Positions 1-64,000 of a stretch of DNA of 64,000 nucleotides are shown in pieces. The position numbers were made by a program, and so were the translations under genes. The notes below the pieces were generated by a model. The model saw only the letters and a list, made by a program, of their open reading frames with translations, was not told the origin of the DNA and searched no databases. Each line of letters opens with the position of its first letter. Position 1 is the first letter of the stretch. Source of the stretch: [Mycobacterium] crassicus (lineage in GTDB: Bacteria > Actinomycetota > Actinomycetes > Mycobacteriales > Mycobacteriaceae); the NCBI RefSeq assembly GCF_020181615.1, contig NZ_CP084029.1:1103043-1167042 (forward strand), given 5' to 3'.

Positions 1-74
<74 letters not shown>

Positions 75-103
75 ACGTTCGGCATTTGTGGTGAGGTGAA
101 ACC

Positions 104-1636
104 ATGAGCATCGATCCGCGCACCCCCGTCGTCGTCGGCGTCGGGCAGGCCGCCGAGCGCATCGACGACGCCGACTACCGCGGCATGTCACCGGTCGAGC
201 TGGCCGCCGCCGCCACCGAGGCCGCACTGGCCGATACCGGTGCCGACGCGGCGCGGATCGCCACCGCCATCGACGCGGTGGTGGCCACCCGGGCGTTCGA
301 GAACTCGATCCCGAAAGCGCCTGCACCGCTGGGTAAGTCGAACAATTTTCCGCGGTCCGTCGCGCGGCTGATCGGCGCCGACCCGGCTCGGGCGGTGCTG
401 GACAAGGTCGGCGGCCAGGGGCCGCAGAAGCTGCTCACCGAGTTCGCCGGCGAGATCGTGGCCGGCACCGCCGACGTCGTGCTGCTGTGCGGATCGGACG
501 CCACCTCGACGCTGCGCCACTTCGCCGGCGCCGAGAACAAGCCGGACTTCACCGAGACCATCGACGGGCAGCTCGAAGACCGCGGCTACGGGCTCGAGGA
601 TTTCATCGAGCACTACACCGTCATCCACGGGCTGACCGGTGCGCCGGTGCAGTACGGCCTGCTGGAGAACGCCCGCCGCGCCCGACTGGGCCTCGGCACG
701 GCCGACTACCTGCAGGCGATGGCGGAACTGTTCGCTCCGATGACCAAGATCGCCGCCAAGAACCCGTTCTCGGCCTCGCCGGTGGAGCGCTCGATCGACG
801 AGCTGGCCACGATCAGCAGCTCCAACCGGATGATCTGCGACCCCTACCCGCGACTGCTGGTGGCCCGCGATCAGGTCAACCAGGGCGCCGCGGTGCTGCT
901 GATGTCGGTGGAGGCTGCCCGGCGTCTCGGGGTGCCCGAGAACCGCTGGGTGTATCTGCACGGCCACGCCGACATGCGTGAGCAGCGCCTGCTGGAGCGT
1001 CCCGACCTGAGTTCCTACCCGGCCGCCGTCGTGGCCACCACCGAGGCGCTCGCGATGGCCGGGATCGGTTTCGACGACGTCGCGGCGATGGACCTCTACA
1101 GCTGCTTCCCGGTGCCGGTGTTCAACATCTGCGACGCGTTCGGGTTGACCGCCGATGATCCGCGCGGGCTGACCCTGACCGGCGGGCTGCCGTTCTTCGG
1201 GGGCGCCGGCAACAACTACTCGATGCACGCCATCGCCGAGGCCGTGGCGGCCGCCCGGAGCGTCCCCGGGCAATTCGCGCTGGTGGGCGCCAACGGCGGC
1301 ATGCAGAGCAAGTATTCAGTCGGGGTGTACTCAAGCACCCCGGTGGCGTGGACGGCGGATCGCAGCTCGGAGCTGCAGGCCGGGCTCGATGCCGGGCCGA
1401 CCGTCGCGGTCACCGAACACGCCGACGGTCCGGCGACCATCGAGACCTACAGCGTCCGCTACGACTGGGAGACCCGCACGGGGATCATCATCGGCCGGCT
1501 GGACGCCGACGGCAGTCGCTTCCTGGCGACCACCGAGGACGACGACCTGGTGGCACTGCTGTCCGACGGCGAACCGCTGGGCACGGCCATCACGGTGCGT
1601 GCCCTCGACTATGGCAACCGCTGTTCGTTGCGCTAG
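104..1636 (+). CDS. Thiolase-superfamily protein (acetyl-CoA acetyltransferase-like) without the usual nucleophile
   Basis: This 510-residue protein has the thiolase/SCP-x-like fold pattern: N-terminal PVVVGVGQ, and a C-terminal GGLPFFGGAGNNYSMHA segment near 360-376 typical of the long mycobacterial acetyl-CoA acetyltransferases. Where classical thiolases carry the acylated cysteine there is GGQGPQ (103-108), and the C-terminal HPxG histidine motif is replaced by GAGNNY. Cys334 (LYSCFPVP) is the only cysteine near a conserved segment. It may bind acyl-CoA or catalyse a non-standard reaction; a function in sterol or fatty-acid catabolism is inference. The ATG at 104 has GAGGTGA upstream. The neighbouring F420-type gene converges on it. 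Confidence 0.8.
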   Translation: MSIDPRTPVVVGVGQAAERIDDADYRGMSPVELAAAATEAALADTGADAARIATAIDAVVATRAFENSIPKAPAPLGKSNNFPRSVARLIGADPARAVLDKVGGQGPQKLLTEFAGEIVAGTADVVLLCGSDATSTLRHFAGAENKPDFTETIDGQLEDRGYGLEDFIEHYTVIHGLTGAPVQYGLLENARRARLGLGTADYLQAMAELFAPMTKIAAKNPFSASPVERSIDELATISSSNRMICDPYPRLLVARDQVNQGAAVLLMSVEAARRLGVPENRWVYLHGHADMREQRLLERPDLSSYPAAVVATTEALAMAGIGFDDVAAMDLYSCFPVPVFNICDAFGLTADDPRGLTLTGGLPFFGGAGNNYSMHAIAEAVAAARSVPGQFALVGANGGMQSKYSVGVYSSTPVAWTADRSSELQAGLDAGPTVAVTEHADGPATIETYSVRYDWETRTGIIIGRLDADGSRFLATTEDDDLVALLSDGEPLGTAITVRALDYGNRCSLR

Positions 1637-1661
1637 CCCTTGTGGCGCAGCGGGGTAGGTG

Positions 1662-2510
1662 CTAGGTGCTGAGCCCGAGCTTGCCGGCCAGTCGCTCCAC
1701 GTAGGCGGCGACCTCGGCTTCCGGCTTGTCCGGCAACCCGAACAGCGTCTCGGTGACCCCGATCTCGGCCCAGTGCGCCAGCTTCTCGGGTACCGGCTTG
1801 AAGTCCAGTGCCACGATCTGCGGAGCCCCGTCCCGGTCGGCGGCCGCCCAGGTGTCCTGCAGCAGCTTGACCGGCTCGTCGATGTCGAAGTCGCGCGGTG
1901 TCGTGATCCAGCCGTCGGCACTGCGGGCGATCCACTTGAAGTTCTTCTCGGTGCCGGCCGCGCCGACCAGCACCGGAATGTGCGACTGCATCGGCTTGGG
2001 CCAGGCCCAGCTCGGCCCGAAGTTCACGAACTCGCCTTCGTAGGCCGCTTCCTCCTGGGTCCACAGCGCCCGCATCGCCTCCAGGTACTCCCGCAGCATG
2101 GTGCGTCGCCGGCCCGGCGGCACCCCGTGGTCGGCGAGTTCGTCGGTGTTCCAGCCGAAACCCACGCCCAGGCTCACCCGGCCACCGGACAGGTGGTCCA
2201 GGGTGGCGATCGATTTCGCCAGCGTGATCGGATCGTGCTCCACGGGCAGCGCCACCGCGGTCGACAGCCGCACCCGGGAGGTGACCGCACATGCGGTTCC
2301 CAGACTCACCCACGGATCGAGGGTGCGCATGTAGCGGTCGTCGGGAAGTGACTCATCGCCGGTGGTGGGGTGCGCCGCCTGGCGCTTGATCGGAATGTGC
2401 GTGTGCTCCGGAACGTAGAACGTGGAAAACCCGTGGTCGTCGGCGAGTTTGGCGGCCGCCGCCGGGGTGATGCCACGGTCACTGGTGAACAACACAAGCC
2501 CGTAATCCAT
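1662..2510 (-). CDS. LLM-class F420-dependent oxidoreductase (Rv0953c-like)
   Basis: The 282-residue protein has the TIM-barrel signature of luciferase-like F420-dependent oxidoreductases: GLVLFTSD at the N-terminus, FSTFYVPEHTHIP near residue 30-43, DPWVSLGTACAVTSRVRL, and the SGGRVSLGVGFGWN segment near 110. It should transfer hydride between F420 and an unknown substrate in the cytoplasm. Length and position next to the DUF5336 and PerM genes match Rv0953c. A KstR-like palindrome lies 10 bp before the ATG, suggesting control with lipid or sterol catabolism genes. The substrate cannot be read from sequence. Confidence 0.9.
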   Translation of the reverse strand: MDYGLVLFTSDRGITPAAAAKLADDHGFSTFYVPEHTHIPIKRQAAHPTTGDESLPDDRYMRTLDPWVSLGTACAVTSRVRLSTAVALPVEHDPITLAKSIATLDHLSGGRVSLGVGFGWNTDELADHGVPPGRRRTMLREYLEAMRALWTQEEAAYEGEFVNFGPSWAWPKPMQSHIPVLVGAAGTEKNFKWIARSADGWITTPRDFDIDEPVKLLQDTWAAADRDGAPQIVALDFKPVPEKLAHWAEIGVTETLFGLPDKPEAEVAAYVERLAGKLGLST

Positions 2511-2519
2511 ACGAGTGAT

Positions 2520-2533
2520 TAGAACGTGTTCCT
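2520..2533. promoter_or_regulatory. KstR-like operator upstream of the F420-dependent oxidoreductase
   Basis: TAGAACGTGTTCCT matches the KstR consensus TNNAACNNGTTNNA at every fixed position except the last base. It sits 10 bp before the start codon of the minus-strand gene, in the 156-bp divergent gap shared with the DUF5336 gene. KstR is the TetR-type repressor of cholesterol catabolism in mycobacteria. The match is seen; binding is inference. Confidence 0.5.
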
Positions 2534-2666
2534 ATTTCGTCGGCAACGGGGGGTCCCCAGCGGCACGGTGTTGACCCGACGGCCCGACCCGAGAGTGCGC
2601 TAGCGTGGATGGTCGAACCGCGCCGCACCCCTCGCACGCACTTGCCCCCCGAGCACAGGAGAGGTC

Positions 2667-3545
2667 ATGACCTACTCACCCGGGAACCCTGGTTTCCAGC
2701 CTTCCCAACCGTCGGGTTCCTACGGGCCCCCGACATCCTCGACACCGTCGTTCGCCAAAACCGAAGATGTCGAGAGCAAACTTCCGCTGTACCTGCAGAT
2801 CGCGGTGGCGGTGCTGGGGCTCGGCGTCTACCTGGCGAACTTCGGGCCGATCGTGACCGTCACCAACGGTGAGTACCCGCTGATCCTCGGCGACGCCGGC
2901 CACACGGTTCCGCTGGCGCTGCTGGCCGGCCTGCTGGCCGGGGCGGGCCTGCTGCCCAAGGCCAAGCAGTACACCGCGGTGGTCGCCGCGATCTCGGCAC
3001 TGGGGGCGCTGCTGGCGATCGCGACCCTCGCCGACGCCGGAGACGACTACACCGTCGGCTGGGGCCTGTGGCTGGTGCTGACGTTCAGCATCCTGCAGGC
3101 CGTCGCCGCGGTCGGAGCGCTGCTGCTGGAGTCCGGTGTCGTAACCGCTCCCGCGCCGCGCCCCAAGTACGACCCCTACGCGCAGTACGGGCTGCCGCCG
3201 GGCGGCAACTACTACGGTCAGCCGGGCCAGCACGGGTACGGCCAGCAGGGTCCGCCGCAGTCCGGATACCCGTCCTACGGCGGCGGTTACCCGTCGGCGC
3301 CGTCCAGCGGCGGCTTCGGTGCCCAGTCGGGCCCGTCGACCGGTGGATTCAGCTCCGGTCCGCAGCCGGCACCGCAGGGTCCGCCCACGCCGCCGACCGG
3401 ATTTCCCAGCTTCAGCCCGCCCTCGCCGGGCGGTTCGGGTAATTCTTCGACGGCAGGCCAGGGTGGGACGGGTCAAGGTCAGAGCTCGACGGGCGGCCAG
3501 CAGTCGCAGGGTGGTTCCGCCCCGTCGGGGCCGGCCCAGCCCTAA
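2667..3545 (+). CDS. DUF5336 membrane protein (Rv0954-like 34-kDa antigen family)
   Basis: This 292-residue protein has a short polar N-terminus, four hydrophobic segments between about residues 38 and 165 ([72 protein letters not shown]) and a low-complexity Pro/Gly/Gln/Ser tail of about 120 residues. This architecture is that of the mycobacterial DUF5336 or 34-kDa antigen family. A strong AGGAGAGG precedes the ATG. The gene lies 36 bp before perM, as in M. tuberculosis, so both may act at the cell envelope during division. The molecular function is not established from sequence. Confidence 0.88.
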
Positions 3546-3581
3546 CCCGCGACCGCGCGCCGAGTTGAACGTGCCCGCAGC

Positions 3582-5060
3582 GTGACACCGGTGGCCGGCG
3601 GTAAACCAGGCTCGAACCCGACACGCGATCTGGTGCGGGTCGCATTCGGCCCGTCCATCGTGGCATTGACGGTCATCGCAGCGGTGACGCTGCTGCAGTT
3701 GCTGATCGCCAACAGCGACATGACCGGAGCGTCGGGAGCCATCGCCAGCATGTGGCTGGGGGTGCACCAGGTGCCGATCTCGATCGGTGGCCGGGAGCTG
3801 GGTGTACTGCCGCTGCTGCCGGTGTTGCTGATGGTGGCCGGAACCGCCCGGACCACCGCGCAGGCCACGGCCCGCGGCGCCTCCTGGTTTGTCATCCGCT
3901 GGATCGTGGCGTCGGCTTTGGGCGGCCCACTGCTGATCGCGGCGATCTGTCTGGCGGTCATCCACGACGCGGCGTCGGTCATCACCGAACTGCAGACCCC
4001 GCTTGCCCTGGGTGCCTTTGCGCACGTGTTCGTGGTGCATGCGATCGGAGCCGCGATCGGCGTGGGGACGCGGGTGGGCAGCCGGATCCTCGCCGAGACA
4101 CCGCTGCCGGACTGGCTACCCGACGCACTGCGGGCCGCGGTCGCCGGAATGCTGGCTCTGCTGGGGCTGGCCGGGGTGGCCACGGTGGTCTCCCTGGTCT
4201 TGCACTGGGGGACCATGCACGAGCTGTACGCGATCACCGATTCGCTGTTCGGTCAGCTCAGCCTCACCCTGCTGGCGGTGCTGTATGTGCCCAACGTCCT
4301 GGTGGGCGCGGCAGCGATGGCGGTCGGGTCGAGCGCGCACATCGGACCCGCGTTGTTCAGCGCGTTCACGGTGCTCGGCGGTGACATCCCGGCGCTGCCC
4401 ATCCTGGCCGCGGCGCCCACTCCACCGCTCGGCCCCGTGTGGGTGGCGCTGCTGATCATCGGCGCCTCGTCGGGAGTGGCCGTCGGGCAACAGTGCGCCC
4501 GCCGCCCCCTGCCGCTGCTTCCGGCACTGGCCAAGGTGGCGACGGCGGCATCCATCGCGGCGGTGATGATGGCGCTGCTCGGCCTGGCCGGCGGTGGGCG
4601 GCTGGGCAACTTCGGCGACGTCGAGGTGGATCAGGCCACGTTCGGGCCCGCGGTGTTCCTGTGGTTCGCCGCGATCGGTGCGCTGACGGTGGTGATGATC
4701 GGCGGGGTGCGGCGCGGGCCGATCAGGCAGCGGCCGATGTTGCCGCCCGCCCCCGAGCGAGTCCCCGCGCACGAAGCCGCCGCCCCGGCCGAACCCGACG
4801 ATCCAGTCGAAGCGGCCGAACCCGGTGAGCTGTTCGAACCCGACGAGTTGTTCGAACCCGATGAGATCAGCGGAGCGGGCGAGCTGAGCTGGATACCGCA
4901 ATCCGAGCCGCCGCAGCCCGAGCCGGCGCACCCCGAGCCGGCGCACCCCGACCCGCCGCAGGCGTTCGAGTCGCACCCACCGACCCAGCCGCCCGGCCCC
5001 TGGGAAGACCCCGAGGACCTGATGTTCACCGACGACGACGGGTTCGACCGGCCCCGCTAG
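3582..5060 (+). CDS. perM: PerM-type divisome-associated membrane protein (DUF6350)
   Basis: This 492-residue protein has about eight to ten hydrophobic segments over residues 1-380, followed by an acidic proline-rich cytoplasmic tail with short internal repeats ([11 protein letters not shown], then [14 protein letters not shown]). In M. tuberculosis Rv0955 (PerM) is needed for division at low magnesium and interacts with the divisome; identification here is by topology and synteny with the DUF5336 gene and purN. The start is GTG at 3582. The C-terminal repeats are typical of fast-evolving tails and may vary in length between strains. Confidence 0.85.
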
Positions 5061-5130
5061 GACAGTCCTGCGGACAAATTGAGGACTTCGGTCCCTTATA
5101 TCCTGGTCGCCATCCTGGTCGCATGGTGAC

Positions 5131-5559
5131 ATGACACACGTCGTGGGCGCGCTGCGGAATCTGCACAGACTGGCCGGCGCCCGCGTAGAGAAGCTGACGC
5201 GACTGGTGCTGCCGCCCGGGCACGAGCCGATCCTCGATGTGATGGCGATGATCTGGATCGACGGTGTCGAGGTGGGGTTCCAGACGGTCGGGGCGACCGC
5301 GGTCGGGCTGTCCAGTCCCTTGGCGGAGGACTTGTACGAGCAGCTGGAAAGCGCCGAGCTCTGCGGCGAATACGAGGAATTCCCCGAACTCGACGATCGC
5401 GACTTCCAGGACCTGGCCTGTAATCGGGTCGAGAAGATCAGCCGGGGCATCCACCCGATCGGCCACCCGGATGTGATCTGGGACAAGGTCGAGATCTGGA
5501 CGGACGGCGTGGCCGCAGCGCTGCGGATCGCCCGCGACGAAGCGGATCAGCAGGCCTGA
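5131..5559 (+). CDS. Small uncharacterised protein
   Basis: This 142-residue soluble protein, rich in acidic residues, is not recognised. It has no signal peptide or membrane segment. The sequence reads as mixed alpha/beta with two repeated-looking patterns, MIWIDGVEVG near 46 and VEIWTDGVAAAL near 121, so it could be an internally duplicated fold. The gene lies between perM and purN with a 35-bp gap to purN. An 11-bp direct repeat (ATCCTGGTCGC) occurs twice just upstream, at about 5099-5121. Codon use looks native. Confidence 0.65.
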   Translation: MTHVVGALRNLHRLAGARVEKLTRLVLPPGHEPILDVMAMIWIDGVEVGFQTVGATAVGLSSPLAEDLYEQLESAELCGEYEEFPELDDRDFQDLACNRVEKISRGIHPIGHPDVIWDKVEIWTDGVAAALRIARDEADQQA

Positions 5560-5594
5560 TTGTCACGCTCATCTGCGCGGTAGGCTCTTGCATC

Positions 5595-6221
5595 GTGCAA
5601 CCGATCCACGTGACCCCACGCGTCCCAGCCCGGCTGGTGGTGTTGGCGTCGGGCACCGGATCGCTGTTGGAGTCGCTGCTGGCCGCGGCGGTGGGTGATT
5701 ACCCGGCGCGGGTGGTGGCCGTCGGGACCGATCGGGACTGCCGCGCGGTGCAGATCGCCCAGGCGGCGGGCTTGCCGGTGTTCACCGTGCGGATGGCCGA
5801 CTATCCCGACCGGGCCGCCTGGGACCTCGCCCTCGCGGAGGCCACCGCGGCGCATGCACCCGACCTGGTGGTCTCGGCCGGCTTCATGAAGATCCTGGGC
5901 TCGCAGTTCCTTTCCCGTTTCCTCGGGCGCACCGTCAACACCCATCCGGCGCTGCTGCCGGCCTTCCCGGGCGCGCATGCGGTGCCCGACGCGCTCGCCT
6001 ACGGGGTGAAGGTCACCGGCTGCACCGTGCACCTGGTGGACGCCGGAACCGACACCGGCCCGGTGCTGGCGCAGGAGTCTGTCGCCGTGTTCGACGACGA
6101 CGACGAAGACACTCTGCACGAACGCATCAAGACAGTGGAGCGCAAGCTCCTGGTCGACGTGCTGGCCGCGCTGGCGACCAGCGGCGTGACCTGGACCGGA
6201 CGAAAGGCAACCATAGGATGA
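5595..6221 (+). CDS. purN: Phosphoribosylglycinamide formyltransferase
   Basis: PurN transfers a formyl group from 10-formyl-THF to GAR, the third step of purine synthesis. The 208 residues show the glycine-rich phosphate loop ASGTGS (19-23) and the catalytic triad Asn115-x-His117 (in [10 protein letters not shown]) and Asp153 (in DAGTDTGP). Length matches the family. The start is GTG at 5595. The stop overlaps the purH ATG by 4 nt (ATGA), so the two genes are translationally coupled and provide adjacent formyl-transfer steps of the pathway. Confidence 0.97.
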
Positions 6222-7783
6222 CCGACGGCAAGCGACCGATTCGCCGGGCGCTGATCAGCGTCTACGACAAGACCGGCCTGGTCGACCTGGCTGCCGGCCT
6301 GCATGCCGCCGGCGTGGCCATCGTCTCCACCGGCTCGACCGCCAAGTCGATTGCCGCCAAGGGCATTCCGGTGACGCCGGTGGAGGAGTTGACCGGTTTC
6401 CCGGAGGTGCTCGACGGCCGGGTCAAGACCCTGCACCCGCGGGTGCACGCCGGGCTGCTGGCCGACCTGCGCAAGCCCGAACATGCCACCGCGCTGGAAG
6501 AACTGGAGATCGCGCCGTTCGACCTGGTGGTGGTCAACCTCTACCCGTTCAGCGAGACCGTCGATTCCGGTGCCGGCCTCGACGAGTGCGTCGAGCAGAT
6601 CGACATCGGCGGGCCGTCGATGATCAGGGCGGCCGCCAAGAACCATCCCAGCGTCGCCGTGGTGGTCGACCCGCTCGGGTACGACGGCGTGCTGACCGCG
6701 GTCAACGCCGGGGGCTTCTCCCTTGCCGAACGGAAACGCCTGGCATCGCTGGCATTTCGCCACACCGCTGAGTACGACGTAGCGGTCGCCAACTGGATGT
6801 CGTCGACGCTGGCCCCCGAGGAGCCGCGTCAGGGTCAGCCGGAATGGATCGGGCACACCTACCGTCGGGCCGCGCAGCTGCGCTACGGCGAGAACCCGCA
6901 CCAACAGGCCGCGCTCTACTGCGACGGCGGTGCCTGGCCGGGCTTGGCGCAGGCCGACCAGCTGCACGGAAAAGAGATGTCCTACAACAACTTCACCGAC
7001 GCGGATGCCGCGTGGCGGGCGGCGTTCGACCACGAAGAGATCTGCGTGGCGATCATCAAGCACGCCAACCCGTGCGGAATCGCCGTCTCGGCGACCTCGG
7101 TGGCCGACGCCCATCGCAAGGCGCACGAGTGCGACCCGCTTAGCGCGTTCGGCGGGGTGATCGCGGCGAACACCGAGGTCAGTGTGGAGATGGCGGAGTA
7201 CGTCAGCACCATCTTCACCGAAGTCATCGTCGCGCCGGCCTATGCGCCGGGAGCCGTCGAGGTTCTGGCGCGCAAGAAGAACATTCGGGTGCTGGTGGCC
7301 TCCGAGCCGCTGCGCGGCGGCACCGAGTGGCGTCAGGTCAGCGGCGGGTTGCTGATGCAGAGTCGCGACGGCCTGGACGCTGACGGTGACAACCCGTTGA
7401 ACTGGACGCTGGCCACCGGGTCGCCGGCCGACCCGGCCACGCTGGCCGATCTGGTGTTCGCCTGGCGGTCCTGCCGCGCGGTCAAGTCGAACGCGATCGT
7501 CGTCGCGGCAGACGGCGCCACGATCGGTGTCGGTATGGGGCAGGTCAACCGGGTCGATGCGGCCCGACTGGCCGTCGAGCGCGGTGGTGATCGGGTGGCC
7601 GGCGCGGTCGCGGCCTCGGACGCCTTCTTCCCGTTCCCCGATGGCCTGCAGACCCTGACCACCGCCGGGGTGAAGGCGATCGTGCACCCGGGTGGTTCGG
7701 TCCGCGACGATGAGGTGACCGCGGCGGCAGCCGAGGCGGGGATCACGCTGTACCTGACCGGGGCCCGGCACTTCGCGCACTAG
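6218..7783 (+). CDS. purH: Bifunctional AICAR transformylase / IMP cyclohydrolase
   Basis: PurH completes IMP synthesis. The 521 residues contain the N-terminal MGS-like cyclohydrolase domain ([35 protein letters not shown]) and the C-terminal AICARFT domain with the catalytic KHANPCG motif near 275, LRYGENPHQ near 223, and FPDG with [10 protein letters not shown] near the end. Full length, no disruption. It overlaps purN by 4 nt. The next gene starts 61 bp downstream of the stop. Confidence 0.98.
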
Positions 7784-7787
7784 GTCT

Positions 7788-7804
7788 TGACAGAAAGATT
7801 GTCA
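7788..7804. promoter_or_regulatory. Inverted repeat upstream of the amidohydrolase gene
   Basis: TGACA-N7-TGTCA lies between purH and the amidohydrolase start. The left arm overlaps a TTGACA that could serve as a -35 element (7787-7792), with TATCTA at 7813-7818 as a weak -10. The downstream TetR gene is a candidate binder. Arms are only 5 bp, so chance is a real alternative. Confidence 0.35.
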
Positions 7805-7844
7805 GCGCTCACTATCTAACTCAACCTCGAGGTTGGGAGACGTA

Positions 7845-9620
7845 GTGGGCTATGACCTGATCATCCGCAACGGACTGTGGTTCGACGGCCTGGGCAACAC
7901 TCCCCAGGTCCGCACCCTGGGTATCCGCGACGGTTTCGTCGCCGACATCGTCGCGGGGGAGCTGGATGAGACGGGCTGCGCGGAGGTGATCGACGCGGCC
8001 GGCAAGTGGGTGGTGCCCGGCTTCATCGACGTGCACACCCACTACGACGCCGAGGTGCTGCTGGACCCGGGGCTGCGCGAATCGGTGCGCCACGGCGTCA
8101 CCACGGTGCTGCTGGGCAACTGCTCGCTCTCGACGGTGTACGCCGACTCCGAGGACGCCGCCGACCTGTTCAGTCGGGTGGAGGCGGTGCCGCGCAAGTT
8201 CGTGCTGGATGCGCTGCAGTCCAAGAAGACCTGGTCCACGCCGGCCGAGTATGTGCGGGCCCTCGACGAAATGCCGCTCGGTCCCAATATCGGCTCCATG
8301 CTTGGCCACTCGGATCTGCGGACCGCGGTACTCGGCCTGGACCGTGCCACCACCGAAGGCGTCGTTCCCAGTGATGCCGAGCTGGAGAAGATGGCGGCGC
8401 TGCTCGAAGACGGACTCGACGCCGGGCTGTTGGGCATGTCGGGAATGGATGCGGCCATCGACAAACTCGACGGCGAGCGGTTCCGGTCGCGGGCGCTGCC
8501 CTCGACGTTCGCCACCTGGCGGGAACGCCGCCGGCTGATCAAAGTGCTGCGCAAGCGCGGCCGGATGCTGCAGAGCGCCCCGAACGTCGCAAAACCGTTG
8601 ACGGCGCTGAACTTCTTCCTGACCAGCAGCGGAATGTTCGGCCGGCGGCGCGGGGTGCGGATGAGCCTGCTGGTTTCCGCGGACGCCAAGTCGGCCCCGG
8701 GTGCGGTACGGGTGATGGGCCCCGGTACCCGGCTGCTCAACGCGCTGCTCGGTTCCTCTGTACGTTTCCAGCACCTGCCGGTGCCGTTCGAATTGTATTC
8801 CGACGGAATCGATCTGCCGGTCTTCGAGGAATTCGGTGCCGGCACCGCCGCGCTGCACCTGCGTGACCAGCTGGAGCGCAACACGTTGCTGGCCGACACC
8901 GATTACCGGCGCCGGTTCCGTAAGTCGTTCGACCGTAAGAAACTGGGCCCGACGCTGTGGCACCGTGACTTCCACGAAGCGGTGATCGTCGAATGCCCGG
9001 ACGCGAGCCTGATCGGCAAGAGCTTCGGGCAGATCGCCGACGAGCGCAAGCTGCACCCGCTGGATGCGTTCCTGGATGTCTTGGTGGCCAACGGCGAACG
9101 CAACGTCCGCTGGACCACCATCGTCGCCAATCACCGGCCCCGCCAGCTCGACAGACTGGCCAACGAGCCGACCATCCACTTCGGGTTCTCCGATGCCGGG
9201 GCGCACCTGCGCAACATGGCGTTCTACAACTACTCGCTGCGGCTGCTCAAGCGGGTGCGCGACGCTCAGACGGCGGGCCGGCCGTTCATGAGTGTCGAGC
9301 GGGCCGTATACCGGCTGACCGCCGAGGTCGCCGACTGGTTCGGTTTGGACGCGGGCACGCTGCGCCGGGGCGACCGCGCGGACTTCGTGGTGATCGACCC
9401 GGCCGGCCTGAATCAGGACGTGGACGCCTACCACGAGGAAAAGGTCGAGTTCTACGGCGGACTGAGCCGGATGGTCAATCGCAACGACGACGCCGTGGTG
9501 GCGACCGGGGTGGGCGGCACGGTGGTGTTCGGCAACGGACAATTCCGCGAGGGCTACGGAACGACGATGAAATCCGGCCGGTTCCTGCGCGCCGGATCCC
9601 GTGAGTTGCAGTCGGTTTAG
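7845..9620 (+). CDS. D-aminoacylase-like amidohydrolase (amidohydrolase_3 family)
   Basis: This 591-residue protein has the amidohydrolase TIM-barrel metal motif GFIDVHTHYDAEVL near 57-70, a RHGVTTVLLGNCSLS strand, and a C-terminal composite beta domain (LRRGDRADFVVIDP, then TGVGGTVVFGNGQ) as in N-acyl-D-amino-acid deacylases. It should hydrolyse an amide or cyclic amide using one or two metals. A TTG lies in frame at 7833, but GTG 7845 is preferred because GGGAGA precedes it at a 3-8 bp distance. It is followed after 11 bp by a TetR gene, so the pair is likely co-transcribed. The substrate is unknown. Confidence 0.85.
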   Translation: MGYDLIIRNGLWFDGLGNTPQVRTLGIRDGFVADIVAGELDETGCAEVIDAAGKWVVPGFIDVHTHYDAEVLLDPGLRESVRHGVTTVLLGNCSLSTVYADSEDAADLFSRVEAVPRKFVLDALQSKKTWSTPAEYVRALDEMPLGPNIGSMLGHSDLRTAVLGLDRATTEGVVPSDAELEKMAALLEDGLDAGLLGMSGMDAAIDKLDGERFRSRALPSTFATWRERRRLIKVLRKRGRMLQSAPNVAKPLTALNFFLTSSGMFGRRRGVRMSLLVSADAKSAPGAVRVMGPGTRLLNALLGSSVRFQHLPVPFELYSDGIDLPVFEEFGAGTAALHLRDQLERNTLLADTDYRRRFRKSFDRKKLGPTLWHRDFHEAVIVECPDASLIGKSFGQIADERKLHPLDAFLDVLVANGERNVRWTTIVANHRPRQLDRLANEPTIHFGFSDAGAHLRNMAFYNYSLRLLKRVRDAQTAGRPFMSVERAVYRLTAEVADWFGLDAGTLRRGDRADFVVIDPAGLNQDVDAYHEEKVEFYGGLSRMVNRNDDAVVATGVGGTVVFGNGQFREGYGTTMKSGRFLRAGSRELQSV

Positions 9621-9631
9621 AGGTTCAGACC

Positions 9632-10234
9632 ATGGCCCGGACCCAGCGGGAACGCCGCGAGGCCACCGTCGCGGGGCTGCTTGACGCGAGCATCGCCACC
9701 ATCGCCGAGGTCGGGTATGCGCGAGCGTCGGCGAAGGTGATCGCCGCGCGTGCCGGGGTTTCCGACGGGGCATTGTTCCGCCACTTCGGCACCATGGGTG
9801 AGTTCATGGCGGCCACCGGCCGCGAGGTGCTGCGCCGTCAGCTGGAGCTGATCGGTAAGCAAGTCGCGGAGATCCCGGCCGACGGCTCGGCGCTGGAAGC
9901 GGTGTTGACCGTGCTGCGTGATCTGACGGCGAACTCCAACAACGCGGTCGTCTACGAGTTGCTGATCGCCGCACGCACCGACGAGAAGCTGCGGTCCGCA
10001 CTGTCGGAGGTGTTGGACGAATACGGTGCGAAGATCCACGAAACCGCCCGTGGGTTTCCCGGCGCCCACGCATTTCCCGAGGAGCTGTTCCCCAACGTGG
10101 TTGCGTTGCTCACCAACACCTTCGACGGCGCGGCGATCATCCGGACCGTGCTGCCGCAGCCGGAGATCGAGGCTAATCGTATTCCGTTGCTGCTGAAGCT
10201 GTTTGAGGACTGGTCGCAGCGCCTTACGACTTAG
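9632..10234 (+). CDS. TetR-family transcriptional regulator
   Basis: The 200 residues start with RTQRERREATVAGLL and a helix-turn-helix at about 25-45 (SAKVIAARAGVSDGALFRHF), then an all-helical ligand domain. It is 11 bp downstream of the amidohydrolase gene and probably regulates it. Its TAG overlaps the TAA of the convergent hydrolase gene within the four bases TTAG, leaving no space for an intrinsic terminator between them. Confidence 0.92.
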   Translation: MARTQRERREATVAGLLDASIATIAEVGYARASAKVIAARAGVSDGALFRHFGTMGEFMAATGREVLRRQLELIGKQVAEIPADGSALEAVLTVLRDLTANSNNAVVYELLIAARTDEKLRSALSEVLDEYGAKIHETARGFPGAHAFPEELFPNVVALLTNTFDGAAIIRTVLPQPEIEANRIPLLLKLFEDWSQRLTT

Positions 10235-11268
10235 GCGATCTCGCCGGTGACGGGCACCGAGCCGGCATCTCTCGGCGCGACCGCCGTCGCATAGTCCACG
10301 AAGTCGGCGATCTCGCCGATCGCACGGCGTGCATCGGGGTTGACGTCGAAGGTGAGCTGGAACATGTGCAACCCGCGATCCCAGACCTGAACCCAGTTCG
10401 GCACCCCGGCGGCGGTGAGTTTGTCGGCCAGCACGAAGGTGTCGTTGCGCAGCATCTCGTTGTTGCCGACCTGCAGCAGGAACGGCCCCAGCCCGCGGAG
10501 CTCTGCCTCCGGCGGCATCACCGGCAGTTCGCGGGTTCCGTTGACGGTGGCGTAGACGCGGTAGAGAAACATGAACGCCATGAACGGGAAGAACGGATCG
10601 CGGTGGGTGCTCGCGGCCTGTCGTTTGATCTCCATGTCCGACGACGTCAGCGCCGACATCAACACCTGACCGGCCGGCGCGGGCAGCCCGGCGTCGCGCG
10701 CCGTCAGCGCGGTGTTGGCGGCCATCAGTCCGCCGGCCGAATCCCCGGCCAGCACAATGCGATCCGCGGTGAACCCGGCGTCCAGCACGTGCCGGTAGGC
10801 GCACAGGCCGTCGGCAACCGCCTCTTCGATGCCGGCCAGCGGAGCCAAACGGTAGCCGACGTTGAACACCTTGGCGCCGGTGGCCGCCGAGAGCTTGGAC
10901 ACGAACCGGCGATGTGAATTGAGGCCCAGGGTGACCAGCGCCGAGCCGTGGAAGTAGACGATCACCCGATCGGAGTCCCGCGCGGCCGGGGCCACCACCC
11001 ATTCCGCCGGGCAGTCGGGCAGCCGCACCGGGGTCACCTCGGTGCCGGGCAGCGCCCGGATGTAGCGCATCGGTCGGTCGATGAGATCCAGGCGCGCCCG
11101 TTGCATTCCGGCGGGCCAGATCCGGTTCATGACGAGGCCGACAACCGTCAGCACGGCGATCGAGGTGCGCAGGACGACCAGTGCCGCCACGCCGAGCAGC
11201 CGAGCCTGCCAGCTGGCCGGGCCGAAGTACGTCTGAGCCGGGCGGTCACGCCATTCGGGTGAGTTCAC
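10231..11268 (-). CDS. Alpha/beta hydrolase of the hormone-sensitive lipase type
   Basis: The protein of 345 residues from GTG 11268 has one N-terminal hydrophobic segment (VAALVVLRTSIAVLTVVGLV) and an HSL-type catalytic core: oxyanion motif YFHGSALV near 129, nucleophile elbow GDSAGG near 200, and the terminal histidine in DRGLHMF near 303. The oxyanion motif reads HGS instead of the usual HGGG. It should hydrolyse a short- or medium-chain ester, perhaps at the membrane. GTG 11268 is preferred over an upstream frame extension that would run across the divergent promoter. Confidence 0.85.
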   Translation of the reverse strand: MNSPEWRDRPAQTYFGPASWQARLLGVAALVVLRTSIAVLTVVGLVMNRIWPAGMQRARLDLIDRPMRYIRALPGTEVTPVRLPDCPAEWVVAPAARDSDRVIVYFHGSALVTLGLNSHRRFVSKLSAATGAKVFNVGYRLAPLAGIEEAVADGLCAYRHVLDAGFTADRIVLAGDSAGGLMAANTALTARDAGLPAPAGQVLMSALTSSDMEIKRQAASTHRDPFFPFMAFMFLYRVYATVNGTRELPVMPPEAELRGLGPFLLQVGNNEMLRNDTFVLADKLTAAGVPNWVQVWDRGLHMFQLTFDVNPDARRAIGEIADFVDYATAVAPRDAGSVPVTGEIA

Positions 11269-11346
11269 GGTACCCAGGGTATCGGGTATCTGGCGCCGGA
11301 TAAACCCGGACGCCGTGACGGACCCGCGCCCCCGTCGTAGCGTGGA
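11269..11346. promoter_or_regulatory. Divergent promoter region, hydrolase / MoxR-type ATPase
   Basis: This 78-bp gap must hold promoters for both flanking genes. It contains the tandem element GGGTATCGGGTATC (11277-11290) but no clear consensus sigma-A hexamers or strong palindrome. Confidence 0.4.
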
Positions 11347-12747
11347 GTGGTGACCGCGCCGAAAATCCCGCACGATCTGCCCTCAACCCTTGGCGAGCTG
11401 CGTGCCGCCGGCCACCGTGAACGGGGGGTCAAGCACGAGATCGCCGAGAACCTTTTGGCCCGTCTGGCCGACGGTGACGACGGCGCATCGATCTGGCCCG
11501 GCATCTTCGGCTTCGACGACACCGTGCTCCCGCAGTTGGAGCGGGCGCTGATCGCCGGTCATGACATCGTGCTGCTCGGCGAGCGAGGCCAGGGCAAGAC
11601 CCGGCTGTTGCGGGCCCTGGTCGGCCTGCTCGACGAATGGACGCCGGTGATCGCCGGCGCCGAACTCGGTGAGCACCCGTACTCGCCGATCACGCCGGAA
11701 TCGATTCGGCGGGCCGCCGAACTCGGCGATGCGCTGCCGGTGACGTGGCGGCACCGCAGTGAGCGCTACGCCGAGAAGCTCGCCACCCCGGACACCTCGG
11801 TGGCCGACCTGGTCGGTGACATCGACCCGATCAAGGTCGCCGAGGGCCGCAGCCTCGGTGACCCCGAGACCATCGCCTACGGCCTGATCCCGCGGGCACA
11901 CCGCGGCATCGTTGCCGTCAACGAGCTGCCCGACCTCGCCGAACGCATCCAGGTGGCGATGCTCAACGTGATGGAGGAGCGCGACATCCAGGTCCGCGGC
12001 TACACGCTGCGGCTGCCGCTGGACGTCGTGGTGGTCGCCAGCGCCAACCCCGAGGACTACACGAACCGGGGCCGGATCATCACTCCGCTCAAGGACCGGT
12101 TCGGCGCCGAGATCCGCACGCACTATCCACTGGAGCTGGATGCCGAGGTCGGTGTGATCTCCCAGGAGGCCCATCTGAGCGCGGCGGTGCCCGACTATCT
12201 GCTGGCCGTGCTGGCCCGATTCGCCCGCTACCTGCGCGAGTCGCGGTCGATCGATCAGCGGTCCGGTGTCTCGGCGCGGTTCGCGATCGCCGCGGCCGAG
12301 ACGGTGGCGGCCTCGGCACGCCACCGCGGTGCGCTGCTGGGTGAGACCGATCCGGTGGCCCGAGTGGTCGACCTCAGCACGATCATCGACGTGTTGCGCG
12401 GCAAGTTGGAGTTCGAGTCCGGTGAGGAGGGCCGTGAGCAGGCGGTGCTGGAGCATCTGCTGCGCCGTGCCACCGCCGACACCGCCTCACGGGCGCTGGG
12501 CGGGATCGACGTGGGGCCGCTGGTGGTCGCAGTCGAGAACGCGGCGGTGACGACGGGGGAGCGGGTCTCGGCCAAAGCGGTGCTGGCGGCGCTGCCCGAC
12601 TTGCCGGTGATCGACGCCGTGGCGCAGCGGCTGGGGGCGGAATCCGACGGCGAGCGTGCCGCGGCACTCGAATTAGCCTTGGAGGCACTGTATTTGGCCA
12701 AGCGCATCGACAAGACAGCCGACGAGGGCGAAACCGTCTATGGCTAG
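11347..12747 (+). CDS. MoxR / magnesium chelatase-type AAA+ ATPase (Rv0958-like)
   Basis: The 466 residues have Walker A GERGQGKTR near 78-86, a Walker B-like IVAVNELPDLA with the sensor segment VVVASANPEDYTNRGRIITPL, and a helical lid. This is the MoxR/ChlI branch of AAA+ proteins, which remodels partners together with VWA-domain proteins. GTG codons at 11347 and 11350 are both possible starts. The 3' end overlaps the VWA gene by 8 bp, matching Rv0958-Rv0959. Despite the historical 'Mg-chelatase' label, nothing here indicates chlorophyll chemistry. Confidence 0.93.
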   Translation: MVTAPKIPHDLPSTLGELRAAGHRERGVKHEIAENLLARLADGDDGASIWPGIFGFDDTVLPQLERALIAGHDIVLLGERGQGKTRLLRALVGLLDEWTPVIAGAELGEHPYSPITPESIRRAAELGDALPVTWRHRSERYAEKLATPDTSVADLVGDIDPIKVAEGRSLGDPETIAYGLIPRAHRGIVAVNELPDLAERIQVAMLNVMEERDIQVRGYTLRLPLDVVVVASANPEDYTNRGRIITPLKDRFGAEIRTHYPLELDAEVGVISQEAHLSAAVPDYLLAVLARFARYLRESRSIDQRSGVSARFAIAAAETVAASARHRGALLGETDPVARVVDLSTIIDVLRGKLEFESGEEGREQAVLEHLLRRATADTASRALGGIDVGPLVVAVENAAVTTGERVSAKAVLAALPDLPVIDAVAQRLGAESDGERAAALELALEALYLAKRIDKTADEGETVYG

Positions 12748-14725
12748 AGCTCACGCCTCGCGGTATTCGGCCTACTCCGGTGGGCCGGATCCGTTGGCGC
12801 CGCCGGTCGACCTGGCCGAGGCGTTGGAGGAGATCGGCCGTGACGTGATGGAGGGGACGTCGCCGCACCGGGCCCTGCAGGAGCTGTTGCGGCGCGGCAC
12901 CAAGAACATGACCGGTGCCGACCGGTTGGCCGCAGATGCGCAACGGCGCCGTCGGGAGCTGTTGCGCCGCAACAATTTGGACGGGACCCTCGCCGAAGTC
13001 AAGAAGCTGCTCGACGAGGCGGTGCTGGCCGAGCGCAAGGAACTGGCCCGCGCGCTGGACGACGACGCCCGGTTCGCCGAAATGCAGATCGAGGCGCTGT
13101 CGCCGTCGCCGGCCAAGGCGGTGCAGGAACTGTCGGAATACAACTGGCGCAGTCCCGTGGCGCGGGAGTCCTACGAGAAGATCAAGGACCTGCTCGGCCG
13201 AGAGATGCTCGACCAGCGTTTCGCCGGCATGAAGCAGGCGCTGGAAGGCGCCACCGACGCCGACCGGCAACGGGTCACCGACATGATCGATGATCTGAAC
13301 GATCTGCTGGACAAGCACTCCCGGGGCGAGGACACCCCGGAAGACTTCCAAGACTTCATGGACCGCCACGGCGAGTTCTTCCCGGAGAACCCGCGCAATG
13401 TCGAAGAGCTGCTGGACTCGTTGGCGAAGCGGGCGGCGGCCGCGCAGCGTTTCCGCAACAGCCTGTCCGCTGAGCAGCGCGCCGAGCTGGATGCGTTGGC
13501 GCAGCAGGCATTCGGTTCCCCGGAGCTGCAGCAGGCGTTGGGCCGACTGGATGCGCACCTGCAGTCGGCGCGGCCGGGGGAAGACTGGACCGGATCCTCG
13601 GAATTCTCCGGCAGCAACCCGCTCGGCATGGGTGAGGGCGCTCAGGCATTGTCCGACATCGCCGAACTCGAGCAGCTCGCCGAGCAGCTCTCGCAGGCCT
13701 ATCCCGGCGCCAGCATGGACGACGTCGACCTGGACGCGCTGGCCCGTCAGCTCGGCGATCAGGCCGCCATCGACGCCCGCACTCTGGCCGACCTGGAACG
13801 CGCCCTGCTCAATCAGGGATTCCTCGACCGCAGCTCCGACGGGCAGTGGCGGCTGTCGCCCAAAGCGATGCGCCAGCTGGGGCAGACCGCGTTGCGTGAT
13901 GTGGCGCGGCAACTTTCGGGGCGGCGCGGTGAACGTGATCACCGCCGGGCCGGGGCGGCCGGGGAACTGACCGGGGCGACCCGGCCCTGGCAGTTCGGCG
14001 ACACCGAGCCGTGGAACGTCACCCGTACCCTGACCAACGCGGTGCTGCGGCAGGTCGGTCAACCCGGCGGTGAATCCGGTGGCCGGCTGTCGATCAGCGT
14101 CGACGACGTCGAGGTGTCCGAGACCGAGACCCGTACCCAGTCCGCCGTCGCGCTGCTGGTCGACACCTCGTTCTCGATGGTGATGGACAACCGCTGGCTG
14201 CCGATGAAACGCACCGCGCTGGCGTTGAACCATCTGATCAGCACCCGGTTTCGCTCGGATGCGTTGCAGATCATCGCCTTCGGGCGCTACGCCCGCACCG
14301 TGACCGCCGCTGAACTGACCGGCTTGGAAGGCGTCTACGAGCAGGGCACCAACCTGCATCACGCGCTGGCACTGGCAAGCCGGCATCTGCGCCGCCACCC
14401 CAACGCCCAGCCGGTGGTGCTGGTGGTCACCGACGGGGAGCCGACCGCGCACCTGGAGGATTTTGGCGGCGACGGCACTAGAGGCCCGACGGTCTTCTTC
14501 GACTACCCGCCGCACCCGCGAACCATCGCCCACACCGTCAAAGGCTTCGACGACGTCGCCCGACTCGGTGCGCAGGTGACGATCTTCCGGCTCGGGGACG
14601 ATCCCGGGCTGGCCCGGTTCATCGACCAGGTGGCGCGGCGGGTCCAGGGCCGGGTGGTGGTGCCCGAACTCGACGGTCTGGGTGCGGCGGTGGTCGGCGA
14701 CTATCTGCGGTCTCGGCGCCGCTAG
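12740..14725 (+). CDS. VWA-domain protein, partner of the MoxR-type ATPase (Rv0959-like)
   Basis: The 661 residues are mostly helical and charged. The C-terminal VWA domain, about 465-655, has the MIDAS motif DTSFSM (about 471-476) and a second metal loop in VVTDGEPTAHL near 560. The first 450 residues contain several coiled-coil-like stretches (FAEMQIEALSPSPAKAVQEL and following). MoxR-VWA pairs act as chaperones or remodelling machines for protein complexes. The 8-bp overlap with the ATPase gene implies translational coupling and a fixed ratio. The client is unknown. Confidence 0.92.
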   Translation: MARAHASRYSAYSGGPDPLAPPVDLAEALEEIGRDVMEGTSPHRALQELLRRGTKNMTGADRLAADAQRRRRELLRRNNLDGTLAEVKKLLDEAVLAERKELARALDDDARFAEMQIEALSPSPAKAVQELSEYNWRSPVARESYEKIKDLLGREMLDQRFAGMKQALEGATDADRQRVTDMIDDLNDLLDKHSRGEDTPEDFQDFMDRHGEFFPENPRNVEELLDSLAKRAAAAQRFRNSLSAEQRAELDALAQQAFGSPELQQALGRLDAHLQSARPGEDWTGSSEFSGSNPLGMGEGAQALSDIAELEQLAEQLSQAYPGASMDDVDLDALARQLGDQAAIDARTLADLERALLNQGFLDRSSDGQWRLSPKAMRQLGQTALRDVARQLSGRRGERDHRRAGAAGELTGATRPWQFGDTEPWNVTRTLTNAVLRQVGQPGGESGGRLSISVDDVEVSETETRTQSAVALLVDTSFSMVMDNRWLPMKRTALALNHLISTRFRSDALQIIAFGRYARTVTAAELTGLEGVYEQGTNLHHALALASRHLRRHPNAQPVVLVVTDGEPTAHLEDFGGDGTRGPTVFFDYPPHPRTIAHTVKGFDDVARLGAQVTIFRLGDDPGLARFIDQVARRVQGRVVVPELDGLGAAVVGDYLRSRRR

Positions 14726-14748
14726 CCGACTCGCGGCGCTGGCCGCAC

Positions 14749-16116
14749 CTATCGGGACAGCAGCCGGCGTTTCTGTTCGGCGAACTCTTCCTGGGTCAGA
14801 TACCCGGCATCGTGGAGCTCGCCGAGCTCCCGGATCCCCGCCGCCAATTCAGCAAGTGGAACCGTCAGCGGCCGCACCGGCGACGGTGATGCCGGCGACG
14901 GTGAACCCGGCTCCTGCGCCGGCGTGCCTTCCACGGCGGGAGTCGGTTTGCCGTCCCCGCCGCGATTCCGGTTGACGGCCCCGGCCAGCGCGCTGCCGCC
15001 CATACCCGCCAGGGCCATCTGGCCGAACGCGGTGCCCAATCCGGCCGGCGTGGTCGCCGACGGTCCGGCGCTGAGCGGCGTCGAGTAGCTGGCGTGGCGG
15101 ATCTCCGGCGCCAACTCGGCCCAACTGATCGGCGTGGAGAGCGACCCGAGGGGGAACGCCTCGCCCCAGGCCGCGATGACCGAGGCGTGCGGCACGCGAA
15201 GGTTGTCGGTCGACGGCAGCTCTGCCTCTGCTCCCAATTGGCCCAGGGCGTCCAAGATGCTGCGCTGGCCGCCGCGCAGCAGATCCTGGGTGTCGAAGAT
15301 CTCGCGGGAGTCCATCTCGGAGAAATACATGGCCGCGCCCGCCAGGTAGACACCGACGATCGACAAGGGCAGGGCGATGCCGATGCCGATCTCGTCGGCC
15401 GCAATACCCAGCCAGTCGAAGAACCCGATCGGTAAATCGGTGGCCTCCATCGGCAACGCCGAAATCGGTGACGACGCCTCCGACGAACCGGACCCCTGCA
15501 GCGTCGAGGCCGCCCGAGACAGCAGCCCCTGGGCATTGTTGGCCACCGAGTTGCCCTGGGCGGCCTGGGAGGCACCTTGGTCGCCCTGCCCGTTGGCGGT
15601 CTTCGGGGGCGGTTGGAAGGGCTCCAGCTGGGAGGCGGTCGCCGACGTCGACGCGTAGCCGTACATCGCGGTGGCGTCCTGGGCCCACATCTCGGCGTAC
15701 TGGGCTTCGGTGGCCGCGATCGCCGCGGCGTTCTGGCCCAGAATGTTGGTGGCCAACAGGGTCATCAGCTGCGCACGGTTGGCCGCGATCACCGGTGGGG
15801 GCACCACCATGGCGAACGCGGCCTCATAGGCGGCCACCGCGGACTTGGCCTGGCCCGAGGTCTTTGCCGCCTGGGCGGAGGTGATGTTCAGCCAGGTCAC
15901 GAAGGGGGCGACCGAGGCCGCCATCGCTATCGACGACGGACCCCTCCACGCTCCGCTGGTCAGCTCGGTAACCACGGACTGGTAGGCGGTCGCCGCCAGG
16001 TGCAGTTCGGTGGCCACCCCGTCCCAGGCCGTGGCCGCGCTGATCATCGGCCCCGGGCCGGCGCCGGTATACATCCGGGCGGAGTTGACTTCCGGCGGTA
16101 ATGCCGCGAAATCCAT
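14749..16116 (-). CDS. PPE-family protein with a C-terminal SHOCT-like domain
   Basis: The 455 residues begin [20 protein letters not shown], the PPE signature, and continue with the conserved helical PPE domain of about 180 residues ([20 protein letters not shown]). A degenerate SVP-type motif (GSLSTPISW) follows near 350. After a proline/serine linker the last 30 residues, [20 protein letters not shown] and following, match the SHOCT oligomerisation motif, unusual for a PPE protein. No PE partner is adjacent. It is presumably exported by a type VII system. It is transcribed divergently from the two-component genes. Confidence 0.9.
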
Positions 16117-16461
16117 CGTGGCGCTCAGCTCCCGATCGTGTGCCGGGCGGCCACGGTGTCACCGCTGAAAGGTGTGCGCGTGCGACGGTTCATGGGAGTC
16201 GAGTTCCTCCGGTCTCGCTGGGTCGGCTGGTGTGTCCGGGCAGGCCCGAACCCGTGGTCAGGCCGTCCGCCGCTTCTCCGATCCGCATGATATCCCGGGG
16301 GTGGGTAGGGATATGTGCTGTTTGGTACCGGCTCGGGCGTTCTGGACGTACCTCCATTTTCCGGACTGGTCCGGGCCCGTCGCCATGGTGTTTGACTCCC
16401 ATTCCTGGGTAGGCGTGACCCGTATGGACAAACATGTAGTAGGCAGGCGAGGCTGGGTGAC
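16117..16461. other. 345-bp divergent intergenic region between the PPE gene and the sensor kinase gene
   Basis: No ORF here is convincing. The region carries a 7-bp inverted repeat (16290-16314) and recurrent GGGTAGG words (16303-16309 and about 16407-16413), which may be binding sites for the adjacent NarL-type regulator. Both flanking genes start at its edges, so it must contain two promoters. Confidence 0.6.
16290..16314. promoter_or_regulatory. Inverted repeat ATATCCC-N11-GGGATAT
   Basis: Perfect 7-bp arms are separated by 11 bp, about two helical turns centre to centre, as expected for a dimeric regulator. It lies in the divergent region of a PPE gene and a two-component system. Autoregulation by the adjacent response regulator is a reasonable guess only. 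Confidence 0.4.
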
Positions 16462-17472
16462 ATGCACCGTTGGACGGCGGTCATCGATAAGTTCTGGCGG
16501 CTGACGGGGGTGCCGGCGCAAGGGCTGTTCCACCGGGTTGTCTTGATCAACGGGCTGGTCTTCACCATTGGCACGCTGTTGCTTGCGGTGACACCGGCGG
16601 CGGTGTCGGCGCGCACCCAGTTGACCGAGGTTCCGGTGCTGATAGTGGGCTTGGCCATTGTGGTGGGGGCGAACGCGCTGCTCCTGCGGTCGAGTCTTGC
16701 TCCGCTGGATCGGCTGGCCGCGTCGATGCGCCGCGTCGATCCGCCGCTGCGCAGCGACCGTATGCACGAGCCGGGCGGCGGCGACCTGCATCACCTCATC
16801 GAATCCTTCAACACCATGCTGGACCGGCTCGAGACGGAGCGGGCCTCATCGAGCGCGTTGGCGCTGGCGGTACAGGAGAGCGAGCGGCAGCGGATCGCCA
16901 GGGAGTTGCACGACGAGATCGGGCAGACCCTTACCGTCGCTCTGCTCACCCTCAAGCGGGCCGTCGACAATGCGCCGGCGAAGATTCGTGGCGACCTTCG
17001 CGACGCCCAGGAGATCGTGCGGTCCAGCCTCGACGAGGTGCGGACCATCGCCGGCCGGCTGCGCCCGGACGTACTCGAAGACCTCGGCCTGCCCAGCGCC
17101 CTGCAGGCCCTGTGCAACCAGTTCACCCAAGCGGCCGGCATCGACGTCGTCCGGGACATCGCGGCGCCCGCCGACCGATTGAACCCGGACCTGGAGCTGG
17201 CCTGCTACCGCATCGCGCAGGAGAGCTTGACCAACATCGCCCGCCATTCCGGCGCTCAGAAAGTCTGGTTGGATCTACATGTCGGCCCCGAGAACCTGGT
17301 GCTGAGGATCGCCGACGACGGCCGTGGCGGGGTCAGCTCCACCGGTGCGGGCATCCGCGGGATGGGTGAGCGGGCCCTGCTGGTGCGGGGCACGCTCACG
17401 ATCACCTCCCCGAAGGACAAAGGAACCGAGATCAAGCTGGTGGTGCCGACTCTGAGCGATGGTGGCGGGTGA
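16462..17472 (+). CDS. NarL-type sensor histidine kinase (HisKA_3)
   Basis: The 336 residues have two membrane segments (about 27-46 and 57-76), a HAMP-like linker, and a HisKA_3 dimerisation helix with the phospho-acceptor His150 in RIARELHDEIGQ. The ATPase domain shows NIARHSGA (N box) and DDGRGG with GIRGMGERA (G boxes). The extracytoplasmic loop is only about ten residues, so sensing probably takes place within the membrane or cytoplasm. The stop overlaps the regulator start by 4 nt (GTGA). The signal is not inferable. Confidence 0.93.
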   Translation: MHRWTAVIDKFWRLTGVPAQGLFHRVVLINGLVFTIGTLLLAVTPAAVSARTQLTEVPVLIVGLAIVVGANALLLRSSLAPLDRLAASMRRVDPPLRSDRMHEPGGGDLHHLIESFNTMLDRLETERASSSALALAVQESERQRIARELHDEIGQTLTVALLTLKRAVDNAPAKIRGDLRDAQEIVRSSLDEVRTIAGRLRPDVLEDLGLPSALQALCNQFTQAAGIDVVRDIAAPADRLNPDLELACYRIAQESLTNIARHSGAQKVWLDLHVGPENLVLRIADDGRGGVSSTGAGIRGMGERALLVRGTLTITSPKDKGTEIKLVVPTLSDGGG

Positions 17473-18128
17473 CGGAGCCCGAGCCGGCGCGCATCCTGCT
17501 CGTCGACGATCACGCCCTGGTGCGCAGTGGGCTGCGGATGATCCTGGACGCCGAGTCGGACCTTCGCGTGGTGGCGGAGGCGGCCGACGGCTCCGAGGCA
17601 CTGACCATCCTGCGGGACACCCCGATCGACCTGGCGGTTCTGGACATCGCGATGCCCCGGATGACCGGGCTGCAGGCTGCGCGGGAGATCGAACGCAGCC
17701 ATCCCCACGTGCGGATGCTGATGCTGTCGATGTACGACAACGAGCAGTACCTGTTCGAAGCGCTCAAGGCCGGCGCGTCGGGGTATGTGCTCAAATCCGT
17801 GGCCGACCGCGACCTGATCGAGGCCTGCCGCGCCACGATGCGCGGCGAACCGTTTCTGTACGCCGGCGCTGTGACCGCCTTGATCCGGGACCACCTGCAC
17901 CGGGCCCGCCAGGGGGACACGGTGCCGGACAGCATCCTCACTCCGCGCGAGGAGGAAGTCCTGAAGCTGATCGCCGAGGGGCTGTCGGCCCGCGAGATCG
18001 CCAAGACCCTGGGCATCAGCGCCAAGACGGTCGACCGGCACCGGACCAACACCCTGCAGAAACTGGGGCTCCGTGATCGCTTGGCATTGACCCGTTATGC
18101 GATCAGGACGGGCCTGATCGAGCCCTAG
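17469..18128 (+). CDS. NarL/LuxR-family response regulator
   Basis: The 219 residues contain a receiver domain with the acidic pair in LLVDDH (Asp13/14), phospho-acceptor Asp59 (AVLDIAMP) and Lys109 (GYVLKS), followed by a LuxR-type helix-turn-helix near 155-210 (LTPREEEVLKLIAEGLSARE and KTVDRHRTN). GTG 17469 overlaps the kinase stop. A 57-bp repeat array begins inside the stop codon. Confidence 0.95.
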   Translation: MTEPEPARILLVDDHALVRSGLRMILDAESDLRVVAEAADGSEALTILRDTPIDLAVLDIAMPRMTGLQAAREIERSHPHVRMLMLSMYDNEQYLFEALKAGASGYVLKSVADRDLIEACRATMRGEPFLYAGAVTALIRDHLHRARQGDTVPDSILTPREEEVLKLIAEGLSAREIAKTLGISAKTVDRHRTNTLQKLGLRDRLALTRYAIRTGLIEP

Positions 18129-18283
18129 CGGCGTTCGCCAGCGCGACGGAGTCGGGTTGCAGCGGGACGCCGCCGTCGGGCCCAGCGGCGTTCGCCAGCG
18201 CGACGGAGTCGGGTTGCAGCGGGACGCCGCCGTCGGGCCCAGCGGCGTTCGCCAGCGCGACGGGACGCCGCCGTCGGGTGCAG
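18127..18283 (+). repeat. 57-bp tandem repeat array, 2 full copies plus a shortened third
   Basis: Copies start at 18127, 18184 and 18241, exactly 57 bp apart. The third lacks an internal segment of about 16 bp. Each begins AGCGGCGTTCGCCAGCGCGA. The first copy starts within the TAG of the response regulator. On the complementary strand the array stays open with a 19-residue period. The unit resembles, on this strand, the reverse complement of the units at 35032, 39158 and 63857, so it appears to belong to the same family but is the most diverged member. Confidence 0.85.
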
Positions 18284-18604
18284 TGAGGGTAGAACCCCCC
18301 GCCGAATGGGGGCTGCATCCCATGGCGCCGCTCCACTTCGCCACGGAAACTGGAAACAGTTCAGTTAGGAGTTTTTGGTGCGCATTGAGCAGACGGTACG
18401 ATCCCGGCGTGGGTACGCAGGTCCACGAGGCGGTCTTCCGTTTGCCTGGGCGGGCAGTCGTTGACGTGTGTCCGACTGTGGTGCCGTCCGGCGCCCAGTC
18501 GCATGCTGCTGTGGCCTGATGCCAACAAGTGTGCTGCAGATAAATCGGCCATCTTCTGCTGACACTGACTCCGTTGCCTCGATGAGACCGGTCCGTGGAG
18601 AGTG
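18284..18604. other. Leader region upstream of the Mrp operon
   Basis: About 320 bp between the repeat array and the antiporter operon hold no credible gene. A hairpin with five C-G pairs and a 7-nt loop (18296-18312) may end the two-component transcript, although no T run follows. The Mrp promoter must lie in the remainder. No ion-responsive riboswitch fold was recognised by eye. Confidence 0.5.
18296..18312 (+). terminator. C5/G5 hairpin, possible factor-dependent terminator
   Basis: Five C, the loop GCCGAAT and five G form a compact stem downstream of the repeat array. The lack of a T tract argues against a canonical intrinsic terminator, though mycobacterial terminators often lack one. 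Confidence 0.35.
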
Positions 18605-21502
18605 ATGCTCGCGATACTGCTTGCCCATGCTGTTGGCACGGCTGCGGCACCCTTGATGGTCCGCAGGTGGGGTCGGGCGGCGTTCTATCCCTTGGGCGCG
18701 ATTCCACTGCTGTCACTGGTGTGGGTGGCGGGGAATTGGCCGCACGGCCAGGGCGACGATCGGCGGGCGCTGGTCAGCTGGGTACCCGGGCTGTCGATGG
18801 ACATCGCGCTGCGTTTCGACGCGCTGGCCGCGATCATGTGTGTGTTGGCGTTGGGGATCGGCGCGCTGGTGCTGTTCTACTGCGCCGAGTACTTCCGCCC
18901 GGTCAGCCCGCACACCGAGCTGGACCCGCGGCTGCCCAGCTTCGCCGCGAAGATGCTGGGGTTCGCCGGATCCATGTTCGGGCTGATGGTCGCCGACAAC
19001 ATGTTGGTGCTGTACGTGTTCTGGGAACTGACCACGGTGTTGTCGTTCCTGCTGGTCGGTCACTACGCCGAACGCGCGGTCAACCGTCGCGCTGCCATCC
19101 AGGCGTTGGTGGTCACCACCGCCGGCGGGTTGGCCATGCTGGTCGGTCTCATCATGCTGGGCCAGACCGCCGGTAGTTACCTGCTGTCGGACCTGGTGGC
19201 CGATCCGCCCTCGGGGACGGTCGTCACCGTCGCCTTGCTGCTGGTCCTGGTCGGCGCGCTGAGCAAGTCGGCCATTGTGCCGCTGCACTTCTGGCTGCCG
19301 GGCGCGATGGCGGCGCCGACTCCGGTCAGCGCCTACCTGCACGCCGCCGCCATGGTCAAGGCTGGGATCTATCTGGTGGCGCGGTTGACGCCGGGCTTCG
19401 CCGACTCGCCGGGATGGCGGCCGACGGTGGTGATCATGGGCCTGGCCACCGCACTGTTGGCGGGCTGGCGGGCGATTCGCGAATACGACCTGAAGCTGGT
19501 GTTGGCCTACAGCACGGTCAGCCAGTTGGGCGTGATGATCGTGCTGGTCGGAGCCGGCGGTAGCGATCTGATGTTGGCCGGCCTGACCGCCATGTGCGCG
19601 CATGCAGCGGCCAAGGCGGCGCTGTTCATGGTGGTGGGGATCGTCGACCATGCCACCGGCACCCGCGATCTGCGAGAACTGGCCGGGTTGGGCCGCCGCG
19701 CGCCCGGACTGTTCGTGATCGCGGCGGCAGCCGCCGCGAGTATGGCCGGGGTGCCGCCGTTCATCGGTTTCATCGCCAAGGAGGCCATCTACGGGACCGA
19801 GGCCCAGGCGCCTGCGCTGGGTTCCTCCGGCCCGTACGTGTTGGGTGCGGCGGTCCTCGCCTCGATGTTCACCGTGATCTACAGCGTGCGGTTCATCTGG
19901 GGTGGCTTCGCCGGCAAGGGACAGACCGAGCCCAGCACCCACGTCGCCGAGATGCACCGGCCGACCAGGGCGTTCCTGGCGGCCCCGGCGGTACTGGCCG
20001 CCACCAGCCTGGGCCTGGGCTTGTGGCCGATAGCGCTGGACACGGTGCTGCACGGCTACGCCGACACCGTGCCCTACGGGGTGACGTACCACCTGGCGCT
20101 GTGGCACGGTGCGGGACTGCCGGTGTTCCTGTCGGCGGGGGTGCTGCTGGTGGGCCTCGGGGTGTTCGCCGCCCGCGGCCCGCTGGGGCTTGCCCGGCTG
20201 CGCCGACTGCCGCTGGGCAGGGCGGACGACATGTATGACGCGTTCCTGCGGGTGCTCGACGTGGCCGCGGTGCGGCTGACCGCGATCACCCAGCGCGGGT
20301 CCCTGCCGGTCAACCAGGCGATGATCTTCGCGACGCTGGTGCTGTTGCCGCTGGCGGCGCTGATGCTGGGAGCGCGTGACCGGGTCGATCTGCGGTTGTG
20401 GGACACGCCGTTGCAGCTCACGCTGGCCGTGTTGGTGGTCGCCGGCGGGATCGGCGCCACGGTGGCTCGCAACCGGCTGTCCGCGGTGTTGATGGTCGGG
20501 GTGACCGGGTACGGCTGCGCGGTGGCGTTCGCGTTCCACGGGGCGCCCGACCTGGCGTTGACCCAGTTGCTCGTCGAGACCGTGACCCTGGTGATTTTCG
20601 TGCTGGTGCTGCGCACGCTGCCGGCAGAATCCGAGCGCCCCTCGATGGCGATGAACCGGCTGCCGCGAGCGCTGCTGGCCGTGACGGTCGGCGCCGCCGT
20701 CGCGGTGCTGGGGGCCTTCGCGATGGCGGCGCGCACCCGCGATGGGGTTGCCGGCCTATTGCCCGCCGCAGCCTATGAGCGCGCCCACGGGGCCAACACC
20801 GTCAATGTGATTCTGGTCGACGTCCGGGCCTGGGACACCCTTGGGGAGATCTCGGTGTTGCTGGTCGCCGCGACCGGGGTGGCCTCGATGGTGTTCCGCA
20901 ACCAGCGGTTCGGCCGCGCGCCACGCATCGCCGACGCCGGCGAACACCGCAGGGACCCGGGCGTCGCGACCCCCTACAGTCCGGCCATCGCGTCCACCAC
21001 CTGGCTGCGTGGCAGCGACTACCACGATCCCAATCAGCGGTCGCTGGTGTTGGAGGTTGCGACCCGGATCATCTTCCCGCTGATCATGGTGGTCTCGGTT
21101 TACTTCCTCTTCGCCGGGCACAACCACCCGGGCGGCGGCTTCGCCGGCGGGCTGGCCGCCGGGTTGGCACTGGCGCTGCGCTACCTGGCCGGCGGGCGCT
21201 ACGAGCTCGGCGAGACCCTGCCGCTGGACTCCGGCAAGATCCTGGGCGTCGGGCTGAGCCTGGTGGGGGGCACGGCGCTGGCGTCGCTGTTCTTCGGTGC
21301 GCCGGTCCTGTCGTCGGCGGCACTGTCGTTCACCCTGCCCGTGCTGGGACAGGTCACGGTGATCACCTCGGTGTTCTTCGATGTGGGGGTGTATCTCGTC
21401 GTGGTCGGCATGGTGCTCGATGTGCTGCGCAGCCTGGGCGCCCGCCTGGACCAGGAACTGGAATCGCGGCCCGCTCGTCGACCGATAGCGAGGACGTCAT
21501 GA
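18605..21502 (+). CDS. mnhA: Mrp/Mnh Na+/H+ antiporter subunit A with a fused subunit B domain
   Basis: The 965-residue multi-spanning protein has an NADH-dehydrogenase subunit 5-like core (LHFWLPGAMAAPTPVSAYLH, and HAAAKAALFMVVGIVDHATG), an MrpA-specific C-terminal section, then an MnhB domain from about 825 (RIIFPLIMVVSVYFLFAGHN and GGGFAGGLAAGLALAL). No separate mnhB exists, so this is the fused A/B arrangement. It forms the proton-translocating core of the complex in the cytoplasmic membrane. ATG 18605 is preferred over GTG 18602 because GGAG lies 4 bp before it. The 3' end overlaps mnhC by 4 nt. Confidence 0.95.
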   Translation: MLAILLAHAVGTAAAPLMVRRWGRAAFYPLGAIPLLSLVWVAGNWPHGQGDDRRALVSWVPGLSMDIALRFDALAAIMCVLALGIGALVLFYCAEYFRPVSPHTELDPRLPSFAAKMLGFAGSMFGLMVADNMLVLYVFWELTTVLSFLLVGHYAERAVNRRAAIQALVVTTAGGLAMLVGLIMLGQTAGSYLLSDLVADPPSGTVVTVALLLVLVGALSKSAIVPLHFWLPGAMAAPTPVSAYLHAAAMVKAGIYLVARLTPGFADSPGWRPTVVIMGLATALLAGWRAIREYDLKLVLAYSTVSQLGVMIVLVGAGGSDLMLAGLTAMCAHAAAKAALFMVVGIVDHATGTRDLRELAGLGRRAPGLFVIAAAAAASMAGVPPFIGFIAKEAIYGTEAQAPALGSSGPYVLGAAVLASMFTVIYSVRFIWGGFAGKGQTEPSTHVAEMHRPTRAFLAAPAVLAATSLGLGLWPIALDTVLHGYADTVPYGVTYHLALWHGAGLPVFLSAGVLLVGLGVFAARGPLGLARLRRLPLGRADDMYDAFLRVLDVAAVRLTAITQRGSLPVNQAMIFATLVLLPLAALMLGARDRVDLRLWDTPLQLTLAVLVVAGGIGATVARNRLSAVLMVGVTGYGCAVAFAFHGAPDLALTQLLVETVTLVIFVLVLRTLPAESERPSMAMNRLPRALLAVTVGAAVAVLGAFAMAARTRDGVAGLLPAAAYERAHGANTVNVILVDVRAWDTLGEISVLLVAATGVASMVFRNQRFGRAPRIADAGEHRRDPGVATPYSPAIASTTWLRGSDYHDPNQRSLVLEVATRIIFPLIMVVSVYFLFAGHNHPGGGFAGGLAAGLALALRYLAGGRYELGETLPLDSGKILGVGLSLVGGTALASLFFGAPVLSSAALSFTLPVLGQVTVITSVFFDVGVYLVVVGMVLDVLRSLGARLDQELESRPARRPIARTS

Positions 21503-21963
21503 CCGCACATCTGGTTCCGTTGCTGATGGCCGCCGGGCTCACCGCCTGCGGGGTGTACATGCTGCTGGAGCGCAACCTGACCCGGGCGCTGTTGGGCCTG
21601 ATGATGATCGGCAATGCCATCAACCTGCTGATCATCGACGTCTCCGGGCCGGGGGGCAGCCCGCCGATCTACAACAGCACCGAGGGGATGGAAACCGACG
21701 CCGATCCGCTGGCGCAGGCCATGGTGCTGACCGCCATCGTCATCACCATGGGGATCGGCGCATTCGTGCTGGCCCTGACCTACCGCTCCTACCACCTGAC
21801 CACCACCGACGACATCGGTGACGACCAGGAGTCGACCCGGCTGTCGCATCTGTCCGACGAGGAGATCATCGCAGCCGAGGAAGACCTCAGTGAGCCGGTG
21901 GCGCCCGGCGAATTGGACGCCGTCGTGGAAAGCGCCGTCGCAGAAAGCGGGGTGTCACGGTGA
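21499..21963 (+). CDS. mnhC: Mrp antiporter subunit C (NuoK-like)
   Basis: The 154 residues carry three membrane helices with the NuoK-like ERNLTRALLGLMMIGNAINL segment and an extended acidic C-terminal tail of about 50 residues. NuoK-like subunits contribute a proton half-channel. The gene overlaps mnhA and mnhD by 4 nt each, implying stoichiometric translation. The long tail is not needed for the core fold and is longer than in compact MnhC proteins. Confidence 0.95.
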   Translation: MTAHLVPLLMAAGLTACGVYMLLERNLTRALLGLMMIGNAINLLIIDVSGPGGSPPIYNSTEGMETDADPLAQAMVLTAIVITMGIGAFVLALTYRSYHLTTTDDIGDDQESTRLSHLSDEEIIAAEEDLSEPVAPGELDAVVESAVAESGVSR

Positions 21964-23558
21964 GTGTCGCTGCTGCCCTGATCCCGCTTCCGGTGCTGCT
22001 GCCCACCCTGGGCGCTGCGCTGACCCTCATCGTTGGCCGGCGGCCGAAGCTGCAACGGCCGATCACCATTGGCGTGTTGTGCGCGGTGGTCGTGGTCAGC
22101 GCCGTGTTGCTGTACCTGACCGACCGGGACGGCACGCTGGTGCTGCACGTCGGCGGCTGGGGCCCGATCGAGGGGGAGATGGGGCCGCTGGGCATCAGCC
22201 TGGTGGTCGACCGGCTGTCGGCGCTGATGCTGGTGGTGTCGGCGGTGGTGCTGCTGGCGGTGATGGTCTACGCCATCGGTCAGGGGGTCCGCGACGGCGA
22301 TGACCGTCAGCCGGTGTCGATCTTCCTGCCCACCTATCTGACCCTGGCCACCGGCGTCTCCCTGGCGTTCCTGGCCGGCGACCTGTTCAACCTGTTCGTC
22401 GGGTTCGAGATGCTGCTGGCCGCGAGCTTCGTGTTGTTGACCATCGGTGCCAGCGCCGAACGGATCCGGGCCGGTATCGGCTACGTGATGGTGTCGATGA
22501 CGTCGTCGTTGATCTTCCTGCTCGGCATCGCCCTGGTCTATGCCACCACCGGCACGCTGAACCTGGCGGAGTTGGCCACCCGGACCGGCGATCTGCCCGG
22601 CGGCGTCCGCAGTGCGGTGTTCGCGGTGTTACTGGTGGCGTTCGGTATCAAAGCCGCTGTCTTCCCGCTGTCGGCGTGGCTGCCCGATTCCTATCCGACC
22701 GCGCCCGCCCCGATCACCGCGGTGTTCGCCGGCATTCTGACGAAAGTCGGTGTCTACGCGATCATCCGCGCGCATTCGCTGCTGTTCCCCGACGGTGGGC
22801 TGGACTCGGTGCTGCTGATCGCGGCGCTGCTCACCATGCTGGTCGGCATCTTCGGCGCGATAGCGCAGAGCGACATCAAGCGACTGCTGTCGTTCACCTT
22901 GGTCAGCCACATCGGTTTCATGGTGTTCGGGATCGCGTTGTCGAGCGAGTTGGGCATGTCCGGTGCCATCTTCTACGTGATGCACCACATCATCGTGATG
23001 ACGACCTTGTTCTTGGCGGCCGGATTGATCGAACGCCAGGGCGGGGCGTCGTCGCTGAAGCGTCTCGGTGGCTTGGTTGCCAATCCGTTGCTGGCGGTCC
23101 TGTTCTTGATTCCGGCCTTCAATCTTGGTGGTATTCCGCCTTTTTCGGGCTTCATCGGAAAGACGGCGGTGCTGCAGGCCGGGGTCAGCGACGGGTCGGT
23201 ACTGGCCTGGTGCCTGGTGGGCGGCGCGGTGGTGACCAGCCTGCTGACCCTGTACGTACTGGCGCGGGTGTGGAGCAAGGCGTTCTGGCGGCTGCGCAGC
23301 GACGCCCCCGAGGGTGAGTTGGTGAGTGCCGCGCCGCCGGTGCTGCTCGACGACGTCGCCGAGGTCGCGTTCGACGACCGCGACGACGTCGGCCGGATGC
23401 CGTTCGGGATGGTGGCGCCGACGCTCGCGCTGATCGCGCTGGGGTTGGCGTTCACCGTGTTGGCCGGCCCGATCTTCGGCTACACCGAGCGCGCCGCGGC
23501 CGAGGTACTCGACCGCGGCGAATACATCTCGGCGGTATTGAGCGGGGGTGCGCCGTGA
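21960..23558 (+). CDS. mnhD: Mrp antiporter subunit D
   Basis: This 532-residue membrane protein of the NuoM/NuoN type shows LAGDLFNLFVGFEMLLAASF, FPLSAWLPDSYPTAPAPITA and the histidine-rich GAIFYVMHHIIVMTTLFLAA segments. It is the second antiporter-like subunit that pairs with MnhA. GTG 21960 overlaps the mnhC stop. A cytoplasmic stretch near 440-480 is strongly acidic. Confidence 0.95.
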   Translation: MSVAAALIPLPVLLPTLGAALTLIVGRRPKLQRPITIGVLCAVVVVSAVLLYLTDRDGTLVLHVGGWGPIEGEMGPLGISLVVDRLSALMLVVSAVVLLAVMVYAIGQGVRDGDDRQPVSIFLPTYLTLATGVSLAFLAGDLFNLFVGFEMLLAASFVLLTIGASAERIRAGIGYVMVSMTSSLIFLLGIALVYATTGTLNLAELATRTGDLPGGVRSAVFAVLLVAFGIKAAVFPLSAWLPDSYPTAPAPITAVFAGILTKVGVYAIIRAHSLLFPDGGLDSVLLIAALLTMLVGIFGAIAQSDIKRLLSFTLVSHIGFMVFGIALSSELGMSGAIFYVMHHIIVMTTLFLAAGLIERQGGASSLKRLGGLVANPLLAVLFLIPAFNLGGIPPFSGFIGKTAVLQAGVSDGSVLAWCLVGGAVVTSLLTLYVLARVWSKAFWRLRSDAPEGELVSAAPPVLLDDVAEVAFDDRDDVGRMPFGMVAPTLALIALGLAFTVLAGPIFGYTERAAAEVLDRGEYISAVLSGGAP

Positions 23559-24082
23559 GAACGATCGCGCTGCGGATCTTTGCGGTGTGCGCCCTGTCCA
23601 TCGTCTGGACCCTGCTGTGGGGCCGCTTCACGGTTCCCAATCTGGTCAACGGCGCGGTGGTCGCCGTAGCCATCATGGTCCTGCTGCCGTTGCCGCCGGT
23701 ACCGGTGCAGGGTCGGGTGCATCCGGTGCCTCTGCTGAAGCTGTTGGCGTTGTTCGGCTGGTATCTGGTGGAGTCCAGTGGCCAATTGATGTGGCTGGCA
23801 GTCAAACCCGGCCCACCGCCGCTCACCGGCGTGCTGCGGGTGCCGCTGACCATCAAATCCGATCTGGTGCTGGTGCTGGCGTCCAGCATCATCACCCTGA
23901 TTCCCGGCTCGATGGTGCTGGAGATCGATCAGGTGCGACGCATCCTCTACTGCCACGTGATCGACGTCGGGTCGGCACAGTCGGTCGAGCGGTTCTATCA
24001 CCAGGTCGCACAGGTGGAGCGGCTGTTGCTGGCCGCCTTCGAGCGCGACTCCGAGTGGATGCCGGTGGGAGGTAACTCGTGA
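23555..24082 (+). CDS. mnhE: Mrp antiporter subunit E
   Basis: The 175 residues match MnhE: two N-terminal membrane helices (IFAVCALSIVWTLLWGRF, LVNGAVVAVAIMVLLPL) followed by a cytoplasmic domain with the hallmark ASSIITLIPGSMVLEID and HVIDVG. It is a structural subunit of the antiporter. It overlaps both neighbours by 4 nt. Confidence 0.93.
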   Translation: MRTIALRIFAVCALSIVWTLLWGRFTVPNLVNGAVVAVAIMVLLPLPPVPVQGRVHPVPLLKLLALFGWYLVESSGQLMWLAVKPGPPPLTGVLRVPLTIKSDLVLVLASSIITLIPGSMVLEIDQVRRILYCHVIDVGSAQSVERFYHQVAQVERLLLAAFERDSEWMPVGGNS

Positions 24083-24360
24083 ACGTGCTGTGGGGAAGCG
24101 CGGGCGTGCTGTTGGGAATCGCCGCGATCATCACGATGTATCGGCTGCTGGCCGGACCGTCCACGCTGGACCGACTGGTCGCGCTGGACACCCTGGCTGC
24201 GATGACGATGTGTGGAATCGGCACGTGGGCCGCCGTCACCCGGGACACCACCGCGACCTACAGCCTGGCGGCGCTGGCGCTGGTGGGCTTCATCGGATCG
24301 GTGAGTGTGGCCCGTTTCCGAGTACCTGACGCGCCGGTGGACTCGGGGAGGCAGCCGTGA
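24079..24360 (+). CDS. mnhF: Mrp antiporter subunit F
   Basis: The 93 residues form three membrane helices with the family motif RLLAGPSTLDRLVALDTLAA. It is a small membrane subunit required for complex assembly. It overlaps mnhE and mnhG by 4 nt. Confidence 0.93.
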   Translation: MNVLWGSAGVLLGIAAIITMYRLLAGPSTLDRLVALDTLAAMTMCGIGTWAAVTRDTTATYSLAALALVGFIGSVSVARFRVPDAPVDSGRQP

Positions 24361-24707
24361 TTGCGCTCGACGTGATCGCCGGTGTGTTGGTGCTCGCCGG
24401 CTCAGTGCTGGCGCTGACGGCGGCGATCGGGGTGGTGCGATTGCCCGACACTTTGGCCCGGATGCACTCGGCCACCAAACCTCAGGTGCTGGGCTTGATA
24501 TTGGTGCTGGTCGGGGCGCTGATCCGGCTACGCGGCAGCCATGACGCGGGGATGGTGACCGTGAGCATCATGTTCACCCTGATCACCGCGCCGGTGGTCG
24601 CGCACCGGGTCGGCCGACTGGCCTACCAGGAGCAGGACATGACCGAGGTGCTGGCCGTCGACCAATTGGTCGAACTCAGCGAGGAAGATCAGCTGTCGGG
24701 CAGCTGA
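24357..24707 (+). CDS. mnhG: Mrp antiporter subunit G
   Basis: The 116 residues have three hydrophobic helices and the MnhG signature GVVRLPDTLARMHSATKPQ. It is the last gene of the six-gene operon. The C-terminal 25 residues are acidic. The convergent methyltransferase stop is only 23 bp away and no obvious hairpin separates them. Confidence 0.93.
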   Translation: MIALDVIAGVLVLAGSVLALTAAIGVVRLPDTLARMHSATKPQVLGLILVLVGALIRLRGSHDAGMVTVSIMFTLITAPVVAHRVGRLAYQEQDMTEVLAVDQLVELSEEDQLSGS

Positions 24708-24730
24708 AACGCCCGGCAGTGCCTCAGATC

Positions 24731-25339
24731 TCAGTCACCGGGGCGCAGCACGGCCACCAGGAAGTCGGAGCCCGCGGTGAACGGGCGCAGATCCCAGGTG
24801 GCCAGCAGTAGATCGCTGGTGAGCCCGGCGGTGGCAGCGTCGGCGAAGAACTGATCGAAGTCGTAGTCGCGGTCGGCGCCGAAACCGATGACGACGCGCC
24901 CGTCGTCGGCGCAGTGCTTGCGCAGCCGCCGCAGTATCTCGACGCGGGTGCTCGGGGCGACGAACGTCATGACGTTGCCCGCCGACACGATCAGGTCGAA
25001 CGGTTCGGCGATTCCGCGGGCGGGCAGGTCGAGTTCGGCGAGGTCGTTGACCAGATAGCGCGGCCCGGGATAGTCGTGCTCGGCAGCCTCGATGAGCTCC
25101 GGGTCGACGTCGACACCGACCACGTCGTGACCGGCCGCGGCCAGGACACCGGCCACCCGGCCGGGACCGCAGCCGGCGTCGAGAATGCGCGCTCCGCGCG
25201 CGGCCATCGCGTCGACGAAACGTGCTTCGCCGGCCAAATCATTGCCGGCGCGGGCCATTTCGCGGAACCGTTCGATATACCACTGCGAATGCCCGGGATC
25301 GTCGGCGACTTTCTGCATCCAGAGGCTCTGCTCGACCAT
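24731..25339 (-). CDS. Class I SAM-dependent methyltransferase
   Basis: The 202 residues show the SAM-binding motif I LDAGCGPGRVAGVLA (about 53-67), the acidic motif II VVGVDVDPELI, and motif IV-like FDLIVSAGNVMTFV. The substrate cannot be told from sequence. It is the last of three minus-strand genes between the Mrp operon and the echA7 operon, with a 125-bp gap to the DUF2563 gene upstream. Confidence 0.88.
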   Translation of the reverse strand: MVEQSLWMQKVADDPGHSQWYIERFREMARAGNDLAGEARFVDAMAARGARILDAGCGPGRVAGVLAAAGHDVVGVDVDPELIEAAEHDYPGPRYLVNDLAELDLPARGIAEPFDLIVSAGNVMTFVAPSTRVEILRRLRKHCADDGRVVIGFGADRDYDFDQFFADAATAGLTSDLLLATWDLRPFTAGSDFLVAVLRPGD

Positions 25340-25464
25340 GGGTGCATTGTCGCAGGGCGGTCGCGCTACTGGTCGGGCAGGCGTACTTCAGGGAATCGAG
25401 GATCGCCCGGTGCGCTCGGCTCAGCCGAACAGGCTCCCCTGCGGATGCTGCCGGGCGGGTCGGC

Positions 25465-25782
25465 TCACTGCCCGGTGCGGGGCGCCGTGATGTCTCGCAG
25501 CAGCTTGGCGTTGTGGCTGTCCATGCTGGTGAACGCGGCGGCGGCGGTGCGTACGTTCTCGGCGATCCCGATGAGGTTCTCGTGGTGGCACTGCAGGGCG
25601 TCGCGGTGGCTGTCCTTGGCGCTGCCCAGCGCGGTGTGGAAACTGTGCGCTGCGTCGAAGTCACCGAACATGCCCTCGGTCACACCGGCCAGCCCGAGCC
25701 GCTGAGCACCGGTATTGGCGTGCCCGCCGGCATCGTCGGAGACGTTGGCGCCGGTGCGCAATGCGTGAGGATCGACGTGCAT
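25465..25782 (-). CDS. DUF2563-like mycobacterial protein
   Basis: The 105 residues from ATG 25782 begin MHVDPHALRTGANVSDDAGG and end with a helical FTSMDSHNAKLLRDI segment, including the characteristic GMFGDFDAAHSFH. The pattern is that of the mycobacterial DUF2563 family, helical-hairpin proteins resembling type VII secretion substrates. Export is inference: there is no Sec signal and no ESX gene nearby. A longer open frame upstream is not supported because it runs through the DUF1707 gene. Confidence 0.75.
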   Translation of the reverse strand: MHVDPHALRTGANVSDDAGGHANTGAQRLGLAGVTEGMFGDFDAAHSFHTALGSAKDSHRDALQCHHENLIGIAENVRTAAAAFTSMDSHNAKLLRDITAPRTGQ

Positions 25783-25841
25783 GGCCTGGTACCTTCCGTG
25801 CCGGGTTGGCTCCAAAAAGAGTACCGAGCGACGCGGAGCCG

Positions 25842-26465
25842 TCAATTCACCTCTGAGCTGCGCCGTTTCCGGCGCTTGCGCTTGATCCCGACACCACCCC
25901 ACAGCGAGAAACCGCGGATCTTGATCGTCGGCGCACCCGGGGTGCCGTCGCCTTCGACCTGCTGGTCGAAACCGCCCATCACCCCGTGGCCGCGGATGTC
26001 GACGTTGACCTCGGGCGGCAGCAGGATGGTCTGCCCGCCCATGATCGAGTAGGCCTTGATCTCGACGTCCGGCGAGGTGAAGTCGGCGTAGCGCAGGTCG
26101 ACGATGCCGCCGCCCCACAGCGAGAACGTGGTCAGCCGCTTGGGCACGTTCCACCGCCCGCGCCGCTCGAACGCGCTCATGATCGCCAACAGCAACGTCG
26201 ACGGGGCGGGCTTACAGTCACCACCGCGGTGCGGGCAGACCGACGAGCCCGGGAGATCGGCGCGCAACACATCGAGCTCGTCGTAGGTCTGCGCGGCATA
26301 GGCCTTGGCCAGCCGGGCCTCGTACTCGCTCATCGGCAGTTGGCCCTGCGCTGCGGCGTCGCCGAGCACCTGCGCAAGCTGAAACCGGTCGGTGTCAGCG
26401 GCACGCGGTGCGGTGTCGTTGGCTGCCCCATTGACATGGTGGTTTCGCCGGGTTGAGTGTCCCAT
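25842..26465 (-). CDS. DUF1707 (SHOCT-like) domain protein (Rv0966c-like)
   Basis: The 207 residues contain an N-terminal DUF1707 domain (RFQLAQVLGDAAAQGQLPMS to LRADLPG, about 27-72) and a C-terminal beta-rich segment with two similar SLWGG repeats (FSLWGGGIVDLRYADF, GFSLWGGVGIKRK), typical of the cell-wall-active LiaF-like family. The tail is basic. M. tuberculosis Rv0966c has the same organisation and neighbourhood. A role in envelope-stress sensing is inference. Confidence 0.85.
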   Translation of the reverse strand: MGHSTRRNHHVNGAANDTAPRAADTDRFQLAQVLGDAAAQGQLPMSEYEARLAKAYAAQTYDELDVLRADLPGSSVCPHRGGDCKPAPSTLLLAIMSAFERRGRWNVPKRLTTFSLWGGGIVDLRYADFTSPDVEIKAYSIMGGQTILLPPEVNVDIRGHGVMGGFDQQVEGDGTPGAPTIKIRGFSLWGGVGIKRKRRKRRSSEVN

Positions 26466-26520
26466 CGGGTACAGAGCCTACGACGAAGCGCCATGCCCTA
26501 CACAACGTTGCCCAAAGTGG

Positions 26521-27309
26521 CTAAAAGGACCAGCTCGGTGGACGCTTCTGTAAAAAGGCCAGCATCCCCTCGCGGGCCTCCTCGGAGACGAACATCCGTG
26601 CGGAGGCCACGCTGAGTCGCTCGGCGTCGCGGTCGAACCCGGCGAGCACCGCCGCGGTGGTCAGGGCCTTGGAGGCCGCCAACCCCTGCGGGGAGCCGAG
26701 CCGCAGGTCGCCGACCAGGCCGGCGACCGCGGTGTCGACGTCGGCAGAGTTCTGCACGGCCAGCGTGATCAATCCGATCGCGGCGGCTTCGGCGGCGCCG
26801 AACTTCTCCCCGGTCAGGTAGTAGCGGGCGGCCGCTCGCGGGGCCAACTTGGGCAGCAGCGTCAGCGAGATGATCGACGGGGCCACCCCGATCCGGGCCT
26901 CGGTCAGCGCGAACGTGCTGGCCGGCCCGGCGACCGCCAGGTCGCACGCACCGACCAGCCCCATGCCGCCGGCCCGCACGTGACCGTCGACCGCCGCGAT
27001 CACCGGCCGCGGCGACTCGACGATCGCCCGCATCAGCGCGGCCATCTCCCGGGCCCGGTCGGCGGCCAGGTCGCCGGGTTCACCCCCGGACGCCTCACTG
27101 AGATCCGCGCCGGCGCAGAAGGTGTTGCCGGTGTGGCCGAGCACCACCACCCGCACGTTCGGGTCGGCCGCGGCGTCGCGCAGCCCGGCGTGCAGCTGCG
27201 CGACCAACCTTGACGACAGTGCGTTGCGGTTGTGCGGTGAGTCCAGGGTCAGCCGGGCCGACCCGTCTCCGGTGTCCTCGGGCCCGGTGTAGGAGACCAG
27301 GGTGTCCAT
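26521..27309 (-). CDS. echA7: Enoyl-CoA hydratase/isomerase
   Basis: This 262-residue crotonase-fold protein contains the oxyanion-hole loops FCAGADLSE (about 64-72) and HVRAGGMGLVGACD (about 110-123), followed by EARIGVAPS. The residue equivalent to one catalytic Glu falls in the RAGGMGL region without Glu, so it may act on a branched or unusual CoA ester. Its ATG overlaps the fadE12 stop by 1 nt (TGATG). It is the last gene of the six-gene acyl-CoA operon and probably performs the hydration step. Confidence 0.92.
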   Translation of the reverse strand: MDTLVSYTGPEDTGDGSARLTLDSPHNRNALSSRLVAQLHAGLRDAAADPNVRVVVLGHTGNTFCAGADLSEASGGEPGDLAADRAREMAALMRAIVESPRPVIAAVDGHVRAGGMGLVGACDLAVAGPASTFALTEARIGVAPSIISLTLLPKLAPRAAARYYLTGEKFGAAEAAAIGLITLAVQNSADVDTAVAGLVGDLRLGSPQGLAASKALTTAAVLAGFDRDAERLSVASARMFVSEEAREGMLAFLQKRPPSWSF

Positions 27310-28487
27310 CAGTACGACCGGGGCAGACCCAGCGACGTCTGCGCGACGAAGTTGAGGATCATCTCCCGGCTCACCGGCGCGATCCGGGCCAGCCGCGACA
27401 CCGTCACCGCCGCGGCGATGCCGTACTCCTTGGTCAGGCCGTTGCCGCCCAGGGACTGCACCGCCTGGTCGACCGCCCGCGTCGATGCCTCGCCGGCGGC
27501 GTACTTGGCCATGTTGGCCGCCTCCGCGGCGCCGAAGTCATCACCGGCGTCGTACAGCGTCGCCGCCTTCTGCATCATCAGTTTGGCCAGCTGGATCTCG
27601 ATGTGGTTCTGGGCCAACGGGTGCGACAGGCCCTGGTGCGACCCGATCGGGGTCTTCCACACCTGACGGGTGGTCACGTAGTCGACGGCCTTGCCGATCG
27701 CGAAGCGGCCCATGCCCACCGCGCTGGCCGCACCCATGATGCGTTCCGGGTTCAGGCCGGCGAACAGCTGCGCGATGGCGGCGTCCTCGGAGCCCACCAG
27801 CGCGTCGGCCGGCAGCCGGACGTCGTCGAGGAACACCTGGAACTGGCGCTCGGGGCTGACCAGCTCCATCTCGATCGGCGTATAGGTCAGTCCGGGGGCG
27901 TCGGTGGGAACCACGAACAGGGCGGGACGCAGGTTGCCGGTCTTGGCGTCCTCGCTGCGGCCGACCACCAGCATGGCCTGAGCCTGATCGACTCCCGAGA
28001 TGAATGTCTTCTGGCCCTTGAGGATCCAGTCCGATCCGTCGCGGCGGGCGGTGGTGGTGATCTTGTGCGAGTTCGACCCGGCGTCGGGCTCGGTGATGGC
28101 GAACGCCATGGTCAGCGAGCCGTCGGCGATACCGGGAATCCAGCGCTGCTTCTGCTCGTCGGTGCCGAACTTGGAGATGATGGTGCCGTTGATGGCCGGA
28201 GAGACGACCATCATCAGCAGCGCGCAGCCGTTCGCCGACATCTCTTCCATGACCAGCGACAGCTCGTACATACCCGCGCCGCCGCCGCCGTACTCCTCGG
28301 GCAGGTTGACCCCGATGAAACCGAGCTTGCCTGCCTCGCTCCACAATTCGTCGGTGTGCTGACCGGCGCGGGCCTTCTCCAGGTAGTACTCCTGGCCGTA
28401 GTTCTTGGCCATCGCCGCGACGGCCTCGCGCAGTGCGCGGCGCTCGTCGCTTTCGATGAAGCTGGTGTCGCTCTTGGAATCGGTCAC
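27309..28487 (-). CDS. fadE12: Acyl-CoA dehydrogenase
   Basis: The 392 residues begin with GTG 28487, preceded by AAGGAGAT at 7 bp. Family motifs are GFIGVNLPEEYGGGGAG, the FAD-binding FAITEPDAGSNSHKI, and a C-terminal QSLGGNGLTKEYG segment. GTG overlaps the accA2 stop by 4 nt. It oxidises an acyl-CoA to the enoyl-CoA within the atu/liu-type pathway. An upstream open extension is noise, because it duplicates the accA2 3' end. Confidence 0.95.
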   Translation of the reverse strand: MTDSKSDTSFIESDERRALREAVAAMAKNYGQEYYLEKARAGQHTDELWSEAGKLGFIGVNLPEEYGGGGAGMYELSLVMEEMSANGCALLMMVVSPAINGTIISKFGTDEQKQRWIPGIADGSLTMAFAITEPDAGSNSHKITTTARRDGSDWILKGQKTFISGVDQAQAMLVVGRSEDAKTGNLRPALFVVPTDAPGLTYTPIEMELVSPERQFQVFLDDVRLPADALVGSEDAAIAQLFAGLNPERIMGAASAVGMGRFAIGKAVDYVTTRQVWKTPIGSHQGLSHPLAQNHIEIQLAKLMMQKAATLYDAGDDFGAAEAANMAKYAAGEASTRAVDQAVQSLGGNGLTKEYGIAAAVTVSRLARIAPVSREMILNFVAQTSLGLPRSY

Positions 28488-30472
28488 AGTGAATCTCCTT
28501 CTGCTTCGGATGCTGTTTCGGCTTGTTCGACACGGGCCAGCACGGCGCCGACCTCTACTTGGTCGCCGGGCTTGACGTCGAGTTGAGTGAGCACACCGTC
28601 GGACGGTGCGCTGATGGTGTGTTCCATCTTCATGGCTTCCAGCCAGATCAGTGGCTGGCCGGCGCTCACCTGATCGCCGACCGCGGCACCCAGCCGGATC
28701 ACGTTGCCGGGCATGGGCGCCAGCAGTGATCCCTGCGCGACCGCCGACTCGGGATCGGGGAAGCGGGGCAATGCCACCAGGTGGACGCCGCCGGCGGGGG
28801 AGTCGATGTAGACATCCGGGCCGTACCGCGCGACGGTGAACGTGCGGGCTACCCCGGCCGAATCGGCCAGCACCACCTGGTCCGGCGTGAACGACACCAG
28901 GGTCACGTCGCCATTGACGGCCAACCCCGTTCGGGTGAGCCGGTATTCGACGCGGTGCTCGGTTCCGGCGTCGTCGAGGTAGCCCTTGGACTGGAATCCC
29001 GAGGCCAGGTTGCGCCAACCGCCGGGGATGGAGCCGAACGCCCGTGCGGTGGCCCGATTGTGTGCGGCATCGGCCAGCGCGGCCGCGATCGCGCTGGCCC
29101 GCACCGTCGCGGTGTCGGCCAGCGGCGCCGACAGTTGCGCCAGGCCGTGAGTGTCGAAGAACGCCGTGTCGGTGGCTCCGTCGAGGAAGGCCGGGTGGCG
29201 CAGCACGTTGACCAGCAGGTCGCGGTTGGTGCGGAGTCCGTGCAACCGGGTTCGGGCCAGCGCGCCGGCGAGCACGCTCGCCGCCTGCCGGCGGGTCGGT
29301 GCGTAGCTGATCACCTTGGCCAGCATCGGGTCGTAGTGGATGGACACCGTCGACCCGCCGACGATGCCGGAGTCCAGCCGGACACCGGTGCGCCGGGACA
29401 GGGACTCGAACTGGGTCGCCACTCCTGGAACGTCGAAGGCGTGCACGAGCCCTGCCTGCGGCTGCCAGCCATGGGCCGGGTCCTCGGCGTAGAGCCGCAC
29501 CTCGATCGAATGTCCCTGTGCGGCCGGCGGTTCGGCGTCCATCCGGGCCCCGTCGGCCACCGCGATCTGCAGTTCGACCAGGTCGACGCCGGTGGTCTCC
29601 TCGGTGACCGGGTGCTCGACCTGCAGCCGGGTGTTCATCTCCAGGAAGTAGAACTCGCCGCGCTCGTCGGCCAGGAACTCGACGGTGCCCGCGCCGGTGT
29701 AGCCGATTGCGCCGGCGGCCAGCCGGGCGGCCTCGAACAGCTTGGCGCGCATCCCGGGGGTGCGTTCCACCAACGGCGAGGGAGCCTCCTCGATGACCTT
29801 CTGGTGGCGGCGCTGAATCGAGCATTCCCGCTCGCCGACCGCCCACACGGTGCCGTGCTGATCGGCCATCACCTGCACCTCGATGTGATGTCCGGTCGGC
29901 AGATAGCGCTCGCAGAACACCGTCGGGTCGCCGAATGCGGACTCGGCCTCGCGCTGGGCGGCCGCTACTTCGCCTGCCAGGGCAGACAATTCGTTGACCA
30001 CTCGCATACCGCGGCCACCGCCACCCGCGGAGGCCTTCACCAGCACCGGCAGTTGAGCGGCGGTGACGGTGTCGGGATCGAGTTCTTCGAGAACCGGCAC
30101 GCCGGCCGCGGCCATCATCTTCTTCGACTCGATCTTGGAGCCCATCGAGGTCACCGCGGCCACCGGCGGACCGATCCAGGTCAACCCGGCGGCCTGCACG
30201 GCAGCGGCGAAGTCGGCGTTCTCGGAAAGGAATCCGTAGCCGGGATGGATGGCGTCGGCGCCGGCGGCGCGAGCCGCGGCGATGATCGCCTCGGCGGACA
30301 GATAGCTGGTGGTGTCCGGCAGGCGCACCTTCGCGTCGGCTTCGGCGACGTGCGGCATACCCGCGTCGGGGTCGGTGTAGACCGCGACCGTGCCCAGGCC
30401 GAGGCGACGACAGGTGGCGAACACCCGTCGGGCGATCTCGCCGCGATTGGCCACCAGAACAGTGCTGATCAT
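28484..30472 (-). CDS. accA2: Acyl-CoA carboxylase alpha subunit (biotin carboxylase plus biotin carrier)
   Basis: The 662 residues contain biotin carboxylase domains (VLVANRGEIARRV, GYGFLSENADFA, the ATP-grasp glycine loop KASAGGGGRGM, FLEMNTRLQVEHPVTEETTG) and the C-terminal biotinyl site LEAMKMEHT near 620. ATG 30472 starts the conserved MISTVLVANRGE; an in-frame TTG at 30499 is less likely. With AccD2 it should carboxylate a branched enoyl-CoA such as 3-methylcrotonyl- or geranyl-CoA; which one is inference from neighbours. Confidence 0.95.
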   Translation of the reverse strand: MISTVLVANRGEIARRVFATCRRLGLGTVAVYTDPDAGMPHVAEADAKVRLPDTTSYLSAEAIIAAARAAGADAIHPGYGFLSENADFAAAVQAAGLTWIGPPVAAVTSMGSKIESKKMMAAAGVPVLEELDPDTVTAAQLPVLVKASAGGGGRGMRVVNELSALAGEVAAAQREAESAFGDPTVFCERYLPTGHHIEVQVMADQHGTVWAVGERECSIQRRHQKVIEEAPSPLVERTPGMRAKLFEAARLAAGAIGYTGAGTVEFLADERGEFYFLEMNTRLQVEHPVTEETTGVDLVELQIAVADGARMDAEPPAAQGHSIEVRLYAEDPAHGWQPQAGLVHAFDVPGVATQFESLSRRTGVRLDSGIVGGSTVSIHYDPMLAKVISYAPTRRQAASVLAGALARTRLHGLRTNRDLLVNVLRHPAFLDGATDTAFFDTHGLAQLSAPLADTATVRASAIAAALADAAHNRATARAFGSIPGGWRNLASGFQSKGYLDDAGTEHRVEYRLTRTGLAVNGDVTLVSFTPDQVVLADSAGVARTFTVARYGPDVYIDSPAGGVHLVALPRFPDPESAVAQGSLLAPMPGNVIRLGAAVGDQVSAGQPLIWLEAMKMEHTISAPSDGVLTQLDVKPGDQVEVGAVLARVEQAETASEAEGDSL

Positions 30473-30514
30473 TGACTCTGCCTTCTGCTCTTCGCGCAAG
30501 CGCTCATCGAGTCC

Positions 30515-32110
30515 TCACATCCGGAAGACGCCGAAGTTCGACGTCCCCTCGATCGGGCCACTGGCTATGGTGGACAGACACATTCCCAATACCGTGCGGG
30601 TGTCGCGGGGGTCGATCACCCCGTCGTCGTAGAGCATCCCCGACAGCACGAGCGGCAGCGACTCCGCTTCGATCTGCCCTTCGACCATGGCGCGCATGGC
30701 GGTGTCGGCCGCCTCGTCGACCTGCTGCCCGCGGGCCTCGGTGGCGGCCCGGTTCACGATCGACAGCACGCCGGCGAGCTGTGCCCCGCCCATCACCGAG
30801 GATTTGGCCGACGGCCAGGCGAACAGAAAGCGGGGATCGTAGGCGCGACCACACATGCCGTAGTGCCCGGCGCCATAGGAGGCGCCGAGCAGCAGCGAGA
30901 TGTGCGGCACCGTCGAATTGGATACGGCGTTGATCATCATCGAGCCGTGCTTGATCATCCCGCCCTCTTCGTAGTCCTTGCCCACCATGTAGCCGGTGGT
31001 GTTGTGCAGGAACAACAGTGGGGTGTTGGAGCGGTTGGCCAACTGGATGAACTGGGTGGCCTTCTGGGATTCCTCGCTGAACAGCACGCCCCGCGCATTG
31101 GCCAGGATGCCGATCGGATAGCCATGTAGCCGTGCCCAACCCGTCACCAACGACGATCCGTAGAGCGGCTTGAACTCATCGAAGTCGGAGCCGTCGACGA
31201 TCCGGGCGATCACCTCGCGCGGGTCGAACGGGATGCGCAGATCTGCGGGCACGATGCCGATCAGCTCTTCGGAGTCGAACAGCGGCTCGGTCACCGGCTC
31301 CTGCTTCGGGCCCTGCTTGACCCAGTTCAGCCGGGCCACGATCCGCCGACCGATCCGCAGCGCATCGAGCTCGTCGTTGGCCAAGTAGTCGCCCAATCCC
31401 GAGGTGCGCGAGTGCATCTCGGCACCGCCGAGCGACTCGTCGTCGGACTCCTCGCCGGTGGCCATCTTCACCAGCGGCGGCCCGGCCAGGAATACCTTGG
31501 AACGTTCCTTGATCATCACCACGTGATCGGACATGCCGGGCACATAGGCCCCGCCGGCGGTGGAGTTGCCGAATACCAGCGCAATGGTCGGTATGCCGGC
31601 GGCCGACAGCCGAGTCAGGTCGCGGAACATCTGACCGCCCGGGATGAAGACTTCCTTCTGGGTGGGCAGGTCCGCTCCGCCGGATTCCACCAGGGAGATC
31701 ACCGGAAGCCGGTTCTCCAAAGCGATCTTGTTGGCCCGCAGGATCTTGCGCAGCGTCCACGGGTTGGACGTTCCGCCCTTAACCGTCGGGTCGTTGGCGA
31801 CGATCATGCACTCCACGCCTTCGACCGCACCGATCCCGGTGACCAGGCTGGCCCCGACCTGGAAGGCGCTGCCCCAGGCAGCCAGCGGGCACAGCTCCAG
31901 GAACGGTGAGTCGGCGTCGATCAGAGCTTCGATGCGCTCCCGGGCGGTGAGCTTGCCGCGGGAATGGTGGCGGTCCACGTACTTGGGTCCGCCGCCGGCG
32001 AGTGCCTTGGCGTGCTCGGCATCGATCTCGGCGAGCTTGTCGTTCAACGCCGACGCCGCCTCGGTGTAGGCGGGTGATGACGGGTCGAGCGTGGACTTCA
32101 GTGCGGTCAT
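30515..32110 (-). CDS. accD2: Acyl-CoA carboxylase beta subunit (carboxyltransferase)
   Basis: The 531 residues carry both carboxyltransferase halves: the N-terminal CoA site (SLVESGGADLPTQKEVF, NSTAGGAYVPGMSDH) and the C-terminal carboxybiotin site (HNTTGYMVGKDYEEGGMIKH, GASYGAGHYGMCGRAYDPRF). The GKDYE and MIKHG signatures are those of methylcrotonyl/geranyl-CoA carboxylases, not of propionyl-CoA carboxylases. It starts at ATG 32110, which overlaps the fadE13 stop by 4 nt. A 42-bp gap precedes accA2. Confidence 0.96.
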   Translation of the reverse strand: MTALKSTLDPSSPAYTEAASALNDKLAEIDAEHAKALAGGGPKYVDRHHSRGKLTARERIEALIDADSPFLELCPLAAWGSAFQVGASLVTGIGAVEGVECMIVANDPTVKGGTSNPWTLRKILRANKIALENRLPVISLVESGGADLPTQKEVFIPGGQMFRDLTRLSAAGIPTIALVFGNSTAGGAYVPGMSDHVVMIKERSKVFLAGPPLVKMATGEESDDESLGGAEMHSRTSGLGDYLANDELDALRIGRRIVARLNWVKQGPKQEPVTEPLFDSEELIGIVPADLRIPFDPREVIARIVDGSDFDEFKPLYGSSLVTGWARLHGYPIGILANARGVLFSEESQKATQFIQLANRSNTPLLFLHNTTGYMVGKDYEEGGMIKHGSMMINAVSNSTVPHISLLLGASYGAGHYGMCGRAYDPRFLFAWPSAKSSVMGGAQLAGVLSIVNRAATEARGQQVDEAADTAMRAMVEGQIEAESLPLVLSGMLYDDGVIDPRDTRTVLGMCLSTIASGPIEGTSNFGVFRM

Positions 32111-33255
32111 GACTGGTATCCCAGGGTCTTGGCGGCCAATGAGGTCAGGATCTCGGTGGTTCCACCGCCGATGCCGATGATGCGCATGTCCCGATACTGG
32201 CGCTCCACCTCGGACTCGGCCATATAGCCCATGCCGCCGAACAGCTGCACCGCCTGGTTGGCCACCCACTCACCGGCCTCCACCGCGGTGTTCTTGGCGA
32301 AACACACCTCCGGGATGAGGAAGGCCTCACCGGCCAGCTGCCGCTCGACGACGTGGTGGGTGTAGACCCGGGCCACGTCGATGCGCCGGGCCATCTCGGC
32401 CAGGGTGTTCTGCACCGCCTGCCGCGTGATCAGCGGCCGGCCGAATGTCTCCCGGTCCCGGCACCACGTCTGGGTCAGGTCCAGGCAGCGTTGCGCGCTG
32501 GCATACGCCTGCGCGGCCAGCCCGACCCGCTCGGAGACGAAGGCCGCGGCGATCTGGGCGAAGCCGGTGTTCTCGACGCCGACCAGGTTCGCCGCCGGCA
32601 CCCGGGCGTCGACGTAGGACAGTTCGGCGGTGTCCGAGGATCGCCAGCCCATCTTCTCCAGCTTGCGACTCACCTCGAAGCCCGGCGTGCCCTTCTCGAC
32701 CACCAGCAGCGACACCCCGGCCGCCCCCGGCCCGCCGGTGCGGACCGCGGTGACGACATAGTCGGCGCGCACCGCGGAGGTGATGAACGTCTTGGAACCG
32801 TTGACCACGTAGTGGTCGCCGTCGGGGCGCGCCGTGGTGCGCAGGTGCCCGACATCCGAGCCGCCGCCGGGCTCGGTGATGGCCAGCGAACCGATCTTCT
32901 CGCCGGCCAGCGTGGGGCGGACGAACTCGTCGATCAGCCGAGCGTCGCCCGAGGCGATCATGTGCGGCACCGCGATACCGCAGGTGAACAGGGAGGCGAA
33001 CACCCCGCCCGGCGCCCCGGCCTGGTGCATCTCCTCGCAGACGATCACCGCGTCGGCGCCGTCTCCGCCACTGCCGCCGACCTCCTCGGGGAAGCCCGCA
33101 CCCAACAACCCGACCTCGGCGGCCTTGCGGTGCAGTTCGCGCGGCAGATCGCCGGAGCGTTCCCACTCGTCGACGTGCGGCAGAATCTCGCGTTCGACGA
33201 AACCGCGGACGGTCTTGCGCAGCGCTTGGCGCTCGGTGGTGGTCCAGATACTCAC
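32107..33255 (-). CDS. fadE13: Acyl-CoA dehydrogenase
   Basis: The 382 residues begin with GTG 33255, overlapping the atuA stop by 4 nt (GTGA). Motifs: GFPEEVGGSGGDGAD, the FAD-binding LAITEPGGGSDVGHLRTT, and the C-terminal QLFGGMGYMAESEVERQYRD with RIIGIGGGTTEI. The central EVCFAKN and the Glu near the C-terminal segment are as in short/branched-chain enzymes. It is a second dehydrogenase for the same operon, as in the atuD/liuA systems. Confidence 0.95.
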   Translation of the reverse strand: MSIWTTTERQALRKTVRGFVEREILPHVDEWERSGDLPRELHRKAAEVGLLGAGFPEEVGGSGGDGADAVIVCEEMHQAGAPGGVFASLFTCGIAVPHMIASGDARLIDEFVRPTLAGEKIGSLAITEPGGGSDVGHLRTTARPDGDHYVVNGSKTFITSAVRADYVVTAVRTGGPGAAGVSLLVVEKGTPGFEVSRKLEKMGWRSSDTAELSYVDARVPAANLVGVENTGFAQIAAAFVSERVGLAAQAYASAQRCLDLTQTWCRDRETFGRPLITRQAVQNTLAEMARRIDVARVYTHHVVERQLAGEAFLIPEVCFAKNTAVEAGEWVANQAVQLFGGMGYMAESEVERQYRDMRIIGIGGGTTEILTSLAAKTLGYQS

Positions 33256-34967
33256 AGTTCCCCTTCTGACAGCAGCTGCTCGGGTATCTCGAGGTGACGG
33301 CTGCGCAGCCATTCGCCCAGCCCCTTGGCCTGCGGGTCGAATCGGGCCTGGTAGGCCACGCCCTGCCCGAGGATGCCCTCGATGACGAAGTTCACCGCGC
33401 GCAGCTTCGGCAGCAGGTGGCGGGTGACCGGCAACTCGGCGGTCTCGGGCAGCAGTTCGCGCAGCTTCTCAGGAGTCAACGTGTGGGCCAGCCAGCGCCA
33501 CTGCTCCTCGGTGCGCACCCAGACCCCGACGTTGGCCGAGCCGCCCTTGTCGCCGCTGCGGGCGCCGGCGAGCAGGCCCAACGGCGCGCGCCGAGTCGGG
33601 CCGGCCGGCAACGGCTCGGGGAGGCCGGGTTCGGCCGCGGCCGCCAGCTCGAGTGTCTCGGCAGCGGAGGGAATGTCCACCCGGGTGCCGTCGGCGTGCA
33701 CGGCGACGTGCGGCACCTGCGTGGCATCGACATAGCCGGGGGTGAAGACCCCGTAGACCTGGCCGTCGCCGGGCGGGGCGGTGACGCAGAACCCGGGATA
33801 ACTGGCCAGTGCGAGTTCGATGCCGGCCGCGGAGAACTTGCGGCCCACGTTGGCCGGGTCCGGGTCGCGCACCACGCAGTGCAGCAGGGCGCTGGCGGTT
33901 TCCTCGGTGTCGGCGTCGGGGTGGTCGGTGCGCGACAACGTCCAGTCCAGCTCGGCCGGGCGGACGGTCAGGGCCGCCTCGAGCTGCGTGCGCAGCAGCG
34001 CGGCCTTGGCCTCGATGTCCAGGCCGGTCAGCACGAAGGTGGTGGAGTTGCGGAACCCGCCGATGCTGTTCAGCGACACCTTGTAGGTGGGTGGCGGCGC
34101 CTCGCCGGTCACGCCGGAGATCCGCACCCGGTGCGGGCCGTCAGCCGTCAGTTCGATGCTGTCCATGCGCGCGGTGACGTCGGGGTTGGCGTAGCGGGCG
34201 CCGGTCACCTCGTAGAGCAGTTGCGCGGTGACGGTGTCGACGCTGACCAACCCGCCGGTGCCGGGATGTTTGGTGATCACCGATGACCCGTCGGCGTGGA
34301 TCTCCGCTAGCGGGAAGCCGGGGTGCAGCATCTGCTCGGTGGGAATCTCGGTGAAGAAGGCGTAGTTGCCGCCGCTGGCCTGGATTCCGCACTCGATCAC
34401 GTGACCGGCGACCACCGCCCCGGCGAGCTGGTCGTAGTCGGTGCGATCCCAACCGAAGTGGGCGGCGGCCGGGCCGAGGATCACCGACGCGTCGGTGACC
34501 CGGCCGGTGATCACGACGTCGGCGCCACCGGCCAGGCACTCGACGATCCCCCAGCCACCCAGGTAGGCGTTCGCGGTCAGCGGGGTTCCCAATCCGAGCT
34601 TGGCGGCCCGGGGGAGTAGGTCGTCGCCTTCGACGTGGGCCACCGTGGCGGGGATGCCGAGGCGGTCGGCCAGTTGGCGTACCGCGTCGGCCAGGCCGGC
34701 CGGATTGAGCCCGCCGGCGTTGGCCACGATACGAACGCCCTTGTCACGGGCCAGTCCGAGGCATTGTTCGAGCTGGGTGAGGAACGTCTTGGCGTAGCCG
34801 CGCTCCGGGTGTTTCATCCGGTCGCGCCCCAGGATGAGCATGGTCAGCTCGGCCAGGTAGTCGCCGGTGAGAAAGTCCAGGTCACCGTCAGTGAGCATCT
34901 CGTGCATCGCAGCGTGGCGGTCGCCGTAGAAGCCCGAGCAGTTTCCGATCCGAACCGCTGCTGTCAT
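33252..34967 (-). CDS. AtuA-family protein of acyclic terpene utilisation (DUF1446, Rv0976c-like)
   Basis: The 571 residues begin MTAAVRIGNCSGFYGDRHAA and contain GGDVVITGRVTDASVILGP-like and PRRAPLGLLAGARSGDKGG segments, typical of AtuA. AtuA proteins occur in pseudomonad citronellol/geraniol operons next to geranyl-CoA carboxylase, but their reaction is not known. GTG 34982 and ATG 34979 are also in frame; ATG 34967 matches the family N-terminus best. It is the first gene of the operon, downstream of a palindromic operator. Confidence 0.88.
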   Translation of the reverse strand: MTAAVRIGNCSGFYGDRHAAMHEMLTDGDLDFLTGDYLAELTMLILGRDRMKHPERGYAKTFLTQLEQCLGLARDKGVRIVANAGGLNPAGLADAVRQLADRLGIPATVAHVEGDDLLPRAAKLGLGTPLTANAYLGGWGIVECLAGGADVVITGRVTDASVILGPAAAHFGWDRTDYDQLAGAVVAGHVIECGIQASGGNYAFFTEIPTEQMLHPGFPLAEIHADGSSVITKHPGTGGLVSVDTVTAQLLYEVTGARYANPDVTARMDSIELTADGPHRVRISGVTGEAPPPTYKVSLNSIGGFRNSTTFVLTGLDIEAKAALLRTQLEAALTVRPAELDWTLSRTDHPDADTEETASALLHCVVRDPDPANVGRKFSAAGIELALASYPGFCVTAPPGDGQVYGVFTPGYVDATQVPHVAVHADGTRVDIPSAAETLELAAAAEPGLPEPLPAGPTRRAPLGLLAGARSGDKGGSANVGVWVRTEEQWRWLAHTLTPEKLRELLPETAELPVTRHLLPKLRAVNFVIEGILGQGVAYQARFDPQAKGLGEWLRSRHLEIPEQLLSEGEL

Positions 34968-34984
34968 CCGCAATCCCATCACTC

Positions 34985-35000
34985 AACCAACCGGTAGGTT
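34985..35000. promoter_or_regulatory. Palindromic operator AACCAACCGGTAGGTT upstream of the atu-like operon
   Basis: The 16-bp element is symmetrical (AACC-N-ACCGGT-N-GGTT) except for one mismatched pair. It lies 18 bp before the presumed atuA start. Size and symmetry fit a TetR-type dimer. The regulator is not encoded nearby, so control in trans is inferred. Confidence 0.6.
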
Positions 35001-35031
35001 AGCCGGTACCGCCGGTGTCACGTCAAGGTGC
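35001..35031. other. Short spacer between operator and repeat array
   Basis: Thirty-one bases with no recognisable signal. The whole 357-bp gap between the atu-like operon and rpmF holds, in order, the operator, this spacer, a 57-bp repeat array, an rpmF promoter and a hairpin. Confidence 0.4.
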
Positions 35032-35223
35032 GTCGAGCCGCGCTGAACCGCTCGGCTTGTCCGGCGGTCCCAGCTTCGGCTCTCCTCCGTCGAGCCTCGC
35101 TGAACCGCTCCGCCTGCCCGTCGGTCCCAGCTTCGGCTCTCCTCCGTCGAGCCTCGCTGAACCGCTCGGCCTGTCCGTCGGTCCCAGCTTCGGCTCTCCT
35201 CCGTCGAGCCTCGCTGAACCGCC
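35032..35223 (-). repeat. 57-bp tandem repeat array, 3 full copies plus a partial fourth
   Basis: Units start at 35032, 35089, 35146 and 35203, all exactly 57 bp apart; the last ends after 21 bp. The minus strand reads open across the array with the period RFSEARRRRAEAGTDGQAE (19 residues). No ribosome binding site or known protein is associated, so a peptide is not claimed. The unit shares strong identity with the copies at 39158-39337 and 63857-63940. Confidence 0.9.
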
Positions 35224-35235
35224 GCATTCCCTATT

Positions 35236-35265
35236 TTGGAGCCGACGCAGGTCACCCGCTATCCT
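35236..35265 (+). promoter_or_regulatory. Candidate rpmF promoter
   Basis: TTGGAG (35236-35241) and TATCCT (35260-35265) are separated by 18 bp. The -10 fits the mycobacterial TANNNT pattern. It lies about 60 bp before the rpmF start and after the repeat array. No start-site data support it. Confidence 0.45.
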
Positions 35266-35276
35266 TTCGTAAGTCC

Positions 35277-35296
35277 CGCCGCTGGCTCTAGCGGCG
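35277..35296 (+). promoter_or_regulatory. Perfect hairpin in the rpmF leader
   Basis: CGCCGCT and AGCGGCG form a perfect 7-bp stem with a 6-nt loop, 11-30 bp after the putative -10 and 28 bp before the start codon. It would be in the 5' leader of the L32 transcript. It could be a stability element or an autoregulatory site. Confidence 0.4.
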
Positions 35297-35324
35297 ATAT
35301 GTCAACTTGAGGAGAGGCTCGACC

Positions 35325-35498
35325 ATGGCCGTGCCGAAGCGCAGGATGTCGCGCGCGAACACCCGTAGTCGCCGCGCACAGTGGAAGGCCGAGGCAACTG
35401 GCCTGGTCAACGTGTCAGTCGCCGGTCGTGCGCACAAGGTGCCGCGCCGGTTGCTGAAGGCGGCTCGACTGGGCCTGATCGACCTCGACCGTCGCTAA
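35325..35498 (+). CDS. rpmF: 50S ribosomal protein L32, cysteine-free form
   Basis: The 57 residues [20 protein letters not shown] match bacterial L32. The zinc-binding cysteines of many L32 proteins are absent, so it is the C-minus type usual in mycobacteria. ATG 35325 follows GAGGAGAGG and is preferred over the upstream frame extension at 35307. A terminator follows directly. It belongs to the large ribosomal subunit. Confidence 0.97.
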
Positions 35499-35499
35499 T

Positions 35500-35524
35500 A
35501 AGGCTCCGACACGAGCGGAGCTTT
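35500..35524 (+). terminator. Intrinsic terminator-like hairpin after rpmF
   Basis: AAGGCTCCG and CGGAGCTTT pair over 9 bp (one G-T) around a 7-nt loop, one base after the second of two adjacent stop-like codons. It separates rpmF from mprA, which has its own promoter region of only about 37 bp downstream. Confidence 0.75.
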
Positions 35525-35561
35525 ACCCACCAGAGCGCCCATCAATGATTGGATAGCACTT

Positions 35562-36254
35562 ATGGCTACCCGGGTACTGGTTGTAGATGATGACCGCGCA
35601 GTGCGTGAGTCGCTGCGCAGGTCTCTCTCATTCAATGGCTATTCCGTCTCGTTGGCCACCGACGGCGTCGAGGCGCTCGAGGCGATCACCAGCGACCGTC
35701 CGGACGCGATGATCCTGGACGTGATGATGCCGCGACTGGACGGCCTGGAGGTCTGTCGTCAGCTGCGCAGCACCGGTGACGATCTGCCGATCCTGGTGCT
35801 GACGGCTCGCGACTCTGTCTCCGAGCGGGTGGCCGGCCTCGATGCCGGCGCCGACGACTACCTGCCGAAGCCGTTCGCGTTGGAGGAACTGCTGGCGCGG
35901 ATGCGGGCACTGCTGCGCCGCACCACCGCCGAGGACCTGTCCGAGTCGGTGGCGATGTCGTTCGAGGACCTGACGCTGGACCCGGTGACCCGCGAGGTCA
36001 CCCGCGGCGACCGTCAGATCAGCCTCACCCGCACCGAGTTCGCGCTGCTGGAGATGCTGATCGCCAACCCGCGCCGGGTGCTGACCCGTAGCCGCATCCT
36101 CGAAGAGGTGTGGGGATTTGATTTCCCGACCTCGGGCAACGCACTTGAGGTCTACATCGGGTACCTGCGTCGCAAGACTGAAGCCGAAGGGGAGCCACGG
36201 CTGATCTACACCGTTCGCGGGGTGGGTTACGTGCTTCGTGAGACCCCACCCTGA
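35562..36254 (+). CDS. mprA: OmpR-family response regulator MprA
   Basis: The 230 residues have a receiver with Asp9/10 ([11 protein letters not shown]), phospho-acceptor Asp53 (MILDVMMP) and Lys103 (YLPKPF), and a C-terminal winged helix ([40 protein letters not shown]). MprA controls envelope-stress and persistence genes, including sigE, sigB and pepD in M. tuberculosis. Order mprA-mprB-pepD is conserved. The TGA overlaps the mprB ATG by 1 nt. Confidence 0.98.
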
Positions 36255-37705
36255 TGCAGTTGTTCCGCCGACGGCAGGGGGCTTCGGATCAGAATCCGTC
36301 CCTGTCGCTGCGCTGGCGCGTGATGCTGCTGGCGATGTCGATGGTGGCATTGGTAGTCGTGCTGATGGCGGTCGCCGTCTATGCGGTGATCTCCGCGGCG
36401 CTCTACAACGACATCGATAATCAGCTGCAGAGCCGCACCGAGATGCTGATCGCCAGCGGATCGCTGGCGGCCGATCCCCGCAAGGCGATCGAGGGCACCG
36501 CCTACTCCGACGTCAACGCCATGCTGGTCAACCCCGGCCGCTCGATCTACACCGCCAATCAGCCGGGGCAGCGGTTACCGGTGGGGCCGCAGGAGAAGGC
36601 CGTCATCCGCGGGGAACTGTTCCTGTCGCGCCGCACCGCGGCCGGCCAGCGGGTCCTGGCGGTGCATCTGCCCAACGGCAGCACACTGTTGATCTCTAAG
36701 AGCCTGGAACCCACCCGGGCGGTGACCATGAAGCTGCGCTGGGTGCTGCTGGTCGTCGGCGGGGTGGGCGTTGTGGTGGCCGCGGTGGCCGGCGGGATGG
36801 TCACCCGGACGGGCCTGCGGCCGGTGGGCCGGCTCACCGAGGCCGCCGAACGGGTGGCGCGCACCGATGACCTGCGGCCGATCCCGGTCTACGGCAGTGA
36901 CGAACTGGCGCGGCTCACCGAAGCGTTCAACGCGATGTTGCGGGCCTTGGCCGAATCACGCGAACGGCAGGCCCGACTGGTCGCCGACGCGGGCCACGAG
37001 CTGAAGACCCCGCTGACGTCACTGCGCACCAACGTCGAACTGCTGATGGCTTCCGCGGCGCCGGGCGCCCCGCAGATTCCCGAGGAGGAGATGGCCGAAT
37101 TGCGCGCTGACGCGATCGGCCAGATCGAGGAATTGTCCACGCTGGTGGGCGATTTGGTGGACCTCACCCGTGACGACCAGCGCGAGGCGGCATTCGAACA
37201 GGTGGACATCACCGAAGTCGTCGACCGCAGCATGGAGCGAGTCAGGCGGCGCCGCAACGACATCGAGTTCGATATCCGAGTGATTCCCTGGTACGTGCAC
37301 GGCGACGCGGCGGGTCTGTCGCGTGCGGTGCTGAACATGCTCGACAACGCCGCCAAGTGGAGCCCGTCAGGCGGGGTGGTGGGCCTGCGGATGAAGCAGA
37401 TCGACCCGACGCACGTCGAGGTGTTGGTGTCCGATCAGGGGCCGGGAATCCCGGAAGGTGAGCGGGCCCTGGTGTTCGAACGCTTCTTTCGCTCCGATCA
37501 GGCGCGGGCGATGCCGGGATCCGGGTTGGGGCTGGCGATCGTCAAACAGGTGGTGCTCAAGCACGGTGGCGCGATCACCGTCGAAGACACCGTCCACGGA
37601 GGCCAACCCCCCGGGACAACGATCCGGATGGTGCTGCCCGGCGCACCCACGTCTGACGGCTCCCTGGCGGCCGCAGCGATCACAGGCGGTTCTCAGTCCG
37701 CGTAG
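36254..37705 (+). CDS. mprB: Sensor histidine kinase MprB
   Basis: The 483 residues have TM1 (about 24-48), an extracytoplasmic domain of about 110 residues, TM2 (about 163-184), HAMP, the phosphate-accepting His248 in DAGHELKTPLTSLRTN, and a HATPase_c domain with MLDNAAKWSP (N box), SDQGPGIPEGE (G1) and GLGLAIVKQ (G2). It phosphorylates MprA in response to envelope stress. It is translationally linked to mprA. Confidence 0.98.
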   Translation: MQLFRRRQGASDQNPSLSLRWRVMLLAMSMVALVVVLMAVAVYAVISAALYNDIDNQLQSRTEMLIASGSLAADPRKAIEGTAYSDVNAMLVNPGRSIYTANQPGQRLPVGPQEKAVIRGELFLSRRTAAGQRVLAVHLPNGSTLLISKSLEPTRAVTMKLRWVLLVVGGVGVVVAAVAGGMVTRTGLRPVGRLTEAAERVARTDDLRPIPVYGSDELARLTEAFNAMLRALAESRERQARLVADAGHELKTPLTSLRTNVELLMASAAPGAPQIPEEEMAELRADAIGQIEELSTLVGDLVDLTRDDQREAAFEQVDITEVVDRSMERVRRRRNDIEFDIRVIPWYVHGDAAGLSRAVLNMLDNAAKWSPSGGVVGLRMKQIDPTHVEVLVSDQGPGIPEGERALVFERFFRSDQARAMPGSGLGLAIVKQVVLKHGGAITVEDTVHGGQPPGTTIRMVLPGAPTSDGSLAAAAITGGSQSA

Positions 37706-37760
37706 GCATGGTGGGTGAGGCAACGTCGCCGCAGCCGCGTATCTAGGAGTAGTCAACGAG

Positions 37761-39143
37761 ATGATGAACCACCCGGGGTACTCCCCGCCGCCTCAGCAGC
37801 CGGAACGGTCGAATCCGACCGGTGCGCCGGCGGCGGAACAGCGCGGACCGGTCGGTTACCCCGGGGGTGGCGTGCCGGGCCCGTACTCGCAGCCCTACGA
37901 CTGGCGTTACGGCCAGCAGCCCGCGCAGCCCGCGTACCGCGCGGCTTACAACGCCTCGTACGGCCAGCCTGGGATGCCCGTCGGCCCGGCGGGGCCCCAG
38001 AAGCGCCCCCGCTCAGGGGCGCTGGTGTTGGGCGCGGTCGCTATTGCGGCGATGTCGGGCGTACTGGGCGGTGTGGTGGGCTCTGCACTGCACTCCGACC
38101 GCAAGTCGGTTGCCACGGGCGGCCTCACGCCGAGCATTCAGGCGCCGGGTGTGCCGGCCGCGGTGAACCTGCCGGACGGTTCGGTGGAGAAGGTCGCGGC
38201 CAAGGTGGTGCCCAGTGTCGTCATGCTGGAGACCGATTTGGGACGCCAGTCCGAGGAGGGCTCCGGCATCATCCTGTCGGCCGACGGGATGATCCTGACC
38301 AACAACCACGTGGTGGCGGCCGCTGCCGCCAAGCCCGAACCGGGCAGCAGGCCCGACGGGGGCCCCAAGGCGCCGCCGAAGACCACCGTGACGTTCTTCG
38401 ACGGCCGCACCGCATCGTTCACCGTGGTGGGGACGGACCCGGCCAGCGACATCGCCGTGGTGCGTGTCCAGGGTGTCTCCGACCTGACTCCGATCACGCT
38501 CGGCTCGTCGGCAGACCTGCGGGTGGGCCAGCACGTGGTGGCCGTCGGGTCGCCGCTGGGCCTGGAGGGCACCGTGACGACCGGCATCGTCAGCGCCCTG
38601 AACCGGCCCGTGTCCACCAGCGGTGAGGCGGGCAACCAGAACACCGTGCTGGACGCTATCCAGACGGACGCCGCGATCAACCCGGGTAACTCCGGCGGAG
38701 CGCTGGTCAACATGAACGGCGACTTGGTCGGGATCAACTCGGCGATCGCGACCATGGGCGGGGACTCCGCCGAAGCGCAGAGCGGCTCCATCGGCCTCGG
38801 CTTCGCGATCCCAGTGGATCAGGCCAAACGGATCGCCGACGAACTGATCAACTCACCGGATCACACGGCGTCGCACGCCTCGCTGGGGGTGCGTGTCACC
38901 AGCGAGCGCAGCCTGCACGGCGCGAAGGTGGTCGAGGTGGTTCCGGGCGAGGCGGCGTCGAAAGCCGGCTTGCCCGAGGGCTCGACGGTGACCGCGTTCG
39001 ACAAGCGCCCGATCGGCAGTGCCGACGCGCTGGTGGCCGCCGTGCGGTCCAAGGCACCCGGCGACCAGGTGACACTGACCTACCTGGACGCGTCCGGAGC
39101 AACCAAGACCGCGCAGGTAACCCTAGGTAAAGCTGCGCAGTGA
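37761..39143 (+). CDS. pepD: HtrA-like serine protease PepD
   Basis: The 460 residues have a Pro/Gly/Tyr-rich cytoplasmic N-terminus, one membrane anchor (about 86-110), a trypsin-like domain with His183 (TNNHVV), Asp230 (PASDIAVV) and Ser311 (NPGNSGGALVN), and a C-terminal PDZ domain (about 360-455). It degrades or refolds misfolded envelope proteins and feeds back on MprAB. A 54-bp gap to mprB contains the ribosome site AGGAG. The repeat array starts 14 bp after the stop. Confidence 0.97.
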   Translation: MMNHPGYSPPPQQPERSNPTGAPAAEQRGPVGYPGGGVPGPYSQPYDWRYGQQPAQPAYRAAYNASYGQPGMPVGPAGPQKRPRSGALVLGAVAIAAMSGVLGGVVGSALHSDRKSVATGGLTPSIQAPGVPAAVNLPDGSVEKVAAKVVPSVVMLETDLGRQSEEGSGIILSADGMILTNNHVVAAAAAKPEPGSRPDGGPKAPPKTTVTFFDGRTASFTVVGTDPASDIAVVRVQGVSDLTPITLGSSADLRVGQHVVAVGSPLGLEGTVTTGIVSALNRPVSTSGEAGNQNTVLDAIQTDAAINPGNSGGALVNMNGDLVGINSAIATMGGDSAEAQSGSIGLGFAIPVDQAKRIADELINSPDHTASHASLGVRVTSERSLHGAKVVEVVPGEAASKAGLPEGSTVTAFDKRPIGSADALVAAVRSKAPGDQVTLTYLDASGATKTAQVTLGKAAQ

Positions 39144-39157
39144 CGGGACTGGTGGGG

Positions 39158-39337
39158 CCGCCGTGCTGATGCGGCGGTTCCAGCTTCGTCTCTCCTTCGT
39201 CGAGCCTCGCTGAGCCGCCGTGCTGATGCGGCGGTTCCAGCTTCGTCTCTCCTTCGTCGAGCCTCGCTGAGCCGCCGTGCTGATGCGGCGGTAACAGCTT
39301 CGTCTCTCCTTCGTCGAGCCTCGCTAAACCGCCGGGC
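39158..39337 (-). repeat. 57-bp tandem repeat array, 3 copies, between pepD and moaB2
   Basis: GTCGAG boundaries fall at 39199, 39256 and 39313, exactly 57 bp apart, with a partial unit at each end. The minus strand reads RRLSEARRRRDEAGTAASA per unit. Copies differ by one or two bases, for example GGTTCC versus GGTAAC, so this looks recent and may vary between strains. Confidence 0.9.
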
Positions 39338-39360
39338 TTCCGCGAGATACGGTTGCACCC

Positions 39361-39855
39361 ATGGAACAGTCCCCAGAACTCGCCGGCCGCGCGCTCGTCA
39401 TCGTGGTCGACGACCGCACCGCGCATGGCGACGAGGACCACAGCGGTCCGTTGGTCACTGAACTGCTGGCCGAAGGCGGATTCATGGTCGACGGCGTGGT
39501 GGCCGTCTCCGCCGACGAGGTGGAGATCCGCAACGCGCTGAACACCGCGGTGATCGGCGGTGTCGACCTGGTGGTATCGGTCGGCGGCACCGGGGTCACC
39601 CCGCGGGACGTCGCGCCGGAAGCCACCCGCGACATTCTGGACCGTGAGCTGCTCGGCATCGCCGAGGCGCTGCGGGCATCCGGTCTGGCCGCCGGGATCG
39701 CCGACGCCGCCCTGTCCCGCGGGCTGGCCGGGGTCTCGGGCAGCACCCTGGTGGTCAATCTGGGCGGATCCCGGGCCGCGGTGCGCGACGGGATGGCGAC
39801 GCTGAACCCGCTGGCGGCCGCGATCATCGGCCAACTGTCCAGCTTGGAGATCTGA
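39361..39855 (+). CDS. moaB2: Molybdenum cofactor protein MoaB2 (MogA-like)
   Basis: The 164 residues belong to the MoaB/MogA family: RALVIVVDDRTAHGDEDHSG, the VVSVGGTGVTPRDVAPEATR loop that binds molybdopterin, and LPG-like GVSGSTLVVNLGGSRAAVRDG. It adenylylates or transfers molybdopterin before molybdate insertion. M. tuberculosis has the same gene downstream of pepD (Rv0984). Confidence 0.95.
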   Translation: MEQSPELAGRALVIVVDDRTAHGDEDHSGPLVTELLAEGGFMVDGVVAVSADEVEIRNALNTAVIGGVDLVVSVGGTGVTPRDVAPEATRDILDRELLGIAEALRASGLAAGIADAALSRGLAGVSGSTLVVNLGGSRAAVRDGMATLNPLAAAIIGQLSSLEI

Positions 39856-39859
39856 GACC

Positions 39860-39976
39860 GTGCCCGGCCTCGGTGAGCACCAGGAGTCGTCCGACGAACG
39901 CGATACGGATGACGTCCGCGAAGCCGAGGAGCGCGAGCAGTGGTTGCGGGACAACGTCCCGCCGCATCACGGTTGA
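39860..39976 (+). CDS. Very small ORF after moaB2
   Basis: A 38-residue ORF from GTG 39860 (MPGLGEHQESSDERDTDDVR, ending DNVPPHHG) starts 4 nt after the moaB2 stop. The composition is strongly acidic with a PPHHG end that recalls short mycobacterial proteins ending in RPPHxG. No Shine-Dalgarno is visible, so coupling with moaB2 would be needed. It is either a real short protein or chance. Confidence 0.45.
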   Translation: MPGLGEHQESSDERDTDDVREAEEREQWLRDNVPPHHG

Positions 39977-40080
39977 GATTCGACTTCACCCAATCGCCCG
40001 CGAGGATGCGGAGGCGGCACTTACGGTTCGCCTGGGCGGTGCAGGGCCGCCGCAGTGACTCGAAGCGGAGGGGTGCACGG

Positions 40081-40509
40081 GTGTTAAAGGGCTTCAAGAA
40101 TTTTCTGATGCGTGATGATGTCATCACCGTTGCCATCGGTTTGGTGGTGGCACTGGCATTTTCCAACCTGGTCAAGGCTTTCACCGACAGCGTGATCAAC
40201 CCGCTGGTCTCGGCCGCGCAGCCGGACACCGCCGGGCTCGGGTTGGGCTACCAATTGGGGGCGGAGGGCAACGAGGCGACGTTCATCGATCTCGGTGCGT
40301 TCATCTCGGCGATCGTCTACTTCTTGGTGTTCATGGCCACCGTCTACTTCTGCATCGTGGTGCCCTACAAGCACATCCAGAAGCGCCGCGGGAAGACCGT
40401 GTTCGGCGACCCGGCACCGACGAAGACCTGCCCGGAGTGCAAGTCCGAGATCGACCCCGAGGCGACCAAGTGCAAGTTCTGCGCCAGCTCGCAGCCTGCC
40501 GCTGCGTAG
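40081..40509 (+). CDS. MscL-family channel with a C-terminal zinc ribbon
   Basis: The 142 residues start at GTG 40081 with GGAGGGG 7 bp before. Two membrane helices (about 12-32 and 72-94) and the start MLKGFKNFLMRDDVITVAIG match the MscL fold, forming a mechanosensitive pore in the cytoplasmic membrane. The C-terminus differs from classical MscL: a zinc ribbon with Cys117, Cys120, Cys131 and Cys134 (CPEC, KCKFC). The zinc ribbon may regulate assembly or interact with a partner. An upstream in-frame start at 39940 would add unsupported residues. Confidence 0.85.
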   Translation: MLKGFKNFLMRDDVITVAIGLVVALAFSNLVKAFTDSVINPLVSAAQPDTAGLGLGYQLGAEGNEATFIDLGAFISAIVYFLVFMATVYFCIVVPYKHIQKRRGKTVFGDPAPTKTCPECKSEIDPEATKCKFCASSQPAAA

Positions 40510-40513
40510 CGGT

Positions 40514-41164
40514 TCAGCGCAGGGTGAGCGTCACCGCCTGAGTCAGCGTGGCACCGGCCACCGCCACCGCGGCGGTGGCCGGCAACGCCACCAGCACCAC
40601 CCGATCGTCGTGATTCTGCTTGTCGGACACCAGCACCACGATCCCGCCGGCGGCCACCACCCTGGGCGCGGCCGGTGGATCGGAGGCGTCCTCAGGGGCC
40701 GTTGTGACCACGTCGACGACGTCGCCGGGGTGCACCAGGTCGGTCAAGGCAGCGTCGGCCGGATGGATACCCACGATGCGGGCATCCGGTCCGGCAGTTG
40801 CTTCGGTGAGCCGGCGGCCGAGCAGACGGACGTCGGTGAGTACCTCGCCACGGCGTGCCGGCCCGGCCAGCGTGCCGCGCAGCACCGCTGCCAGGTCGGT
40901 GGCGACACCGTCGGGAAGTGTCCGGGCTGAACGGTTTTCGAGCGAAACATCGCCGTCGGTCAGTGCCGTGCCGGGGGCGAGGTCGCGGCTGGCCACCACG
41001 ACATCGATACGGTCACCCTGCGGATCGGATCGAATGGCGGCGACGCCGGCCAGCACGACCAGGGCGCCTGCGGTCACCCGCCGGGCGAGCAGCGTGCGGG
41101 TCCAGTCCGGGCGCAGCGCCACCGAGATTCGGGTGATCAGAGTCGGGTTGAGCGATTCGCCCAT
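40514..41164 (-). CDS. SAF-domain protein (CpaB/RcpC-like, Rv0990c-like)
   Basis: The 216 residues have one membrane anchor near 30-46 (VTAGALVVLAGVAAI) and a SAF domain near 55-115 (VVVASRDLAPGTALTDGDVS, RRGEVLTDVRL), followed by a hydrophobic C-terminal beta region. SAF domains occur in Flp pilus assembly protein CpaB and in sugar acid enzymes. A periplasmic or cell-wall role is inferred. It converges with the MscL-like gene (4-bp gap). Confidence 0.8.
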   Translation of the reverse strand: MGESLNPTLITRISVALRPDWTRTLLARRVTAGALVVLAGVAAIRSDPQGDRIDVVVASRDLAPGTALTDGDVSLENRSARTLPDGVATDLAAVLRGTLAGPARRGEVLTDVRLLGRRLTEATAGPDARIVGIHPADAALTDLVHPGDVVDVVTTAPEDASDPPAAPRVVAAGGIVVLVSDKQNHDDRVVLVALPATAAVAVAGATLTQAVTLTLR

Positions 41165-41229
41165 GGCGTCACGCTAGGCGCAATGCCCACCGGGGATCGT
41201 CGGCGCGGAGGGGCGCTTGTGGATAACGG

Positions 41230-41574
41230 CTAACTGGCGCTGGCCGCCGGGGTCGCCGAAGCGGTGCTGGCGGAGGACTTGTCGGCCGACTTGGTGCCGT
41301 TGTCGCTCGAGGACTTCTCGGTCGAACCGGAGCTGCCGGAGTCGCCGGAGGTGGTGCTCTTGGCGGCGCTGCTGCCGTTGGAGGACGTCTTGCCCGACTC
41401 CCGACTGTCGTTGCGGTAGAAGCCGCTGCCCTTGAAGACCACGCCGACCTTGCCGAAGATCTTGCGCAGCCGGCCGTTGCAGTCCTCGCAGTTGGTCAGG
41501 GCATCGTCGGTGAAGGCCTGGACCACGTCGAAGCGGTTGCTGCACTCGGTGCATGCGTAGCTGTAGGTGGGCAC
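41230..41574 (-). CDS. FmdB-type zinc-ribbon protein, Ruc-like redox-regulated chaperone
   Basis: The 114 residues from GTG 41574 begin with a zinc ribbon using Cys8, Cys11, Cys29 and Cys32 (YACTECSNRF, NCEDC), a basic GKVGVVFKGSGFYRNDSR segment, and a long Ser/Ala/Lys tail. M. tuberculosis Rv0991c (Ruc) has the same layout and acts as an oxidation-activated chaperone through zinc release. The GTG has GGAGG at 7 bp; the longer upstream frame is less likely. The tail is low-complexity and may be disordered. Confidence 0.87.
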   Translation of the reverse strand: MPTYSYACTECSNRFDVVQAFTDDALTNCEDCNGRLRKIFGKVGVVFKGSGFYRNDSRESGKTSSNGSSAAKSTTSGDSGSSGSTEKSSSDNGTKSADKSSASTASATPAASAS

Positions 41575-41678
41575 ACGAACCTCCGTGAATCGAAACAATC
41601 GGGTTAGCACTCTACCGTGCTAAGTGCTAGAACCGCTATCTGGCCTTCGGAATTCCGGCCCATCGGGGCCGACAGGCG

Positions 41679-42296
41679 TCACGCCAGCCGTACCGGGCCC
41701 AGGCCGGGCGTCAAGGCATGGGTCATCGGCACATCGTGGGCCTCGGCGGGCAGCTCCAGGTCGTCGGGGAGCAGTTCGGTGTCACGAACCACTGCGACCA
41801 GCGGAACCCCCGGCCGGTGCAGCGGCAGGGACCGGTCGTAAAAGCCCGCACCGCGGCCCAGTCGCACACCCCGGCGGTCGACCGCCAGCGCCGGAATGAG
41901 CACCAGATCCGCCTGCGCCACCGCATCCGCCGGCAACCAGGGCGGTGCGGGCTCGAGCAGGCCGAACCGAGCTTTGACCAGGGTATTGCCCAGGGATTCG
42001 GGCTGGTATTCGCCCCACATCAGCGCCAGCGGTGTGCCGTCGTCGTCGGTACGCACCACGGGCAGCAGCACCCGGATGCCGCGTCGCACCAGGCCGTCGA
42101 GCATGTCGGTCGAACCCGGCTCACTGCCCACCGGCAGATAGGCGCAGATCGTGCCGGTGTCGCCCACCAGCTGCTCCAGGTGGCCGGCCAGCGCGGCGGC
42201 CTCGGCCTGCCGCACCTCGGGCGGAACCGCGCGGCGGGCCGCCAGCAGCTGCGCGCGCAACGCGGATTTGGCGGTCACCACCGCGTCGTCGGTCAC
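41679..42296 (-). CDS. 5-formyltetrahydrofolate cyclo-ligase
   Basis: The 205 residues match Rv0992c-type cyclo-ligase (MTHFS): AKSALRAQLLAARRAV, LPVGSEPGSTDML, LIPALAVDRRGVRLGRGAGFYDRSL with the phosphate-binding GRGAGFYDR motif. It converts 5-formyl-THF to methenyl-THF using ATP. The start is uncertain among GTG 42305, 42296 and 42278; none has a clear ribosome site. It is divergent from galU. Confidence 0.92.
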   Translation of the reverse strand: MTDDAVVTAKSALRAQLLAARRAVPPEVRQAEAAALAGHLEQLVGDTGTICAYLPVGSEPGSTDMLDGLVRRGIRVLLPVVRTDDDGTPLALMWGEYQPESLGNTLVKARFGLLEPAPPWLPADAVAQADLVLIPALAVDRRGVRLGRGAGFYDRSLPLHRPGVPLVAVVRDTELLPDDLELPAEAHDVPMTHALTPGLGPVRLA

Positions 42297-42371
42297 GGCG
42301 TCCACATTGTCAGCACCGGCTCGCCCACCGCCAGGGGAGAGGTGGAGGTGTTTGCGGTTATCGTGTGAACA

Positions 42372-43283
42372 ATGCCCACGCCGAAGGTCCCGATTCCCCG
42401 CACCGCCATTGTGCCGGCGGCGGGTCTGGGCACCCGATTTCTGCCGGCGACCAAGACGGTGCCCAAGGAGCTGCTGCCGGTCGTCGACACTCCCGGGATC
42501 GAGCTGGTCGCGGCCGAGGCCGCCGAGGCGGGCGCCGAACGGCTGGTGATCATCACCTCCGAAGGCAAGGACGGCGTCGTCGCGCACTTCGTCGAAGACC
42601 TGGTGCTGGAAGGAACGCTGGAGGCCCGGGGCAAGAAGGCGATGCTGGCCAAGGTGCGCCGCGCCCCGGAGCTGATCAAGGTCGAGTCGGTGGTCCAGGC
42701 CGAGCCGCTGGGGCTGGGACATGCCATCAGCTGCGTCGAACCGGTGCTGTCCGATGATGAAGATGCCGTCGCGGTGCTGCTTCCCGACGACCTGGTGCTG
42801 CCCACCGGAGTGCTCGAATCCATGTCGAAGGTGCGGGCCAGTCGCGGCGGTACCGTGTTGTGCGCCATCGAGGTCACCCCGGACGAGGTCAGCGCCTACG
42901 GCGTCTTCGACGTCGAGGCGGTGCCGGACGCTGAGAACCCGGACGTGTTGCGGGTCAAGGGCATGGTGGAAAAGCCCCAGGCTGAGGATGCCCCGTCGAT
43001 GTTCGCCGCGGCGGGCCGCTACGTGCTGGACCGGGCCGTGTTCGACGCGTTGCGGCGCATCGACCGGGGTGCCGGCGGCGAGGTGCAGCTCACCGACGCC
43101 ATCGCGCTGATGATCGCCGAGGGCCACCCGGTGCATGTCGTCGTCCACCGCGGCTCGCGACACGACCTGGGAAATCCGGGCGGCTACCTCAAGGCTGCGG
43201 TTGACTTTGCGTTGGATCGTGATGACTACGGTCCGGACCTGCGCCGGTGGTTGGTGGCGCGGTTGGGCTTGGCGGAGAGCTGA
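42372..43283 (+). CDS. galU: UTP-glucose-1-phosphate uridylyltransferase
   Basis: The 303 residues show the nucleotidyltransferase motif AAGLGTRFLPATKTVPKELL (about 17-36) and family elements VEKPQAEDAPS and GSRHDLGNPGGYLKA. It makes UDP-glucose for polysaccharides and glycolipids. It starts at ATG 42372 and is 50 bp from the moeA-type gene, probably one operon with it and rimJ. Confidence 0.97.
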   Translation: MPTPKVPIPRTAIVPAAGLGTRFLPATKTVPKELLPVVDTPGIELVAAEAAEAGAERLVIITSEGKDGVVAHFVEDLVLEGTLEARGKKAMLAKVRRAPELIKVESVVQAEPLGLGHAISCVEPVLSDDEDAVAVLLPDDLVLPTGVLESMSKVRASRGGTVLCAIEVTPDEVSAYGVFDVEAVPDAENPDVLRVKGMVEKPQAEDAPSMFAAAGRYVLDRAVFDALRRIDRGAGGEVQLTDAIALMIAEGHPVHVVVHRGSRHDLGNPGGYLKAAVDFALDRDDYGPDLRRWLVARLGLAES

Positions 43284-43333
43284 CCTGACACCAGCCCTGG
43301 TCGGACCGAAGCTTCAACGGAGAAAGGCGCGTC

Positions 43334-44602
43334 GTGCGTTCGGTTGAGGAGCAGCAGGCCCGAGTGGTGGCTGCCGCGGTGGCGCCTCGCCCGGTTCGGG
43401 TGGCGATCGCCGAGGCGCAGGGCCTGATGTGCGCCGAAGAGGTGATCGCAGAGCGGCCCATGCCCGCCTTCGACCAGGCCGCCATCGACGGTTACGCGGT
43501 GCGCAGTGTCGACGTGTACGGCGCCGAGGCGATCGGCGACAGTTCTGACGGCTCCGAACGGGAGTCCGCCACGGTCACCCTTCCGGTGCTGGGCACCATT
43601 GAGGCAGGGGCGCGTACGCCCACCCGTCTGCAGCCCAAGCTGGCCACCCGCATCCAGACCGGGGCGCCGATGCCCACGCTGGCCGATGCGGTGCTGCCGC
43701 TGCGCTGGACCGACGGCGGCAACACCCGGGTCCGGGTGTTGCGCGGGGTTCGACCGGGCGACTACGTGCGCCGCATCGGCGACGACGTGCAGCCCGGCGA
43801 TGTCGCGGTGCGCGCCGGCACTGTGGTCGGCGCCGCCCAGGTGGGGTTGCTGGCCGCCGTCGGCCGCGATCGGGTGTTGGTGCACCCGCGGCCCCGGCTG
43901 TCGGTGCTCGCGGTGGGCGGCGAACTGGTCGACGTCAACCGCACCCCCGGCAATGGGCAGGTCTACGACGTCGACTCCTACGCGCTGGCCGCGGCGGGGC
44001 GCGATGCGGGCGCCGAGGTGAACCGGGTCGGCATCGTCAGCAGCGAACCCAAGAAGCTGCGCGAGGTGGTCGAGGGGCAGATCAACCGCGCCGAGGTGGT
44101 GGTGATCGCCGGCGGGGTCGGCGGCGCCGCGGCCGACGAGGTGCGTGCGGTGCTGTCGGATCTGGGCGAGATGGAGGTCGCCCGGATCGCGATGCACCCC
44201 GGATCGGTGCAGGGTTTCGGGCAGCTGGGACCCGAAGGGGTTCCGACTTTCCTGCTGCCGTCCAACCCGGTGAGCGCGCTGGTGGTGTTCGAGGTGATGA
44301 TCCGACCGCTGATCCGGTTGTCGCTGGGCAAACGCGAGCCGATGCGCCGGATCGTGCGGGCCCGCACCCTGGGGCCGATCAGTTCGATGCCCGGCCGCAA
44401 GGGCTACCTGCGCGGTCAGCTGATGCGCGACGACGAGACCGGCGAGTACCTGGTGCAGGTGTTGGGGGCGACGGCGGGCACCTCGTCGCACCTGTTGGCC
44501 ACGCTGGCTGAGGCGAACTGCCTGGTGGTGGTTCCCGAGGAGACCGAGCAGATTTCCACCGGCGAGCTGGTGGACGTCGCGTTCCTGGCTCAGCGCGGCT
44601 GA
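43334..44602 (+). CDS. moeA1: MoeA-family molybdopterin molybdotransferase / gephyrin-like Glp
   Basis: The 422 residues contain the MoeA domains: AEERPMPAFDQAAIDGYAV-like start near 38-55, TRIQTGAPMPTLADAVLPL near 106, and the MPT-binding VVIAGGVGGAAADEV near 255-269 followed by MHPGSVQGFGQLG and LPSNPVSALV. In corynebacteria and mycobacteria this paralogue in the galU-rimJ-glpR cluster has been reported as Glp, a divisome component that binds FtsZ and GlpR. GTG 43334 follows GGAGAAAGG. The usual MoeA acid in GTGDEL is replaced by VGGELVDVNRT, consistent with a moonlighting role. Confidence 0.93.
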   Translation: MRSVEEQQARVVAAAVAPRPVRVAIAEAQGLMCAEEVIAERPMPAFDQAAIDGYAVRSVDVYGAEAIGDSSDGSERESATVTLPVLGTIEAGARTPTRLQPKLATRIQTGAPMPTLADAVLPLRWTDGGNTRVRVLRGVRPGDYVRRIGDDVQPGDVAVRAGTVVGAAQVGLLAAVGRDRVLVHPRPRLSVLAVGGELVDVNRTPGNGQVYDVDSYALAAAGRDAGAEVNRVGIVSSEPKKLREVVEGQINRAEVVVIAGGVGGAAADEVRAVLSDLGEMEVARIAMHPGSVQGFGQLGPEGVPTFLLPSNPVSALVVFEVMIRPLIRLSLGKREPMRRIVRARTLGPISSMPGRKGYLRGQLMRDDETGEYLVQVLGATAGTSSHLLATLAEANCLVVVPEETEQISTGELVDVAFLAQRG

Positions 44603-44612
44603 GTTCGGGCGC

Positions 44613-45275
44613 ATGCTGGTCAATCTGTGGCCTTTCAAGGCCGTCCAGCATCCGGGCTGGCCGACGGTGCTCGGGCCGCTGCGGGTGCCGGCCGGGGTGA
44701 TCCGGTTGCGGCCGGTGCGTATGCGCGACGGCGTGGCATGGAGCCGGATCCGGTTGGCCGACCGCGCCCACCTGGAGCCCTGGGAGCCCAGCATCGACGT
44801 GGACTGGGAGAGTCGGCACAGCTCTGCGGCGTGGCCGCCGCTGTGCTCCAGTCTGCGCACCGAGGCTCGGTACGGGCGGATGCTGCCGTTCGTGATCGAA
44901 CTCGACGGCAGGTTCTGCGGCCAGTTGACGGTGGGCAACATCGCCCACGGTGCGCTGCGGTCGGCCTGGATCGGCTACTGGGTGTCCAGTGCGGCCGCCG
45001 GCGGGGGAGTGGCGACCGGGGCGGTGGCGCTCGGGCTTGACCACTGCTTCGGGCCGGTCGGGTTGCATCGGGTGGAGGCCACCGTCCGGCCGGAGAACGG
45101 GGCCAGCCGCGCGGTGCTGGCGAAGGTCGGATTTCGGCAGGAAGGGCTGCTGCAGCGCTACCTGGACGTCGACGGCGCGTGGCGGGACCACCTGCTGGTG
45201 GCGATGACGGTCGAGGAGTTGGCCGGGTCGGTGACGTCGGCGCTGGTCCACTCCGGACGGGCTGCCTGGGTCTGA
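44613..45275 (+). CDS. rimJ: GNAT acetyltransferase, RimJ-like
   Basis: The 220 residues contain a GNAT fold: RLRPVRMRDGVAWSRIRLAD, the acetyl-CoA loop region YWVSSAAAGGGVATGAVALG, and VGLHRVEATVRPENGASRAV followed by KVGFRQEGLLQRYLDVDGAW. RimJ acetylates the ribosomal S5 N-terminus in enterobacteria; substrate here is not proven. Its ATG lies 10 bp after moeA1, consistent with an operon. Confidence 0.9.
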   Translation: MLVNLWPFKAVQHPGWPTVLGPLRVPAGVIRLRPVRMRDGVAWSRIRLADRAHLEPWEPSIDVDWESRHSSAAWPPLCSSLRTEARYGRMLPFVIELDGRFCGQLTVGNIAHGALRSAWIGYWVSSAAAGGGVATGAVALGLDHCFGPVGLHRVEATVRPENGASRAVLAKVGFRQEGLLQRYLDVDGAWRDHLLVAMTVEELAGSVTSALVHSGRAAWV

Positions 45276-45293
45276 AAATTTTGGGGCGGCATG

Positions 45294-45351
45294 TTACCCG
45301 TGTGGTAGTTGTGACTACCGAGGTCAGCGGGTAAATTACAAGTGTGTAATT
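45294..45351 (+). promoter_or_regulatory. Nested inverted repeats upstream of the GlpR-type gene
   Basis: TTACCCG (45294-45300) pairs with CGGGTAA (45328-45334), enclosing GGTAGT-TGTG-ACTACC (45304-45319). Just after, AATTAC (45334-45339) pairs with GTAATT (45346-45351). They may form a rimJ terminator, a leader RNA or operator sites. A stem of 7 plus 6 bp with an asymmetric internal loop is possible. Confidence 0.5.
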
Positions 45352-45421
45352 GGCTCGGCGCGCCGTCTGAGGTCGTGTGGGTCACAGACCCTAGCCTTGG
45401 CTGGGAAAGGAGCAGGCCACC

Positions 45422-46567
45422 ATGCCCAGCATCCCTCAATCATTGCTCTGGATCTCACTGGTCGTCCTCTGGCTGTTCGTACTGGTGCCGATGCTGGTCA
45501 GCAAGCGTGACGCGGTACGCCGCACCAGCGACGTGGCCCTGGCGACGCGGGTGCTGACCAGCGGCAGCAGTGCCCGACTCCTCAAGCGCGGCGGGCCGGC
45601 CGCCGGTCACCGCAGCGACCCCGACTGGCAGCAGGACACCGCTGAGGCCGAGCGCGACGACCTCGACGACGTCAACGACGTGGAAGAGGACGAGCCCGTC
45701 GAGAGCCAGCCGCGGGTGTTCGTCGCCGCCGCCGGTGAGCAGGGCGAGCTCGACTATCTCGACGTGGACGTCATCGCCGACGACGATTCCGGCGTGCTGC
45801 CGCTGTCGGAGGCCGGTTTTGCGCAGGCGCGGGCACAGGCCGCCGAGGCGGAGGCCGAGGCGCGGGCTCAGGCCGAAGCGGAGGAGCGGGCGCGAGCCGA
45901 GGCGGAGGAACGGGCGCGGGCTGAGGCAGAGGCAGAGGCAGAGGCGGAGGAGCGGGCGCGGGCCGAGGCTGAAGCCGAGGAGGCCTACGACGAGGCCGAC
46001 GGCGAACCGGTTGCCGACGCCGAGTCCGCCGACGACGCCGAAGCCGACGGCTACGAGTACGAAACGATGGACGACAGCTCCGGGCTGGAAGCCGCGGCGG
46101 ACGCACCGATGGGCGCACGCGCCTCGTTGCGCCGGCCACGGGCCGACACCCAGACCGCGGCCGCGGTCAGCGCCCGCAAGTACGAATTCCGCAAGCGGGT
46201 GCTGATGTCGCTGGCGGTGATCCTGGTCTTCTCGGCCCTCACGGCCTTCACCGTCGCCCCGACCGCGTGGTGGATCTGTGGCGGCGCAGCGGGGGCTACC
46301 GTGCTCTATCTGGCCTACCTGCGGCGCCAGACTCGCATCGAGCAGCAGGTGCGGGCGCGGCGGGCACGGCGGGCGGAACGGCCTCGCGCGCAGCGGGAGA
46401 GCGCCGGTGCGGAGCCTTTCGAGGTGGTGCCGTCGCGGCTGCGTCGTCCGGGTGTGGCCGTGCTGGAGATCGACGATGAGGACCCGGTGTTCGAGCACCT
46501 CGAGTACGCGTCGACCGCGGGCGAGTACGACTGGCGGGGCGACCTGCCGCGCGCGTCCGGTCAGTAG
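45422..46567 (+). CDS. GlpR/SepX-type divisome membrane protein (Rv0996-like)
   Basis: The 381 residues start with a membrane helix (LLWISLVVLWLFVLVPMLVS), followed by DAVRRTSDVALATRVL, a highly acidic then Ala/Glu/Arg-rich stretch (about 100-210) likely to form a coiled coil, and two more helices (about 262-302). Homologues GlpR and SepX anchor the Glp/FtsZ ring to the membrane. Position downstream of moeA1 and rimJ supports this. It follows AAAGGAG with a normal spacing. The Ala/Glu stretch is encoded by tandem GAGGCA units and may vary in length. Confidence 0.87.
   Translation: MPSIPQSLLWISLVVLWLFVLVPMLVSKRDAVRRTSDVALATRVLTSGSSARLLKRGGPAAGHRSDPDWQQDTAEAERDDLDDVNDVEEDEPVESQPRVFVAAAGEQGELDYLDVDVIADDDSGVLPLSEAGFAQARAQAAEAEAEARAQAEAEERARAEAEERARAEAEAEAEAEERARAEAEAEEAYDEADGEPVADAESADDAEADGYEYETMDDSSGLEAAADAPMGARASLRRPRADTQTAAAVSARKYEFRKRVLMSLAVILVFSALTAFTVAPTAWWICGGAAGATVLYLAYLRRQTRIEQQVRARRARRAERPRAQRESAGAEPFEVVPSRLRRPGVAVLEIDDEDPVFEHLEYASTAGEYDWRGDLPRASGQ
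45923..45949 (+). repeat. Hexanucleotide GAGGCA microsatellite in the GlpR-type gene
   Basis: Four GAGGCA/GAGGCG units followed by GAG encode Glu-Ala repeats inside the coiled coil. A larger duplicated block (AEERARAEA) surrounds it from about 45880 to 45990. In-frame length change between strains is likely. Confidence 0.75.
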
Positions 46568-46617
46568 GTCTCGGTTTCAGGAGACCGGCCGGGGGCTGGT
46601 AACCTGACTAGCCGTCA

Positions 46618-46690
46618 GGGGCTATAGCGCAGTTGGTAGCGCGTCTCGTTCGCATCGAGAAGGTCAGGGGTTCGATTCCCCTTAGCTCCA
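46618..46690 (+). tRNA. tRNA-Ala (CGC)
   Basis: A 73-nt cloverleaf: acceptor GGGGCTA pairs with TAGCTCC, including the G3:U70 alanine identity pair; D arm GCGC/GCGC; anticodon stem TCTCG/CGAGA with loop TTCGCAT giving anticodon CGC; T arm AGGGG-TTCGATT-CCCCT; discriminator A at 46690. The terminal CCA is not encoded. A tRNA 3' end is a typical integration site, and accessory genes start directly after it. Confidence 0.96.
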
Positions 46691-46704
46691 CAGCAATACA
46701 AGAC

Positions 46705-46740
46705 GCCCTCCACCGGCCACGCGGCAGATGGAGGGCTTTT
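46705..46740 (+). terminator. Terminator of the tRNA-Ala gene
   Basis: GCCCTCCA (46705-46712) pairs with TGGAGGGC (46729-46736), then TTTT. It is a canonical intrinsic terminator 15 bp after the tRNA. Confidence 0.85.
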
Positions 46741-46830
46741 GCTATCGGTCATCGGCTAGATCCGGGAAGGCACGCTGGGGGCACTGGGATAACGTCGAGT
46801 CTTCGCGCTTGGTCATTAACCTCGTCAAAT

Positions 46831-47712
46831 ATGCAGCCTGAGCCGACGGTAGTGCCGGACGACCACATTGATCGGTGGAAGGTCGCGGTCTCCCAGATCC
46901 GTACAAGTGCGGTGCTCTTGAGCCGGATGATCGACCCGCGACCTGGAAGTGGCCTAGCTGTTGCGGATTCGCTCTACCCGTCGGAGAAGGCATCGGCGTG
47001 GGCGCGTTCGTATCTCGATGCAGGCTGCGAGCATCTCAATCTCTGGGCTGATCTCGTGGCGCCCGCAGAATTCGACGCCAACACCGTGAACAACGTCGCC
47101 TACCGTCCGTATCTGCTGCTGGCGCGAGCAGGACTTGAATCAGTTGCGCACGGTCTATGGCTGCTCGACGTGGAGGACTCCGCCGAATGTGTTGGGCGGC
47201 ACGTCCGCATGATGCACCGGGACATCGGGTACTTCATTAAGGCGCGAAGAGCGGGCCAGCTGAGTGTTTCCAAGATTGAGGATCAGCAGAAGACTCTGGT
47301 GGACCGGGCCAGCGAAGCGCTGCCGACCGTAACGACGACAGACAAGCCGCCCGGATACGAGAATATTGTTCGGTACGCCGCGACTGCGCAGGAACAAGAC
47401 CCTGATCGGTGGGCCTACTTGTGGAATCTGGCAAGTGGAGCGGGACACGGCCAGAACTGGTTCTCATTGGAAGGTTATTTGCTGGCGGTTGGCGACGAAT
47501 ATGAACCCGGCTACTACAGAGTTGCGCGACGGCCCGATGTAGAACTGCTGACTGAGACGGTCGAAGCAGGCGCAGCAACGTTGCGGTACGCGACCCTCCT
47601 GTGGGCGGGTCGTGCCGGGTACCCGTATCGAGAAATGTATGTCCAAGCGATGTGCGAGGTCATTGACCGGATGCCAACGATCACCGGTCAGCCTCGATCT
47701 GCCGAAACATGA
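46831..47712 (+). CDS. Unknown helical protein, accessory
   Basis: The 293 residues from ATG 46831 are mostly helical, with no signal peptide or recognised domain. Notable stretches are YLDAGCEHLNLWADLV and RAGLESVAHGLWLLDVEDS. Its 3' end overlaps the C-terminus of the opposite-strand integrase remnant by 25 bp. Codon use is less G/C biased than in the core genes, consistent with acquisition. A GTG near 46852 is an alternative start. Function unknown. Confidence 0.6.
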   Translation: MQPEPTVVPDDHIDRWKVAVSQIRTSAVLLSRMIDPRPGSGLAVADSLYPSEKASAWARSYLDAGCEHLNLWADLVAPAEFDANTVNNVAYRPYLLLARAGLESVAHGLWLLDVEDSAECVGRHVRMMHRDIGYFIKARRAGQLSVSKIEDQQKTLVDRASEALPTVTTTDKPPGYENIVRYAATAQEQDPDRWAYLWNLASGAGHGQNWFSLEGYLLAVGDEYEPGYYRVARRPDVELLTETVEAGAATLRYATLLWAGRAGYPYREMYVQAMCEVIDRMPTITGQPRSAET

Positions 47713-47960
47713 ATCTGTTCCAGCGCAGCCGCACGTTGGCGCTCCAGCACATCCGCGACGACTTCCAAATCGTCTGGGAATAGGTCGGCGTAGGTATCCA
47801 GGGTCATCGCCGCCGAGGCGTGGCCGAGCATCGTCTGCACCGCTTTGACGTTCGCCCCGGCGCTGATCGCCAGCGATGCGGCCGTGTGCCGCAGATCGTG
47901 CGGACTTACCTTCGGGAAGTCGGTGGTCGATAGCCCGTCATCGTCGAACTTGCACAGCCG
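47688..47960 (-). pseudogene. C-terminal remnant of a tyrosine recombinase (integrase)
   Basis: About 85 residues match the catalytic end of phage-type integrases: SPHDLRHTAASLAISAG (HxxR box), VQTMLGHASAAMTLDTYADL with the second histidine and the nucleophilic tyrosine. The N-terminal arm-binding and first catalytic arginine parts are missing; upstream sequence in this frame is not protein-like. It lies about 1 kb from tRNA-Ala, pointing toward it, as in integrative elements. It cannot be functional alone. Confidence 0.8.
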
Positions 47961-48557
47961 ACGCCCTGCGAGGTGCGGCGCAGTCCGTCGTCGAGGGTGC
48001 GGCAAGTCTGGCCCGGCTCTCATATTTGGTCGAGGAGCTGATTCAGGGTGGCGGCGGTATCGACTCAGCTGTCTGGAGCGCTGCAAGTTCGGTGGTGAAG
48101 CTTGTAATTGCGGTCGGGGTTGATCGGGTGGCCGGCGATCAGTGAACGCCCCGGCCTTGAACTCCTCGTCGTACTTCTTCGACATGATGCGGAGGCAGAT
48201 GGACACGTTGCCATATGCGTTATAAATGGACACGCCAGTGATGGCCGGGGAGACAGTCGCACTTGGCAACGTACGCCCTCCTAGTTGATACCGCCTAAAT
48301 CGTCGATCTTTGGTTCCGTACACGGATGCTATGACGGCTGGCATGTCCCGCCTTTCTTGCCATGCCTTCATTGGGATTCTTAGATGAGTTCCATCAGATT
48401 AGAAAAAATATGCGTTGACCAGTGTAGTTAAGCGTATACAAACATTGGCCCGGTGTCGTATTGCACGTCAAAGGACACGACGAAGCACTGATCTACGCAG
48501 CGCCTTCCATTTGCTCTGTTAATGTGGGGAGATCCCTTCAGCGTGAGGAGCACGTAT
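47961..48557. other. Gene-poor, lower-GC stretch with an IS fragment
   Basis: About 600 bp contain no complete gene. It includes the 14-codon IS fragment below and an A/T-richer segment at about 48360-48450 that contrasts with the flanks and marks foreign DNA. A promoter for the 48558-49981 module should lie near its right end, but no clear hexamers were found. Confidence 0.55.
48144..48185 (-). mobile_element. Fragment resembling the start of an IS3-type transposase OrfA
   Basis: From ATG 48185 the minus strand reads MSKKYDEEFKAGAF, similar to the start of IS3-family OrfA proteins (KKYDEEFKAxAVRL), then departs from the pattern after 14 codons. No inverted repeats are visible. It is too short to be certain, but fits a decayed island. 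Confidence 0.45.
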
Positions 48558-49214
48558 ATGGAAGTGAGCGAGACGCTCAAGAAGGCTTGGGCTGCCGTCG
48601 AGGACGCAGGCCTGCCGGAGAAGATTCACGAAGCCGCGTTCAAGGAGGCCGTCCGCCTTCTTGCCTCTGTCCCCATCATTGCCGGTGCAGCACCGCTGAA
48701 CGCTGCGTCCGCTGCACGTCCTGCGACCCAGGCGGGGAAGTCTGGTTCGCAGTCCGGCAGCACCAGCGCCAGCGGTTCGGGCGGTGAGGGAGCGAACGGC
48801 GATGGCGGCAAGGTCACCGCAACCGAGGACGAACTCTTCGAGAAGGTGGAGCAGCAGACCGGCGTCTCCAAGCAGCACCTGTCCGAGATTGTCCACCTCG
48901 ACGACGGTGTGCTGAGGGTAAGCATCCCCGGCATCAAGTTGGGTAAAAATAACGCGGAGAAGACTCGTGCGATCGCGCAGATCTTCACCATCGTCCGGGG
49001 CTTCGGTCTGGACGAGGCGGAGACCTCTCTGGAGCTAGTGCGTGCTGAGGCCCAGCGCCTCAAGTGCTACGACCAGGCCAACTTCTCCTCGCAGGTCAAG
49101 GTGCTGAATGGCTATCTGATCACCGGTACCGGCATGAACCGCCGGATCCGCGCTAAGTCGGGCGGCATCGAGGCGTTCGCCGCCCTGGTGGAGAATCTGT
49201 TGGGCGCGTCGTGA
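48558..49214 (+). CDS. Unknown protein, first gene of a two-gene module
   Basis: The 218 residues have an N-terminal helix (MEVSETLKKAWAAVEDAGLP), a long Gly/Ser/Ala flexible linker (about 55-95), and a C-terminal domain of about 120 residues (EDELFEKVEQQTGVSKQHLS, KTRAIAQIFTIVRGFGLDEA) that looks helical and could bind nucleic acid. ATG 48558 follows GAGGAG at 7 bp. The stop overlaps the next gene by 4 nt (GTGA). Fixed coupling with a HEPN-like gene suggests an antitoxin, sensor or regulatory partner. No family was recognised. Confidence 0.7.
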   Translation: MEVSETLKKAWAAVEDAGLPEKIHEAAFKEAVRLLASVPIIAGAAPLNAASAARPATQAGKSGSQSGSTSASGSGGEGANGDGGKVTATEDELFEKVEQQTGVSKQHLSEIVHLDDGVLRVSIPGIKLGKNNAEKTRAIAQIFTIVRGFGLDEAETSLELVRAEAQRLKCYDQANFSSQVKVLNGYLITGTGMNRRIRAKSGGIEAFAALVENLLGAS

Positions 49215-49981
49215 CTAAGTTTGACGTTCGCGTCCAGCAGGGCTTCACCTCGGCGGGCATTCCCGCCGAACTGACAAAGGAGCTACTGGAGGCGTTCGCC
49301 GAGGCGAAGCGTCGGTTCTATCGGGACGACTTACGGCCTTCCGAGATCGAGGGTGCTCGATTCTCGGAGGCCGTGTTCCGGATTCTCGAGTGGGCGACCA
49401 CTCAGACGTACACGGCCCTCGGTGACACGTTGCCGAAGGTCCCCACGCTCATGGGGAAGTTGGAGCAGGCGACTAAGGCGCCGGACAGCATCCGGTTCCA
49501 CATCCCGCGCACCTTGCGGCTGATCTACGACGTTCGGAACAAGCGCGACGTGGCTCATCTCGGCGACGGGATCGACCCGAATCAGCAGGACGCGACGATG
49601 GTCGTGCGGAACATGGAGTGGGTGCTCGCCGAACTGGTGCGGCTCTACCACAACGTGTCCGCGACGGAGGCTCAAGGCATCATCATTGACTTGGTGTCCA
49701 AGGACGTTCCGCTGATCCAGGTGTTTGACGGCTTCCCCCGGGTGTTGAAGCAGTTGAAGGCGTCCGACCACGTGCTCGTGCTGCTCTACTGGCGTGGCGC
49801 GGACGGAGCCACATTCGACGACCTCCAGTTCTGGGCACGGGCGGCGATGCGGAAGAACCTGAAACGCACGCTGAGCAGCCTGGACGCGAGGGATTTGATC
49901 CACCTAAACGGTGATACATATGTCCTGACTCACCTTGGCGAGCGGGACGTTGAGGACCGGAAGTTGCTCGAACCGCAGTAG
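49211..49981 (+). CDS. Candidate HEPN-type RNase with a winged-helix-like C-terminus
   Basis: The 256 residues contain VRNKRDVAHLGDG with Arg109-Asn110 and His116, matching the Rx4-6H motif (often RN) of HEPN RNases and the Abi C-terminal group (RNK...AHG). A helical region precedes it (LEQATKAPDSIRFHIPRTLR) and a C-terminal region of about 70 residues (LVLLYWRGADGATFDDLQFW, ... LDARDLIHLNGDTYVLTHLG) looks like a winged helix. Coupled by 4 nt to the preceding gene. An abortive-infection or toxin-antitoxin role is inference; no family assignment is certain. Confidence 0.65.
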   Translation: MTKFDVRVQQGFTSAGIPAELTKELLEAFAEAKRRFYRDDLRPSEIEGARFSEAVFRILEWATTQTYTALGDTLPKVPTLMGKLEQATKAPDSIRFHIPRTLRLIYDVRNKRDVAHLGDGIDPNQQDATMVVRNMEWVLAELVRLYHNVSATEAQGIIIDLVSKDVPLIQVFDGFPRVLKQLKASDHVLVLLYWRGADGATFDDLQFWARAAMRKNLKRTLSSLDARDLIHLNGDTYVLTHLGERDVEDRKLLEPQ

Positions 49982-50097
49982 GTCTTCTTCTCACGCCCGC
50001 GAAATCCGCGTGTGATCCGGGGATCATCGGCGGCGGGCATGGCCGCAGGGGTAGGCGCAGCGACCGACACGAGATCCGACTGAAACGCATGACACCA

Positions 50098-50420
50098 TGT
50101 GCCGGTGCCGCCGTGAGCGATCTTCGGGTCTACGCACAGCCGCTGGGCGGCGCGGTCTATTCGTGGCGTGAATCCCACGGCCGCAAGGAGATCGATGCGA
50201 TCATCGAATCACCGCACGGGTGGGCAGCGTTCGAGGTGAAACTGACAGGCGACCAGAGTGTGATAGATCGTGCTGCAAGAGCGCTGATCGATTTCGCGGA
50301 TGAGGTGGATACCTCGACGCACGGCGCCCGTCCGCGCTCGTGGTTGCGACCGCAACCGGTGGCGGTGGTCAGCGATCCGGTGGCGTACATGTTGTGCTTA
50401 TCGCAGCTCTGGGGCCTTAG
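50098..50420 (+). pseudogene. C-terminal remnant of a DUF4143-type AAA ATPase, frameshifted
   Basis: Residues DLRVYAQPLGGAVYSWRESH and AFEVKLTGDQSVIDRAARAL match the DUF4143 C-terminal region of archaeal/bacterial AAA ATPases. The frame then changes: from 50388 a different frame reads HVVLIAALGP followed by TAG at 50418, the usual family ending. Thus there is a frameshift between about 50330 and 50387, and the whole ATPase domain is missing. It is a decayed fragment. Confidence 0.8.
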
Positions 50421-50501
50421 CCGTCGTGATGAAGCAGCCGCCGCGGGGCCGATGTTGGCCGCAGCTGGCCAGCAGCACTTGCCTCCGCCAGGCTGTAGGT
50501 T

Positions 50502-51587
50502 GTGTTCGTGGCAAGCGGCGTTTGGCCCGGCAACTCCGACTATGAGCGGAAGGCCTGGAACGCCCTGCTGGAGGCGGCTACCGGCGTCGAATCTCCTGGC
50601 TGGTTCGAAGGCCTCAGCCAGGGCCTGATGGACCGCGCCCAACAGGTGGCTTCCCAGGTCCGATCCGGGGTCGAGCAACTCCCGGGTGCCACCGCCGCCA
50701 TCGGCGCCGCGGATCAACTCACCACCAAGGCCTTGGAAACCCTGCACACCGTGCTGGTCGAGCGGGGCCTCAATTCGGTCAAGCCGGCCAACGTGTTTGC
50801 GATGTTCGCCGACGAGGGCATTGCGGTGGGCTCCTACGACGAGATCCGGCAACTCGACCTGAAACTCTGTGACGGCTCGGTCCCGCGCCGCAAGGAGCGC
50901 TACATCGCGTTGGCCGTGGCCGAAGGCGCGGCCTCCTCTTTGGCGGTGACGAGCGCGGCGGTGTCGAGCACCGTCACCGGGGGTGCGACGTTGACGGTGG
51001 CGGCCTCGGCGGTGGTCGCTGATGTCACCGTGGTCATGGTCGGGATGGGCCGCATCGTGGCTTTGGTTGCGGCGCACTATGGTTACGACGTCCGCGAGCC
51101 GGACGAGCAGGCCTTCGCCTCCGGTGTGATCGCCTATTCCGTGGCGGGCAACTCCGCGGAGAAGGCCGCCGCGCTGGCGTCGCTGTCGCGATTGACCCAG
51201 CAGATGATGCGCCAGGAGACCTGGCGACATCTCCAACAGCGCCAGGCGACCAACGTGATCCAGCAGGTGTCCATGGCGTTGGGATTCCGGTTGGCCAAAC
51301 GCAAGCTGGCACAGGCGGTTCCGCTTGTCGGTGCGGTGGTCAACGGCGGGCTCAACGCCCGTATCGCGCATCGGACGTTCGAGCGGGCCCAACACGCCTA
51401 CCGGTTGCGGTTCCTCACCGAAAAGCACGACCTGGACGCCGCCCAATGGGCGCCGGACATCGTCGGGGACGCTGTCATCGACATCCCGTTGATCGACGAG
51501 GTGCTCGACGCGGAACTGGTTGCGGACTCCGATGGTTCGTCAGGCGGTGGACAGCAGACCGGCGATGAAGACCTCCAGCAGCCGTAG
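50502..51587 (+). CDS. EcsC-family protein
   Basis: The 361 residues show features of the EcsC family: a helical N-terminus (MDRAQQVASQVRSGVEQLPG), a conserved segment GLNSVKPANVFAMFADEGI, and a central hydrophobic region (VAEGAASSLAVTSAAVSSTV) followed by GVIAYSVAGNSAEKAAALAS. EcsC proteins are membrane-associated, of uncertain biochemical role. GTG 50502 and GTG 50508 are both possible starts. Its 3' end overlaps the convergent TetR gene by 48 bp. Confidence 0.82.
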   Translation: MFVASGVWPGNSDYERKAWNALLEAATGVESPGWFEGLSQGLMDRAQQVASQVRSGVEQLPGATAAIGAADQLTTKALETLHTVLVERGLNSVKPANVFAMFADEGIAVGSYDEIRQLDLKLCDGSVPRRKERYIALAVAEGAASSLAVTSAAVSSTVTGGATLTVAASAVVADVTVVMVGMGRIVALVAAHYGYDVREPDEQAFASGVIAYSVAGNSAEKAAALASLSRLTQQMMRQETWRHLQQRQATNVIQQVSMALGFRLAKRKLAQAVPLVGAVVNGGLNARIAHRTFERAQHAYRLRFLTEKHDLDAAQWAPDIVGDAVIDIPLIDEVLDAELVADSDGSSGGGQQTGDEDLQQP

Positions 51588-52154
51588 GACCGTCGCTTCG
51601 AAGTCGGTGACCATCGGCTGGATCGATTCCGGGTTGCTCCACGCCCAGGTGGTGCCGGTGAAGGCGTGCACGGCCGCCGTCAGCGCACTGAGCTGATCCT
51701 CGGAGAGCGGCAGCGACGGCCGCAGTGCCGCCCCCAGGCGCTGCTGCGCGTCGTTCGACTGGGACACCAGGTCGTGCATCTCATCGGGGTCCAGCCGGCC
51801 GATGAGCACGGGCGAGGCCGCGATGAGGTCGCACAGCACCGGCCGCGCAGTGAGGGTGCCAGCCAGGGCTGCCGCCGGGGTGCTGCCGGGAAGTGCGTCG
51901 GCCAGCGCGTCGATCCAGGCCAGGTGTTCCGCGTGCATTACCCGCAGCAGCAGCGCCTCACGCGAACCGGCGTAGCGCAGGATGCCCGACTTCGCCAGGC
52001 CGGCCGCGCCGGCCACGTTTCCCAGCGTCAGCGTCGTCGCAGGGGCGCGCGTCAGCAGCTCACGTGTCACGGCGATCAGTTGCGCCATCCGGTCCTGACG
52101 CTGGGCCTCGCTGCGAGCGCGGGCGAACGGCAGCGGGGCAGGGGACACCGGCAT
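51540..52154 (-). CDS. TetR-family transcriptional regulator
   Basis: The 204 residues from ATG 52154 have a TetR helix-turn-helix near 40-60 (LTLGNVAGAAGLAKSGILRY) and a helical effector domain. It is divergent from an SRPBCC gene across only 38 bp, which contain a large palindrome covering the start region. It probably represses both itself and the SRPBCC gene. A start at 52172 would place the operator in the coding region and is less likely. Confidence 0.9.
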   Translation of the reverse strand: MPVSPAPLPFARARSEAQRQDRMAQLIAVTRELLTRAPATTLTLGNVAGAAGLAKSGILRYAGSREALLLRVMHAEHLAWIDALADALPGSTPAAALAGTLTARPVLCDLIAASPVLIGRLDPDEMHDLVSQSNDAQQRLGAALRPSLPLSEDQLSALTAAVHAFTGTTWAWSNPESIQPMVTDFEATVLRLLEVFIAGLLSTA

Positions 52155-52158
52155 CCCC

Positions 52159-52185
52159 CAATAATAGAACAACGTTCTGTTATTG
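52159..52185. promoter_or_regulatory. 27-bp near-perfect TetR-type operator
   Basis: CAATAATAGAAC-AAC-GTTCTGTTATTG has 12-bp arms with one mismatched pair around a 3-bp centre. It lies exactly between the TetR start (52154) and the SRPBCC start (52193) and must overlap both promoters. Confidence 0.85.
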
Positions 52186-52192
52186 TTGGGTC

Positions 52193-52642
52193 ATGGCTCG
52201 CCGATACGAATGCGTCATCAGTCGCCGTAGCACGGCGCCGCCGCAGACACTGTTCGCGATCGTCTCCGACGGAGGCCGATGGTCGGAGTGGGCCGCGCCG
52301 CTGATCCCGTACTCGACATGGGAGTGTCTGGACCCGGACGGCGACGTCGGCGTGGGCGCCATCCGCGCGGTCGGACGGCGCAAACGGCCGACCCGCGAGA
52401 TGATCACCATCCACGAGCCGGCCGGCCGGCACGGTTACACCATGCTCATGGCCGGCCCGATCCGGGATTACCAGGCCGAGGTGACGTTCGTCGAGGACGC
52501 CGACGGCACCAGGATCACCTGGCGCGGCCGGTACGAGACTCGTTGGCGCGCAGTGGGTATGGCTTACTGGCTAGTGCTGCGGGTCGTGCTCGGGACTTTG
52601 GCGCGCAAGCTCGTCACCGCGGCCGAACGCAAGGCCGTCTAG
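52193..52642 (+). CDS. SRPBCC-family (START-like) protein
   Basis: The 149 residues fit the polyketide cyclase/SRPBCC fold: YECVISRRSTAPPQTLFAIV, a WSEW motif near 29, PGDVGVGAIRAVG-like segment, and the final long helix with AYWLVLRVVLGTLARKLVTA. Such proteins bind hydrophobic ligands in a cavity. Its start lies 8 bp after the palindromic operator, implying control by the divergent TetR. The ligand is unknown. Confidence 0.88.
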   Translation: MARRYECVISRRSTAPPQTLFAIVSDGGRWSEWAAPLIPYSTWECLDPDGDVGVGAIRAVGRRKRPTREMITIHEPAGRHGYTMLMAGPIRDYQAEVTFVEDADGTRITWRGRYETRWRAVGMAYWLVLRVVLGTLARKLVTAAERKAV

Positions 52643-52651
52643 TCCGACAAG

Positions 52652-52981
52652 TCAGTGCAGGGTGTCAGGGCACAGTTGGTGCTGGGCGATGTCGATCACC
52701 GGGCGCAGGTTGACCGTCAGATCATCGACCATCGAGGGCCCGCCGAACGACGGCCGGCGTGCGTAGGAGTCGACTATCTGGTCGGGGCTTTCGCCGTTGC
52801 GCAACTGGCTGCAGAACCGGTGGCCCGCCGACAGCCGGGCGTTCGGCGGGCCGGACTTGAAGACCCCGTTGGCGTCCAGCGCGGCGAGGTAACTGGCGTC
52901 ATCGGCGTGGGCGGGCGCGCTGCCGAGCAGTGCCAAGGCGGCGACGCCCAAGGATGCGCCGGTGCGCAGAATCCAACTCAT
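52652..52981 (-). CDS. Secreted DUF732 protein
   Basis: The 109 residues from ATG 52981 have a Sec signal peptide (MSWILRTGASLGVAALALLG, cleavage predicted after AHA) and a small DUF732 domain (SYLAALDANGVF, FCSQLRNGESPDQIV) with two cysteines that may pair. The family is abundant in mycobacteria and of unknown function. An upstream extension to 53044 would cross the hairpin and is not supported. Confidence 0.87.
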   Translation of the reverse strand: MSWILRTGASLGVAALALLGSAPAHADDASYLAALDANGVFKSGPPNARLSAGHRFCSQLRNGESPDQIVDSYARRPSFGGPSMVDDLTVNLRPVIDIAQHQLCPDTLH

Positions 52982-53007
52982 ACCGGCGATGCTACGTCCA
53001 AACGAGA

Positions 53008-53066
53008 TTGACTCTGCGACTACCGGACAAAAGTGCCAGAGCACTGTCCGGTAGCCGCAGAGTCAA
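53008..53066 (-). terminator. Long hairpin downstream of gdhA
   Basis: Arms 53008-53029 and 53045-53066 are 22 bp each with one mismatch; the loop contains a further GTGC-CAGA-GCAC stem. It lies 7 bp after the gdhA stop and before the DUF732 start, so it may end gdhA transcription. The length exceeds usual terminators and no strong T run follows, so a repeat element or a transcript-processing site is possible. Confidence 0.6.
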
Positions 53067-53072
53067 CAGGGG

Positions 53073-54452
<1,380 letters not shown>

Positions 54453-54501
54453 TCAGCGGGCACAGGCTAGCCGTCGTAATCGATATCGCCGAATCGGCGC
54501 C

Positions 54502-54517
54502 GTTACGTCTCTGTTAA
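54502..54517 (-). promoter_or_regulatory. GlnR-like half-site upstream of gdhA
   Basis: On the minus strand TTAAC-N6-GTAAC contains the AC-N9-AC spacing typical of actinobacterial GlnR boxes, about 80-95 bp before the gdhA start. Other positions differ from the full consensus and only one half-site pair is seen. Nitrogen control of GDH would fit the family. Confidence 0.35.
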
Positions 54518-55603
<1,086 letters not shown>

Positions 55604-55645
55604 CCGCCGACGAATGACCTGGCCGCATTGGGTAAATTGTCTGCG

Positions 55646-56302
55646 ATGTTGAACCTTCGTGCGGTACTGGTGATCGGCTGTGTCTGGTTGCTCGCCGCCT
55701 GCAGTTCCGAGCCCGGCGAAGTGGCCGCCGATATCGACAACGTGGCCGACGTCAAGTCCACCTTCGGTCCGGAATTCCAGGTCAAGAACATCGCCCGAAC
55801 CGGGATCGATCCCAAGCTGCTGGCGGGCACCGCGTTGCCCCCGGGCCTGACCTTCGATCCGGCCGACTGCTCGAAGTTCGCGGTCAGCCAGCAACTGCCG
55901 CAGGGCGTGCAGGGCAACATGGCCGCCGTCGCGGCCGAAGGCAACGGCAACCGTTTCATCACCATCGCGCTGGAGACTTCCGAGCCGGTCCAGTTCAACG
56001 AGCCGGGACGGACGTGCAAACGGATCGGGTTCGCCGGGGGCCAGATGCGTGGGCTGGTCGAATCGGTCGAGGCGCCGCGCATCGACGGCGTGCAGACCCT
56101 GGGTGTGCACCGGATAGTCCAGACCGTCGCCGGCGGCAAGAGTCACATCGGCGAGCTCTACAACTACTCGGCCTACTTCGGCCCGTATCAGGTGCTGGTC
56201 ACCGCCAACCCGCTGGTGCTGCCCAACAAGCCCACCGTCCCGGTCGACACCGAGCGGGCCCGCGATCTGTTGGTGGCCGCTGTGAACGCGGTACGCGGCT
56301 AG
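55646..56302 (+). CDS. Putative lipoprotein (Rv0999-like)
   Basis: The 218 residues from ATG 55646 start with a lipoprotein signal: MLNLRAVLVIGCVWLLAAC with the lipobox LAAC, so lipidation at Cys19 is predicted. The mature part has a DUF5642-like pattern with two further cysteines (DPADCSKFAV, GRTCKRIGF) that may pair. It probably sits on the outer face of the membrane. TTG 55628 is an alternative start. Confidence 0.82.
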   Translation: MLNLRAVLVIGCVWLLAACSSEPGEVAADIDNVADVKSTFGPEFQVKNIARTGIDPKLLAGTALPPGLTFDPADCSKFAVSQQLPQGVQGNMAAVAAEGNGNRFITIALETSEPVQFNEPGRTCKRIGFAGGQMRGLVESVEAPRIDGVQTLGVHRIVQTVAGGKSHIGELYNYSAYFGPYQVLVTANPLVLPNKPTVPVDTERARDLLVAAVNAVRG

Positions 56303-56352
56303 CGCCGATCGCAAGCGCGGCGGAGCCGGGCGAAGCGGGCCGGCGCCATCGG

Positions 56353-56970
56353 CTAGCGCACGCCGCGCGGCCGGAATTGGATGCTGATCCGCGGGCCGGT
56401 GGGGGTGGCAGTTTTCGGAATCGCGTGTTCCCAGGTCCGTTGGCACGAACCGCCCATCACCACCAGGTCGCCGTGACGCTGGGGGAGCCGGAGTGCCGGA
56501 CCGCCCCCGCGTGGCCGTAGCGCGAATGTCCGGGTGGCGCCGACGCTGACGATCGCGATGATGGTGTCCTGTCTGGCGCCGCGGCCGAGGGTGTCGCCGT
56601 GCCAGGCCACACTGTCGGCACCGTCCCGGTACAGGCACAGCCCCACCGTGGTGAACGGCTCGCCGAGTTCCCCGGCGTAGATGTCGTTGAGCCGGCGGCG
56701 CAGTTTGGCGATCACCGGGTGCGGCGCCGCGTCGACGGTCAGGTCGTGGAAGCTCACCAGCCGCGGCACATCAAGGACCCGGTCGTACATCCGGCGGCGT
56801 TCGGCCCGCCACGGGATGACCGCCTGCAGTTCGCTGACCAGTTCGCCGCCGTCGGGCAGCCAGCCCGGACGCACGTCGAGCCAGGCGTCGTCGCCCAGCT
56901 GTCTGCGGTCGTTCAGTGCGAACAGCGACTCCTGTACCGGTACCGCCACAGCCGTCAGCGTATCGCACAC
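56353..56970 (-). CDS. AlkB-family 2-oxoglutarate/Fe(II) dioxygenase (Rv1000c-like)
   Basis: The 205 residues show the AlkB core: Fe ligands His124 and Asp126 (AWHGD) and His182 (WEHAIPK), with 2-oxoglutarate arginines Arg194 and Arg200 (PRISIQFRPRG). It should remove alkyl groups from DNA or RNA bases. GTG 56970 is the start. Its length equals Rv1000c. A GCCGAT/ATCGGC inverted pair lies in the short gap to the convergent lipoprotein gene. Confidence 0.92.
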   Translation of the reverse strand: MCDTLTAVAVPVQESLFALNDRRQLGDDAWLDVRPGWLPDGGELVSELQAVIPWRAERRRMYDRVLDVPRLVSFHDLTVDAAPHPVIAKLRRRLNDIYAGELGEPFTTVGLCLYRDGADSVAWHGDTLGRGARQDTIIAIVSVGATRTFALRPRGGGPALRLPQRHGDLVVMGGSCQRTWEHAIPKTATPTGPRISIQFRPRGVR

Positions 56971-57018
56971 CAGTTCGATTCGTCGAGATCGTCGGTGCGA
57001 CGGTCGCGCCGCCAGGAG

Positions 57019-58578
57019 TCAAGACCAGCTGGGCAGCCAGATCTCCATGTTCCAGGTGGCCGGGGAGATCGGCAGCCCGGTCAGCACCGGGTACAGCCAG
57101 GCGAAGTTGGTCAGCACCGCCGCGACGTAACAGCTCACCGCGATCAGCCCCAGGGTCCAGCGTTCCTCGCCGCGGTTGCGTCCCTCCTCGATGATGTCGC
57201 TGCAGATCAGCGCGATCAGCATCGCCAGGAACGGCGCCATCGGCACCGCGTAGAAGAAGTACATCTGCCGACCGATGTCGGCGAACCACGGCAGCCAGCC
57301 CGCGCAGTAGCCCACCAGCGCCGCGGCGTAGCGCCAATCGTGGCGAACCAGGCTGCGCCACAACGCGTAACCCAGCACCGGCACGGCCAGCCACCACATC
57401 GCCGGCGTGCCGACCAGCATCACCGCCTTGACGCAGGACTGCGCGCCGCAGCCGGGAACGTCATGCTGGTCGATCGCATAGAGCACCGGGCGCAGCGACA
57501 TCGGCCACGCCCACGGCTTGGACTCCCAGGGGTGGTGGTTGCCGGCGGCGTTCGTCAGCCCGGAATGGAAGTGATACGCCTGGTAGGTGTAGTGCCACAG
57601 CGAGCGCAGCGCATCGGGCACCGGGAACCGGCTCTCGTATCCGATCGACTGGCCCTCCTCGTGGCGGTCGACGCCGGTCTCGGAGGCGAACCACCCCGCA
57701 TACGACGCCAGGTACACCCCGAACGGGACGAGCGCGAACACGTACGCCGTGGGAACGACGTCGCGGCGCAGCGTCCCCAGCCACGGCCGCCGCACCCGGT
57801 ACTGCCGGCGGGCGGCCACGTCGAACGCCAGCGACATCGCGCCGAAGAACACCACGAAGTACAGGCCGGACCACTTGGTGGCGCAGGCCAACCCGAGCAG
57901 CACCCCGGCGCCGAACCGCCACCAGCGCACCCCCAGCCGCGGGCCCCACGGTGTGGCGCCGCACCGACCGTCGGTCAGTACGGTGTGCATCCGCATTCGC
58001 ATCTGGTCGCGGTCGACGATCAGCGCGCCGAACGCGCCCACCACGAAGAACGTCAGGAAGCCGTCCAACAGGGCGGTGCGCGCGGCGACGAAGCTGACGC
58101 CGTCGCCCACCAGCAGCAGTCCGGCGAGCCCGCCGGCCAGTGTCGAGCGGGTCATCCGCCGGACGATCCGCACCAGCAGTGCTATCGCGAGCACCCCCAG
58201 CAGGGCACTGGTGAACCGCCAGCCCAGCCCGTTGTAGCCGAACAGCGCTTCACCGATCGCGATCAGCTGCTTGCCCACCGGTGGGTGTACCACCAGGCCG
58301 TAGCCGGGATTGTCCTCGACGCCGTGGTTGTGCAGCATCTGCCAGGCCTGCGGCGCGTAGTGCTTCTCGTCGAAGATCGGCGTGCCGGCGTCGGTCGGTG
58401 TGTAGAGGTTGGTGAACCGGGTGACGGCGGCCAGCAGCGTGACCGATGCCGTCACCCCCCAGCCGCGGACGCGGTCGGTCGGGCCGAAATCGGCCACCGG
58501 CACCAGCAGGCCCGGGCTGATCACCGGCGCGGTGCGCTCCGGCACGGCCGCCGGCACGGTTGCGGTCGGGGCGCTCAC
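57019..58578 (-). CDS. Protein O-mannosyltransferase (Rv1002c-like, PMT family)
   Basis: The 519 residues are a polytopic glycosyltransferase of the PMT type: the catalytic acidic pair in FDEKHYAPQAW near 75, VHPPVGKQLIAIGEALFG, and LLVGDGVSFVAARTALLDGF, with about ten membrane helices. It transfers mannose from polyprenyl-phosphate-mannose to secreted proteins during Sec export. GTG 58578 is the start, 24 bp from the divergent rsmI. Confidence 0.95.
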   Translation of the reverse strand: MSAPTATVPAAVPERTAPVISPGLLVPVADFGPTDRVRGWGVTASVTLLAAVTRFTNLYTPTDAGTPIFDEKHYAPQAWQMLHNHGVEDNPGYGLVVHPPVGKQLIAIGEALFGYNGLGWRFTSALLGVLAIALLVRIVRRMTRSTLAGGLAGLLLVGDGVSFVAARTALLDGFLTFFVVGAFGALIVDRDQMRMRMHTVLTDGRCGATPWGPRLGVRWWRFGAGVLLGLACATKWSGLYFVVFFGAMSLAFDVAARRQYRVRRPWLGTLRRDVVPTAYVFALVPFGVYLASYAGWFASETGVDRHEEGQSIGYESRFPVPDALRSLWHYTYQAYHFHSGLTNAAGNHHPWESKPWAWPMSLRPVLYAIDQHDVPGCGAQSCVKAVMLVGTPAMWWLAVPVLGYALWRSLVRHDWRYAAALVGYCAGWLPWFADIGRQMYFFYAVPMAPFLAMLIALICSDIIEEGRNRGEERWTLGLIAVSCYVAAVLTNFAWLYPVLTGLPISPATWNMEIWLPSWS

Positions 58579-58602
58579 GCAGACGATCGTAGGCTGTGCG
58601 CC

Positions 58603-59439
58603 ATGGCCGATGGTCGATTGCTGCTGGGTGCGACGCCGTTGGGCCGGCCCGACGATGCCTCCCCGCGGCTGGTCGCCGCGCTGGGCGCCGCCGATGTGGT
58701 GGCCGCCGAGGACACCCGGCGGGTGCGCACGCTGGCCAAGGCGCTCGGCGTGCAGATCGGCGGGCGGGTGGTCAGCCTGTTCGACGCCAACGAGGCGACC
58801 CGGGTACCGACGCTGCTGGCCGACATCGAGGCCGGGGCCACCGTGCTGGTGGTCAGCGACGCGGGGATGCCGCTGATCAGCGACCCGGGCTACCGATTGG
58901 TCGTCGCCTGCGTAGCGGCCGGCCTGCCGGTCAGCTGCCTGCCGGGCCCGTCGGCGGTGACGACCGCGCTGGCGGTGTCCGGGCTGGCCTCGGAGCGGTT
59001 CTGCTTCGAGGGTTTCGCGCCGCGCAAGTCCGCGGCGCGGCGCGCCTGGCTGGCGTCGCTCGCCGACGAACGGCGCACCTGTGTGTTCTTCGAATCGCCG
59101 CGGCGGCTGGCCGACTGCCTGCGCGACGCGGTCGATGAGCTCGGCGACGACCGGCGCGCGGTGGTCTGCCGGGAGCTGACCAAGACCCACGAGGAGGTGC
59201 TGCGCGGCACGCTGGCCGAGCTGGCCGAGTGGGCGGTCGACGGGGTACTGGGGGAGATCACCGTGGTGCTCGCCGGGGCCACCCCGCGCGCCGACCTGGC
59301 GACGCTGGTGTCGGCGGTGAACCGGCTGACGGGTGAGGGTATGCGGGTCAAGGACGCCTGCGCGCAGGTGGTCGCCGAGACGCCGGGTGCGGTGTCACGC
59401 CGCGAGCTCTACGACGCGGTGCTGCGCTCCCGGCAATGA
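58603..59439 (+). CDS. rsmI: 16S rRNA 2'-O-ribose methyltransferase RsmI
   Basis: The 278 residues of this SAM-dependent SPOUT-unrelated tetrapyrrole-methylase-fold enzyme contain LLLGATPLGRPDDASPR, AAEDTRRVRTLAKALG, VLVVSDAGMPLISDPGYRLV and LPGPSAVTTALAVSGL. It methylates C1402 of 16S rRNA. ATG 58603 begins MADGRLLLG; the much longer open frame upstream is the antisense of the mannosyltransferase gene. It matches Rv1003. Confidence 0.96.
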   Translation: MADGRLLLGATPLGRPDDASPRLVAALGAADVVAAEDTRRVRTLAKALGVQIGGRVVSLFDANEATRVPTLLADIEAGATVLVVSDAGMPLISDPGYRLVVACVAAGLPVSCLPGPSAVTTALAVSGLASERFCFEGFAPRKSAARRAWLASLADERRTCVFFESPRRLADCLRDAVDELGDDRRAVVCRELTKTHEEVLRGTLAELAEWAVDGVLGEITVVLAGATPRADLATLVSAVNRLTGEGMRVKDACAQVVAETPGAVSRRELYDAVLRSRQ

Positions 59440-59510
59440 GGGGATGTCGGAATCTCCCCGACGTCGTTAGGCTTCTGTCCAGGTAGTTTTCCGAGCCCCG
59501 GAGGACGCGC

Positions 59511-59915
59511 ATGACGTCGAACAACAAGGGCAATGCCGGGTCGACACCACTGAGTATTGCGCTCATCGTCGTCGGTCTGATCTTCATCGTCGGGATCTAT
59601 CCGCTGACCGTGATCTGGCCGGCGGGCTGGGCCTGGGGCCACGCCGGTGCCGATTCGTCGCACTACCTGGTGATGATCCTCGGCATGTACGCCACGCTCG
59701 GGGTGTTCCTGCTGATCGCGTCGCGTGATCCACTCGCCCACCGCAGCCTGATCTGGTTCACGGTGGCCTCCAGCGTCGTGCACGCCGCGATCATGATGGC
59801 GCAGGCGATCACGGACGCGGCCGAACGCGGCCATCTTCTCGGCGACGTGCCCGCGCTGCTGATCGTGGCGCTGGTACTGGCATTGTTGATGCCGCGCCGC
59901 GGCGCGCTCGCCTGA
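59511..59915 (+). CDS. Four-helix membrane protein (DUF6632-like)
   Basis: The 134 residues have four hydrophobic segments (about 15-33, 50-68, 78-98 and 111-127) and the recognisable pieces YPLTVIWPAGWAWGH, HYLVMILGMYATLGVFLLIA and HRSLIWFTVASSVVHA. This matches the DUF6632 family as recalled; the assignment should be checked. A GTCGG/CCGAC inverted pair (about 59466-59483) in the gap may end rsmI. Function unknown. Confidence 0.72.
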   Translation: MTSNNKGNAGSTPLSIALIVVGLIFIVGIYPLTVIWPAGWAWGHAGADSSHYLVMILGMYATLGVFLLIASRDPLAHRSLIWFTVASSVVHAAIMMAQAITDAAERGHLLGDVPALLIVALVLALLMPRRGALA

Positions 59916-59935
59916 GGGCACTCCGCCGCGCCGGG

Positions 59936-61015
59936 TCACCCGAAGGGGCAGCCCCGATTCTCGGGGACCGCGAACGTGTCGAGGCCGTAGCTGTCGTAGA
60001 AGTCGGCCAGCCAGGCGTTCTGGCGCTGCAGACGCTTGGCCGCCCGGTCGTAGCGGGCCAGGGTGCGAGCCGAGCCGTCGAGTTGTTCGCGCAGCGTGTC
60101 CAGACGCACCCGGTTGTAGTGGATCGGTTCGAGCAGCAGCCGGTCCGGCAGCAGCAGCCAGGCCAACTGGAGCAGGCGCGAGTAGACCGCGAACTCCCAG
60201 TCGTGGCGGCGCTTCAGGTCGAATCCGATCATCGCCAGCACATCGGGGTGCATGGTCTTGGCCGAGCAGACCTGAATGACGTGCCCGATCAGCGGCCGCA
60301 CCAGCAGCCACGGCGGGGTGAGTGCGGGGCGAAGCCACCCGGGCAGCAGCAGGGTGGGCAGCGGCAACCGGGTCAGTGTGGCGAACTGGCCGCGCAGAAA
60401 ACCGTTGGCGGCCAACCCGGTTGCCACCGTTTCGTCGTAGTAGGCGTTGAACTCGTCGTAGGTCTCGGGCAGCCTGCCGCGTCGGCTGGGCAGTTCCAGG
60501 TCGCTTACCAGATGGCGCAGGTATTGGTAGCCCGCTTCGATTTCGTTGGGCCGCAAGGTGGTTCCGCTGCACACCGGATACGACACGATCATCGCGTGCA
60601 CCGCGCTGGCGATGATCCACAGCCACAGGTCGGGGTCCAGGGCGCTGTAGCGGACCCCTTCGTACTCGCCGACTCCGGTGCCGCGCACGCTGCGGTGCTG
60701 GCTGATCAGCCACTGGGCGTGTTTCTTGCGTTGCTCGGCGCCGGCGAGGATCGCCTGTCCGCTGAACCCGCTGCGCAGCGCTCGGTCGGTGAAGTTGTCG
60801 CGGAATCGGCCGGTGTGATCCACCGAGGCCGCGATCGGCAGCATGGCCACCTCGTCGAAGAGCACGCCGGCGAACACCCCGTTGAACACGCTGCCGAGAT
60901 GCCTGCGGAAGTCCGCCATCACCCGGGGCCGTAGGCCTTCGCCGCGGAGCAGGGAGAGACCGTCATCGTCTGTCGGACCGGTCGGGGGATCGTCATGGGA
61001 CAACAGTTCCGTCAC
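59936..61015 (-). CDS. MpaB-like oxygenase (DUF2236)
   Basis: The 359 residues show DUF2236 features: HTGRFRDNFTDRALRSGFSG, the KKHAQWLISQHRSVRGTGVG stretch, and DPDLWLWIIASAVHAMIVSY with histidines likely to bind haem or metal. The family includes latex-clearing and mycophenolic-acid oxygenases. It is divergent from a TetR gene across 84 bp that contains an inverted repeat. The substrate is unknown, probably hydrophobic. Confidence 0.85.
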   Translation of the reverse strand: MTELLSHDDPPTGPTDDDGLSLLRGEGLRPRVMADFRRHLGSVFNGVFAGVLFDEVAMLPIAASVDHTGRFRDNFTDRALRSGFSGQAILAGAEQRKKHAQWLISQHRSVRGTGVGEYEGVRYSALDPDLWLWIIASAVHAMIVSYPVCSGTTLRPNEIEAGYQYLRHLVSDLELPSRRGRLPETYDEFNAYYDETVATGLAANGFLRGQFATLTRLPLPTLLLPGWLRPALTPPWLLVRPLIGHVIQVCSAKTMHPDVLAMIGFDLKRRHDWEFAVYSRLLQLAWLLLPDRLLLEPIHYNRVRLDTLREQLDGSARTLARYDRAAKRLQRQNAWLADFYDSYGLDTFAVPENRGCPFG

Positions 61016-61028
61016 CGCAACCTCCGCG

Positions 61029-61055
61029 TGTTAGTAAGTTATTAAAACGCTAACA
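61029..61055. promoter_or_regulatory. Inverted repeat TGTTAG-N15-CTAACA
   Basis: Perfect 6-bp arms lie in an A/T-rich 84-bp divergent region between the MpaB-like and TetR genes. It is the probable operator of that TetR. Confidence 0.55.
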
Positions 61056-61099
61056 TCACCACGTCGGGTTGGGAAGCGCCAATGTGGAAGGATCGCGTC

Positions 61100-61705
61100 A
61101 TGCCTGTCGATCAGACCGGCGAGCGCATATTGGACGCCGCCCTGCAGGCGATCCTCGATTTCGGTGTGCGGCGGGCCTCGATGGAGGAGATCGCCCGACG
61201 GGCCGGGGTGTCGCACATGACCGTCTACCGGCGCTGGCCGACCAAGAAGGAACTGCTGGCGGCCGTGCTGGGCAAGGTCGCCGACGAGATCTTCGCCGCC
61301 GTCGACGACGAGGTGGCGGCACTGGACAGCTACGAAGACCGGTTCGTGGCCGGTTTCACCGGTATCTACTGGCGGGTCTATACCCATCCGATGCTGAGTC
61401 GCACGCTGGAAACCGACCCCGAAGCCGTCCTTCCCGCGCTGACCACCGGTGCGGGTCCGGCACTGGAACTGGCGACCAGCTATCTGGCCGGACACATCGC
61501 CAACACCGCCCGGCGTAGCGGCATCACCGTCAACGATCCGCACGGGCTGGCCGAGATCTTCGTGCGCCTGACTCACTCGCTGGTGCTCACCCAGCGGATC
61601 CGCGAACCGCTGCACAGCCGCGCCGACGCCGAACAGTATGCGCGCCAACATCTCTTGCCGCTGGCCTTGGCAGCGGTGCGCCCGGCGCGCGCCGACGCCA
61701 GGTAG
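61100..61705 (+). CDS. TetR-family transcriptional regulator
   Basis: The 201 residues from ATG 61100 begin MPVDQTGERILDAALQAILD and contain the helix-turn-helix SMEEIARRAGVSHMTVYRRW. ATG 61100 has GGAAGGA 7 bp before it, preferred over ATG 61082. It is divergent from the MpaB-like oxygenase and probably regulates it through the inverted repeat at 61029-61055. The 3' end is 5 bp from the convergent pabB stop. Confidence 0.92.
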   Translation: MPVDQTGERILDAALQAILDFGVRRASMEEIARRAGVSHMTVYRRWPTKKELLAAVLGKVADEIFAAVDDEVAALDSYEDRFVAGFTGIYWRVYTHPMLSRTLETDPEAVLPALTTGAGPALELATSYLAGHIANTARRSGITVNDPHGLAEIFVRLTHSLVLTQRIREPLHSRADAEQYARQHLLPLALAAVRPARADAR

Positions 61706-61709
61706 CGCC

Positions 61710-62966
61710 CTACGAGGCGGTGCTGCGTGCCCGGGACTGCTCGGCGGTGACGATCGGTGCGGCCTTGTGCAGGCACTCCTGCCATTCGGCGTCGACATCG
61801 GAATCCGCGGTGATCCCGCCGCCGACCCCGAGCACCGCGCCGCCGGCGGCGTCGAACTCCACCGTGCGGATCGCCACGTTGAGCTCGCAGCCGGCCACCG
61901 GCGACGCCAGCCCCACGGTGCCGCAGTACACCCCGCGCCGATGCGGCTCCCACTGCGAAAGCAATTGCCGAGCACGGTGTTTGGGTGTTCCGGTCACCGA
62001 TGCCGGCGGGAACGTGGCATCCAGCAGCGCAGCCATGCCCAGCTGCGCCGGCACCTGGGCGGACACCGTCGACACCAGGTGCCACACACCGGGCGCCGGG
62101 CGTACCGTCAGCAGTTCGGGGACCGTGACGGAGCCGGTGATCGCCACGCGGCCCAGATCATTGCGCACCAGGTCGACGATCATGATGTTCTCCGCGACGT
62201 CCTTGGCCGAGGCGCGCAGCGCCGACGGAAGGGCGTCCAGCGGCAGGGTGCCCTTGATCGGACTGGATGTCACCACGCCGGCGCAGCGGCGCAGGAACAG
62301 CTCCGGGGACAACGACGCCACCGCACCCCAGTCGCCCGCGACATAGGCGGCCCGGGCTGGGCCGGTGCGCGCCACCGCGTCGGCGAAGAAGTCCAGCGGG
62401 GCGCCGACGACGGTCCCGGTGAACCGGGTACACACGCACGCCTGATACACCTCGCCGGCCCGGATGGCCTCCAGGCAGGCCAGCACCCCGGCGCGGTGTG
62501 CCTGCCGGTCCGGGGTCTCCCAGTAGATGCGGCAGCCGCGCACCGGCCCCGGCGTGGTCAGTGCCTCGCTGAGCCAGCCCGGCAGCGGTGCACCGGACAG
62601 GCTCTCGAACCACCACTGCCCGTCGGTGTCGTCCTGGCGCAGCACGCAGTCGGTCCAGCCACCCGCGGCCTCAGGAATCTGCGCGCCTCGGCCGTCCGCG
62701 CCGGCATCGGGGTAGGACAGGTAGCCGATCCAGCCGCCGCCCACCGCTGCGGACGGCGCGTCGGCCGACTGGATCTCGGGGACGTCGAACACCGCGGCCG
62801 CCTCGACCGGCTCGACGGCCACGCTCGGGGCGATCACCGCCCGGGCGCCGAACCACTGGCCGGTCAGTGCGGCCGGCGGCGGCAGCCCGCGCCGGGCCGT
62901 GGCGTCACCGACCGCGCGCAGCACCTCCGGGGCTGCACCCAGGTCGCCGAGCCGTTCGATCCGCAC
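61710..62966 (-). CDS. pabB: Para-aminobenzoate synthase component I
   Basis: The 418 residues match chorismate-binding enzymes: AGEVYQACVCTRF, ASLSPELFLRRCAGVVTSSP, IKGTLPLDALPSALRASAKD, ENIMIVDLVRNDLGRVA and the ending RTVEFDAAGGAVLGVGGGIT. It forms aminodeoxychorismate for folate. The K/A residue in PIKGT separates pabB-type from trpE-type enzymes, and position next to rsmI matches Rv1005c. GTG 62966 is the start. Confidence 0.94.
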   Translation of the reverse strand: MRIERLGDLGAAPEVLRAVGDATARRGLPPPAALTGQWFGARAVIAPSVAVEPVEAAAVFDVPEIQSADAPSAAVGGGWIGYLSYPDAGADGRGAQIPEAAGGWTDCVLRQDDTDGQWWFESLSGAPLPGWLSEALTTPGPVRGCRIYWETPDRQAHRAGVLACLEAIRAGEVYQACVCTRFTGTVVGAPLDFFADAVARTGPARAAYVAGDWGAVASLSPELFLRRCAGVVTSSPIKGTLPLDALPSALRASAKDVAENIMIVDLVRNDLGRVAITGSVTVPELLTVRPAPGVWHLVSTVSAQVPAQLGMAALLDATFPPASVTGTPKHRARQLLSQWEPHRRGVYCGTVGLASPVAGCELNVAIRTVEFDAAGGAVLGVGGGITADSDVDAEWQECLHKAAPIVTAEQSRARSTAS

Positions 62967-62987
62967 CGCACTAGCTTGTCAGACAAA

Positions 62988-63941
62988 TCAGCTGCGGGTG
63001 ATCTCCCGGGCAGCGGTCAGCGCCGCCAGCTTGTCCGGGTTGCGCATGGCGTAGAAGTTGGTGATCAGCCCGTCGATGATCTCGACGGTGAACACCCCTT
63101 CGAGCCGGTCCGCGGTGTAGAGCAGTACCGCCGGGGCGGAGTTGCAGGTCGCCATCTCCACCCTGACGTCGGGTTGGCCAGCCCCGATGCGCAACAGCCC
63201 GATGACCGAACGGGCGACCTTGTCGGCGCCGACGATCGGGCGGCGCGCCGCGGTGGCCTTGCCGCCGCTGTCGGCGGTCCACACCACGTCGGGCGCCAGC
63301 ATGGACAGCACCTTCGCAATGTCGCCGCCGGCTGCCGCGGTCATGAACTCGGCCGTGATCCGCTCGTTCTCGGCCGGATCGACCGGGGTGAAGCGCGGCC
63401 GCCGGGCCTGCACGTGCCCGCGGGCCCGGTGCGCGACCTGACGGGCCGCGGGGGTCGACTTGCCCACCGCGGCACCGATCTCGTCGTAGTCGAACCCGAA
63501 CACCTCGCGCAGCACGAACACCGCGCGCTCGTCGGGGCTCAGCGTCTCCAGCACCACCAGCATCGCCATCGACACCGACTCGGCCAGCACCACGTCGGCC
63601 GACGGGTCCTGCTCGGTCAGCAGCAGTGGCTCGGGCAGCCACGGGCCGACGTACTCCTCGCGGCGCCGGGCACCCGCCCGTAGCGCGTTGAGCGCCTGGC
63701 GGGTGACCAGCTGGGCCAGGTAGGACTTGGCATCGCGCACCTCTGCCGTATCCACCTCCGCCCACCGCAGATAGCTGTCCTGCAGGACGTCGTCGGATTC
63801 GGTTGCCGAGCCCAGGATCTCGTAGGCGATGGTGAACAGCAGCGGCCGCAGTTCGGTGAACCGCTGTGCTGATGCAGCGGTCCCAGCTTCGCCTCTCCTT
63901 CGTCGAGGCTCGCTGAACCGCTGGGCGTGTCCGTCGGTCAC
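62988..63941 (-). CDS. SigJ-type ECF sigma factor with a SnoaL-like C-terminal domain
   Basis: The 317 residues contain sigma region 2 (LRPLLFTIAYEILGSATESD, DVLQDSYLRWAEVD), region 4 (LETLSPDERAVFVLREVFGF with YDEIGAAVGKSTPAARQVAH), and a C-terminal SnoaL-like domain (NERITAEFMTAAAGGDIAKV). Such sigma factors are controlled by the attached domain rather than by an anti-sigma factor. GTG 63941 overlaps the preceding gene's TGA by 4 nt and follows GGGAGG at 7 bp. Residues 7-25 (QRFSEPRRRRGEAGTAASA) are one unit of the 57-bp repeat. Confidence 0.9.
   Translation of the reverse strand: MTDGHAQRFSEPRRRRGEAGTAASAQRFTELRPLLFTIAYEILGSATESDDVLQDSYLRWAEVDTAEVRDAKSYLAQLVTRQALNALRAGARRREEYVGPWLPEPLLLTEQDPSADVVLAESVSMAMLVVLETLSPDERAVFVLREVFGFDYDEIGAAVGKSTPAARQVAHRARGHVQARRPRFTPVDPAENERITAEFMTAAAGGDIAKVLSMLAPDVVWTADSGGKATAARRPIVGADKVARSVIGLLRIGAGQPDVRVEMATCNSAPAVLLYTADRLEGVFTVEIIDGLITNFYAMRNPDKLAALTAAREITRS
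63857..63940 (-). repeat. 57-bp repeat inside the sigma-factor coding region, 1.5 copies
   Basis: A full unit spans 63857-63913, and 63914-63940 starts a second. In the sigma-factor frame this gives AQRFSE and AQRFTE flanking a 19-residue insert. It has the same 57-bp period and sequence as the intergenic arrays. Confidence 0.85.
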
Positions 63942-64000
63942 ACCGCCGCCTCCCGTTCGGCCTGGGTTGCCCGGGTGCCTCCCTTGAGCCAACGGTACGA
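63938..64000 (-). CDS. C-terminal end of a gene upstream of the sigma factor (partial)
   Basis: The last 20 residues, YRWLKGGTRATQAEREAAV preceded by Ser, are open to the window edge and end at TGA 63940-63938, which overlaps the sigma-factor GTG by 4 nt. The RGGT-like ending recalls carboxymuconolactone decarboxylase-type proteins, which often precede SigJ-type sigma factors. Too little is visible to name it. Confidence 0.5.
   Translation of the reverse strand, partial: SYRWLKGGTRATQAEREAAV

Follow-up and report, generated by a model that had tools for sequence, protein, structure and literature searches.

Several classes of short bacterial repeats are close to the element that we describe here. 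Rickettsia palindromic elements are, in the part of PMC2229807 that deals with them, small palindromic mobile repeats that lie between genes and also in frame within conserved protein genes; the same part presents RUP, Correia/NEMIS, ERIC and YPAL as non-autonomous elements of <200 bp with inverted repeats, several of them with target duplication, and reports both filled and empty sites for YPAL. REP, BIME and REPtron sequences are high-copy palindromes of 20-50 nt, some of them bulged, with a conserved tetranucleotide, and in their IS200/IS605 kin a guide sequence picks the cleavage site by complementarity (from the relevant portion of PMC8266576). Mycobacteria have MIRU of 77 and 53 bp, whose range is given as M. 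leprae and the M. tuberculosis complex only in the corresponding section of PMC4213456.

Here, we analyzed a 57-bp repeat unit in a 64-kb stretch of DNA from a Mycolicibacter genome (the window) and in related genomes. The unit is likely made up of a ~53-bp non-autonomous palindromic mobile element, with the consensus GTTCATGCGGCGGTYCCAGCTTCGSCTCTCCTYCGTCGAGSCTCGCTGAACCG, and a single copy of its 4-bp target, which most often reads CCGG, the element being expanded in this lineage and working like REP or Rickettsia palindromic elements. Like the latter, as far as PMC2229807 describes them, it is palindromic, mobile, and found between genes as well as in frame in protein genes; unlike them (105-146 bp; compared by description, not by sequence), it measures 53 bp with a 57-bp period, has a CCGG-like 4-bp target, forms tandem arrays, and is actinobacterial. 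It shares with REP, in the account of PMC8266576, the form of a high-copy imperfect palindrome with a tetranucleotide, but here the tetranucleotide tends to flank both sides and counts in the 57-bp gain, some copies are intragenic, and no Y1 transposase was found. Compared with the MITE-like repeats covered in PMC2229807 (105-168 bp, most of them A+T-rich with TA ends), the element is smaller, has a period of 19 codons, and has no known parent insertion sequence.

Tandem Repeats Finder reported three period-57 arrays in the window, at 18118-18263 (array 1, 2.5 copies), 35031-35222 (array 2, 3.4 copies) and 39157-39338 (array 3, 3.2 copies), the last two belonging to the same sequence family. 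The original prediction had listed four such arrays, three of them of the same sequence. The three periodic arrays were recovered, and a profile of the main family (R1, family A, built from 28 copies in the window's own genome) matched arrays 2 and 3 and also 63864-63924, but this last locus (63857-63940 in the prediction) is a single unit rather than an array and is absent from the Tandem Repeats Finder list. Array 2, array 3 and 63873-63925 scored 58.9-69.1 bits with R1, a partial unit at 35031-35058 scored 20.5 bits, and no other place in the 64-kb window rose above 10.3 bits; an Rfam search of the window returned tRNA only. The features are collected in Table 1.

Table 1. Repeat features identified in the 64-kb window.
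Feature	Position	Strand	Remarks
Array of second 57-bp family (B)	18118..18283	-	overlaps stop codon of response-regulator ORF 17469-18128
Partial unit (3' half) before array 2	35031..35054	+	R1 20.5 bits, model 32-59
Array 2, three full elements with spacers	35055..35221	+	cores at 35071, 35128, 35185
Left copy of array 3 4-bp target, CCGT	39161..39164	+	columns as defined by flank comparison
Array 3, three elements	39165..39331	+	cores at 39181, 39238, 39295
Right copy of array 3 target, CCGG	39332..39335	+	
Left target copy of single unit, CTGT	63864..63867	+	
Single 53-bp element, arms CAGCGGT / ACCGCTG	63868..63920	+	
Right target copy of single unit, CTGG	63921..63924	+	

Array 2 separates two divergent genes, an AtuA-type ORF (33252-34982, minus strand) and an L32 ribosomal protein gene (35325-35498, plus strand). 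Array 3 has a trypsin/PDZ protease ORF (37761-39143) on one side and a MoCF_biosynth ORF (39361-39855) on the other, and had no match among plasmid and phage records at E<=1e-5. Of 18 named Mycolicibacter records, 7 are without any unit at the array 3 site, the pepD-moaB2 site having 0-2 units in these 18 records versus 3 in the own genome. As predicted, one locus lies inside a coding region, namely the 63.9-kb unit within a sigma-70-type ORF (62988-63992, minus strand), N-terminal to Sigma70_r2, and one array begins in a stop codon, array 1 overlapping the TAG at 18126-18128. To the left of the 63.9-kb unit there is a half-copy (GGTGAACCG...) that belongs to the native host sequence: of 21 relatives inspected by eye, 16 have it or a near variant and no element.

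A profile search of the complete genome returned 91 family A units at E<=1e-3, and each of 20 related genomes contained 21-155 at the same threshold, giving ~1,650 matches for the clade as the sum of per-genome counts, no more than 150 candidate places having been scored in any genome. The low-copy genomes were G361, G016 and G292. The conserved ends of the element read GGCGGTYCCAGCTTCG and CGAGCCTCGCTGAACCGCC; relatives elsewhere in Mycobacterium have these ends in common with it and differ in the loops. Unit number at orthologous sites ranges from 0 to 5 and differs between species, units inside one array are nearly identical, and a ~79-bp long form occurs at a few loci beside the 53-bp form. 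Counting by eye showed no obvious strand bias along the chromosome. An assembly artefact is unlikely because the element recurs in separately named records, partly at shared sites and partly at others. The literature that we searched, to which this statement is confined, contained no description of the element and no match to sequence words.

Sites that are CCGG-like and otherwise unchanged either have or lack a whole unit, and the 4-mer tends to flank the unit on both sides. In genome G150, 38 of the 48 queried own loci could be aligned and 24 of these were without a unit; in G292, the figures were 28 of 48 and 27. Among single-unit loci whose orthologue in G150 or G292 lacks a unit, 14 of 25 gave an exact 57-bp difference in at least one comparison, and adding L117 (one of its two sites exact) brings this to 15 of 27; the remaining 12 never did so, their differences being 47-88 bp or odd cases. 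Such unit-free sites with an exact gain, together with the copy number and the variable pepD-moaB2 site, support the proposal of a genome-wide mobile, duplicating repeat whose presence and unit number differ between relatives. Movement inside a single strain was not seen.

At the 15 exact loci, most left-flank columns as far as -17 match the empty site at 0.80-0.93 of loci, and right-flank columns -20 to -16 do so at >=0.87, agreement dropping to only 0.60-0.67 at the weak columns (left -19 and -16, both sides -21). The two matches overlap and thus define four shared columns, the 4-bp target, which reads CCGG in the empty site at 8 of 15 loci and within one column at 11 of 15, against a background of 1.7% of surrounding positions. 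Left and right 4-mers were identical at 109 of 160 positions versus 94.3 (SD 3.6) in shuffles, a value reached in 1 of 20,000. The columns of these narrower flank and 4-mer tests were chosen after seeing the flank data; in an initial flank test on the full set of loci, a 56-bp subtype had acted as a confounder. The target duplication, a trait of MITEs, is a statistical one, in that the two 4-mers are fully identical at only 10 of 40 loci, CCGG stands as the left copy at 8 and as the right copy at 21, and the element ends themselves resemble the target. These 40 loci, used for the 4-mer and junction tests, are those with standard ends among 54 groups (53 loci), which underlie the flank, arm, neighbourhood and frame statistics and derive from ~59 loci hand-merged from R1 matches at E<=1e-3; the best-match copy finder misses some copies, and array 3 and several weak or partial units fall outside these statistics. 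A 10-column spacer test was not significant on the expected diagonal (type I 241/2000, type II 552/2000); its diagonal 21, without meaning for the target, reached 28/2000. A longer target duplication of 9-12 bp, as a perfect repeat at L154/L024 had seemed to offer, was rejected, the insert there being 66 bp and the repeat apparently the beginning of another unit that has since been lost. The tandem arrays are repeats of element plus target, with a unit number that varies between species, and may grow by slippage or unequal recombination.

The element forms an imperfect hairpin with a conserved core, and its arms covary between loci, including the arm that faces the target. Over 53 own groups, arm complementarity was higher within than between loci (reached in 16 of 20,000 permutations), and in genome G175, where both stems were compared at 12 loci (of 14 fetched, cut by hand, L341 and L342 being without a complete element), the within-locus excess was reached in 0 of 20,000. 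Several bases differ at once between loci in the G175 arms, with complementarity kept. The junction triplets paired at 105 of 120 positions versus 91.5 (SD 2.2) expected (0/20,000), a CAG arm going with CTG at the junction in 5 of 5 cases and a GGG arm with CCC. RNAalifold on 28 units returned no covariation.

Many copies lie between genes or at 3' ends, and those called intergenic comprise 6 tandem-opposite, 5 tandem-same, 5 divergent, 3 convergent and 1 edge arrangement. A palindrome placed in frame in protein genes, the trait of the Rickettsia elements, was found at 16 of 50 loci (48 queried plus the two in L117, those of the window left out), each passing a coding test on both sides by codon-position G+C, on which the gene calls rest rather than on a gene finder. 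Twelve of the 16 use one reading frame (GGSARLDEGEAKL...), antisense to the element, and for L115, L134 and L136(-), where two frames passed, the better one was picked by hand. Some of the in-frame insertions fall within enzyme domains, candidate hosts of GGSARLDGGEAKLGPPH-type peptides being an enoyl-CoA hydratase (L144) and an NAD(P)H-hydrate dehydratase (L154). At nine of the 16, substitutions follow one phase on the two flanks, a phase that coincides with third codon positions in the frame read at 9 of 9, and the inserts there are all multiples of 3; the others are unclear on one side (L116, L134, L144) or have no aligned orthologue (L120, L128, L149, L160). None of 11 loci of the 56-bp type lies in a gene versus 16 of 39 of the 57-bp type (p = 0.0099; other denominators give 16/41 and 18/42). 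Insertions can stay in frame because 53 + 4 bp make 19 codons, and each would add a hydrophilic Gly/Ser/Glu/Pro peptide, out-of-frame insertions probably being removed by selection. The open 19-residue frame, put forward originally as a notable trait, is what chance gives: random window 57-mers, when tandemised, leave a mean of 4.5 of 6 frames open, and 99.8% of them leave one or more.

Array 1 had been taken for a diverged, opposite-strand member of the main family, which our data do not support. R1 reached at best 2.3 bits on 18127-18283, no match, and the array 1 unit resembles the family A consensus no more than shuffled units do (p = 0.32), so that we rejected it from family A. Shuffle tests against three family A places gave p = 0.24, 0.57 and 0.045, with p = 0.03 for a reverse-complement control. 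The second family, B, has 7 places in the own genome at E<=1e-3, array 1 included. A profile of 10 family B units scored <=4.2 bits on 28 family A units (best shuffled, 2.1) and reported 9 of these 28 versus 50 of 560 shuffled sequences. Array 1 thus appears as a separate family that has period and layout in common with family A and is not demonstrably the same sequence, a common origin of the two being only suggested.

Could the units simply be known repeats? Identity or direct kinship with MIRU, compared here by description only, is unlikely. MIRU are reportedly proposed to transpose into short DTGA sites, whereas the target here is CCGG-like. The size classes are similar, 77 and 53 bp in that section of PMC4213456 and ~79 and 53 bp here, and both repeats are mycobacterial and occur in tandem and dispersed; the hosts named there, however, are only M. 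leprae and the M. tuberculosis complex. (The TB CRISPR repeat was absent from a sample of 396 genus genomes, among which no M. tuberculosis-complex genome was recognised.) Ordinary minisatellites, growing by local slippage and spread through gene conversion without transposition, would account for near-identical units within an array and for 0 to 5 units at orthologous sites. We regard them as very improbable because slippage cannot make a first copy, and at most loci the unit stands alone, in places unrelated to one another, many of which have a CCGG-like target and an orthologue lacking the unit; exact gains of 57 bp at 15 loci are hard to reconcile with such an origin.

Functional RNA or DNA hairpins under structural selection (attenuators, mRNA stabilisers or protein-binding sites) would fit the arm covariation, the conserved core and the intergenic or 3'-end copies, but are quite unlikely given that presence at the same site differs freely among related species, that the in-frame copies are mostly antisense to the element, and that intergenic copies have no preferred gene arrangement. 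Of the element itself, the most likely reading is selfish DNA tolerated by frame and site, not a regulator. Its covariation might instead stem from template switching between the quasi-palindrome arms, rather than from selection or a mobilising enzyme, a possible though somewhat unlikely origin: the multi-base differences in G175 are as arm-from-arm correction would give, but some arm changes track the locus's own target. Arm correction predicts target-linked changes only if target-derived bases count as arm. It is rather doubtful that the element is hairpin-guided, with one arm pairing with the 4-bp target (CGG to CAG arm with CCGG to CTGG target), moved by an enzyme outside the known REP/IS200/IS605 transposases and tuned to 19 codons for colonising coding sequence. 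For the non-autonomous mobile element that we favor, an enzyme provided in trans would use the hairpin as its substrate. The Y1 transposase typical of REP (PF01797) had no match in the own and six further Mycolicibacter-type genomes; of the 16 genomes covered by this search, only G002 had any. Neither a transposase nor an autonomous parent came to light, and no insertion sequence sharing the ends was noticed among the partial R1 matches.

If this holds, a whole section of Mycobacterium carries tiny mobile hairpins that alter intergenic spacing between sister species and add 19-residue peptides to conserved enzymes. The many pairs of filled and unit-free sites make it possible to ask about target choice, the moving enzyme, and how proteins tolerate inserted peptides, and they supply candidate strain-typing loci in the M. 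terrae complex. They also give a clue to a long-standing question, the origin of mycobacterial VNTR loci.

Tandem Repeats Finder placed three arrays with a period of 57 bp in the window, and two of these (arrays 2 and 3) form, together with a single unit near its end, one sequence family, family A. The original prediction had taken four loci for one dispersed family and the first array for a diverged member of the same sequence. This holds for arrays 2 and 3 and the single unit and fails for array 1, which was not matched in a family-A profile search of the window and whose units were no closer to the family-A consensus than shuffled units (p 0.32; 0.045 to the single unit and 0.03 to a reverse-complement control). 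Array 1 belongs to a second family, family B, which we found at seven places in the host genome at E<=1e-3, array 1 counted (the others are L164-L168 and L170), as tandem and single copies of a unit of about GGCGGCGACCCGCWGCGCCCGACTCCGTCGCGCTTGCGATCGCCGCT; the copy at L165 ends directly on an ATG. Both families have the same layout, i.e., a spacer often ending in ATG, then GGCGG.., a core, and ..CCGC. At one site (L159), the host genome carries a family-A unit, the sister genome G150 an apparent family-B unit (L285), and the sister genome G292 neither. Given this site and the shared layout, a common origin of the two families is possible but unproven.

Coordinates of repeats and other features in the window, and of one array elsewhere in the genome
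Feature	Position	Description
Window	1103043-1167042 (genome)	Part of the genome's single contig, 4,871,803 bp
C run (L360)	1-74 (window)	74 C, preceded in the genome by a long G run and ten N
Array 1	18118-18263 (window)	Family B, period 57; family-B copies span 18118-18283
Array 2	35031-35222 (window)	Family A, period 57; rpmF gap
Array 3	39157-39338 (window)	Family A, period 57; pepD-moaB2 gap
Imperfect repeat	45842-45980 (window)	Another kind; periods 6, 24, 30, 42
Single unit	63864-63924 (window)	Family A
L119 array	1005715-1005998 (genome)	Five tandem units, in frame

The G run, the ten N and the C run at the start of the window resemble an assembly gap bordered by homopolymers, in a genome made up of one contig.

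We take the host genome to be a Mycolicibacter (M. terrae complex), because the closest relatives of the protease adjoining array 3 are Mycolicibacter records, the best being Mycolicibacter sp. MYC340 at 96%. Array 3 had no match among plasmid and phage records. The expectation of a genome-wide repeat was borne out by a profile search: R1, a sequence-only profile built from 28 loci, gave 91 matches in the host genome at E<=1e-3, which merge by hand into about 59 family-A loci, and 110 at E<=1. R1 counts ranged from 21 to at least 155 in 20 related genomes and were as low as 2 in one further genome (G361). Across a sample of the genus, 52 of 396 genomes matched at least once at E<=1e-3, 23 of them 13 or more times, while 9 of 301 genomes matched in a sample of the mycobacterial family, two of them outside the genus with one weak match each.

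The number of units at a given site varied between species. In the pepD-moaB2 gap, where the host genome has three units, 11 of 18 named Mycolicibacter records had one or two and seven had none; in the compared records, the rpmF gap held no unit, a single one, a pair, or pieces that were decayed or truncated; and the 63.9-kb site, judged by eye in 21 relatives, held one or two units in 3, fragments in 2 and none in 16. Both L117 sites showed the same kind of variation, and neither of the two window sites compared held a unit in M. talmoniae, M. kyorinense or M. shimoidei.

A single family-A copy shows a 33-bp core between the arms GCGGCGGTYC and ACCGCC. We sought 48 host loci in G150 and G292 by their joined flanks and fetched the orthologous stretches. 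In G150, 38 loci aligned, 14 with units and 24 without; in G292, 28 aligned, one with a unit and 27 without. The loci counted as unit-free include L159, with its family-B unit, and remnants (L127, L132 and L140). Two such G150 sites, L127 (L284) and L140 (L253), retain the left end (..TCATGCGG) alone, as if the remainder had been excised, and are possible footprints. An excess of exactly 57 bp over the unit-free orthologue was found, in at least one comparison, at 14 of 25 single-unit loci. Adding the two L117 sites, of which one gave 57 bp against G292 and three other genomes (56-67 or less elsewhere) and the second always 60 bp, brought this to 15 of 27; the remaining loci differed by 47 to 88 bp or had no simple reading.

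At these 15 exact-gain loci, the left flank equaled the empty site at a fraction of 0.87 in columns -18 and -17 and then dropped to 0.60 and 0.40, while agreement of the right flank with the empty site was at least 0.87 from column -20 onward. The two sides therefore share four columns, -20 to -17, with left column -19 weaker (0.67). In these columns the empty sites read CCGG at 8 of 15 loci, or 11 of 15 within one column, against a background of 1.7% of surrounding positions. Over 40 loci, the right target copy was CCGG at 21 and CTGG at 5, and the left copy at 8 and 3, respectively; left and right 4-mers agreed at 109 of 160 bases, versus 94.3 when shuffled among loci (1 of 20000), with identity at only 10 of 40 loci. 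From the duplicated columns, the CCGG-like empty sites and this agreement, we read the 57-bp unit as an element of ~53 bp together with 4 bp of target, and the spacer inside arrays, which is particular to each locus, as the duplicated target plus the element's own first bases.

The element arms pair around a C bulge. Over 53 groups in the host genome, an arm matched the partner within its locus better than partners taken from other loci (16 of 20000 permutations). Covariation was strong at 12 loci of G175, a relative with the same element ends and a different centre (0 of 20000 each for outer arms and inner stems), with outer arms such as GGCGGGT/ACCCGCC, GGCCGGT/ACCGGCC and CGCGATT/AATCGCG and inner stems CTCGGC/GCCGAG, CTTGGC/GCCAAG, CTCAGC/GCTGAG and ATCGGC/GCCGAT; at four of the 12 loci, pairing of the outer arms is limited to three or four bases. 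Yet other centres occur in G386 and G381, where units are spaced about 66, 78 and 89 bp apart, and the host genome has a few long forms of ~79 bp with an extra inner hairpin (L147, L153, L163 and L355, the last with a tandem pair). G381, a member of the genus with a 6.3-Mb genome, carries a 78-bp unit in two arrays (L310, L313, L316 and L325), with the same ends and with CCGG in the spacer. Such differing centres between the same ends indicate that the ends are the conserved part of the element and the loop is replaceable. Possibly, the ~79-bp form is ancestral and gave rise to the 53-bp form through loss of the inner stem.

The arm triplet next to the left end also pairs with the right-junction triplet that overlaps the target (CGG/CCG 22, CAG/CTG 5/5, also GGG/CCC and CGA/TCG), with 105 of 120 pairs versus 91.5 expected (0 of 20000); mismatched combinations occur, CGG standing with CTC three times. 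This pairing would be explained by guide-target pairing like that described for IS200/IS605 transposons (PMC8266576), and it would also be explained by repair of one arm off the other.

Some copies lie inside genes. A first pass by codon-position G+C gave 26 of 54 groups as apparently intragenic, and a stricter test, coding-like sequence on both sides and a frame open through the element, was passed by 16 of 50 loci. At nine of these 16, substitutions against G150 or G292 clustered in one phase, shared by the two flanks and in all nine equal to codon position three of the frame read, and the inserts were all multiples of three (57 (33 versus G292), 69, 57, 57, 54 or 57, 57, 66, 57 and 57 bp); three others were ambiguous on one flank and four lacked an aligned orthologue. 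L131, L136(+) and L127 were rejected as intragenic, since the phase changes across the element and places them between genes, and L119, L133 and L137 passed a looser coding test only. The five units at L119 contribute ~95 residues close to the C-terminus of an open frame of 561 codons. The host gene ran antisense to the element at 12 of the 16 loci, giving a peptide of roughly GGSARLD(E/G)GEAKL.PPH.P; three loci had the sense-frame reading G.GGSSF.SP.SSLAEPP or similar, and one reads AAVPASPLLRRASLNRR. Of the original prediction that the repeats keep an open 19-residue frame, the openness alone is meaningless at this G+C, while an in-frame position, for the most part in a single frame, is meaningful. 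The 56-bp subtype, which carries TAA, was intragenic at 0 of 11 loci, versus 16 of 39 for the 57-bp type (p 0.0099).

Upon placing the inserts of nine host proteins with Pfam, we found that of an enoyl-CoA hydratase (L144) at residues 117-136 within ECH_1 (59-294), and others within a domain of NAD(P)H-hydrate dehydratase (L154), within the NAD-binding domain at L149 and within the EF-G-type GTPase domain at L160. Inserts in a ComEA-like protein (L126), a LytR-CpsA-Psr protein (L157) and an LCM-type methyltransferase (L143) lay outside the domains found; the L130 protein had no Pfam match and that of L156 a distant one only.

We found no publication describing the family-A element in a literature search, and noticed no larger element with both ends among the partial R1 matches in the host genome. 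A Y1 transposase of the REPtron type (PF01797) would be the evident candidate for the enzyme; it was absent from the host genome, a point on which the family-A element differs from a REPtron, and present in one of 16 genomes searched; that genome (G002, nine Y1_Tnp matches) had no R1 match. The family-A element prefers a site, duplicates 4 bp in the statistical sense, has a covarying hairpin, differs in unit number between genomes and decays, and occurs in frame within genes. It works like REPs and the Rickettsia palindromic elements and has the same build as a MITE and, because it carries no protein-sized frame, it would be mobilised in trans.
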